Shown: piece by piece, positions 1 through 38,037 of the stretch
Layout of the letters: each line of letters begins with the position of its first letter
How positions within the stretch are numbered: position 1 is the first letter of the stretch
Translations under genes and position numbers: made by a program
Assembly (NCBI RefSeq): GCF_001261715.1
Contig: NZ_CVRU01000004.1
Span: 1-38,037, forward strand
Length of the DNA: 38,037 bases
DNA from: Dysgonomonas sp. HGC4
GTDB lineage: Bacteria > Bacteroidota > Bacteroidia > Bacteroidales > Dysgonomonadaceae
Reading direction: 5' to 3'
Notes under the pieces: generated by a model
Database searches by the model: none
Told to the model about the DNA's origin: nothing
The model's input: only the letters and a program-made list of their open reading frames with translations

Positions 1-4
1 ATAC

Positions 5-60
5 AAACCTATTCTTACTACCTTAGCTAAAGATTGAGTTGTTTATAAAAATAAATAACT
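5..60 (+). repeat. Possible truncated copy of the dispersed repeat at the window edge
   Basis: AAACCT (5–10) could be the right arm of the palindrome, cut off by the window start. AAAGATTG (29–36) is followed by a 10-bp stem AGTTGTTTAT/ATAAATAACT (37–60, one G-T pair), which matches the third stem-loop of copies E and I in position. The second stem is not clear. Confidence 0.35.
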
Positions 61-118
61 ACAGATGAAGATCGAATAATAGGACCAGAACTAGAAAAGA
101 CCTAATAAAATAATTCTC

Positions 119-1663
119 ATGAAAAAACCTTTTTTTTCCATCTTTGGAATAAGTGCCTTTTTATTGATACCTCTTTCAGTAAGTGCTCAAAAGAAAGATA
201 AGAAGAATACAAAAAAGCCCAATGTAATTATTATTCTGGCTGATGACATAGGCTATGGAGACCTCAGTTGTAATGGTGAACCGACTATCCACACTCCCAA
301 TGTTGAAAAATTAGCCGCTCAGGGAGTACGTTTTACCGATGCTCACGCAGTTGCTGCAACAAGCACCCCATCGCGCTACTCACTCCTTACAGGAGAATAT
401 GCGTGGAGGAGAAGCGATACGGGAATAGCTACGGGAGATGCCGGTATGATTATTAAACCTGAACAAACAACCATCGCCGATATATTTAAAAATGCAGGAT
501 ATGCTACAGGAGCCATCGGTAAATGGCATTTAGGATTGGGAGACAAAGCCGGTCAACAGGATTGGAACGGTTATATAACTCCCGGACTGAAAGATATAGG
601 TTTTGATTACTCTTATATTATGGCAGCCACGGGCGATCGTGTACCTTGTGTATTTGTAGAAAATCAACGGATAGTGAATCTTGATCCCAATGACCCGATA
701 GAAGTAAGTTACGAAAAACCATTTGCAGGCGAACCTTTAGGGAAAGACAATCCTGATATGCTGTATGTGCAAAGGCCAAGTTCAAGCCATGGTCATGATC
801 AAGCTATTGTGAATGGAATATCACGGATCGGTTATATGAAAGGCGGAAAAAGTGCCCTTTGGGTAGATGAAACAATTGCAGATAGTATTACCTCTCATGC
901 TATTGAGTTTATAGAAAGCAATAAAGACCAACCATTCTTTTTATATTTTGCAACCAACGATATACATGTGCCTCGTGTTCCTCATCCTAGATTCACTGGA
1001 AAAAGCGGAATGGGGCCTCGAGGAGATGCTATTCTTGAATTTGATTGGAGTGTAGGTCAAATTATGGAGACTCTGGAGAAACTAGATCTAACAGAAAATA
1101 CTTTAATTATACTTACAAGCGATAACGGACCCGTAGTAGATGATGGTTATGCCGACCGGGCAGTAGAGCTACTTGGCGATCATCGCCCATGGGGACCTTT
1201 CCGCGGAGGTAAATATAGTATTTTTGAAGCAGGCACAAGAGTACCATTCGTCGTTAGCTGGGCAGGGAAGACAGAAGAAGGGGTCTCTGATGCTTCGGTT
1301 TCTCAAATTGACCTTCTAGCATCACTCTCTAGTTTAATAGGAGGAAAAATTCCATCTGATGCAGCCCCCGACAGTCAAAACCAATTGAACACCTTATTAG
1401 GAAAAGATAAAAAAGGTCGTAAATACATTATTGAACAAGCTGGTTCGCTTTCTATATCAGACGGTACATGGAAATATATCGACCCAAGCAACGGTGCTAC
1501 TTATGATAAGTTGACAAACACCGAACTTGGAAACAATAAAGAACCTCAACTCTATAACTTAAAAAAAGATATTGGAGAGAAAAAGAATCTGGCTAGCGAA
1601 AACCCAAAGATAGTTACTGAATTAAAAGCCGTATTGGAAGCAGAGAAAGCCAAGACCAAATAA
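119..1663 (+). CDS. Exported sulfatase (S1 family, Ser-type)
   Basis: This hydrolase would remove sulfate esters from a glycan, probably in the periplasm. The N-terminus is a signal peptide (hydrophobic residues 5–23 ending SVSAQ). The alkaline-phosphatase-like fold is marked by the metal-binding DD at 42–43 in ILADDIGYGD, and by IGKWHLG, a TNDIHVPR histidine segment and SDNGP further on. The active-site motif is S82-T-P-S-R86 followed by YSLLTG. S82 is therefore the formylglycine precursor of a Ser-type sulfatase, which is normally matured by an anSME radical-SAM enzyme (none in this window). At 514 residues it has the usual length. It converges on susD/susC, so it probably belongs to the same glycan-utilisation unit. 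The glycan and the regioselectivity cannot be read from the sequence. No clear TAnnTTTG promoter is visible in the 118 bases upstream. Confidence 0.93.
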   Translation: MKKPFFSIFGISAFLLIPLSVSAQKKDKKNTKKPNVIIILADDIGYGDLSCNGEPTIHTPNVEKLAAQGVRFTDAHAVAATSTPSRYSLLTGEYAWRRSDTGIATGDAGMIIKPEQTTIADIFKNAGYATGAIGKWHLGLGDKAGQQDWNGYITPGLKDIGFDYSYIMAATGDRVPCVFVENQRIVNLDPNDPIEVSYEKPFAGEPLGKDNPDMLYVQRPSSSHGHDQAIVNGISRIGYMKGGKSALWVDETIADSITSHAIEFIESNKDQPFFLYFATNDIHVPRVPHPRFTGKSGMGPRGDAILEFDWSVGQIMETLEKLDLTENTLIILTSDNGPVVDDGYADRAVELLGDHRPWGPFRGGKYSIFEAGTRVPFVVSWAGKTEEGVSDASVSQIDLLASLSSLIGGKIPSDAAPDSQNQLNTLLGKDKKGRKYIIEQAGSLSISDGTWKYIDPSNGATYDKLTNTELGNNKEPQLYNLKKDIGEKKNLASENPKIVTELKAVLEAEKAKTK

Positions 1664-1695
1664 AAATACTGTTTAATATAATCATAGAATAGCAC

Positions 1696-1730
1696 AAAAC
1701 AGAGACCTCAAGTAATGAGGTCTCTGTTTT
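1696..1730. terminator. Bidirectional intrinsic terminator between sulfatase and susD
   Basis: A perfect 15-bp inverted repeat (1696–1710 and 1716–1730) encloses a 5-base loop. It has T-rich sequence on the right and A-rich sequence on the left, so it can end transcription in both directions. It sits in the gap between the convergent sulfatase (ends 1663) and susD (ends 1750). Confidence 0.88.
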
Positions 1731-1749
1731 ATTAAATTATTAATTCAAT

Positions 1750-3786
1750 TCACTGAATAGCTCCTTCATTTGCCACCATAGGCCAATATGGATTCTGATA
1801 TATTGGAGAATTTTCGGCACTACCACTTGAGGTTATCAAGAAGTGTTGTATTGCTATTGGGTACAGATAATGTGCCATAGCCCATTTACAACCGCCTTGC
1901 TTCAACACCAATGAGTTTGGATTTATTTCCTGAGGTCTCATATAAATACTTTGGTCGGGACCGCTAACATTGGCATCAACCACTCCGTATTTAAGGATAG
2001 AAACTCCTTTATCGTCTACATACCACGCCCTCATTGGTCCCCATAGTTTCATTCCTTCAAGATGGTAAGGTCTTGATATAAGCTGATCCAGAGATCTCCA
2101 TCTCCGTAAATCTGCCATTCTTAACCCCTCAGCCATCAACTCGCTGCGACGTTCTCTTCTTATATTATAAAGAGTTGGAGAAATTAATTGCCCACCTGAA
2201 TATGCACCCCAATCGTTTAAGGCTTCTTTATTCATATCAGTAGCAGCAATTGTAATATTAAAATCATTATTTACCTTGGCACGATCTCTTAAGTTCTTCC
2301 AATACTGAGTAGCGACTCCATCCAGAGAGTTATTCTTTTCGTAATAAGCCTCCATGTAATTTAGACATGCTTCTGCTGATCTAAAAATAATAGACCCTGT
2401 ATAACATCCTCCATTGTCTGTAAATTGTGTACCATCAAAAGTACCTCCTTTACGTATGGCATAGCCCGTTCCATATCCCACTTCGGCATTAGACGAAGTT
2501 ATATTTGGATAATCTTCAATAGGATTAGCTCGTCCGGCTCCTTCTGTATTAAACAATAGGTTCTTTTGTTTAGGCTCTTTCAAGAACAGCCATAAACGTC
2601 CGTCTCTATTTTTTCTTACATCTGCGATGTAATCATCTCCGCCATATCTTGCAGGATCAGCATATATAGGCTTTCCATTATCCAAAAGAAAGTTTTCAAC
2701 AAAACCTCTTGTCAATCCGTTTACATAGCCTCCCGTTTGTGCTGCGATGGGTACATTATGCGTTATACCCAATCCTCGGTCGTATTGTTTCCAGAGAATA
2801 ACTTCCGAGTAACCTCTCAAATCGGTACTTCCAAACATATTATGATATGGATTTTCGGCATCTGTTATACTTTGTTGTAATACTCCATTATTTGTTACCA
2901 ATGGATATTTATCTGCCACAATTTTAGATGCATCGATACATTGTTGAAAAAAATCATTCATTACAGCATCATAATTAGCAATTGCATAACCACTATTGTA
3001 ATCTTTTGATGCACCAGGCCAGCCCGTTCCTCCGGGAACAAAGGCTGTTCCTTTAAAATATTTCATCCATGTACCTTCATATAACGCAACTCTCGATTTA
3101 AGCATATAAGCAGCATATTTAGATATTCTATTTTTTCTGCCTCCATCAGCATCATCCTTTAGTAAGGAAATAGCTTTATCTAAATCAGCCAAAATAAATT
3201 TAGCAACCTCCGTGCGTGGTTGTCTTTTACTTGCCTCAATAAGAGGTTCCATTTCATTTGCAAGAGGCTCGGTTACAATAGGAAAATCTCCTACCCTTTG
3301 TAGCTTCTTGAAATATTCAAAAGCTCTGAAAAAATAGACTTCCCCAAACGATTGATCAATATTTACTCTGGTTCCGGTTATTCTGCCTGCATCAAGTTTC
3401 TCCTGTGCAAATTTCAAGAAATAATTACATTTGTAGATAAATGAGAATCCCCACTCGCCATCATTTTGGTCTACCCGCCATTCGCCTGGAATAAAATGAT
3501 TAGCCGAAGTTTTGTTATTCATATTATCAGTACCATTATCTAACCCAAATGTTCCAAAACTCCAGTTTCCATGTACATCAAATTCTTGATCATTTCCATT
3601 ATTCCATTTGTTTCTAGGAGCATATAAGTTATTTACATACGACTCCAATTGTGATTCGGACTCAAAGTATATTTCAGGCGGAATCGTTGATAATGGGCTT
3701 TGATTAAGATCATCGGTACAAGCAAAGAATAGAGAAGACACCATCATGCAAGCACAAAACTTTGTTATATAATTATATAGTTTCAT
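1750..3786 (-). CDS. SusD/RagB-family outer-membrane glycan-binding lipoprotein
   Basis: This is the surface glycan-binding partner that lids the SusC-type transporter. The N-terminus is a lipoprotein signal with the lipobox SLFFAC (lipidated Cys23), followed by acidic TDD, as is common in surface-exposed Bacteroidetes lipoproteins. The rest has the SusD pattern: an N-terminal NLYAPRNKW region, a TPR-like helical section (FLKFAQEKLDAG, GEVYFFRAFEYFKKL, RTEVAKFILADLDKAISLL), and a C-terminal RRERRSELMAEGLRMADLRRW block that is highly typical of RagB/SusD. At 678 residues it is on the long side for the family. It starts 11 bases after the susC stop, so the two are co-transcribed. The substrate is unknown; the adjacent sulfatase suggests a sulfated glycan. 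Confidence 0.94.
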   Translation of the reverse strand: MKLYNYITKFCACMMVSSLFFACTDDLNQSPLSTIPPEIYFESESQLESYVNNLYAPRNKWNNGNDQEFDVHGNWSFGTFGLDNGTDNMNNKTSANHFIPGEWRVDQNDGEWGFSFIYKCNYFLKFAQEKLDAGRITGTRVNIDQSFGEVYFFRAFEYFKKLQRVGDFPIVTEPLANEMEPLIEASKRQPRTEVAKFILADLDKAISLLKDDADGGRKNRISKYAAYMLKSRVALYEGTWMKYFKGTAFVPGGTGWPGASKDYNSGYAIANYDAVMNDFFQQCIDASKIVADKYPLVTNNGVLQQSITDAENPYHNMFGSTDLRGYSEVILWKQYDRGLGITHNVPIAAQTGGYVNGLTRGFVENFLLDNGKPIYADPARYGGDDYIADVRKNRDGRLWLFLKEPKQKNLLFNTEGAGRANPIEDYPNITSSNAEVGYGTGYAIRKGGTFDGTQFTDNGGCYTGSIIFRSAEACLNYMEAYYEKNNSLDGVATQYWKNLRDRAKVNNDFNITIAATDMNKEALNDWGAYSGGQLISPTLYNIRRERRSELMAEGLRMADLRRWRSLDQLISRPYHLEGMKLWGPMRAWYVDDKGVSILKYGVVDANVSGPDQSIYMRPQEINPNSLVLKQGGCKWAMAHYLYPIAIQHFLITSSGSAENSPIYQNPYWPMVANEGAIQ

Positions 3787-3797
3787 AAGTAATCAAA

Positions 3798-6700
3798 TTA
3801 AAAATTAATATTCAGACCAAATGCAAACACTTTAGACAAAGGGTACACATTTCCACTATTGCCCCATCCACCATCTACTGTTTCGGGGTCAAACATTTCT
3901 GCCATATCTGTCTTAGTCCACAGATTTTCTCCCGAAACAAATACTCTTAGTTTAGATACGCACAGTTTACGAGAAAGAGCTGCCGGCAGTGTATAGCCAA
4001 TTTGTAGGTTTTTTAATCTTATATAGGATGCATCTTGTAGGTAACGAGTCTGTCTTTTGGTATTTTTACTCGAATTAAATAAAGGTCTTGGGTAATAAGA
4101 ATCAAGATTTACACCATTCACTCCATTTACAACCGAATTGGTACTTGCATCCCTGAAGTAGTCTTGATGTTGAGTAAACCCTGTTGACCACCACATACCA
4201 CTACCTCCAGTATCTGTTTGTTTATCTCCACCTCCATAAGCTCCCCAGAAGAAATAATTTCCATTCCAGAAATCGCGTTTCATAATACCTTGGAAAAATG
4301 CTCTCATATCGAAGCCTTTCCAATCGGCAGTAAATTCAAAACCAAATTGGTATCGAGGGGTTGTATTACCTATCACTTTCAAATCTCCATGGTCATTCAA
4401 AGTATTGCTACCATTGTTGATTTTACCATCCCCATCAATATCTTTATACATAACGTCTCCTGCTCCCCATTGATTACCTAGAGCATCTTGCCCACCATTA
4501 GGTAAAGTAGCTAAATGTGCATCCATTTCCGCTTGAGTTTTGGCTATTCCTATTGTCTCATAACCCCATAATTCACCCATATTCCGTCCAGCATTGTATG
4601 TGCCTAGATTTCCCGTAAGGTTGGGGTATCTTTTGATTGTTGTTTGATAGTCAGCTAAATTAAATCTCACACCATAACCCAATCCATTATTTAATCGGTC
4701 TTGCCATGCGATCTGAAGCTCGAATCCTTTATCTTGTAAGTCGGTATTATTAGCTTTAGGAACACCAACTCCTAGTATAGCAGGTCTTTCGGGCGCAGGT
4801 CCTAACATATCTCTTGTTTCACGAACGAAATAATCAAAAGACCCAGTCAACCTATTATTGAATAGCCCAACATCAAGACCTATATTAGTAGTTCTGATTT
4901 TTTCCCATGTTAGATTTTCATTGATCAAAGTAGATGGTGCCCAAGATACATTTGGCTTAATACCATTTTGCATCCATACTCCTTCCGAGGCTTTCACTGT
5001 CATGGCTGCATATGTTGGATACCAATTATCGGTATTCTGATTAGCTAATTGCCCGTACGAACCTCTGACTTTTAATGTACCTACCACATTTTGAAGAGGT
5101 TTCCAGAAATCTTCTTGTGCAATATTCCATCCTAAAGAAAATGAAGGAGACCATACCCAACGGTTGCCGCTTCTGTAACGCGAAGATCCGTCATTTCTTA
5201 AGTTAAACTCAGCCAGATACCGACCTTGATAATCGTAGTTGATACGGGTAAAGTATCCGAAAGTACTCCATCGTTGTCTCGATCCGTTCACTGATGGCAC
5301 TACGGGATTACCATCGTAGTCGGTTCCGCTTGTTCCATCGATTTCGTTGACTCCGGGCACTAAGATACCATCTCTTTGTAAGCCAAATTTGGTTTGTTTC
5401 ATCTTCTCTGACTGAATCCCCAACATACCTTTGAAGTTGTGATTTTTATTCAACGTATAAGTGTATTCAGTATATAAGTTGATTGCCATCTGATTTTCTT
5501 TTAGATGATCCTCATGTACATTTGAGCTTTTAGACCATACAAAAGGATTGCTATCAACATCATGCATATATGTTACTTGCTTATCCCAATGTCTGTTCGC
5601 ATTTTTTATTGAATAATTAACCTCAGCAAATGTTCTCCAATGCTTAACGGGTTCAAAAACAAACTGAATTTGTTGATATAAGTTATCGGTTTCTACTTTA
5701 TCATTTCCTTGATCTCTAAGAGCCAAAGCTGTTCTTTGCATCAAAAAACCATTTGGGTCATATAAAGGGAGAGTTGGCCAAGCTTGTCGTCCTAAATCGC
5801 CAAAGAGATCATCAGTCATAGCAGATGGACGTTTATATTTGTCGCGAATAAAGCGGTTACTATAATTAACTCTTGCCCAGCTTGCGGCATCATATCCAAC
5901 TTTTGCTGTTGCGGCATATCTATCGTAGGTATCCTGATTAAATTGCATCAATCCGTCTTGTGCCAAGATATTGAAAGATGTATAATAAGTTACCTTCTCG
6001 TTTCCTCCACTAAGACTCATATTATGCTCTTGACCCATAGATTGAGAACGGAAGATTTCTTTATAATAATCCCTATTGTCATTACCTCCTGTATTATTGA
6101 TTCCATTAGGGTCGAATCCTTCTTCCCAACGATTGTTATTTCGGTTTTGCACAGTAGATGCAGTTATCTCTCCTTTTTGAAAAGCTAATATATTTGCCAA
6201 CCACGCATCACCAAAATGAGCAGTTCCGCCTCCATTTAAAGCTGCATCATTAAAATAGTTCGCAAATGTATAAGAGTCCATCATTTGAGGAAGTAAAAGA
6301 GGCTTATTCCATCTGAAACTATTATTGTAATTCACTACTGTTTTTCCGGCAGTTCCTTTTTTAGTTGTAATCAATATTACACCAAAAGGAGCTCTCGATC
6401 CATAGATAGAAGATGATGAGGCATCTTTCAATACTGAGATATTCTCAATATCCTGTGGGTTAAGGGCATTAATATCTCCCTCCATCCCATCAATTAAAAT
6501 CAAAGGAGAATTTGTTGACCCATCGGCAATAGTACCCGTACCACGAATATTAATTTTTGCCCGTGATTCTAAACTACCATTATTCTGAGTAATATTTAAT
6601 CCGGGAACAAGACCTTGCAATGCCTGAGTTGCCAGCATTACGGGACGATCCTGAATATCTTTTGCAGTAGCTACACCTACTGCTCCAGTGAGATTTACTT

Positions 6701-7091
6701 TTTTCTGAGTACCAAAACCAACTACAACCACCTCATCCAATAGCTTACTATCTTCTGCTAGCTTAATAGTCAAGTTAGTTTGGTTTCCTACTTGCACTGA
6801 TTGTGTTATATAACCCATATAAATGAGTTTTAAAGTAGAATTGGCAGGAACTTTCAACGAAAACCGACCTTCTATATCGGTAATAGTACCTGCTGGTGCT
6901 CCTTCCACAGTAACGGAAACTCCAACTAAGGCTTCTCCTGTTTTAGAATCGGTTACTAGTCCTGTTATGCTTTTTTCCTGCGCAAATATTGCTACGGGCA
7001 CAATAAACATAAGTGCAAGAATCAAGATAAAGCGATGTAATATTCTCACTCTATCCTTGCATTTTAAAGTTACATGATTGTTTTTTTTCAT
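3798..7091 (-). CDS. SusC/RagA-family TonB-linked outer-membrane transporter
   Basis: This TonB-dependent beta-barrel imports oligosaccharides together with SusD. The reading frame is open further upstream to 7178, but I place the start at the ATG at 7091. There the protein begins MKKNN and runs into a hydrophobic signal segment ending VAIFAQ. The order is signal peptide, a carboxypeptidase-D regulatory-like domain (ITGLVTDSKTGEALVGVSV), the SusC signature DEVVVVGFGTQKK, a plug domain (INIRGTGT, NISVLKDASSSSIYGSRAPFGVILITTKKG), and a long barrel ending in the aromatic-terminated FAFGLNINF. There is no STN/secretin-like N-terminal extension, so it should not signal directly to a FecR anti-sigma. 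It lies directly upstream of susD in the operon. A weak promoter-like CACCTTTG lies on the minus strand at 7140–7133. Confidence 0.95.
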   Translation of the reverse strand: MKKNNHVTLKCKDRVRILHRFILILALMFIVPVAIFAQEKSITGLVTDSKTGEALVGVSVTVEGAPAGTITDIEGRFSLKVPANSTLKLIYMGYITQSVQVGNQTNLTIKLAEDSKLLDEVVVVGFGTQKKVNLTGAVGVATAKDIQDRPVMLATQALQGLVPGLNITQNNGSLESRAKINIRGTGTIADGSTNSPLILIDGMEGDINALNPQDIENISVLKDASSSSIYGSRAPFGVILITTKKGTAGKTVVNYNNSFRWNKPLLLPQMMDSYTFANYFNDAALNGGGTAHFGDAWLANILAFQKGEITASTVQNRNNNRWEEGFDPNGINNTGGNDNRDYYKEIFRSQSMGQEHNMSLSGGNEKVTYYTSFNILAQDGLMQFNQDTYDRYAATAKVGYDAASWARVNYSNRFIRDKYKRPSAMTDDLFGDLGRQAWPTLPLYDPNGFLMQRTALALRDQGNDKVETDNLYQQIQFVFEPVKHWRTFAEVNYSIKNANRHWDKQVTYMHDVDSNPFVWSKSSNVHEDHLKENQMAINLYTEYTYTLNKNHNFKGMLGIQSEKMKQTKFGLQRDGILVPGVNEIDGTSGTDYDGNPVVPSVNGSRQRWSTFGYFTRINYDYQGRYLAEFNLRNDGSSRYRSGNRWVWSPSFSLGWNIAQEDFWKPLQNVVGTLKVRGSYGQLANQNTDNWYPTYAAMTVKASEGVWMQNGIKPNVSWAPSTLINENLTWEKIRTTNIGLDVGLFNNRLTGSFDYFVRETRDMLGPAPERPAILGVGVPKANNTDLQDKGFELQIAWQDRLNNGLGYGVRFNLADYQTTIKRYPNLTGNLGTYNAGRNMGELWGYETIGIAKTQAEMDAHLATLPNGGQDALGNQWGAGDVMYKDIDGDGKINNGSNTLNDHGDLKVIGNTTPRYQFGFEFTADWKGFDMRAFFQGIMKRDFWNGNYFFWGAYGGGDKQTDTGGSGMWWSTGFTQHQDYFRDASTNSVVNGVNGVNLDSYYPRPLFNSSKNTKRQTRYLQDASYIRLKNLQIGYTLPAALSRKLCVSKLRVFVSGENLWTKTDMAEMFDPETVDGGWGNSGNVYPLSKVFAFGLNINF

Positions 7092-7428
7092 AATGGAATT
7101 AGATAAATGTTTACTTATAAAATAAGGCTCAACAAAGGTGATATATCTAAAAGAAGAAAACGGGGATAAATGAGTCAAATAGGGAGTAAAATTGAGTCAT
7201 TGTCAAAAAAAACTATAATATGTTATTTATTGTGTAATTTTCATTTGCAGACTAAACTCAAAACTGCGAGATTAAACCTTTAAGAAGAATGATAGATTTG
7301 AGGAGATATTACTATCTCTTTCCTAGTCAGAGGGAAAGGTTCTCCCCTTATAGAGTTTTAATAAATGGGAAGAGTCAGAAAAAATAAAAAAAGCCACCTA
7401 CATAATATGTAAATGGCTGATCAACAAG
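7092..7428. other. Intergenic leader region between susC and tRNA-Lys
   Basis: No gene is supported here. It contains the susC leader with a weak -7-like CACCTTTG on the minus strand (7140–7133). A small hairpin GAGATA-ttac-TATCTC (7303–7318) is followed by TTTCC. The tRNA-Lys terminator lies at its right end. No repeat of the GGTCTNAGACC type and no coding potential are visible. Confidence 0.5.
7384..7418 (-). terminator. Intrinsic terminator of tRNA-Lys
   Basis: On the minus strand a 12-bp stem (7418–7407 paired with 7403–7392, with two G-U pairs and a 3-base loop ATT) is followed at once by a run of seven T. It begins ten bases past the 3' end of the tRNA. Confidence 0.85.
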
Positions 7429-7501
7429 TGACCCCGGAGGGGCTCGAACCCTCGACCCATTGATTAAGAGTCAATTGCTCTACCAACTGAGCTACGGAGT
7501 C
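7429..7501 (-). tRNA. tRNA-Lys (anticodon CTT)
   Basis: A complete 73-base cloverleaf reads on the minus strand. It has a 7-bp acceptor stem (GACTCCG with CGGGGTC, one G-U pair), a D arm GCTC-AGTTGGTA-GAGC, a 5-bp anticodon stem ATTGA/TCAAT around CTCTTAA (anticodon CTT, reading AAG), a 5-base variable loop, and a T arm GAGGG-TTCGAGC-CCCTC. The discriminator base is A. The 3' CCA is not encoded and must be added by the CCA-adding enzyme. Confidence 0.97.
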
Positions 7502-7516
7502 TTTTATTTGGTGGTA

Positions 7517-7524
7517 CAAAAGTA
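7517..7524 (-). promoter_or_regulatory. -7 box of the tRNA-Lys promoter
   Basis: The minus strand reads TACTTTTG, an exact match to the Bacteroidetes primary-sigma -7 consensus TAnnTTTG. It lies 16 bases upstream of the tRNA 5' end, so transcription would begin a few bases before the mature tRNA. No convincing -33 TTTG is seen at the usual spacing. Confidence 0.7.
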
Positions 7525-7641
7525 AAACAAAATATTTATTTAATACCGAATTATAACCTAAAAAAGCTATTTATCTGCATTTTTAAACAGTAGATGTGAT
7601 TAAATACATATTTTAGCGACCTATAAGATAAGTTCGATAAA

Positions 7642-8121
7642 ATGCAGAATAAAGATATAGAAAAGGATTTTATGGATATGATACAACTAAATGAGCGTAT
7701 CATATATAAAGTCGCATCTTTCTATGCAGATATCGACCAAAGTATTAATGACCTATACCAAGAAATCATCCTTAGTCTCTGGAAGGCATATCCTTCTTTT
7801 AGAGGAGAGAGCAAACCATCTACATGGATATATAGAATAGCATTAAATACCTGTATCACATTTTTTCGCCGGAGTAAACGAAAGCCCCAATATGTAGAAT
7901 TGGTTGTTGATATTCCTGACACGCCTGATAATAATGACGAAATAGTAGAGCTTTACAAACTCATTAATCAATTAGGAAAAATAGAAAGGGCATTAGTTCT
8001 TTTATATCTGGATGAGAAATCGCATAAAGAAATTGCTGAGATCACAGGACTTACTGTTACAAATATATCTACTAAAATAAGTAGGATAAAAGAAAAATTA
8101 AAGAGAATGTCTAATGAGTAA
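7642..8121 (+). CDS. ECF-type RNA polymerase sigma factor
   Basis: This is an alternative sigma factor of the sigma-70 ECF group. Region 2 spans about residues 20–75 (DLYQEIILSLWKAYPSF, then STWIYRIALNTCITFFRR, the promoter-melting and -10 recognition segment). Region 4 spans about 105–155, where LYLDEKSHKEIAEITGL and TVTNISTKISRIKEKLK form the helix-turn-helix for -35 recognition. Regions 1.1 and 3 are absent and the length (159 residues) is typical. The next gene starts 11 bases after the stop and encodes a membrane protein, the usual arrangement of an ECF sigma with its membrane anti-sigma. It lies on the opposite strand to the susC operon and beyond a tRNA, so it is probably not the regulator of that operon. 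The inducing signal is unknown. Confidence 0.93.
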   Translation: MQNKDIEKDFMDMIQLNERIIYKVASFYADIDQSINDLYQEIILSLWKAYPSFRGESKPSTWIYRIALNTCITFFRRSKRKPQYVELVVDIPDTPDNNDEIVELYKLINQLGKIERALVLLYLDEKSHKEIAEITGLTVTNISTKISRIKEKLKRMSNE

Positions 8122-8132
8122 AGCTATCAACT

Positions 8133-8726
8133 ATGGACTTAGATAATATGAAGAAGGCATGGAATGATAACGGATTCATTCCCGCCATCACTCAAGAAAA
8201 CATACAGAATATAATACATAAAAAAGGAAAAACTGCTCTCAGCCAACTTCTGTGGTTCGAAATGATCGGATTGATAATAGTACTCCCTTTTATGGCTGCA
8301 CCTTATATTCATGCGCTTTATTTCCCTAGAGCTCCTTATCCCGAGTTCACTAAGTGGTTCTTCATGAGTACCTGTATCATTAGCTTCTTTTGGCAACTAT
8401 ATAAAGTCAAACTCTTGAAGAACATTAATCTCAAACAAGACAATATATTGCTTTCATTAAAGACAATCTCAACATACAAGCTTTATATAAAAAGAGAATT
8501 TATTGTAGGAGTAGCTTTCTTATGTATTATTTTAGGTTCTTTCTTTTATGGATATGTAGGTATTATATCTGACCAAGGAAAGCTTTCTTTCTGTATATAT
8601 AATCTGCTTGTACTTGTGATTGCATGCTTTATAATGCTAGTCTTTTACAAATTATTCTATAAGAAGAATATCAGAAAGATAGAGTCGGCTTTAGATGAGG
8701 TGAAAGAAATGGAAGAAGATAATTGA
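8133..8726 (+). CDS. Four-helix membrane protein, putative anti-sigma partner
   Basis: I recognise no named domain. The first 35 residues (MDLDNMKKAWND...) are soluble. They are followed by two hydrophobic pairs at about 39–62 and 74–90, then 122–145 and 152–170, which predicts four transmembrane segments. A charged tail ends in ALDEVKEMEEDN. Similar 'MDLDxxKxxW' membrane proteins commonly sit just after ECF sigma genes in Bacteroidetes, which supports a role in holding or releasing the sigma. It lacks the FecR periplasmic domain and the zinc motif of ZAS-type anti-sigma factors. The regulatory role rests on position only. No terminator is visible in the 49 bases before the convergent gene at 8776. 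Confidence 0.72.
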   Translation: MDLDNMKKAWNDNGFIPAITQENIQNIIHKKGKTALSQLLWFEMIGLIIVLPFMAAPYIHALYFPRAPYPEFTKWFFMSTCIISFFWQLYKVKLLKNINLKQDNILLSLKTISTYKLYIKREFIVGVAFLCIILGSFFYGYVGIISDQGKLSFCIYNLLVLVIACFIMLVFYKLFYKKNIRKIESALDEVKEMEEDN

Positions 8727-8775
8727 TAATGAGGATAACGAATCTCTATAAAAATAGAAACATATAAATTGTCTG

Positions 8776-9870
8776 TTACTTACTATTCCAAAAATCAAGG
8801 TATTGCTGAGCCACCTTAAGATAGTCGTGATGCTTTTCAACAAATAATCGTCCATCTTTGGCTCGTTGCTTGATGGTATCCTTATGTAGTAGCAGATCTT
8901 CTAATTTTCTATAAATATCCTCCTGATCGGGATATACATTCACAATAGGTCTCAGCTCTTGTTCTTGAAGTATATCGTACATATCAGACTCACCGCCTCC
9001 TACAAGTACCTTTCCCAAGGCCATGGTGAGTAAACCGTTCATTGCCGGAGAGTAGGAATATAATTGATCTAAGACAACATGAGCATCTTTAATTCGGCTT
9101 AGGTATTCCGAATACATTACAGATTCTACTTTTGTTACTTTAGAGTCATTAGGATATGATTCTGCGATCTGCTGCAAAACTTCATAAAGAATATCCGTAC
9201 CTTTAAATTCGTTCCGAGCCTTATTTATTCCAATAAAGAAATTGATTTTATCCGTAGAGGGCAGTTCTGTTAAGAGCACCTTCCCTGTATTGATCGGTAA
9301 AGGAATATACTTAAGCTTGTCACTATATGAATCTTTATAAGCTTCGTAGTATTCATATAAACATGCGACTATACCATTACATGACTCAGCTATTTCAATA
9401 TTAGCATCCTCTCGCTTAGTTCCTATCCAGTTTTCTATTAAAAAGTCGCTTTTCGTTCTTGTGTTTTTTGTGTTACCAATATAGAACTCCGAATATTTAT
9501 ATTTTTGATCCAAGCAAGCTTTTATCCAAAAATAATCATCACCAAAAGCACCCAGAAAAATCTTCTTATTGTGTCGTCTCAGATATCTATATAACTCAAT
9601 GTTAACTCTTATGTTTTGGGTAGTAAAGCAGGGATTAGTTATCTGAACGACGTCATATCCTTTGAAGTTACGCAGATTCGAAGATATAGTTAATAAGTTG
9701 GCTAAAGTATCTTTCAGATTAGAGCTTTCACGTTTAAGATCAATATCTCTAGGATAGTTTTTGAAGCCATCACCATCGGATGCCACTGTTACATCGTGTC
9801 CAAGAATTTTTAGTCCCTCAGACAACGTAAGGTGTAACCCACTATAATCTCCTAATAACAGTATTTTCAT
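8776..9870 (-). CDS. Glycosyltransferase-like protein (GT-B, GT4-type)
   Basis: This probably transfers a sugar from a nucleotide donor during surface-glycan synthesis. The N-terminus has the Rossmann pattern of GT-B enzymes (MKILLLGDYSGLHLTLSEGLKILGHDVTV). The C-terminal half has a typical second domain with NEFKGTDIL, HVVLDQLYSYSPAMNGLLTMALGKVLVGGGE and a helical tail with LLLHKDTIKQRAKDGRLFVEKHHD, the region that binds the nucleotide sugar in GT4-type enzymes. The canonical EX7E motif is not clear, so activity and substrate are unproven. It starts 48 bases after the lptD stop on the same strand, so the two probably form an operon. No terminator is visible after the stop. Confidence 0.75.
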   Translation of the reverse strand: MKILLLGDYSGLHLTLSEGLKILGHDVTVASDGDGFKNYPRDIDLKRESSNLKDTLANLLTISSNLRNFKGYDVVQITNPCFTTQNIRVNIELYRYLRRHNKKIFLGAFGDDYFWIKACLDQKYKYSEFYIGNTKNTRTKSDFLIENWIGTKREDANIEIAESCNGIVACLYEYYEAYKDSYSDKLKYIPLPINTGKVLLTELPSTDKINFFIGINKARNEFKGTDILYEVLQQIAESYPNDSKVTKVESVMYSEYLSRIKDAHVVLDQLYSYSPAMNGLLTMALGKVLVGGGESDMYDILQEQELRPIVNVYPDQEDIYRKLEDLLLHKDTIKQRAKDGRLFVEKHHDYLKVAQQYLDFWNSK

Positions 9871-9918
9871 CTATAAATATAACGGATTAGATCCGAAAAA
9901 GATCGCTCCTATGCTCGA

Positions 9919-12657
9919 TTAGTTCCAAACAGGATCATAACTTGTTGCCCGACCACGTTGTTCGTACTTAAGATCCTGTAACATGGACGAATTAACTCGT
10001 AAAGATATGTAATATGTAGCATATGGACCTATTGGATTAAAGCTTGCTGTGATATTCCAACAATGCAGGTTTCTTGATAAGTTACAAGTTAACCATGAAA
10101 TTCTACTGTTGGGAACATCATAACTCGCATTAAAAGATAGATTCCAATTCTTGGTGGGTTGGATAGAGCCATTAAAACCCAAGTTGTGAGTAATAACACC
10201 TTTGAATCTCTCTCTTTCCTGATCAAATTTCGAATTATAACTCATATTATAATTAATAGAGAGATTCCATTTTATATCATTTTTCAAGAATCCATCCTGA
10301 TCAAACTCTCCCGCGGCCTCCTTTTTATCAAAAAGACTTTTACGAGGACCATCATCTTCGGGAACATCCCCATCTTCATCTGACAGATCAGCTTCTGGAT
10401 TATCTCTGTTCTTGTCATCTTTTGAAGTAGAGTCTCCACCTTTACCAAACCATTTTTTAAATGTATCCTGATTTATAGAAGGTGATATTGTATATCCTGT
10501 GCTCACTAGTCGAGCTATACCTCCATTTCCAATAAGTAAACGATCTATTTTTTGCCCCTTTTCATTATACATGTATGGATCCCAAACAGCATTAAGATTG
10601 ACTGTTAAACTCTTACTTAACTTTAACCGCATATTAGTTCCAATATCACTCCACTTAAACTCGTCAGCCATCATATTATAGCTAAAGTTTACCCCCAGAT
10701 TATCAATCAAACTAATAATCTTAGTCGAGTCATTATCAGTTCCAACTTTCATTTCAATATTATTCTCAAAACTAAAGTTTATGTTGCCTTGCTGTCTGGC
10801 ACTTGACGGTGTAAATATTTCTTGCGAAAAAGGTGAATATAAATGCGTTTGTAATTCTCCATTAGCATCATAATATGAATACTTCTTATAAGAACCAAAA
10901 CGAGGATCGGTAAAATCAGGATTACCTCCAAAGCTAATCGAAGGAGTAAATACATGACGTATTTTTTGCAATTTTCCAATTTTAAGCAGAGGTTCATAAA
11001 AACCATAAAGTCTTGTCTGGAAACTTACATTATAATTAAAGTCATAGGAACGGAAAAATGAAAATGTAGTATCGGCAGCTACGTGTGCATTTTGTACGGG
11101 ATCCCATTTTTGACTAATAGAACGGGTATACCATCTTTCATTATAACTAAAGCTTGGTGTTATATTCAGATAATTTAATACACTAAAAGTTCCTGCGGTT
11201 TGTACACGATGCTGCATAGCATTGCGCCAATCTTTCACCAGATTAGATCTAAACAGCATATTTTCTTTGGTCTTGATGCTATTTCGCAAATCACCCGTAT
11301 AATTCAAAGAGATTTTTTCGTACCATTTAGCTGAACCAACGGCTTCTTTTCTTTTAAAGGGAAAAATACGACTCATTGTAACTGTAACGTTAGGTAACGT
11401 AAGCATAATTGAGGAGTCGCTCAACACCTGATTAGCTGTAGCATTGGCTGTCAGTGTAAATGGCGAATTTGGGAAACGTTGGGTAAGACTCACAGTTGAA
11501 CTTCTTGTATTTTCAGTTCCCGAGGGAGTAAAAGCAACGTTTAAACTATTCTGGTTATAGCTAGAGGAACGATAGTTTACACTTGCTGCCAGAGTTCTAA
11601 ACATATTTGCTTTCGGATCTTGGCTATGCTGCCAGTCTATCGACATATCCTTCGACTCACTGAATGTATTAGGAATATCACGATCTCCTCTCTTTGTATA
11701 CAAGTAGTTAACATTGAACGAACCACTGTATTTATAACGTTTTTTATAAGAAGATCTGGCAGAAAGCCCCCAGGATCCCTTTGTATATATTTCTCCAGTT
11801 AGAGCCAAATCAATATTATCGTTGATAGCAAAATAATATCCACCATCACGCAAGTTAAAACCACGATCCATATCATCCCCATAAGATGGCATAATAATAC
11901 CCGAAGAATATTTCTCGCTAAAAGGGAAAAAGCCAAAAGGAAGTGCTAATGGCAAAGGAAGCCCTTCGATAACTAAATAAGCCGGTCCGGTGATTACATC
12001 TTTCTTCGGGCGAACTTTAGCCTTGGTTAGCATCATATAGAAGTGAGGATGGTCATGATTGTCGCAAGTAGTATATTTTCCATCACACATAAAGAATGTA
12101 TCATCAGCATTTTTTTTTGCTTTATCGGCTACTATATACCCTTCTCCTTGTTGGGTAATAATAGTCGTCATATACCCTTTCTTTGTCTTGAAATTATAGC
12201 TTACCGATTTCATTTCATATTCGGTTCCATTATCTGTAAAAACAGGGCGACCAAATTCCTCTCCAATTGAATCTAAACCATATGTCGCATGCACAATACT
12301 ACTATCCATATTCATGGCTATGTTCTCGGCTTGAATACCCATTGTCTGATAGTTAACCTTACTATCACCATATAGGAAACCTCTACTATCGGAAGTAAAG
12401 ACAATAGAGTCGTTAGCCGAATAGTCTACCGGCGCATCTAATGAAGTTTTTTTGCTTTTGGTTGTATCTTGAGCTATTGAGTCTGAGACTTGTGGGCGTA
12501 GAGAATCCGTCGTTAGAGCACGATCAGATGTTACCGAATCCTGCAAAAACGAAATATTTGAGTTGCTTTCAGCTTGTTTATGCAATTGAGCTCCCCAAAA
12601 AGGAGACGAAAACAATACAAACAGAAAAGTATATATACAGAAATGAGTCTTCTTCAT
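9919..12657 (-). CDS. lptD: LPS-assembly outer-membrane protein LptD (Bacteroidetes type)
   Basis: This protein inserts lipopolysaccharide into the outer leaflet of the outer membrane together with LptE. The reading frame is open to 12684, but I start it at the ATG at 12657. There MKKTHFCIYTFLFVLFSS forms a signal peptide, and the promoter -7 box lies at 12689–12696, so the longer start would barely fit in the transcript. After a Ser/Thr-rich linker comes an OstA/LptA-like beta-jellyroll (about residues 75–215 of this start), then a long barrel containing GLPLPLALPFGFFPF and many alternating aromatic strands, ending near AS FNPIGPYATYYISLRV. Two cysteines (191 and 198) flank GKYTT in the jellyroll–barrel junction and could form a disulfide. 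A D/E-rich insertion (…EADLSDEDGDVPEDDG) interrupts the barrel, probably as a loop. Confidence 0.92.
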   Translation of the reverse strand: MKKTHFCIYTFLFVLFSSPFWGAQLHKQAESNSNISFLQDSVTSDRALTTDSLRPQVSDSIAQDTTKSKKTSLDAPVDYSANDSIVFTSDSRGFLYGDSKVNYQTMGIQAENIAMNMDSSIVHATYGLDSIGEEFGRPVFTDNGTEYEMKSVSYNFKTKKGYMTTIITQQGEGYIVADKAKKNADDTFFMCDGKYTTCDNHDHPHFYMMLTKAKVRPKKDVITGPAYLVIEGLPLPLALPFGFFPFSEKYSSGIIMPSYGDDMDRGFNLRDGGYYFAINDNIDLALTGEIYTKGSWGLSARSSYKKRYKYSGSFNVNYLYTKRGDRDIPNTFSESKDMSIDWQHSQDPKANMFRTLAASVNYRSSSYNQNSLNVAFTPSGTENTRSSTVSLTQRFPNSPFTLTANATANQVLSDSSIMLTLPNVTVTMSRIFPFKRKEAVGSAKWYEKISLNYTGDLRNSIKTKENMLFRSNLVKDWRNAMQHRVQTAGTFSVLNYLNITPSFSYNERWYTRSISQKWDPVQNAHVAADTTFSFFRSYDFNYNVSFQTRLYGFYEPLLKIGKLQKIRHVFTPSISFGGNPDFTDPRFGSYKKYSYYDANGELQTHLYSPFSQEIFTPSSARQQGNINFSFENNIEMKVGTDNDSTKIISLIDNLGVNFSYNMMADEFKWSDIGTNMRLKLSKSLTVNLNAVWDPYMYNEKGQKIDRLLIGNGGIARLVSTGYTISPSINQDTFKKWFGKGGDSTSKDDKNRDNPEADLSDEDGDVPEDDGPRKSLFDKKEAAGEFDQDGFLKNDIKWNLSINYNMSYNSKFDQERERFKGVITHNLGFNGSIQPTKNWNLSFNASYDVPNSRISWLTCNLSRNLHCWNITASFNPIGPYATYYISLRVNSSMLQDLKYEQRGRATSYDPVWN

Positions 12658-12688
12658 CAAAACGGATTCGACCTGATAATTCAAAGTG

Positions 12689-12696
12689 CAAAACTA
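12689..12696 (-). promoter_or_regulatory. -7 box of the lptD promoter
   Basis: TAGTTTTG on the minus strand matches TAnnTTTG. Transcription would start near 12682, about 25 bases before the ATG at 12657, which supports that start for lptD. Confidence 0.6.
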
Positions 12697-13028
12697 AGCA
12701 TTTAATAAAAAAGGAAAAGCTAAAAAAACGAAAATCTATCCTTATTACTCATTCTTATGAAGAAAAAGGTAAACTTTTAGTCTTTTTGTGTGTTGTTTCT
12801 TAAATCCTTTATTTTTTCTCAGAAAAAAGCACTCTATTTTTCATCACACAATTTCTTTAGAAAAGAGCTCAAATAATAAAGCCCCAAATAACAGTTAAGC
12901 CTAAGTGTAGCCACTGATTCCTCTGTTTTTCGCTCATTCAAGCTCCGAAATGAAAAGGCATGCACTTTAATTATATTTTTTTACTAAAATGCTTATATTG
13001 AGAAATAAGCAACATATAACATTTTTAG

Positions 13029-13036
13029 TACCTTTG
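13029..13036 (+). promoter_or_regulatory. -7 box upstream of the methyltransferase operon
   Basis: TACCTTTG matches TAnnTTTG exactly. A start near 13043 would give a 5' leader of about 150 bases that contains the repeat copy at 13141–13185. Confidence 0.6.
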
Positions 13037-13140
13037 CGAGCTATGTAGAAGACTACTTTTATTGAAGAAGTCAAAACTTAAACAGAGTGCATATTAAGCA
13101 ACTATAAGTATTGAATATAATATTCATTATATAGCTGAAA

Positions 13141-13185
13141 GTTGTGCTTACTCTTACTAAAGCAACTAATGAGGTCATAGACCTG
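13141..13185 (-). repeat. Dispersed stem-loop repeat, copy A (reverse)
   Basis: The palindrome AGGTC-ata-GACCT is at 13172–13184, nine bases before the methyltransferase ATG. Read on the minus strand it continues CTCATTAGTTGCTTTAGTAAG, which resembles the conserved tail TTTTTATTGCTTTAG of the best copies. Confidence 0.7.
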
Positions 13186-13193
13186 CCTTACTT

Positions 13194-14093
13194 ATGATGA
13201 ATACAATACACATAGATTCATGCCCCGTCTGCGCCAACAACAATTGTCCGGAGACTCTTATTTGTAAAGATCATTTAGTAACAAATGAACAGTTCTCAAT
13301 ACATCAATGTACTAAATGTAATTTCGCCTTTACCCAAAACTTCCCTTGCGAAGAGAAAATTGGTAAGTACTATGATGCTCCCGAATACATCTCTCATTCC
13401 GACACTCATCAAGGATTCATAAATTCACTATATCATCAAGCCAGAAAAATATCTTTGAAGTCAAAAACAAAGATGGCTTCGAAATACTCATCCGATCAAG
13501 CCGAAACACTACTTGATATAGGTTCGGGAACAGGTTACTTTTTGAATGCTATGCGCCTTAAAAAATGGGTTGTAACTGGCATAGAAAAATCGGAAACAAC
13601 AAGGAATTATGCCCACACAAAATTCGGGCTTAATATCCAAGATTCTGACTACTTGTTTCAAATGCCCGACAAGATAAAAGATGTGGTGACTATGTGGCAC
13701 GTACTCGAACACATAGAAAAACTAAATGATACAATGGCAAACCTGCATCGGATATTAAAGGATGATGGTGTTCTGTTCATTGCACTACCCAACAAAAAAT
13801 CGGCTGATGCCATTTCATACAAACAGCATTGGGCAGCATATGATGTACCTCGCCACTTGTGGCACTTTTCGCCCAATGATTTTAGACAATTTGCGGAAAA
13901 GCATAATTTTAAGGTCGAAAAGATGAAACCAATGTATTTTGATCCTTTTTATATAGCAATGCTAAGCGAAAAAAGTAAAGGAACATCCGCGGCGAGTTTA
14001 GTAGGATTAATTAAAGGATCTCTATTCTTCATTCAAAGTCTATTCAGTACCCGCAGATGTAGTTCCATTATCTACATACTTAAAAAGAAATAA
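13194..14093 (+). CDS. SAM-dependent methyltransferase with N-terminal zinc ribbon
   Basis: This is a class I methyltransferase, probably acting on a sugar or lipid-linked glycan. A zinc-ribbon-like segment comes first (C10-P-V-C13 and C39-T-K-C42). SAM-binding motif I follows at residues 106–114 (LLDIGSGTG), then the acidic end of strand 2 (GIEKS) and the motif VVTMWHVLEHI, which is typical of Methyltransf_11/23-type enzymes. The sequence after it (LKDDGVLFIALPNKKS … YDVPRHLWHFSP) matches enzymes commonly found in O-antigen or capsule clusters. Two adjacent ATGs (13194, 13197) could be used. It heads an operon with YfhO, GT2 and others, 86 bases before YfhO, which supports a glycan role. The acceptor is unknown. 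Confidence 0.87.
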   Translation: MMNTIHIDSCPVCANNNCPETLICKDHLVTNEQFSIHQCTKCNFAFTQNFPCEEKIGKYYDAPEYISHSDTHQGFINSLYHQARKISLKSKTKMASKYSSDQAETLLDIGSGTGYFLNAMRLKKWVVTGIEKSETTRNYAHTKFGLNIQDSDYLFQMPDKIKDVVTMWHVLEHIEKLNDTMANLHRILKDDGVLFIALPNKKSADAISYKQHWAAYDVPRHLWHFSPNDFRQFAEKHNFKVEKMKPMYFDPFYIAMLSEKSKGTSAASLVGLIKGSLFFIQSLFSTRRCSSIIYILKKK

Positions 14094-14179
14094 GTATAGC
14101 TCATTACAAATAAAGCATATATCAATAAATATACTTTCATTCACCAATAAAGTCTGACACGTTTAAATACATACACAAT

Positions 14180-16708
14180 ATGATACAAGAGGAAAAATCA
14201 ATACCTAAGAAATTACTCCAACACGTTATAGCTATTGTTTGCTTTTTAGCTGTTACATTTATATACTTCAGCCCTGTTTTGGATGGCAAAGTCCTTCAAC
14301 AAAGCGATGTTCAACAATACAAAGGAATGTCGCGCGAATTGGCTCAATATTACGAAAAAGAAGGTCAATCGTCAGCATGGACAGGTTCCATGTTTTCGGG
14401 AATGCCTGCTTACCAAATCGGAATATGGGGAGGAGCGCCTAACTTTCTGGATTATTTAGAAGCACCTCTAAAGGCTTTGGGAAACAGCACTGCCGGACCT
14501 GTATTTGCTGGAATGCTAATGGCTTATATTCTATTTTGTGTCATGGGTGTAGGTTTCTTTCCTGCAGTATTGGGAGCAATTGCCTATTCTTTATCCTCTT
14601 ACAATATTATAATTATCGATGCCGGGCACGTAACTAAAGCTTGGGCAATAGCCTATATACCGCTTATTGCAGCAGGCTTGGCGGCAGCCTTTAGGCGAAA
14701 GTATCTGCTGGCGGGACTGCTTATGGCTCTTGGTCTGGCACTACAAATCAAGAACAACCACTTGCAGGTTACCTATTATACCGGAATATTGTGCACATTT
14801 ATATATGTAGGACTACTTATAAACGAAGCTCTAAAAAAGAATTTCTCTGGATTACTAAGAGCAACCGGAGCTTTGGCTATTGGTGTTGTTATTGCAATAT
14901 TCTGTAATCTGGGCAATATATACGCTAATTACGAGATGTCGAAAGAAAGTACTCGTGGACACTCGGAATTAACTCAACCAACTCAATCGGAAAAACAGTC
15001 ATCGGGTCTCGATAAAGATTATGCATTTGCATGGAGTTACGGAAAAATGGAAACTTTATCACTTTTGATTCCTGATATACATGGAGGTGCTTCGGGTGGA
15101 ATGTTATCTCCATCCTCTAACCTATATAAAGCAATCAGAACAAATGCTCCGCAAGCGCAAGTTGATTCTGCAGGAATACAAGCTCAGACTTACTGGGGCG
15201 ATCAACCCTTTACCTCTGGTCCTGTTTACTTTGGTGCTATCATTTGTTTCTTATTTGTATTAGGAATGCTTATTGTTAGACATCCCATGAAATGGGTTTT
15301 CCTTGTGGCAACTATTTTCTTCATATTCCTTTCGTGGGGAAATAATTTTGAGATGTTCAATGACTGGTTCTTCTACCACTTCCCTATGTATAATAAATTC
15401 AGGGCTGTATCCACAGCTTTAATTATACCTGCACTTACTATGCTGATAGTAGCAATGTGGGGTATAAAAGAGTTTTTCAGCGGCGAAATCAAAGAAGACA
15501 GTCTTAAAAGATCTATTTATATATCTGCCGGAATTACCGGTGGAATAAGCTTGCTACTCTGGTTAGTACCGGGTATATTCGGATTCGACTTTACCACCGC
15601 CGGCGATAGTCAGTGGATGTCTCAAGTTCCCGATTGGTATTATTCTGCACTTGTTGCAGATCGTAAAGACTTATTATCTTCGGATGCCCTACGTTCATTG
15701 ATCTACATAATTTTAGCTGCCGGAATATTATATGCTACCCTGAAACTAAAAGGAGATAAAAACAAGATTACAGTGTATTGTTCGGCTGTATTAATACTTT
15801 TGGTAGTTATCGATTTATGGGGTGTAGACAAACGCTATTTAAACAACGATAAGTTCCAAAGCAAATTATCGTACGATGCAAATCGTCCATTCCCCCAAAC
15901 GGAAGCCGACAAAGCAATACTTCAAGATAAACACCCATCGTATCGTGTACTGAACTTGAACAATCCGTTTAACGAAACTAAGACATCTTACTATCATAAG
16001 TCAATAGGAGGATACCATGCCGCTAAATTGAAGCGTTATCAGGAATTGATAGATTATCGTTTGCAAGGTGAAATTAATTCAATAATCAAATCATTCGATT
16101 CTCAGAATATAGATAGTATAATTGGTTCTCTTCAAAAGAATACAGCATTAAATATGCTTAATGCCAAATATATTATATTCCACCCCGAACAAGCTCCTTT
16201 ACAAAACCCATACGCAATGGGTAATGCTTGGTTTGTAGACAACTACATTTTTGCTGATAATGCCGATAAAGAGATTGAAGCATTAAACACGCTCGATGTA
16301 GGTTCTACCGCTGTAGTAGACAAACGATTTGAGGATCAACTATCAGGCTTCACTATTGTTCCCGATTCAACAGCAACAATTGAGCTAACCGAATACAAGC
16401 CGAATGCTCTTAAGTACAAATCATCAGCAAAAAGCGAGCAATTGGCAATCTTATCAGAGATGTATTATCCAAACGGATGGGAAGCCTATATAGATGGTAA
16501 ACCTGCTACACACTTCTGTGCCGATTGGACATTGCGCGCCATACGTATTCCGGCAGGTGAGCACGAGATAGAGTTCAAATTCGAACCTCATTCATATAAT
16601 ACTGCACGTGCCATCGCTTCTGCGAGTAGTGGTATTTTGATACTTTTGCTTATTGGAAGTATAGGCTCTCTCTTTTACAGAAAAAAAGATAAGTATACTA
16701 AAATATGA
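14180..16708 (+). CDS. YfhO-family polytopic membrane protein
   Basis: This large inner-membrane protein resembles the GT-C-type glycosyltransferase YfhO. Related Gram-positive YfhO proteins help glycosylate lipoteichoic acid, but the Bacteroidetes substrate is unknown. One TM helix near residues 15–32 is followed by a periplasmic loop (SPVLDGKVLQQSDVQQYKGMSRELAQYY), where an acidic residue would be expected at the catalytic site. About a dozen further helices continue to residue 545. The C-terminal part (about 550–810) is a soluble beta-rich domain with SEMYYPNGWEAYIDGKPA, a YfhO hallmark, and a final TM helix closes the protein. Its stop overlaps the next gene's start (ATGA at 16705), so it is translationally coupled to the GT2 enzyme, which may supply its lipid-linked sugar donor. 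Confidence 0.88.
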   Translation: MIQEEKSIPKKLLQHVIAIVCFLAVTFIYFSPVLDGKVLQQSDVQQYKGMSRELAQYYEKEGQSSAWTGSMFSGMPAYQIGIWGGAPNFLDYLEAPLKALGNSTAGPVFAGMLMAYILFCVMGVGFFPAVLGAIAYSLSSYNIIIIDAGHVTKAWAIAYIPLIAAGLAAAFRRKYLLAGLLMALGLALQIKNNHLQVTYYTGILCTFIYVGLLINEALKKNFSGLLRATGALAIGVVIAIFCNLGNIYANYEMSKESTRGHSELTQPTQSEKQSSGLDKDYAFAWSYGKMETLSLLIPDIHGGASGGMLSPSSNLYKAIRTNAPQAQVDSAGIQAQTYWGDQPFTSGPVYFGAIICFLFVLGMLIVRHPMKWVFLVATIFFIFLSWGNNFEMFNDWFFYHFPMYNKFRAVSTALIIPALTMLIVAMWGIKEFFSGEIKEDSLKRSIYISAGITGGISLLLWLVPGIFGFDFTTAGDSQWMSQVPDWYYSALVADRKDLLSSDALRSLIYIILAAGILYATLKLKGDKNKITVYCSAVLILLVVIDLWGVDKRYLNNDKFQSKLSYDANRPFPQTEADKAILQDKHPSYRVLNLNNPFNETKTSYYHKSIGGYHAAKLKRYQELIDYRLQGEINSIIKSFDSQNIDSIIGSLQKNTALNMLNAKYIIFHPEQAPLQNPYAMGNAWFVDNYIFADNADKEIEALNTLDVGSTAVVDKRFEDQLSGFTIVPDSTATIELTEYKPNALKYKSSAKSEQLAILSEMYYPNGWEAYIDGKPATHFCADWTLRAIRIPAGEHEIEFKFEPHSYNTARAIASASSGILILLLIGSIGSLFYRKKDKYTKI

Positions 16709-17610
16709 GATTCTCATTCATAACCTGCACATATAATCGGGATAAATATATTGCTCAAACACTCAAAGCCGTTTGTGAACAAACATATAACCCTCTCGAT
16801 TACGAAATCATTGTTGTAGACAATAATAGTACAGATTCTACGGCAACGATATGTGAAGAGTTTAAACAAAAATATTTGGATCGTCAATTCCTATACTTCA
16901 AAGAAATGAATCAAGGGCTTTCTTTTGCTCTCAATAGAGGAATAAAGGAGGCTCGGGGAGAATTTCTCATTTTTGTAGATGACGATGAGACTATCATCCC
17001 CGAACATTTAGAGCGACTAAACAATCATCTGAACAATTATCCGGATGCTGTTCTTGCAGGCTCTCCTGTTGTTCCTATCTACGAAGAAGCACAACCTAAA
17101 TGGATGTCGCATTTCACCCAACGATTGATAGGAGGGTATTTCGATCAAGGAAAGCTTCCCAAAAAATTGGATGCGAAAAATTATCCGGGAACAGGGCATA
17201 CAATTGCGAAAAAAGAACTTTATGAAAAGTATGGTTATTACAATACTGAACTCGGACGCAAGGGCAACTCACTAATAGGTGCCGAAGACAAGGACATGTT
17301 CAACCGCTTGAAGAAAAATAATATTGAATGTTATTATTTTCCGGACATTCCTATCTATCACCACATTCCAAAAGAAAAACTGACCGATCAGTTTTTCGAT
17401 AAGCTCACCTACTCCATTGGTAGAAGCGAGCGTATACGTACCTTATCCATCTCCAAAAAAGAATATAGACGAAGACTTTTTGATGAATGTATCAAATGGG
17501 TAGCTTCTTTGGTTTTATACATAGGATATATTATTACATTCTCACCTCAAAAAGGCACACAGTTATTACTATTCAGGTGGAATGTTACTAAAGGCTTACT
17601 TGGTAAATAA
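16705..17610 (+). CDS. Glycosyltransferase family 2
   Basis: This GT-A-fold enzyme transfers sugar from a nucleotide donor. It opens with RFSFITCTYNRDKYIAQTL, then EIIVVDNNSTDST, the GT2 nucleotide-binding strand. The metal-binding motif is FVDDDE (Asp92–94). A later GAEDKDMFNRL (ED box) provides the acceptor-side catalytic residues. A C-terminal hydrophobic stretch (WVASLVLYIGYIITFS) suggests membrane association. It overlaps YfhO by four bases. The stop codon's last two bases form the first two bases of a dispersed-repeat palindrome (17609–17622). The sugar and acceptor are unknown. Confidence 0.92.
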   Translation: MRFSFITCTYNRDKYIAQTLKAVCEQTYNPLDYEIIVVDNNSTDSTATICEEFKQKYLDRQFLYFKEMNQGLSFALNRGIKEARGEFLIFVDDDETIIPEHLERLNNHLNNYPDAVLAGSPVVPIYEEAQPKWMSHFTQRLIGGYFDQGKLPKKLDAKNYPGTGHTIAKKELYEKYGYYNTELGRKGNSLIGAEDKDMFNRLKKNNIECYYFPDIPIYHHIPKEKLTDQFFDKLTYSIGRSERIRTLSISKKEYRRRLFDECIKWVASLVLYIGYIITFSPQKGTQLLLFRWNVTKGLLGK

Positions 17611-17622
17611 GGTCTAAGACCT
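17609..17622 (+). repeat. Dispersed repeat palindrome, copy B
   Basis: AAGGTCTAAGACCT abuts the GT2 stop codon and ends 16 bases before the next ATG. Only the first palindrome is clear. The tail is not obvious on either side, and upstream it would lie inside GT2. Confidence 0.65.
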
Positions 17623-17638
17623 AAAAACTACATGATTT

Positions 17639-18214
17639 ATGAAAAAGAAAAAATCAACTAATCGTTTCGCTAAAATATTTATTATCCTTCTTTTGATTGT
17701 AGGGGCATTATTTGTTTTCAGAGGAACTATATATCGCACAACTGTTACTTACAAAGAAGATGGTAGCAGAAAGAATTACAAGGTTAAAGATAAAAATCTA
17801 GCGATCTTTATTGAGGATAATATAAAAAGCAATCAGGCAGGCGATATTGAATCTATCATCGACTTGTCTCAAGAAATAACGGATGCTGCTTTGTCTTATT
17901 CCGAAGATGCCAAAGAAAACGACCCTAACAAAACAGTTTTACTACGAAGAGCTAATGCAGCAGGATATGCTGCTTTTGCGGCAAGTGTAGGCAATTATTT
18001 GATTGATAAATATAAACTTTCGGAAGTTTGGGAAGCTAAACCCGTAAAAGGGAAACTTCACTTATTCGGAAAAGACATGCACTCTCAATTCAAGAAGAAA
18101 AGCTTTAAGGAATATGATTTTGTTATATTCAGAAATAAAATAACAAAAAAAGAAATAACCATAGATCCTTCTTTGTATGCTCGCCAAGGGATAGAACGCA
18201 TCACCAAACAATAA
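17639..18214 (+). CDS. Membrane-anchored protein of unknown function
   Basis: I do not recognise the family. A lysine-rich start (MKKKKSTNRFAK) leads into one TM helix at about residues 13–27 (IFIILLLIVGALFVF), followed by a soluble domain of about 160 residues, probably periplasmic. That domain has a helical middle (IESIIDLSQEITDAALSY … RRANAAGYAAFAASVGNYLIDKYK) and a more beta-like end. No cysteines or catalytic motif stand out. It sits in the glycan operon, 28 bases after GT2 and 16 bases before queG, so it may assist surface-glycan assembly; this is inference from position only. The coding potential looks genuine and codon use resembles its neighbours. Confidence 0.8.
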   Translation: MKKKKSTNRFAKIFIILLLIVGALFVFRGTIYRTTVTYKEDGSRKNYKVKDKNLAIFIEDNIKSNQAGDIESIIDLSQEITDAALSYSEDAKENDPNKTVLLRRANAAGYAAFAASVGNYLIDKYKLSEVWEAKPVKGKLHLFGKDMHSQFKKKSFKEYDFVIFRNKITKKEITIDPSLYARQGIERITKQ

Positions 18215-18230
18215 GATTCTAAAACCTCAG

Positions 18231-19172
18231 ATGTTAGATAAAAATTCAATTTCTCAGCAGATCAAAGACTATGCCCTATCCATCGGATTCGATGCTTGTG
18301 GTATATGCGAAGCTGAAGAAATTGAACTTATAGAAAGCAATCATTATCAAGAGTGGATTAACAGAGGTTACCATGCCGATATGGAATATATGGCTCGCAA
18401 CATAGATAAGAGAAGCGACCCTACCCTGCTTGTTGACAATGCAAAGTCTATCATTAGCCTTGCATTGAACTACTATCCACACGAAAAGCAATCGGAAGCA
18501 GTTCCTCAATTTGCCTATTATGCATATGGTAAAGATTATCATGATGTAATGAAAGCAAAACTCCAACAACTTTTCGCCTATATACAGACGCTCATCCCAA
18601 ATATCGAAGGACGTGTATTCTGTGATACTGCACCCGTTTTGGAACGTTATTGGGCTGCTAAAGCCGGATTAGGCTTTATTGGTAAAAACACCCTGCTAAT
18701 CATTCCAAAGCGGGGCTCTTATTTCTTTCTGGGAGAAGTCATTATAGATGCTGAACTATCCTATGACAAACCACTTAGTTTATCTTGCGGAAAATGCACC
18801 CGATGCTTACAAGCCTGCCCCACAGGAGCCATAGAGCAACCCCATTTGCTGAATGCAAAAAAATGCATCTCCTACCAAACAATTGAAAATAAAGGGGAGA
18901 TAGACCCAACAATAGTGCCACTTCTGAACAATAGAATGTACGGATGCGATATTTGTCAACAGATATGCCCTTGGAATAGATATGCACGCCCTCATACAAC
19001 TGAAGAATTTATACCAAAGGAAGAATTCTTATCAATGGATCATGAAAGTATTGCTAATATGTCGGTAGAAGATTATCAACGAATATTTAAAGGTTCGGCA
19101 GTAAAAAGAGCTAAATACTCAGGGGTGATGAGAAATTACAGAGCAGTAAGCAACACTCAAGAGACAGAGTAA
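18231..19172 (+). CDS. queG: Epoxyqueuosine reductase QueG
   Basis: This cobalamin-dependent enzyme reduces epoxyqueuosine to queuosine in tRNA, the last step of that modification. The N-terminal domain carries the conserved GFDACGIC and the catalytic Asp132 in CDTAPVLER, followed by GLGFIGKNTLLI, a cobalamin-contact region. Two 4Fe-4S clusters are supplied by C186/C189/C192/C196 (CGKCTRCLQACPTGA), C212, and C239/C242/C246 (YGCDICQQICPWN). The length (313) is that of the shorter form without the extra HEAT repeats. It ends the operon and converges with the response regulator, leaving three bases between the stops. Its link to the upstream glycan genes is probably only transcriptional. Confidence 0.96.
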   Translation: MLDKNSISQQIKDYALSIGFDACGICEAEEIELIESNHYQEWINRGYHADMEYMARNIDKRSDPTLLVDNAKSIISLALNYYPHEKQSEAVPQFAYYAYGKDYHDVMKAKLQQLFAYIQTLIPNIEGRVFCDTAPVLERYWAAKAGLGFIGKNTLLIIPKRGSYFFLGEVIIDAELSYDKPLSLSCGKCTRCLQACPTGAIEQPHLLNAKKCISYQTIENKGEIDPTIVPLLNNRMYGCDICQQICPWNRYARPHTTEEFIPKEEFLSMDHESIANMSVEDYQRIFKGSAVKRAKYSGVMRNYRAVSNTQETE

Positions 19173-19175
19173 TTA

Positions 19176-19826
19176 TTAGATATAATATTCTGATACATCT
19201 ACAATCCCCGCCTTCATAGCATACTTGGTAGCTTCGTGCACATTATTAACTTCCAGCTTTCTGAATATATTTTTACGGTGAGTTATCACAGTATGAAAAC
19301 TCAAATGACGCTCGGCAGCAATCTCCTTAGTAGTATGTCCTAATGCAATTTCTTTCAGAATTTCTTTTTCGGTTTGTGTCAGATTATGATCTGAGGCAGA
19401 TTCTAAAGAACGACTCAAAGTTCTCATATGATTATCAACCCTTTTACAATAGAAACTTTCGCCGACAAGAGCCGAACCAATAGTAGCATCTATTTCGGTT
19501 AAAGGGCACGATTTAAGAACAATACTAAATGGCAAATCGTTTGCTTGTATTTGCTTGAGGAACGAATCACTCAGTTCATCAGAAAAGAGAATCCAATCAG
19601 ACTTTGGATAACGTTCACTCAGTATCTGTAAATCATTTATAGATTCGAAGTCAAAAAGAGTATAATCCAGAATAATCAATGCATCTACATTCTCCGACAA
19701 TACGTGTATCAGATCCGATTTATCGCCCACTTCAAAGACTTGAGAAATATCTTTAATCTCTCTCACCATAGATTTAATACCTAGGCGTGTTATATCTTGT
19801 GTATCTGCGATGATCAGGTTTCTCAT
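19176..19826 (-). CDS. LuxR/NarL-family response regulator (orphan)
   Basis: This is a DNA-binding transcription factor controlled by phosphorylation. The frame opens with a TTG at 19832, but the ATG at 19826 gives the more likely start. The receiver domain (about 1–120) has the acidic residue in LIIADTQD, the phospho-acceptor Asp in LIILDYTLFD (Asp54 from the ATG), a Ser switch residue and the conserved Lys in IVLKS. The C-terminal HTH is LTQTEKEILKEIALGHTTKEIAAERHLSFHTVITHRKNIFRKL, which is NarL/LuxR type. No histidine kinase lies in the window, so the input is unknown. Normal receiver acidic residues are partly reduced (only one in the first acidic pair), so phosphorylation should not be assumed. 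No terminator separates it from queG. Confidence 0.9.
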   Translation of the reverse strand: MRNLIIADTQDITRLGIKSMVREIKDISQVFEVGDKSDLIHVLSENVDALIILDYTLFDFESINDLQILSERYPKSDWILFSDELSDSFLKQIQANDLPFSIVLKSCPLTEIDATIGSALVGESFYCKRVDNHMRTLSRSLESASDHNLTQTEKEILKEIALGHTTKEIAAERHLSFHTVITHRKNIFRKLEVNNVHEATKYAMKAGIVDVSEYYI

Positions 19827-20033
19827 TATCAATAGCTAAATAGATGTTTTACAAAAATAGGAAAAGTCTCCAAATATACCCTCACCAATTTAATCTAAAG
19901 TGAAAGTGATATTTATAAAACGTCGGAACAAACTTCAATAAGACATTTAAAAACAGTGTTTTACAACACATAAGAATTCTATTTAATTAGAAACATGTAA
20001 ACCATTTGACACAATGTATTTCTAAAAATAGTT

Positions 20034-20048
20034 AAGGTTCTAAACCTT
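20034..20048 (+). repeat. Degenerate dispersed repeat palindrome, copy K
   Basis: AAGGTTCTAAACCTT keeps the outer arms AAGGTT/AACCTT of the repeat. The conserved tail is not recognisable, so this may be a decayed copy or chance. Confidence 0.4.
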
Positions 20049-20158
20049 TTGTTTAATTGTCAAAAACACTCAACGAGTATCTGTCTATTTATCAATAGAT
20101 TAAATTGATTTCTATTTTTAACAGTCTGTTAAATACATGAAAACAAACCACTTTGTAC

Positions 20159-20190
20159 TTGCTATTAACAAAATAATTATGTTATCTTTG
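20159..20190 (+). promoter_or_regulatory. Promoter of ndk
   Basis: The -7 box TATCTTTG (20183–20190) matches TAnnTTTG. A TTG (20159–20161) lies 21 bases upstream, consistent with the Bacteroidetes -33 element. The start would be near 20197, about 50 bases before the ndk ATG. Confidence 0.75.
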
Positions 20191-20246
20191 AAAAATGCGC
20201 ATCGGTATAAAGATGTGTTAATTGTTCAAATTTATCATTTTTAATT

Positions 20247-20708
20247 ATGGAAAAAACCCTTATAATACTAAAGCCTTCAGCAATTCAACGAGGATTCATA
20301 GGAGACGTTATTTCTCGATTCGAGCGCAAAGGTTTACGATTAGCAGGGATGAAAATGATACAGTTGGACGATGCCATACTAAGCGAGCATTATGCTAACT
20401 TAAAAGATAAACCGTTTTTCCAACGGGTTAAGAATTCGATGATGGTATGTCCCGTAGTTGTTCAATGCTGGGAAGGTGTGGACGCTATAAAAGTTGTAAG
20501 GAATATAACCGGAGCAACCAATGGACGCGAAGCAACAGCAGGAACCATCAGAGGAGACTTCTCAATCAGTTCTCAGGAAAATATTGTACATGCATCCGAT
20601 TCCGCAGAGTCAGCTCAAATTGAACTTTCGCGGTTTTTCAATGAGAACGAACTATTCGATTACAAACTCTGGGTCTTGCCTAATTTGTATGCGAATGATG
20701 AGATATAA
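20247..20708 (+). CDS. ndk: Nucleoside diphosphate kinase
   Basis: This enzyme transfers the gamma phosphate from ATP to other (deoxy)nucleoside diphosphates through a phospho-histidine. The start LIILKPSAIQRGFIGDVISRFE contains the conserved Lys9. RNITGATNGREATAGTIRGDF is the nucleotide-binding region, and the catalytic His115 lies in ENIVHASDS. The length of 153 residues is typical. A well-formed promoter precedes it, and the M23 peptidase gene follows after 23 bases, so they are probably co-transcribed. Nothing is missing or odd. Confidence 0.98.
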   Translation: MEKTLIILKPSAIQRGFIGDVISRFERKGLRLAGMKMIQLDDAILSEHYANLKDKPFFQRVKNSMMVCPVVVQCWEGVDAIKVVRNITGATNGREATAGTIRGDFSISSQENIVHASDSAESAQIELSRFFNENELFDYKLWVLPNLYANDEI

Positions 20709-20731
20709 TTCAGTTACAAATCAAAAAGTTA

Positions 20732-21718
20732 TTGAACGTGAATTTAAAAACGATTAAAGCGTACTCGTTAGCTACGCTCTTATTTCTACCCTTGTGTGCT
20801 TTTGCCCAAACGCCTCAAGATGACAAAAGCGAGAATCGTGTCGAGCTAAGCTACAAGCAAAGACACAGCAAACCAGCAAACGACCTGTATGCTGATGGTA
20901 TAAAAATTAAAAGAGACTTATCCCTTATCAAGGAAGCTCAAGAAGAGCGTATCATGGATATGGATGAAATCCCACAAGATGAGCTATATGGTGGAGTATG
21001 GAATAACCGTTATGTAAATGTTTATGGCTCGGTAGAAAGCGTGCCAGAAACATTTAAGGTCGACTTATCCAATTTCACAATGCCAACTATGGGTCATACC
21101 ACATCCAACTATGGACGCCGCGGTAGACGTACTCACCACGGAATTGACCTGAAGGTACAAGTAGGAGATACGATATATGCAGCATTCGACGGAAAAATCA
21201 GAGTTTGCGAATACGAAAGAAGAGGTTACGGTTATTATGTGGTAATACGCCATCCTAACGGACTCGAAACTGTTTATGGTCACTTATCTAAATTTTTAGT
21301 TTCCGACAACGATGTTGTAAAATCAGGAGATCCTATTGCTCTTGGAGGAAACACCGGAAGATCTACTGGTTCGCATCTACACTTCGAGACACGCTTCCTT
21401 GGCAGATCAATCAATCCTATTGATATTATCGATTTCGAGAATAAAGTTTGTCACCGTGACATCTATACTGTACAAACAAGTACATTAGGTACTCCGGGAC
21501 GAGCAGCTAGATCTGTAGCCAATACTTCAAGCAGATCATCAGAAAAAACCACCAACAAATATGCAACAGGTACTGTATCGTATTACCGAATCAAGAAAGG
21601 TGATACTTTGGGACATATTGCTAAAATGCATGGTGTAACTGTTCAAAAATTATGCAAGCTAAATAACATGTCGACCAAAGAAACTTTAAGACTTGGCAAA
21701 AGCCTGAGAGTATCTTAA
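20732..21718 (+). CDS. Secreted M23 metallopeptidase with LysM domain
   Basis: This is a peptidoglycan endopeptidase or NlpD-like regulator. No ATG is available: the frame starts with TTG at 20732 or GTG at 20738. Either gives a signal peptide (AYSLATLLFLPLCAFAQ). The M23 domain (about 115–245) has the zinc ligands H135xxxD139 (HHGIDL), H184 (YGHLS) and H215-L-H217 (HLHFE), so the active site is intact. A C-terminal LysM (about 282–328, YRIKKGDTLGHIAKMHGVTVQKLCKLNN) should bind glycan strands. The catalytic-first, LysM-last order is less usual than LysM-first NlpD. It follows ndk by 23 bases and is ended by the terminator at 21743. Confidence 0.93.
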   Translation: MNVNLKTIKAYSLATLLFLPLCAFAQTPQDDKSENRVELSYKQRHSKPANDLYADGIKIKRDLSLIKEAQEERIMDMDEIPQDELYGGVWNNRYVNVYGSVESVPETFKVDLSNFTMPTMGHTTSNYGRRGRRTHHGIDLKVQVGDTIYAAFDGKIRVCEYERRGYGYYVVIRHPNGLETVYGHLSKFLVSDNDVVKSGDPIALGGNTGRSTGSHLHFETRFLGRSINPIDIIDFENKVCHRDIYTVQTSTLGTPGRAARSVANTSSRSSEKTTNKYATGTVSYYRIKKGDTLGHIAKMHGVTVQKLCKLNNMSTKETLRLGKSLRVS

Positions 21719-21742
21719 AAGTCACCAAGTTATAATATATAG

Positions 21743-21780
21743 AAAAGCATAGGGGTTTACCTTATGCTTTTGTTTTTTTT
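21743..21780 (+). terminator. Intrinsic terminator after the M23 peptidase gene
   Basis: A 12-bp stem (21743–21754 with 21760–21771, one G-U pair, 5-base loop) is followed by a T-rich tract including eight T in a row. It separates the ndk–M23 unit from the next operon. Confidence 0.88.
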
Positions 21781-21782
21781 CA

Positions 21783-21790
21783 TACCTTTG
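21783..21790 (+). promoter_or_regulatory. -7 box upstream of the DUF1599/tpiA operon
   Basis: TACCTTTG matches TAnnTTTG and follows directly after the terminator. A start near 21797 gives a leader of about 110 bases that contains repeat copy C. Confidence 0.65.
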
Positions 21791-21830
21791 TATAGAGTAA
21801 TTCAAGGTAAATATCTAACTCTACATTAAT

Positions 21831-21888
21831 AGTTGTAACTAACTGTTGATTTTATATTTACAAAAGCAATAAAAAAGGTTTGAGACCT
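21831..21888 (-). repeat. Dispersed stem-loop repeat, copy C (reverse)
   Basis: The palindrome AAGGTTTGAGACCT (21875–21888) ends 19 bases before the DUF1599 ATG. Read on the minus strand it continues TTTTTTATTGCTTTTG and then an imperfect second stem (CTTTTG … CAACAG, five of six pairs). On the plus (transcribed) strand the inner palindrome mismatch becomes a T-G wobble. Confidence 0.75.
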
Positions 21889-21907
21889 GAAAAAAGAATT
21901 TCAGATA

Positions 21908-22468
21908 ATGACAGAGATGCCGAATACAGAACAACAGTTCAAACATATTATATCTATTTGCAGAAGCCTATTTGAGAAAAAACTGACTGACTATGGAGCA
22001 TCGTGGCGTATATTACGTCCTGAGTCTGTAACGGATCAGATTCTTATAAAAGCTAAAAGAATACGCAGCTTGGAAGAAAAAGGTGTAAGCAAAATAGATG
22101 AAGGCATAAATTCTGAATTCATAGGTATTGTTAATTATGGTGTTATAGGTCTCATACAGTTACACCTTCAGCATACTGATAACGTAGATTTGAACACAAA
22201 GGAAGCAATGACTCTATATGATAAGTATATAGATGAAACTACCAATCTTATGTTTGCTAAAAACCACGATTATGGCGAAGCTTGGCGCAGCATGCGTATA
22301 AGCTCGTTTACTGATTTAATATTGGTAAAACTATATAGAACCAAACAAATAGAGAATAACGAAGGGCAAACATTAGTATCGGAAGGTATTGATGCCAATT
22401 ACATGGATATGATTAATTATTCTATTTTTGGTTTGATAAAACTCGAATTTCCGACAGACAGTGAATAA
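21908..22468 (+). CDS. DUF1599 protein (nucleotide-modification-associated domain 1), duplicated
   Basis: This is a predicted nucleotide- or base-modification-associated protein; the activity is unproven. It consists of two tandem copies of the same ~65-residue unit. Residues 21–86 (KKLTDYGASWRILRPESVTD … EGINSEFIGIVNYGVIGLIQL) match 114–180 (KNHDYGEAWRSMRISSFTD … EGIDANYMDMINYSIFGLIKL). Conserved DYG, WR, TD, Lys, Asn-Tyr and GLI positions appear in both. No signal peptide or TM is seen, so it should be cytoplasmic. It is the first gene after promoter 21783 and precedes the DoxX/MauE-like gene by 17 bases (to the ATG). This neighbourhood is conserved in Bacteroides. Confidence 0.88.
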   Translation: MTEMPNTEQQFKHIISICRSLFEKKLTDYGASWRILRPESVTDQILIKAKRIRSLEEKGVSKIDEGINSEFIGIVNYGVIGLIQLHLQHTDNVDLNTKEAMTLYDKYIDETTNLMFAKNHDYGEAWRSMRISSFTDLILVKLYRTKQIENNEGQTLVSEGIDANYMDMINYSIFGLIKLEFPTDSE

Positions 22469-22485
22469 CTTTATTGAATGAGTTA

Positions 22486-23802
22486 ATGGGAAAAACAAAA
22501 AACATTATATTAAAAATAGTTGTCGAAATTTCGCGCATCTTGCTCGGGATTACATTTATTTTTTCGGGTTTTGTAAAAGCCATAGATCCACTCGGAACAA
22601 CTTATAAAATACAAGACTACCTTACATCATTTGGCTTGGTAAGTTTGCATGATTTAGCATTACCAATGTCAATTATTTTATGTGCAGGCGAGTTTTGCGT
22701 TGGTATATTTATACTCTTCGGGCTTTACAGAAAATGGACGTCTCGTCTTTTGTTCCTTGTGATGCTTTTTATGACTCCACTTACATTGTATCTGGCAATA
22801 GCCAACCCCGTACAAGATTGCGGATGTTTTGGCGACGCACTTATAATAACCAATTGGCAAACTTTCTTTAAAAATATCGTTCTATTAGCTTGTTCGATAG
22901 TTGTACTTATTTGGCATCAAAAAATAACAAACCTATTTACTGGAAAATTTTACTGGTTTGTAGGCCTTTACATTGTTGTATGTAGTATTGCGTTCTGTAT
23001 TTATAGTATCAAACATGAACCTATTATAGATTTTAGACCTTACAAAGTAGGTGCTAACATACCTCAACTCATGACCGTAGAAGAAGACAAAGCTCCTGTA
23101 TTTGAGAATATCTTCATTTACGAAAAAGATGGTGTTAAGCAAGAATTTACAGAAGACAATTATCCCTGGGAAGATTCTACATGGGTGTTTGTAGACCGAC
23201 AAAGCAAACTGATAAAAGCTGGAGAAGAACCTCTGATTCGAGATTTTTCTATTAACCGCCTATACCTTACTCAAGATAAGACTGCGATAGAAGCAGAGGA
23301 AGATATAACCTCTGAAGTTTTGAGCGACAGCAGCTATACATTTTTGATGATAGCCTATTCTTTGACTGATATGAATCAAGATTATCTAAGCTCATTTGAG
23401 GATGTTAATAATTACGCCCGCGATCATCAGTACAAGTTTTATTGCTTGACCTCATCACCTCGTGATGTTATTCTGCAACTGGAAAAAGAAAATATTACTA
23501 ACTTTGATTTCTGCTTGTCAGATGAACGAAGCTTGAAAACAATTGTACGTTCCAATCCGGGTTTAATTCTGCTAAAGAATGGTGTGATCATAAATAAATG
23601 GTCAGATAGGAAGGTTCCAACCGAGACTCAACTAAGTAAACCGATAGAACAACTTCCTTTTGGCAATATGCCCGATACTAAAAAAGAAAGTGACAGACAT
23701 CTATATATGTTTGCTTTGATATTGTTTACACCATTAGTTGTGATTAAACTATTGGATGCACTTATATATCACAGAAAGAGCGTCACAGAAACAAAAGAAT
23801 AA
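22486..23802 (+). CDS. DoxX/MauE-like membrane protein with thioredoxin-like tail (BT_3928 family)
   Basis: The N-terminal half (to about residue 170) has four or five TM helices with the DoxX/MauE pattern SGFVKAIDPLGTTYKIQDYL and a QDCGCFGDALI motif, typical of MauE-like membrane redox proteins. The second half is a soluble, probably periplasmic domain with a thioredoxin-like layout (SYTFLMIAYSLTDMN … KFYCLTSSP … NPGLILLKNGVIINKW), but it lacks the CXXC pair. It ends with one more TM segment. I place the start at ATG 22486 rather than TTG 22474. It lies in one operon with DUF1599 and probably tpiA. The function is unknown; a role in disulfide or redox transfer is inferred from the MauE-like half. 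Confidence 0.85.
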   Translation: MGKTKNIILKIVVEISRILLGITFIFSGFVKAIDPLGTTYKIQDYLTSFGLVSLHDLALPMSIILCAGEFCVGIFILFGLYRKWTSRLLFLVMLFMTPLTLYLAIANPVQDCGCFGDALIITNWQTFFKNIVLLACSIVVLIWHQKITNLFTGKFYWFVGLYIVVCSIAFCIYSIKHEPIIDFRPYKVGANIPQLMTVEEDKAPVFENIFIYEKDGVKQEFTEDNYPWEDSTWVFVDRQSKLIKAGEEPLIRDFSINRLYLTQDKTAIEAEEDITSEVLSDSSYTFLMIAYSLTDMNQDYLSSFEDVNNYARDHQYKFYCLTSSPRDVILQLEKENITNFDFCLSDERSLKTIVRSNPGLILLKNGVIINKWSDRKVPTETQLSKPIEQLPFGNMPDTKKESDRHLYMFALILFTPLVVIKLLDALIYHRKSVTETKE

Positions 23803-23810
23803 TTAGATAA

Positions 23811-23889
23811 CAGTAAATACTGCTTATCACAAAATAAAATGCTTTGGTTTACACACTTGCCAAAGTAACGAAACAAGGTTTGAAACCTT
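23811..23889 (-). repeat. Dispersed stem-loop repeat, copy D (reverse)
   Basis: The palindrome AAGGTTTGAAACCTT (23875–23889) is perfect, with both arms changed relative to AAGGTCT/AGACCTT. The second stem CTTTGG … CCAAAG is a perfect 6 bp (plus-strand 23841–23865). A small CAGTA-aa-TACTG hairpin (23811–23822) sits where the third stem is expected. It ends 39 bases before the tpiA ATG. Confidence 0.82.
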
Positions 23890-23928
23890 AGAATAGTAAT
23901 TTTTTAAACTAAATAATATCATTTCATT

Positions 23929-24684
23929 ATGAGAAAGAACATTGTTGCAGGAAACTGGAAAATGAACAAAACTCTTCAAGAAGGTTTGGCTATTGTTGAT
24001 GCTCTTAAAACAGCATTAGCGGGTAAAACAATCAATTGTGATGTAATACTTGGTACTCCATTTATCCATTTAGCAAGCGCTTCTGCTGCTATTGGCGATC
24101 AAAAAATCGGAGTGGCTGCGCAAAATTGTGCAGACAAAGCTTCGGGTGCATATACTGGCGAAATCTCTGCTGCTATGGTAGCTTCTACCGGTGCAAAATA
24201 TGTAATATTAGGTCACTCTGAACGTCGTGCTTATTATGGCGAAACTGATGCTATCCTAAAAGAAAAAGTACTTTTAGCTCTTGCTAACGGACTTACTCCT
24301 ATTTTCTGTATCGGAGAAGTATTGGAAGAAAGAGAAGCTAACAAACAAGAAGCTGTAGTAAAAGCTCAAATCGAGAATGCTCTTTTCGATCTTTCTGCTG
24401 CTGATTTCTCTAAACTTGTATTAGCTTACGAACCTGTATGGGCTATCGGAACAGGTAAAACTGCAACTTCGGCTCAAGCTCAAGAAATCCACGCATTCAT
24501 CCGTAAAACTCTTACTGATAAATATGGTAAAGAAGTTGCTGACAATACATCTATCCTTTACGGAGGAAGCTGTAATGCATCAAACGCAAAAGAACTTTTC
24601 TCAAATCCTGATGTAGACGGAGGTCTTATCGGTGGTGCTTCTCTTGAAGTAGACAAATTTATGCCAATTATCGAAGCTTTTTGA
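23929..24684 (+). CDS. tpiA: Triosephosphate isomerase
   Basis: This glycolytic enzyme interconverts dihydroxyacetone phosphate and glyceraldehyde-3-phosphate. The catalytic residues are all present: Asn9 and Lys11 (GNWKMN), His96 (LGHSERR), and Glu168 ([10 protein letters not shown], followed by the flexible loop 6). The phosphate-binding [10 protein letters not shown] and [10 protein letters not shown] segments are at the C-terminus. The length is 251 residues. It is preceded by repeat copy D and followed by a strong terminator at 24713. Its codon use looks more biased than its neighbours, as expected for a highly expressed gene. Confidence 0.99.
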
Positions 24685-24712
24685 TTTTGGTTTTAATTCT
24701 TAGATAAATATC

Positions 24713-24747
24713 ACACGGGGAGATGTTTTAATCTCCTCCGTGTTTTT
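24713..24747 (+). terminator. Intrinsic terminator of tpiA
   Basis: A stem of 6+6 bp (ACACGG/CCGTGT and GGAGAT/ATCTCC, with one bulged T) and a 6-base loop is followed by five T. Confidence 0.88.
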
Positions 24748-24779
24748 CAGTTATAAGTAATTTGTCATTAGCGGACTTT

Positions 24780-24850
24780 AAGGTCTCAGACCTTTTTATT
24801 GCTTTGGAAAGAATAAAACCAAAGATTGTTATATTTACAAAATATAACAA
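24780..24850 (+). repeat. Dispersed stem-loop repeat, copy E (best-formed)
   Basis: Three stem-loops follow each other. The palindrome AAGGTCT-C-AGACCTT is at 24780–24794. A perfect 6-bp stem CTTTGG/CCAAAG spans 24802–24824. A perfect 10-bp AT-rich stem pairs 24826–24835 with 24841–24850. The 71-bp unit lies 33 bases after the tpiA terminator and about 100 bases before the SPOR gene. Confidence 0.88.
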
Positions 24851-24949
24851 TAAACACGTTTATCGACTGAGCTAAAATCTCTGAACCAAACTATCTTATG
24901 GATTGTTAAACAATACATAGTTCGGCAATTATTTATATTACAACACATT

Positions 24950-25480
24950 ATGAGAAAATCATTTTACATATTCCTTTGCCTTTTTTCTATCTGTGCTTAC
25001 ACAAACGCACAGAGCAGATCTATCATTGATGATCTGAATACTCCAAAGGCAGGACAAGGAAAAATTGTTATATATCAGGACGAAGGTCTCAAAAATCTTA
25101 TTGGAGCAAATATGATAAGCAGTGTAGCATCAAGTGCAAATACTGTTACCAACCAACTATCCACCTCTTCGGATGGTGCTAGTACTGATGCTCCTAAAAA
25201 CTTTATAAGAGCTAAGGGATACCGAATTCAAGTATATTCAGGCAACGACCAAAAGGTTGCTAAAAACGAAGCTAACTACAGAAAAGGAGCTATACAATCG
25301 TCATTTCCTAACATGGAAGTAAGTGTATCTTACAATTCTCCTGTATGGCGTGTAAGAGCTGGAAATTTCAAAACACAAGAGCAAGCTAGTCAAGCTTTAA
25401 GTGAGATGAAAGCTAAATTTCCGGGATTTGGGAGAGAAATGCGCATCGTAGATGATGTAATTAAAATTCCTGTGGAATAA
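24950..25480 (+). CDS. SPOR-domain envelope protein
   Basis: This is probably a periplasmic or outer-membrane-associated peptidoglycan-binding protein; SPOR domains bind denuded glycan strands at division sites. A signal peptide covers residues 1–21 (FYIFLCLFSICAYTNAQ). A Ser/Thr-rich linker (about 55–85) leads to the SPOR domain (about 91–170), which begins KGYRIQVYSGNDQ and contains the two-repeat βαβ pattern ending YNSPVWRVRAGNFKTQEQASQALSEMK. It follows repeat copy E and precedes folE by 41 bases. SPOR–folE synteny is known in Bacteroides. Confidence 0.9.
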   Translation: MRKSFYIFLCLFSICAYTNAQSRSIIDDLNTPKAGQGKIVIYQDEGLKNLIGANMISSVASSANTVTNQLSTSSDGASTDAPKNFIRAKGYRIQVYSGNDQKVAKNEANYRKGAIQSSFPNMEVSVSYNSPVWRVRAGNFKTQEQASQALSEMKAKFPGFGREMRIVDDVIKIPVE

Positions 25481-25521
25481 AAACGACAGGATAATTTAGA
25501 TTATACTTAATTATAAAAGAA

Positions 25522-26097
25522 ATGTCTTCAATAAATAACGAAGAAAACAACATATCGCTGTTGGCTACTCACTACAAATCGGTTATCGACTTATTAGGTG
25601 AAGATGCTAGCAGAGAGGGTCTACTTGATACTCCAGAAAGAGTAGCTAAAGCTATGACATTCCTAACTAAAGGTTATAACGAAAATCCGGAAGAGATTCT
25701 TAGAAAGGCGCTCTTTAAGGAAGATTATAGCCAAATGGTTATTGTAAAGGATATCGATTTTTATTCATTGTGTGAGCATCATATGCTACCTTTCTGGGGT
25801 AAAGCACATGTTGCCTATATTCCTAACGGATACATTACAGGTTTGAGTAAAATACCTCGTGTAGTAGAAGTCTTTGCAAGACGTTTACAAGTACAAGAGA
25901 GATTAACTACTCAGATTAAAGATTGTATTCAGAAGACTCTTAATCCAATGGGGGTAATGGTGGTTATAGAAGCACAACACATGTGTATGCAAATGCGTGG
26001 TGTTCAAAAACAAAATTCAACAACTACCACTTCAGACTTTACAGGTGTTTTTAATACAGCAAAAACACGTGAAGAATTTATCAACTTGATTAGATAA
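25522..26097 (+). CDS. folE: GTP cyclohydrolase I
   Basis: This enzyme converts GTP to dihydroneopterin triphosphate, the first step of folate synthesis. The zinc ligands are C84 and H87 ([12 protein letters not shown]) and C155 ([10 protein letters not shown]). The nearby [28 protein letters not shown] is the typical type IA signature. N-terminal [20 protein letters not shown] matches the GTP-cyclohydrolase fold. The length of 191 residues is normal. The stop codon's last base is the first base of a degraded repeat copy (F). Confidence 0.98.
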
Positions 26098-26155
26098 AGT
26101 CTAAGACCTTATCTAAAAACTCTGGAAGTGTAAAATTTAGAATTAGTTATAGATT
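26097..26155 (+). repeat. Dispersed stem-loop repeat, copy F (degraded)
   Basis: AAGTCTAAGACCTT (26097–26110) has lost one G of the left arm. It continues with a tail similar to copy E (CTCTGGAAGTGTAAAATTTAGA), in which a 5-bp stem including G-U pairs can still form. It begins at the last base of the folE stop codon. Confidence 0.6.
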
Positions 26156-26183
26156 TCAATCGTTTCATTAAGCACTTACTTTT

Positions 26184-26711
26184 ATGAATAACTATTTCAT
26201 CGTACCTGGACTTGGAAATTCAGGACCAGACCATTGGCAAACTTTCTTTGAAAAGTCGGGAGATAATTTTACACGAATAGAGCAACAAGGTTGGGATGCC
26301 CCGAATTGTCACGAGTGGATAAAAAATATTGATGACGTTGTAAGTAAATACGACCTATCAACAGTAATCCTTATCGGGCATAGCTTAGGCTGTATAACTA
26401 TTGCACATTGGGCGAAACAGTCTGGCAAGAAAATAAAAGGAGCTTTGCTTGTTGCACCAAGTGATATCGAATCTCCATTCTATACATTTACGTCAAGTGG
26501 ATTTACTCCTATATCTTTGGAGAAAATCAACTTTAACACCATTGTTGTTGCAAGCACCAACGACCCTTGGGTATCAATGAAAAGAGTAGAGCTTTTTACC
26601 AAAAGTTGGGGTAGCACACTTATTAATATAGGAGATGCGGGACACATCAATGCTGCATCGGGTTACGGAGAGTGGCAAGAAGGATTGGAGATTCTAAAAA
26701 AGCTTGGTTAA
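26184..26711 (+). CDS. RBBP9/YdeN-family serine hydrolase
   Basis: This small alpha/beta hydrolase has no known physiological substrate. The first strand YFIVPGLGNSGPDHWQ is the RBBP9/YdeN signature. The nucleophile Ser67 lies in IGHSLGC, the acid in ASTNDPWVS, and the His in GDAGHINAASGYG, so the triad is complete. The length of 175 residues is normal for the family. It follows folE by 86 bases with repeat copy F between, and converges on pdxB, whose stop is 32 bases away; no terminator is visible there. Confidence 0.92.
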   Translation: MNNYFIVPGLGNSGPDHWQTFFEKSGDNFTRIEQQGWDAPNCHEWIKNIDDVVSKYDLSTVILIGHSLGCITIAHWAKQSGKKIKGALLVAPSDIESPFYTFTSSGFTPISLEKINFNTIVVASTNDPWVSMKRVELFTKSWGSTLINIGDAGHINAASGYGEWQEGLEILKKLG

Positions 26712-26743
26712 GTAAATACCCTCAACTTAATTTTTCAGTACTT

Positions 26744-27856
26744 CTATTTTACTATAAAGCCTAATTTCTGCAATATCGCTTTATCTTCTGCATTATCTAC
26801 CTTTTCAACTGTATAACTTAAGTATTCTCGACGGAGAGGATAGTTACCTCGTAGTGAACTAAAATCAGGAGGATTACTTACTAACCGCCCATGATCTTCC
26901 ATCGGATTGTAGGTCATCAGAATAGCTTGCTCTAGCTTATTACCACTTAAAGTACTCCAATCTATAATTGGGTTTTCAACCTGAGGTATTACAATCTTCT
27001 TGATAGGCTCTTTTGATAAAGACCAAAATTCGGCAATAGCTTCTAAAGACATTCGGGTTGCATTGCCTTTTCCATCAGCAGAATAACCTGCTATATGAGG
27101 TGTTGCAATATCTACGAGCTTCATATACTCTAGATCGATGTTGGGTTCTTTTTCCCAACAATCAATAATAGTTCCTGAGATTTGTTTTTCGATTAAAGCC
27201 TTTTTTATAGCAGATGTATCAATAATACCGCCACGAGCAGCATTTACTATAATAGGATTCTTTGCTAAACTATCAAAGAAATTATCATTTGCTAAATGAT
27301 GGGTTGCATATTTTCCTTCACGGATGAGAGGTGTATGAAATGTAATTATATCTGCCTCTCTTTTGATAGTAGCAAGACTTACAAATTCATTTCCTCCCTC
27401 TGATTCCTCACGAGGAGGATCATTTTTTAATACGCGCATCCCCAGAGCCTCGCATACTAAAGCAACTTTCTTCCCAACATTGCCAACTCCTACTATTCCT
27501 ATTGTTTTACCTTTCAATAAGAAACCGTTTTGCTGAGCTATAACGATCAAAGCCGAAGCAATATATTGTTCAACAGAGCCTGAGTTACATCCCGGAGCAT
27601 TTGTCCACTTGATACCATGTGCATCACAATAGTCTGTATCAATATGATCATAACCTATGGTAGCTGTACAAATAAGCTTCACTTTAGAGCCTTCTAACAA
27701 CTCCTTGCCAAAATGTGTAACCGTACGTACAATCAGAGCATCTACGTCTTTAATAGCTTCTTTAGAGAAGTCTGCTCCTGCCAAATAAGTTACTTCACCA
27801 TATGCTTCTGCCACTCCTTTTAAGAAAGGTATATTTTTGTCTGCTACTATTTTCAT
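26744..27856 (-). CDS. pdxB: 4-Phosphoerythronate dehydrogenase
   Basis: This NAD-dependent enzyme oxidises 4-phosphoerythronate in the DXP-dependent pyridoxal-phosphate pathway. It is a D-2-hydroxyacid dehydrogenase: the nucleotide-binding GIVGVGNVGKKV lies in the middle, and the catalytic Arg (VNAARGGIID), Glu (CWEKEPNID) and His (ATPHIAGYSADGK) are present. Start TVTHFGKELLEGSKVKLI and TATIGYDHID-D follow the PdxB pattern, and a C-terminal PdxB-specific dimerisation domain (about 285–370) separates it from other family members. It is 370 residues long. It lies 83 bases after the ABC ATPase gene in the same direction, with repeat copy G in that gap ending ten bases before its ATG. Confidence 0.96.
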   Translation of the reverse strand: MKIVADKNIPFLKGVAEAYGEVTYLAGADFSKEAIKDVDALIVRTVTHFGKELLEGSKVKLICTATIGYDHIDTDYCDAHGIKWTNAPGCNSGSVEQYIASALIVIAQQNGFLLKGKTIGIVGVGNVGKKVALVCEALGMRVLKNDPPREESEGGNEFVSLATIKREADIITFHTPLIREGKYATHHLANDNFFDSLAKNPIIVNAARGGIIDTSAIKKALIEKQISGTIIDCWEKEPNIDLEYMKLVDIATPHIAGYSADGKGNATRMSLEAIAEFWSLSKEPIKKIVIPQVENPIIDWSTLSGNKLEQAILMTYNPMEDHGRLVSNPPDFSSLRGNYPLRREYLSYTVEKVDNAEDKAILQKLGFIVK

Positions 27857-27866
27857 TTTTCAAATT

Positions 27867-27942
27867 AAGGTCTTATACCTTTTTATTACTGTGGATAATA
27901 TAATAACCAAGATTCGTTATTATTCAAACTCTTCAATAATTA
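27867..27942 (+). repeat. Dispersed stem-loop repeat, copy G
   Basis: AAGGTCTTATACCTT (27867–27881) has one mismatched pair. It continues TTTATTACTGTGG … AACCAAG (second stem, with a bulge) and a 7-of-8-pair AT-rich third stem reaching 27942, which includes the stop codon of the ABC ATPase gene (27940–27942). It is antisense-oriented relative to pdxB. Confidence 0.75.
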
Positions 27943-28629
27943 TTTACAATATGTATTGAACAAGTCTTTGACCGAAACTACATCACTAGCTTTACCATCA
28001 AAAACTAAACTCCCTTTATTTAAGACCAAGTAACGGCAAGCAATGTTCGACACATCATCAAATCGGTGTGATGAATATAAAACAACTTTTGATTTACCTA
28101 GCTCAACGATGAGCTCCATCATATTGGCTTGTTGATTAGGATCTAATCCATTAGAAGGTTCATCTAAGATAAGAATATCAGGATTATGAATAAGAGCCTG
28201 AGCCAGCCCTACCCGCTGCTTGTTACCGTTGGATAAGGAATGTATCTTTTTTCTATATTCCGATTCAATACTCACAACTTGTATCATCTCATCCACTCGT
28301 TGCTTTACCTCAGTCTTTGGCAAATAAATATGCGCTGCGTACTCAAGGTATTCTTTTACATACATATCTTCATACAGAGGATTGTATTCGGGAAGATAAC
28401 CAATGCCTCGCTTTATTTTTCGGGGATTCTCTTGTATATCTTCACCATTGATAGAGACCTGCCCTTTAGTTGCAGAGATTACTCCTGCAATAATATTCAT
28501 GGTTGTGCTTTTCCCAGCACCATTGGGTCCTAAGAAAGCAGTTATTTCTCCTTTGTTTAAAGTAAAGCTTACATCACGAAGAACTTCATGACTGCCATAG
28601 CTTTTTGATATATTACAAACCTCTATCAC
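27940..28629 (-). CDS. ABC transporter ATP-binding protein (GldA-like)
   Basis: This is the ATPase subunit of an ABC transporter. Walker A is GPNGAGKST (34–42), Walker B is LILDEPSNGLDP (152–163), and the switch His is in YSSHRFDD (His188). The C-loop is LSNGNKQR rather than LSGGQ. The order GYLPEYNPLYEDMYVKEYLEYAAHIY resembles GldA and other single-domain exporter ATPases, but the protein is shorter (229) than GldA (about 300), and no permease genes (gldF/G) lie in the window. It starts nine bases after the TamB stop and is almost certainly co-transcribed with it. The partner permease is unknown. Confidence 0.88.
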   Translation of the reverse strand: MIEVCNISKSYGSHEVLRDVSFTLNKGEITAFLGPNGAGKSTTMNIIAGVISATKGQVSINGEDIQENPRKIKRGIGYLPEYNPLYEDMYVKEYLEYAAHIYLPKTEVKQRVDEMIQVVSIESEYRKKIHSLSNGNKQRVGLAQALIHNPDILILDEPSNGLDPNQQANMMELIVELGKSKVVLYSSHRFDDVSNIACRYLVLNKGSLVFDGKASDVVSVKDLFNTYCK

Positions 28630-28638
28630 AACTAGTAA

Positions 28639-31600
28639 TTATTTAGTGCTTTCTGTTGTTTCCTTTGCGGGGCGTTTTCTTCGTTTCTTAAATGCTTGGA
28701 AAAGCTCTTTTATCCTCTTTGCCTCTTTGGTATAAACAAGACCTATACCTTGTGTGGTAGCAGCTTGTCTGTAAAGTCTCTCATTAGTCTGATTAAACAC
28801 TTTTACCTTTATGTTCCGGGTAAGAGCATATGCAATATCAAAGTCACCTATAAATGAATTATCAGCTGTCGACTGGTCTGTTCTATAACCAAGGTTACTA
28901 TTAAATTCGAGCTTATCTTCCATAAACTTACGCGATAAACTTACCGTCATATCTACATCCGAGAATGACCCATCGTTTGAAGATATGTTAGCCCCGATAG
29001 CCCATTTATCTCCTAAAGCATTTCCAAGTAAGGCATTTAAACCACTCGAAAGAGCACTTGATGCTATACTGGTAACTAAACCATCAGCCATACTTCCGCT
29101 AACAGAAGACCCATTCTGACTATGGAATGAACCTGTAGCTACTAGAAATGCAAATTGAATAACTTTCTGCTCATTAGTAGCAATTAAACTCCTTACTCGC
29201 TGCTTTTGCTCATCACTAGCATTAGGTAAAGTTATATCGTATGAGAGATCCATCTTATCCATATTTCCCTTAATCATCAACTCGGCATCAACATCTACCC
29301 TTGGCGAATTACTCTGATCGGTATCAAAGCTTGGATCTAATGTTGTAAGATCTGCTCTTACTCTTCTATAAGCAGTTATATCGAAGTTTGTTTTCAAAGG
29401 GTCACCGTTAAACACAAGTTTACTTCCCTCTCTGATTTTGAACTCTAGTGTCTTTATATTCTGTAATCTAAGCCGTACAAAACCATCAGATACCATATAA
29501 TCTCCAAAAGCATTCATGGCTTCGGACTGCATATCATATGAAAAATTAATCAGTCCCGATCCTTTCACTTGCATAGCATCTCCCGTTACTGGATTGATTA
29601 TAACACCCATTTGAAAATCGGGAGTTACCGTCAAATTAACAGACAAACGGAGAGGTAACGGTTTTGGAATCTCGGCTACAATTTGCTGTACAGCGGATTG
29701 CTCCGGCACATTAATATAAACTATACTTTCGAAAACTGATGCTTGCGATGTTTGAGGAATCTGTACATTCAGACTTGAGTTTCGCCCATTTGTGATCTTC
29801 ATTTTCATATCTATCAGATCATCCGATCCTTTGACATTAACCGTTCCACTCGCAAATACTTTTCCATAGAACAAACTATCTGTTCTATTGGCAGTATTTA
29901 AGACTAACAGGTTATTGAGTTTCATGTCTAAGGTATATCGCATATCCTCAAAATTCTTATGCGTCATCAAAGCATTTACAGTTGCTTTGTTTTTATAGCT
30001 ATCTTCAACAATCAGATTATCAAAACCTATCTTGTTTGGTTCTATCTCTATAGTATCCGAAATATGATATGTTACATTAGTATAATCAATCCCCAGATAG
30101 GCATCATTCACCCCTAACCAGCCATGTACAAGAGGAGCAGTAAGACGCCCCGTAACATTCAATCCCGTACTAATGCTACCCGAAGCTCGATTCAACATAT
30201 CAGGAACAAAAGGTTGTATCCAAGCAATATCCAATCGATCTAAGTTTAGTTTCAGATCTAACGAGTCTTGAGTGGGATATACCCAACCCGAGAACTCGCT
30301 TTGTGAACCAACTTTCTCTAATTTAGCTTGAAGACCAATTGCACCCACCTCCTCACTCCAATGACTCTTTACAGACAAATCGCCAAGGGTATCATTAAAT
30401 ATGATAATATTTGACAAAGTGAGGTTATTTGTATAAAGCTCTGGAGTACTTAGCGCATTCATTATTTTTATATTGCCATCGGCTATTGCACTTACATTAC
30501 CTATATCAAATGCCTGAAATATATCACCCAGATGTGCATTAAAGAACGACACGTTCAGCGTATCTGTTTCTTGATCTGAGACAACGCCATCCACACCAAA
30601 GAATCGGCTCAACATCCTGTTGTTCCCAACAGTAAAACCAAAATTAGAAATTGTGGTTCTTGTTCCTTCATTCGTTATTTCGGCTGGCATAAGAGTCATT
30701 TTGAGCTTACCCACATTCAGATCAGTAGGAGACAAACGCACGTAAGAGATCATTTCTCCACTTTCGGATGTCCTTAGGTTTGCCAAAGCTTTTATACTTC
30801 CATCTATATTAATACTTCCACTATCAGTTTTAGCTGTTAAAAATGCATTTATCGAATCCGATTCTATATCAGTATTTAATACAAACTTGACTTTTTCCGA
30901 ACCATTATACAGAACCGTATTACCGTGTAAATTCATCAAGGTGTCGGTATTTGCAATATCTATCCGCGTATTCAGAATACTCAATGCCCCAAATTCAACG
31001 AGAGGCATATCTGCCGTAGCTTTAAATTTGTTTTCTTTGGTATTTATCAAGCCACTTATAATCATTGGCTTTATTATATTCGCAGGGAGATCGAAAGTCT
31101 CTGTCAGATTTTCAGTATTATCTAAAGCCAAACTAAAGTTGAAATCGTTCTGCATACTTCTTTGCCGCTTATATTTTGGCTGAGGAAATATTCCCGGTAA
31201 GTATTGATTCATTATAATTGCAATTTCATCCGACAATGTCATAAAATTGTACTCACCTTCAATGCTTGCATTCAATAAAGATGTGCTCAGTTTTATATAT
31301 TTCTTCGACTCATCTGTCATTCCGGCTTTAAGCTCTATTCTACCCGGTATAAAAGATAAGCTATCACGCGAGAACACAAAATCCTCAACAACTACATCTC
31401 CTTGAATCTTAGCAGGATCCAGTCCTATAATATTGCCTTTCAGATGAAACGACAGCAAAGGGTTTTTCCATTGTAGGCTATCTATAAATCGATCGACTTG
31501 AAGTTTTTCAACGCTCATGTCAACATCAATTGTAGGAATCTTGGCCTGTGTCATATCAGCTTTAGCCTCAAACTTACCAGCAGGAAGATCTGCCTTAATC

Positions 31601-33108
31601 CAAGCTCCCATTTTCGCCGAATTATAATAGGCTGTAAATGGAATGTCGTTATAATTTTGCTTATGATATTGAAGACCATTAACCTGTCCTTTTACATCGG
31701 CACTCAAAGGTTGTCTGGTACTTTGTGATGCATTCAGATTAAGATTCATAGATAAGCGTCCAAATTCGGGATCTGCTAACAATGAGCCCAAATTGAAATT
31801 CTGCGTTTGTAGTCTTGCTCTGACATTGTAATTCTGGAAAGTGGTATCTACTGATCCAGTGGCTAGCATCTGTATAGCCCCTTGTTTAGCCCACGCTTCT
31901 GCTTTTATATTAAGATTGCTTAGTTTTCCTTGGAGATTTCCGTTAAGCCTTATATTTCCAAGAGTTTTCAGCATGTCAGGTGCTACGAAAGTAGAATCGC
32001 CGAGTTTAGCAAAATCAACTATCGCATCAGGAGTAATCAAAAAGCTGGTTATATCGAGACTTAAATCAGCCAAATCGTATCGTTCGTAATTTGATATAGA
32101 ACCGTTTGCTTTTATATTCGTTTCGTCCCCATAATTCAAAAGCAGATTCTCAATATTTACCAATGGTAGTTTTCCTTTTATAGAAGTCTCCAATAGAATA
32201 TCATGTTGAAGATATTTAAGACTAGTCATAAAAGGGACTAAATCCAAAGGAGATAGCTTGGATTGCTCTGTTACAAGAGCGACATCATTAGTCGACAAAT
32301 TATAATGTGCGGAAGGAATTTTAAGCACCGAATTAGGAAGACTCAATGAAGCATCTGCCAAATAATAAGTTGTTTTATCGGAAGTAAGATGTGCCTTTAA
32401 TTCTTTAATCTCCAAACCGGTTTGCTCTTTTAGAGCCAACGATACCAATGTGATATTAAGATTCTCTGGATCTATGGAGGGTAGTTTCAAATTAGCATTC
32501 AGATCCGAGATGCTTATATGTGACGAATTGAATACACCAGGTGTGATTGTATCCGAAAGAATATCATACTTAAGTTTCGCATTCTTAAGGGTAACATCCA
32601 CAATATCTATTATTAAACTTCTCTTTGTTGTATCAACAGGGGTAGTATCACTACTCGAAAATGCATCTATTATAAATTGAAAGTTGAAATCAGACTGAGA
32701 AGTTTGCTGAGACAAGTTAGCCGTAACATCTTCCAACTCGATTTCGTTAATTAATAATTTGTTCCTTAATAAAGACCAAGGGCTTATATGCACATCCAAG
32801 TTTCCGGCATAAATAAGGGTATCCTTTGCCTGATCTTCTACATATACACCTTTAAGGTTTACATGATTGAAAAGTCTTAAACTAACCCCATCTATTCGAA
32901 CCTCCGTTTTTAAAATTGTTCGTAGCTCTCCCAGAGCAAAGTCAACCAATTTACGCTGAACGGCAGGTATAGATAAGACACCGTATAAGATTATAATTAA
33001 CGCAATAAAACTTAGTATTATATAAGTCAAAACCTTAAACGCTTTCTTTATATAATTCTTTTTCCGAAGAGGTTTATTTGTTTCTGTCTCTTTGTGTTCC
33101 TTATCCAT
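28639..33108 (-). CDS. tamB: TamB-family (DUF490) envelope translocation protein
   Basis: This very large periplasm-spanning protein belongs to the AsmA/TamB group that moves phospholipid or assembles outer-membrane proteins. A single N-terminal TM helix (about 27–49, TYIILSFIALIIILYGVLS) anchors it in the inner membrane. About 1200 residues of repeating beta-strand groove follow, and the C-terminal TamB domain (about 1090–1460) ends with GIGLVYTKEAKRIKELF and a Lys/Arg-rich tail. The 1489-residue length is normal for Bacteroidetes. No TamA/TamL gene is next to it. It is followed by the ABC ATPase (9 bases) and preceded by two tandem copies of the repeat (33114–33248). Confidence 0.92.
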   Translation of the reverse strand: MDKEHKETETNKPLRKKNYIKKAFKVLTYIILSFIALIIILYGVLSIPAVQRKLVDFALGELRTILKTEVRIDGVSLRLFNHVNLKGVYVEDQAKDTLIYAGNLDVHISPWSLLRNKLLINEIELEDVTANLSQQTSQSDFNFQFIIDAFSSSDTTPVDTTKRSLIIDIVDVTLKNAKLKYDILSDTITPGVFNSSHISISDLNANLKLPSIDPENLNITLVSLALKEQTGLEIKELKAHLTSDKTTYYLADASLSLPNSVLKIPSAHYNLSTNDVALVTEQSKLSPLDLVPFMTSLKYLQHDILLETSIKGKLPLVNIENLLLNYGDETNIKANGSISNYERYDLADLSLDITSFLITPDAIVDFAKLGDSTFVAPDMLKTLGNIRLNGNLQGKLSNLNIKAEAWAKQGAIQMLATGSVDTTFQNYNVRARLQTQNFNLGSLLADPEFGRLSMNLNLNASQSTRQPLSADVKGQVNGLQYHKQNYNDIPFTAYYNSAKMGAWIKADLPAGKFEAKADMTQAKIPTIDVDMSVEKLQVDRFIDSLQWKNPLLSFHLKGNIIGLDPAKIQGDVVVEDFVFSRDSLSFIPGRIELKAGMTDESKKYIKLSTSLLNASIEGEYNFMTLSDEIAIIMNQYLPGIFPQPKYKRQRSMQNDFNFSLALDNTENLTETFDLPANIIKPMIISGLINTKENKFKATADMPLVEFGALSILNTRIDIANTDTLMNLHGNTVLYNGSEKVKFVLNTDIESDSINAFLTAKTDSGSINIDGSIKALANLRTSESGEMISYVRLSPTDLNVGKLKMTLMPAEITNEGTRTTISNFGFTVGNNRMLSRFFGVDGVVSDQETDTLNVSFFNAHLGDIFQAFDIGNVSAIADGNIKIMNALSTPELYTNNLTLSNIIIFNDTLGDLSVKSHWSEEVGAIGLQAKLEKVGSQSEFSGWVYPTQDSLDLKLNLDRLDIAWIQPFVPDMLNRASGSISTGLNVTGRLTAPLVHGWLGVNDAYLGIDYTNVTYHISDTIEIEPNKIGFDNLIVEDSYKNKATVNALMTHKNFEDMRYTLDMKLNNLLVLNTANRTDSLFYGKVFASGTVNVKGSDDLIDMKMKITNGRNSSLNVQIPQTSQASVFESIVYINVPEQSAVQQIVAEIPKPLPLRLSVNLTVTPDFQMGVIINPVTGDAMQVKGSGLINFSYDMQSEAMNAFGDYMVSDGFVRLRLQNIKTLEFKIREGSKLVFNGDPLKTNFDITAYRRVRADLTTLDPSFDTDQSNSPRVDVDAELMIKGNMDKMDLSYDITLPNASDEQKQRVRSLIATNEQKVIQFAFLVATGSFHSQNGSSVSGSMADGLVTSIASSALSSGLNALLGNALGDKWAIGANISSNDGSFSDVDMTVSLSRKFMEDKLEFNSNLGYRTDQSTADNSFIGDFDIAYALTRNIKVKVFNQTNERLYRQAATTQGIGLVYTKEAKRIKELFQAFKKRRKRPAKETTESTK

Positions 33109-33113
33109 ATTTT

Positions 33114-33165
33114 AAGGTCTTAAACCTATTTTTTCCTTTGTCGAATACTATCCCCAAAGTTTGTT
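33114..33165 (+). repeat. Dispersed stem-loop repeat, copy H1
   Basis: AAGGTCTTAAACCT (33114–33127) starts five bases before the tamB ATG. The second stem CTTTG … CAAAG (33136–33159) is perfect over 5 bp. The mismatched inner pair of the palindrome is C-A on the plus strand but becomes T-G on the minus strand, which is the strand transcribed into tamB. A second copy follows directly. Confidence 0.75.
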
Positions 33166-33248
33166 AAGGTCTCAGACCCATTCAATTACTTTGGTTAGTA
33201 TAAGTACAATTGATAGTTGTGACTAATAACGCTGTAAATACTTACAGC
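33166..33248 (+). repeat. Dispersed stem-loop repeat, copy H2
   Basis: AAGGTCTCAGACC (33166–33178) is followed by CATTCAATTACTTTGG, like the tail of copies E and I. The second stem is weak here. The final hairpin GCTGTAA-atac-TTACAGC (33231–33248) is a perfect 7 bp in the position of the third stem. With H1 it forms a tandem pair. Confidence 0.7.
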
Positions 33249-33270
33249 CGAATAATACCGTAAAACAATT

Positions 33271-33630
33271 TTATTTCAATTGAGCAGCCCACTCATCTTC
33301 CTTAAACCCGATAAGCACAAAATCATCACCAATAACAAGAGGGCGTTTTACAACCATCCCGTTAGTTGCTAATATTTTGATTAGTTCTTCTTTAGATTCC
33401 GTTTTGACTTTTTCTTTCAGATTTTGTTCTTTATAAACATTTCCCGAAGTGTTGAAAAACTTAGCAACAGGTAGTTTACTCCGATCTATCCAACTGGTCA
33501 ATTCTTCTACAGTGGGATTATTTTCTACTATATGTCTGCTTTCTATATCTATATTATTTTCTTTGAGCCATTTTGAGGCTTTCTGGCAGGTACTACATTT
33601 GGGATATTGTAGGAATAAGATTTTTTTCAT
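33271..33630 (-). CDS. ArsC/Spx-family thioredoxin-fold protein
   Basis: This small thioredoxin-fold protein could be an arsenate-reductase-like or Spx-like redox regulator. The CXXC motif C12-S-T-C15 lies in YPKCSTCQKA, and the second half has MVVKRPLVIGDD, the segment that closes the active site in the family. At 119 residues it is the usual length. CXXC is the Spx/MgsR style, whereas true ArsC relies on a single Cys plus other residues, so arsenate reduction should not be assumed. No ars operon genes lie nearby. It is upstream of tamB with 162 bases and the tandem repeat pair between. Confidence 0.88.
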   Translation of the reverse strand: MKKILFLQYPKCSTCQKASKWLKENNIDIESRHIVENNPTVEELTSWIDRSKLPVAKFFNTSGNVYKEQNLKEKVKTESKEELIKILATNGMVVKRPLVIGDDFVLIGFKEDEWAAQLK

Positions 33631-33730
33631 CTCTTTAGATCTTTAAATTTATTGTCAAATCCAATATTCTCTTTATGGCTTTCAATTGTCCGACAAGCAG
33701 AGCTAAAGCCTTAAAGATAACACAATCACA

Positions 33731-33738
33731 CAAAGTTA
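33731..33738 (-). promoter_or_regulatory. Putative -7 box of the ArsC-like gene
   Basis: TAACTTTG on the minus strand matches TAnnTTTG, about 100 bases before the ATG at 33630. No -33 element is clear. Confidence 0.45.
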
Positions 33739-33912
33739 AATTTTCTTTCTTATTTTCCTTTAAATAGAGGCTAATAAGTATAAGGAAAATTGATCTTTGA
33801 GGTATAAAATGTATCAAAAAGACAGATGAACTTAAATCACTATATCTGGTGATTGTTCCATTCTCTTTATTTGACTACTTTTACTAACGCTTTTAACAAT
33901 CATATTGTTTTG

Positions 33913-33990
33913 AAGGTCTAAGACCTTTTTATTGCTTTAGCTAGTATTATAGCCTAGAATCTTTACAATGACAAATGTCTAGTAAAGATT
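33913..33990 (+). repeat. Dispersed stem-loop repeat, copy I
   Basis: AAGGTCT-A-AGACCTT (33913–33927) is perfect. It continues TTTATTGCTTTAGCTA. The second stem pairs TTTAGCTA with TAGCCTAGAA through small bulges. The third stem pairs AATCTTTAC (33958–33966) with GTAAAGATT (33982–33990), a perfect 9 bp. It ends 32 bases before the PPO ATG. Confidence 0.85.
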
Positions 33991-34022
33991 TAACTTTACA
34001 TAAAGATCAAAGAAACTGTCGA

Positions 34023-35378
34023 ATGAAATACGATGCAATTATAATTGGTGCGGGACTTACCGGACTTAGTACTGCTTTTTATCTGAAAAAAAAAGGACTC
34101 AATATTCTTATCCTCGAAAAAGAAAAGCGTGTGGGAGGAGCTATCCGTTCGCATAACGAAAACGGATTTGTATTTGAAGAAGGACCTAACACAGGAGTAA
34201 TAGGCAACCCTGAAATTGCTGAACTTTTTGAGCTATTGGGCATACAACCCGAGACAGCCAATAGTGATGCCGAGAAACGTTTGATCTTAAAAAATAATAC
34301 TTGGCATCCGTTACCCTCTGGTGCAATTAGCTTTCTGAAAACCCCTTTATTTTCATTCTCAGACAAAATAAAAATAGCTTTTGAGCCCTTCCGAAAGAAA
34401 GGCACTGATCCTGAAGAATCGGTTGCATCACTTGCTTCCAGACGAATTGGTCGGTCTTTTGTAGATTATGCAGTTAACCCCTTCATATCAGGAATATATG
34501 CAGGAGACCCTACTAAGTTGGTTACAAAATATGCTTTACCTAAACTCTATAATTTGGAGCAAAAATATGGAAGTTTCATTGGTGGATCCTATAAAAAGAG
34601 TAAAGAAGTAAAGACCGATAGGGATAAAAAAGCCTCTCGAAAAGTATTCTCCGGACAAGGTGGTTTTAGCTCACTTGTAGAAAAGCTGGTTGAGAAAATT
34701 GGAGAGGAAAACATTATTTGCTCTGCTGAAAAAATACAAATAATACCAAATGGAAATCAATACGAAGTTAGTTTCGTCAAAGAGGGAAATCCAATATCTT
34801 TAACTACAAACAAAGCCATATCAACAGTCGGAGCTCATGCCCTACCCCAGATATTACCTTTTGTAGACAAAGCCGATATGCAAAACATTTCAACTCTTAC
34901 TTATGCCAGAGTTATACAAGTGGCAGTAGGTGTAGATAAAGAAGCCATCGACAATAAATACATTTCATTTGGAGGATTGATCCCTGAAAAAGAAAAACAA
35001 AGAATATTGGGAGTCTTATTCCCCTCTTTTTGTTTTGAGAATCGTGCCCCTGAAGGATACGCCACATTGGCAATCTATATGGGAGGCATCAGAAACCCCG
35101 AAATATTCGATTTAGATGATTCAAATATAGAACAAATCGTAAAAGAGGATTTAGATAGTTTATTTAAAATTCCTACTTCTGCTATTCAATTCATAAAGAT
35201 ATTCCGTCATCCTCATGCTATCCCTCAGTATGAAAAATCGAGTGGCAAAAGATTCGAAACCGTTGAAAAAATAGAGGCGCAGTATCCCGGTTTAGTCATA
35301 GCAGGTAATCTACGGAATGGTATTGGTATAGCCGACAGGGTAAAACAAGCTTATGATATTACCGAAAATATACTCTAA
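34023..35378 (+). CDS. hemG: Protoporphyrinogen oxidase (HemY-type)
   Basis: This FAD enzyme oxidises protoporphyrinogen IX to protoporphyrin IX in haem synthesis. The frame is open to 33975, but I start it at the ATG at 34023, where MKYDAIIIGAGLTGLSTAFYL forms the FAD-binding Rossmann start (GAGLTG at 9–14), followed by ILEKEKRVGGAIRS. The PPO/amine-oxidase pattern continues with FEEGPNTGV, FVDYAVNPFISGIYAGDP, and the C-terminal VIAGNLRNGIGIADRVKQ, the conserved FAD closing motif. At 451 residues the length is typical. The gene is an isolated unit; no other hem gene is in the window. Both hemG and hemY are used as names for this enzyme type. Confidence 0.93.
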   Translation: MKYDAIIIGAGLTGLSTAFYLKKKGLNILILEKEKRVGGAIRSHNENGFVFEEGPNTGVIGNPEIAELFELLGIQPETANSDAEKRLILKNNTWHPLPSGAISFLKTPLFSFSDKIKIAFEPFRKKGTDPEESVASLASRRIGRSFVDYAVNPFISGIYAGDPTKLVTKYALPKLYNLEQKYGSFIGGSYKKSKEVKTDRDKKASRKVFSGQGGFSSLVEKLVEKIGEENIICSAEKIQIIPNGNQYEVSFVKEGNPISLTTNKAISTVGAHALPQILPFVDKADMQNISTLTYARVIQVAVGVDKEAIDNKYISFGGLIPEKEKQRILGVLFPSFCFENRAPEGYATLAIYMGGIRNPEIFDLDDSNIEQIVKEDLDSLFKIPTSAIQFIKIFRHPHAIPQYEKSSGKRFETVEKIEAQYPGLVIAGNLRNGIGIADRVKQAYDITENIL

Positions 35379-35479
35379 TCACTTCCAACTATTTTTGAAT
35401 ATGCAACTTACCTCAACAATAAATTAGGCATATACGCTTAAAAAAAGTTTCACTGAAACATATTTTCATTTTTTCGATA

Positions 35480-35487
35480 TATCTTTG
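35480..35487 (+). promoter_or_regulatory. -7 box of the upp promoter
   Basis: TATCTTTG matches TAnnTTTG, 17 bases before the upp ATG, so the predicted leader is only about 11 bases. Confidence 0.65.
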
Positions 35488-35504
35488 TCGCCAAAATAAG
35501 AAAA

Positions 35505-36161
35505 ATGAAAGTAATAAACTTGTCTGAACAAAACTCGATTCTAAATCGTTTTGTCAGCGAAATTCGAGATGTAAACATCCAACAAGACAGTATGCGTTTT
35601 CGCCGCAACCTAGAGCGTATCGGAGAAATCATTGCTTACGAAATAAGTAAAAACCTGTCTTATGAGACTCTAGAGGTACAAACCCCTCTGGGTAGTGCTC
35701 CGGCTAATTTATATCAAGATAAAATTGTATTGGGTACAATTTTACGTGCCGGACTAGGTTTTCATCACGGATTCCTTAATTATTTCGATAATGCAGAAAA
35801 CTCTTTCGTTTCGGCATATCGTAAATATCGCGAAAATCACGAAAGCTTTCATGTTAGCATAGAATATATTGCTTCTCCTCGTTTGGATGGTAAGGTGCTT
35901 ATACTTACCGATCCGATGCTTGCAACAGGTGGAAGCATGGAACTATCATATCATGCACTTCTTACTAAAGGTTCGCCTAAACATGTACATATAGCAACAG
36001 TTATTGCCAGCCAAGAGGCAATTGATTATTGCAAAGAAAAATTTCCGGATGCAACTACAACTATTTGGGCAGCCGATATCGATCCGTTGCTTAACGAGCA
36101 GGCATACATCGTTCCAGGATTGGGAGATGCAGGAGATTTAGCTTACGGTCAGAAAGATTAA
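35505..36161 (+). CDS. upp: Uracil phosphoribosyltransferase
   Basis: This salvage enzyme makes UMP from uracil and PRPP. The PRPP-binding loop LILTDPMLATGGSM is at about 132–145, and the uracil-binding IVPGLGDAGDLAYG lies at the C-terminus; both are intact. The 218-residue length and the start LSEQNSILNRFVSEIRD fit Bacteroidetes Upp. It has its own promoter. Repeat copy J lies between it and tcdA. Confidence 0.97.
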   Translation: MKVINLSEQNSILNRFVSEIRDVNIQQDSMRFRRNLERIGEIIAYEISKNLSYETLEVQTPLGSAPANLYQDKIVLGTILRAGLGFHHGFLNYFDNAENSFVSAYRKYRENHESFHVSIEYIASPRLDGKVLILTDPMLATGGSMELSYHALLTKGSPKHVHIATVIASQEAIDYCKEKFPDATTTIWAADIDPLLNEQAYIVPGLGDAGDLAYGQKD

Positions 36162-36201
36162 ACTATCAAAAGAAAAATCACTTTCCATCTTTACTACAAT
36201 T

Positions 36202-36216
36202 AAGGTCTCCAGACCT
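36202..36216 (+). repeat. Dispersed repeat palindrome, copy J
   Basis: AAGGTCT-CC-AGACCT is perfect apart from the two-base centre. It lies 35 bases before the tcdA ATG. A tail is not clear on either side. Confidence 0.65.
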
Positions 36217-36251
36217 ATTTGTTATCAATTATATATACGTAAACTCTAAAA

Positions 36252-37064
36252 ATGGGTATAGAAAAAGGAATATTCAAGCGAACTGAACTCTTATTGGGTG
36301 ATACGCTTATGGATAAAATAGCTTCGCAACGAATTATCATATTCGGTGTAGGAGGCGTTGGCAGTTGGTGTGCCGAAAGCTTGGTACGCTCAGGCATTAG
36401 AAATATAACTATTGTTGATTCTGATCGTGTTTGTATTACCAATATAAACAGACAACTCCTTGCTACTACCAAAACAGTAGGTCAGGTAAAAGTGGATGTT
36501 TTAAAAGAGCGTTTACTAGAGATAAATCCAAAAGCCGAGATTAATGCTCTTCAACAAATATACAGCCCTGAAACTTCAGAATCGTTCCATCTTGAGGAGT
36601 ATGATTATATCATTGATGCAATAGATAGTCTCACCAATAAAATGGACTTGATCCGTACTGCTACAAAAACCAAAGCGGTACTATTATCATCAATGGGGGC
36701 TGCTCTGAAAATGGATCCTACTAAAATAAAGGTAGCTGAGTTTTGGCAAGTAAAAGGATGTCCTTTGGCAGCAGCTCTACGCCGTAAATTCAAAAAAAGC
36801 GAAAAGCCATCTCGTAAATTCCTTTGCGTATATAGCGAAGAGGTTTTGGAGAACAGAGGTGCAAACGAATCTTGCGGAACAGAGAAATGTTTATGCCCAA
36901 AATCAAAGATGGCTCCGGGAAATCCCGATTTAGCTAACCACGAATGGTGCAGTACCAAAGCTCAAATAAATGGAACTTTAGCACATGCTACTGCCATATT
37001 CGGATTTACTTTGGCAGGATTAGTTATACAAAATATTTGTAAAGAGGAGAAAGTGCCTGCCTGA
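36252..37064 (+). CDS. tcdA: tRNA threonylcarbamoyladenosine dehydratase TcdA
   Basis: This ThiF/E1-like enzyme converts t6A to cyclic ct6A at position 37 of ANN-decoding tRNAs, in an ATP-dependent step. The ATP-binding Rossmann motif is GVGGVG (32–37) in IIIFGVGGVGSWCAESL, followed by VDSDRVCITNINRQLLA, which is typical for TcdA/MoeB-like proteins. NLRMD-type TNKMDLI and the C-terminal Cys-rich CGTEKCLCPK plus EWCSTKAQINGTLAHA complete the family signature. The length (270) is right for TcdA rather than MoeB/ThiF, and no molybdopterin or thiamine genes lie near it. Confidence 0.93.
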   Translation: MGIEKGIFKRTELLLGDTLMDKIASQRIIIFGVGGVGSWCAESLVRSGIRNITIVDSDRVCITNINRQLLATTKTVGQVKVDVLKERLLEINPKAEINALQQIYSPETSESFHLEEYDYIIDAIDSLTNKMDLIRTATKTKAVLLSSMGAALKMDPTKIKVAEFWQVKGCPLAAALRRKFKKSEKPSRKFLCVYSEEVLENRGANESCGTEKCLCPKSKMAPGNPDLANHEWCSTKAQINGTLAHATAIFGFTLAGLVIQNICKEEKVPA

Positions 37065-37097
37065 TATAAAACGTCAGCATAATACTTAGATATAGAG

Positions 37098-37134
37098 AAA
37101 ACCCCAGTGGACATCAATCCACCGGGGTTTTATT
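37098..37134. terminator. Intrinsic terminator between tcdA and the DUF937-like gene
   Basis: ACCCC-a-GTGGA pairs with TCCAC-c-GGGGT around a 6-base loop (one mismatch), flanked by A and T runs. It lies between two convergent genes and may serve both. Confidence 0.85.
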
Positions 37135-37157
37135 TCGTATAATATTAAATAGTGTAT

Positions 37158-37826
37158 TTATAGAGCGGCCTTAAAAGAGAACCACTTCCACCAACTATTC
37201 TTTTTTTCTTTTACCGGAGTATTGCCATGCATAATCTCGTGATACACAGTATCACTCACAACCTTTGCGTCAGACGTGAGATTCTGTCCTAGCGTCAATA
37301 AAGAGGGTAAGCCTAACAACGAGGTTAAGCCAGAAGGAACATACCCTAAATAGAAGTTTCGCTCCGCATGCATCTGCCCTAACAGACCCGTTACTGTATA
37401 TTCTTTAGTGATTATCTTTCTTCCTAAATATATAGCGGAAACATACGCAATATTGAGCAGTATCTGTTCTACACAAGCCTTATCAACACCTAGCGTTTGA
37501 GCCAATAGAGAAACAAACTCCATTCGTTTTCCTCCGAAAGCTCCATTCTCCCAAGCTATTATAGCATTTACTGTCTTGGAATTAGTTTGGTCTTCTATTG
37601 AAAATATTTTTATTTCTTCATTATCATCGAAAGGAGATGCAAAACTAACCAGCATATCTTCCGATACAGAATTATCACCTCTTGATAGAAGAGCTCCAAA
37701 TATACCAGCAACAATAGAATCAGACAAACTCGTCAGGACAGCTTCATCTATCATAAATTGACGAGACGAGTCGGCTATAAATTCCGGCGTGATAATTTGT
37801 CTTATTTCTTTGAATAAAAGTTCCAT
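37158..37826 (-). CDS. DUF937-like protein of unknown function
   Basis: The frame is open to 37874, but the ATG at 37826 (MELLFKEIRQII) gives the likely start. The first 45 residues (KEIRQIITPEFIADSSRQFMIDEAVLTSLSDSIVAGIFGALLSRG) follow the helical pattern of DUF937. A second such unit (about 110–175, VSLLAQTLGVDKACVEQILLNIAYVSAIYL … TGLLGQMHAERNFYLGYVPSGLTSLLGLP) repeats it. No signal peptide or TM is visible and the end is basic and aromatic (KKNSWWKWFSFKAAL). DUF937 proteins have no established function; the family assignment is from pattern only. Confidence 0.68.
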   Translation of the reverse strand: MELLFKEIRQIITPEFIADSSRQFMIDEAVLTSLSDSIVAGIFGALLSRGDNSVSEDMLVSFASPFDDNEEIKIFSIEDQTNSKTVNAIIAWENGAFGGKRMEFVSLLAQTLGVDKACVEQILLNIAYVSAIYLGRKIITKEYTVTGLLGQMHAERNFYLGYVPSGLTSLLGLPSLLTLGQNLTSDAKVVSDTVYHEIMHGNTPVKEKKNSWWKWFSFKAAL

Positions 37827-37930
37827 AAATATCTCTTTGAGTTTACCAAGCACAATGTTATGAAATATTATCATGTAATTCTCATCTTCATTTGTGAATA
37901 ATGCATTTATTTTCTCAATTTGTGTTCAAG

Positions 37931-37944
37931 TGACACATTTGTCA
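37931..37944. promoter_or_regulatory. Short inverted repeat upstream of the DUF937-like gene
   Basis: TGACA-catt-TGTCA is a perfect 5-bp dyad with a 4-base centre, 105 bases before the ATG at 37826. It could be an operator, but a chance occurrence is quite possible. Confidence 0.25.
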
Positions 37945-38037
37945 TTTCACATATAAAACCAATTATATCAATTAGATATCTAACATTACATTAAAAAACA
38001 AACAAAAATAAAACTTAAATAAATCTAATCTTTTTCT

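Follow-up and report, generated by a model that had tools for sequence, protein, structure and literature searches.

A dispersed hairpin-led repeat of about 95 bp in Dysgonomonas, a probable non-autonomous mobile element

Known small repeats and the Dysgonomonas repeat

Bacterial genomes carry several families of small mobile repeats, about 100-200 bp in length and with TA at their ends. The available passages of a 2007 review name Correia/NEMIS, ERIC, RUP and CIR as examples and give a parent insertion sequence for RUP alone (PMC2229807). ERIC, also called IRU or RU-1, is an intergenic element of 127 bp with TA ends and a target duplication, and its copy number ranges from 30 to 711 per genome (PMC2229807, PMC10969869). 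CIR, described from Caulobacter and Brucella, has TA ends and no terminal inverted repeat; its 5' and 3' parts each form stem-loops and it carries a GANTC motif (PMC2229807). RUP of Streptococcus pneumoniae is 107 bp long, intergenic and inserted at TA, and its ends are common to IS630-Spn1 (PMC2229807). A further dispersed repeat of S. pneumoniae, SPRITE, contains a terminator-like hairpin (PMC10969869, PMC3049150), while the GTAG-tagged REPs of REP/RAYT systems are intergenic palindromes whose ends often supply a stop codon (PMC3733652).

The repeat described here was found in a stretch of 38,037 nucleotides (the window; contig NZ_CVRU01000004.1) from Dysgonomonas sp. HGC4, whose genome (G000) comprises 4.49 Mb in 196 contigs. 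It fits the ERIC, CIR and RUP kind, without long terminal inverted repeats. The comparison with ERIC concerns general properties (intergenic placement and TA ends), and where ERIC has a terminal inverted repeat of 7 bp, the Dysgonomonas repeat mostly has TAAG. TA ends and the lack of a terminal inverted repeat are shared with CIR, and a similar length, TA insertion and intergenic placement with RUP; unlike RUP, however, the repeat has no visible IS630 partner, as IS630-type DDE_3 (PF13358) was found in none of five Dysgonomonas genomes. It differs from SPRITE in that a terminator orientation is not general. Like the GTAG-tagged REPs it has an end able to supply a stop codon, but it lacks the GTAG tag, its unit is longer and no RAYT was found in G000. 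Compared with a strict MITE, the repeat is likewise too short for a transposase gene, but its terminal inverted repeat does not exceed 5 bp, TA included. The available passages on Porphyromonas repeats make no mention of Dysgonomonas (PMC5771137), and no account of dispersed repeats in this genus emerged from our search of the open-access literature.

Extent, copies and hairpin of the repeat

A preliminary description of the window, made from sequence alone, had listed about eleven intergenic repeats led by the palindrome AAGGTCT-N-AGACCTT. With up to three mismatches allowed, this palindrome has 14 matches in the window against 1.60 expected (maximum of 5 in 100 shuffles), a frequency far beyond chance that bears out the first impression. 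The perfect form is present at 24780 and 33913 only, or at 23875 as well if Y/R is permitted, and the other listed sites are imperfect. Three of the listed starts were shifted by one base and are correctly placed at 13171, 26096 and 36203; the last of these has a two-base spacer, falls outside the 14 matches and was picked up by a terminator scan. Across G000 the perfect form AAGGTYTNARACCTT occurs 76 times and the reversed pattern not at all. Among 60 relatives scanned, four congeners carry it in large numbers (82 in G001, 201 in G002, 22 in G004 and 112 in G005), and the other 56, which include a 62%-complete congener (G003) with none, have 0-5 (0-2 for the reversed control). A 28-base pattern was found in 83 stretches of a genome collection that possibly does not cover the window's own genome, all of them from Dysgonomonas save one MAG, Bacteroides sp. 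UBA939. The palindromes of the window are the leading hairpins of a dispersed repeat that is genus-wide in Dysgonomonas and its close kin.

A profile built from the copies and extended outward gave a unit of 93-97 bp from TA to TA, conserved from TTAAGG through TTACTTA, which replaces the 70-80 bp first proposed. The unit begins with the hairpin AAGGTC-NNN-GACCTT and its consensus can be written as TA-AGGTC(NNN)GACCTTTTTATTGCTTTGG...about 50 bp...TTACT-TA; copies are about 77% alike. In 1.62 Mb from five species the profile had 186 matches at E<1e-2, training copies counted in, against none in the reversed sequences, which gave two at E<1 (best E 0.41). The 51 matches in 425.8 kb of G000 correspond to about 12 detectable copies per 100 kb and, by extrapolation, to some 500 copies in the genome. 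The repeat makes up a notable share of the intergenic DNA of G000 and bears on the annotation of gene ends and operons. A covariance model trained on 45 copies (24778..24872 among them) recovered the family in the genome and its relatives, a search that the preliminary description had suggested, with at least 150 matches each in the four Dysgonomonas genomes G000, G001, G002 and G005 and 69 in G004. Beyond these genomes it had 24 matches in G019, 10 in G023, 5 in G010 and 3 in G029, and none in G003, G014, G015, G042, G052 and G057.

Within the window, eight copies reach E<1e-4 with cmsearch (Table 1) and, as first claimed, full copies occur in both orientations. The remaining members of the original list (33114, 20032, 17607 and 36200) score just E 0.1-2.5 and are decayed copies or bare hairpins. 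Four of the five copies that had been singled out as better ones (23811, 24780, 27867 and 33913) lie within full copies, and the fifth, at 33114, is a truncated copy.

Table 1. Copies, hairpins and an empty site of the repeat in the window
Feature	Position	Strand	E value or score	Remarks
Full copy	13093..13187	-	E 2.6e-6	Orthologous sites empty in G001 and G002
Bare hairpin	17607..17625	+	Model E 2.2	In stop codon of gene 16705-17610
Bare hairpin	20032..20050	+	Model E 0.14	Same place in G001 and G002: stem retained, loop differs
Full copy	21796..21891	-	E 4.5e-9	Immediately upstream of gene at 21908; same-place copies in G001 and G002
Full copy	23798..23891	-	E 1.4e-6	Upstream of triose-phosphate isomerase gene at 23929 (named by 78.5% match)
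Full copy, best in window	24778..24872	+ (hairpin first)	88.5 bits, E 3.2e-15 (cmsearch)	In training set
Decayed copy, among the eight	26094..26190	+	E 2.6e-5	Begins in stop codon of gene 25522-26097; hairpin-like remnants in same stop codon in G001 and G002
Full copy	27865..27957	+	E 7.5e-8	Hairpin beside start codon of minus-strand gene 26744-27856; orthologous site has same-place copy in G002, hairpin with short tail in G001
Interrupted copy	33112..33163	+	E 0.1	Beside start codon of minus-strand gene 28639-33108
Full copy	33164..33256	+	E 6.5e-7	Nested in older copy 33112-33163
Full copy	33911..34004	+	E 1.2e-9	Tail runs into called start of gene at 33975; D. alginatilytica carries a copy within same flanks
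Empty target site	35396..35420	.	Best fit TA once; identity at junction 0.95	One TA (35409-35410); D. alginatilytica has a full copy here
Bare imperfect hairpin AGGTCTCCAGACCT	36200..36217	+	Model E 2.5	Picked up by terminator scan

The three-stem-loop architecture originally proposed stands for the first hairpin only. In 45 copies, 90% of the cells of hairpin 1 are paired, and 11 cells carry double changes against 2.3 after shuffling, a number equalled in none of 500 shuffles. Ten of the 11 fall on one pair (GC 32, UA 6, CG 4), and the six UA and four CG cells may represent few events within subfamilies; double changes affect two pairs in all, a count matched by 181 of 500 shuffles. The stem variants GCTC/GAGC and GTTC/GAAC keep the pairing in high-scoring copies, and we infer from them that movement or function calls for pairing and not for a particular sequence. 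For the CTTTGG/CCAAAG stem, the overlapping TATAAC/GTTATA stem and the A+T-rich stem, covariation over the same 45 copies was not clearly above shuffles; TATAAC/GTTATA came nearest, its score being equalled in 54 of 500 shuffles. When 143 copies were scanned for mutual information, the top pair fell within hairpin 1, and the other high pairs make no helix. Copy 24778-24872 does fold into three stem-loops (z -3.56), whereas a high-scoring copy from another species gave z -0.56; stems 2 and 3 are well folded in the former and not supported as a general feature of the family.

Occupied and empty sites

Comparison of orthologous loci, which the preliminary description had named as a check, revealed that occupancy often differs between species. 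Among 266 orthologous gap pairs of G000, G001 and G002, where one gap or copy may count in up to three species pairs, 162 were empty in both species, 76 were filled in one and 28 were filled in both; the gaps contained 18 pairs of same-place copies, not all of them independent. Both ends were adequately covered for 116 of 187 copies, and for 34 of the 116 an empty site could be aligned. Ten of the 34 junctions had no clear TA and 15 were not clean, so that 25 were unusable; in the nine clean ones the best model of the empty site was TA once in five, no TA in two and TA twice in two. The cleanest junction favours TA once with an identity of 0.95, and some of the dissenting junctions reach 0.86-0.88. 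This cleanest pair belongs to the gap at 35373-35510 of the window, where one TA stands against TA, element and TA in D. alginatilytica. At the copy 13093..13187 the empty counterparts in G001 and G002 also show a single TA by eye, but the scripted scoring of junctions set this pair aside as having unclear ends. TA is found at the left end of 39 of the 45 aligned copies and within the final five bases of 40, while exact inverted ends, TA included, measure 2, 3, 4 and 5 bp in 7, 6, 18 and 4 copies, respectively (35 of 45 scorable). A two-base (TA) target duplication is likely from these alignments, though not settled. These natural filled and empty pairs could serve the wider question of what moves small TA-bounded repeats.

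The window also holds a nested insertion (33112-33256), in which one copy sits inside an older one; G001 and G002 have the outer copy uninterrupted, without the insert of 33164..33256. With occupancy that differs between species, TA near both ends of the copies and one copy nested in another, the simplest account is a mobile, non-autonomous repeat with TA as its insertion site. We put at roughly 0.8 the probability that the palindromes are the leading ends of such a mobile DNA repeat, about 95 bp long and proper to Dysgonomonas and close kin. The suggestion of a REP/MITE-like non-autonomous element is supported in its broad sense, given the dispersed, intergenic copies in both orientations, the empty orthologous sites and the TA near both ends, and does not hold in the strict sense of either REP/RAYT or MITE. 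Present-day movement is not proved, with copies about 77% alike. In the mechanism that we propose, an enzyme supplied in trans would recognize the hairpin end and the opposite end of the repeat, and the element would insert at TA, leaving TA on either side. The inserted sequence begins with A, and insertion into a TAA or TAG stop codon would leave TAA. After insertion the tail would decay and the hairpin often persist, perhaps as a useful part of mRNA at gene boundaries, which is the least certain step.

Several comparisons bear on this last step. An 18-letter stretch covering hairpin and T-run had 95 intergenic occurrences with up to one mismatch, of which 21 lay outside profile matches; for the next 18-letter stretch of the tail this was so in 0 of 33. 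With two mismatches the figures were 54 of 174 and 2 of 70, and neither stretch had a reversed control. The 15-letter palindrome lay outside profile matches in 45 of 134 intergenic cases. Two far-end stretches were mostly tail-like: one mismatch left 0 of 5 and 0 of 4 outside, two mismatches 4 of 20 and 1 of 14. Two short A+T-rich stretches were less informative; for one, 8 of 19 lay outside, and for the other 8 of 43, a number that the control equalled. Between same-place copies, identity was 0.82 in the stem and 0.81 in the first 20 bases beyond it, against 0.69 in both the loop and the distal tail and 0.82-0.85 in the flanks. When up to two mismatches are allowed, two species have a bare hairpin in the same gap more often than expected, in 9 of the 266 pairs of gaps (p 0.009, odds ratio 3.4); these nine pairs represent seven distinct gaps, and all of their hairpins lie at the same distance from the flanking gene to within one base. 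Together these data suggest, without proving, that the hairpin is sometimes retained after the tail has decayed. At 14088-14185 the window has a broken hairpin, and G001, G002, G004 and G005 keep a tail-less GGTCT/AGACC hairpin at or shortly after the same gene end. A more far-reaching proposal, which we offer tentatively and consider doubtful, is that a repeat without terminal inverted repeats depends for its mobility on an end hairpin that is read by pairing over sequence, that it is moved by an enzyme outside the transposase families covered here, and that its hairpin then persists throughout the genus as an element of the mRNA, located at stop codons and just before start codons.

Placement beside genes and alternative readings

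Gene positions were taken from a simple in-house script and not from a published gene finder. The midpoints of all 187 copies fall outside called genes, in line with the intergenic placement first reported, and 7 of 141 hairpins with up to one mismatch have theirs inside one. The earlier statement that no palindrome lies inside a gene holds except for those at 17609 and 26096, which share two bases with a stop codon, and for the copy 33911-34004, whose tail reaches the start at 33975. Of 85 copies that face a stop, 41 have the hairpin end within the stop codon under strict limits, against 8 of 70 for the tail end; under loose limits the corresponding figures are 47 of 84 and 22 of 70. Stop-codon sites account for 3.5% of the TA sites between genes. 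A null drawn from the TA sites of the gap in question, which took in 125 of the 187 copies, gave 19.8 hairpin-in-stop copies expected against 37 seen. Gaps with such copies have a median length of 32 bp, compared with 231 bp for the remaining gaps, and about half of the stop-codon excess arises because these gaps are short; as the raw excess shrinks to this extent, targeting of stop codons is not claimed. For copies with the hairpin end in a stop codon, 34 comparisons of orthologous proteins were made, several to a copy, and in 33 of them the last residue was the same. The insert therefore occupies the native stop codon, and truncation of genes by the insert was rejected.

Of the alternatives to a mobile repeat, the one that survives best, and which we nevertheless consider unlikely, is that the hairpin and T-run form an intrinsic terminator, mobile or fixed, that ends transcription of the preceding gene in the manner of the pneumococcal SPRITE. 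The terminator scan picks up hairpin and T-run at 24780 and 33912, the hairpin end is at stop codons more often than the tail end under both sets of limits, and 16 of 31 full or partial copies after a stop codon have a T-run downstream only. Among copies before a start codon, however, the T-run is on the upstream side alone in 24 of 29 and so faces away from the gene. In bare hairpins after a stop codon (n = 24), the T-run is downstream in 4, upstream in 8, on both sides in 2 and absent in 10, so that a terminator role of the bare hairpins is unsupported for want of any downstream preference.

The palindrome could also be an operator, in which a regulator would bind GGTCTNAGACC beside the genes of its regulon, as the preliminary description had considered. 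Perfect dyads, the one-third of intergenic palindromes (45 of 134) that stand without the tail, and some excess near start codons (62 copies against 49.3 expected, sd 4.1, among the 125) agree with such a role. The loops are often asymmetric, though (GCA, ACA, TCA), turnover between species is high, many copies lie at gene ends, and stems altered on both sides in some copies, as in the variants GCTC/GAGC and GTTC/GAAC, weaken the case for a fixed binding sequence; we consider an operator very unlikely.

If the repeat is mobile, as we prefer to think, a RAYT (Y1) transposase acting on a REP element would be one way to move it, since a short intergenic palindrome is what such enzymes are associated with. 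Single Y1-transposase-like proteins (PF01797) were found in open frames of three sister species, with 220 aa in G004 (L080), 179 aa in G002 (L081) and 194 aa in G001 (L082). The absence of a RAYT noted for the window extends to the entire G000, however, and Y1 is equally missing from G005 with its 112 perfect palindromes. The three Y1 loci of the sister species (about 3.2 kb each) contain no palindrome, and one of them holds two marginal profile matches (E 0.016 and 0.096). The GTAG tag is absent as well, the consensus ends being TTAAGG and ACTTA, and we give this explanation slightly less credence than the operator. Least credible of all is a structured RNA passed on vertically, as a leader or riboswitch-like family, which copy 24778, folding better than its own shuffles, and the better-kept stems of the 18 same-place pairs would favour, but which is contradicted by the pattern of presence and absence between species. 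The occurrence of both orientations and covariation confined to hairpin 1 also speak against it; an Rfam search of the window returned only a tRNA above the curated score.

The mobile repeat that we favour would call for an enzyme elsewhere in the genome, and the search covered Y1, PF13358, PF01609, PF13359 and PF13586. Apart from the lack of PF13358 noted above, PF01609 was found in one of five genomes, as a fragment where a G002 contig ends, and PF13359 in one of seven, G023 only. PF13586 gave sub-threshold pieces only, in two of seven genomes (G023 and G002, the latter with four of 56 aa each). G000 has no match to any of these four families, and neither has G001, a single contig of 4.3 Mb with at least 150 copies of the repeat. 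Draft assemblies can lose insertion sequences. Among the families covered, no RAYT or other transposase with matching ends, for which the preliminary description had proposed to look, was identified. Candidate end pairs in the 1.62 Mb comprise six whose tail end is unpaired and about twenty others 0.8-3.7 kb apart, and one such interval, checked by eye without a family search, had no obvious transposase.

Another repeat family, GTAGGGG...CCCCTAC, contains inner inverted repeats and resembles the GTAG-tagged REPs; an example is L072:12854-12910 (G2_A 252854), and it occurs in similar places in G000, G001 and G002. The Y1-like proteins of G004, G002 and G001 are putative helpers of this GTAG repeat, one copy of which lies within a copy of the 95-bp repeat.
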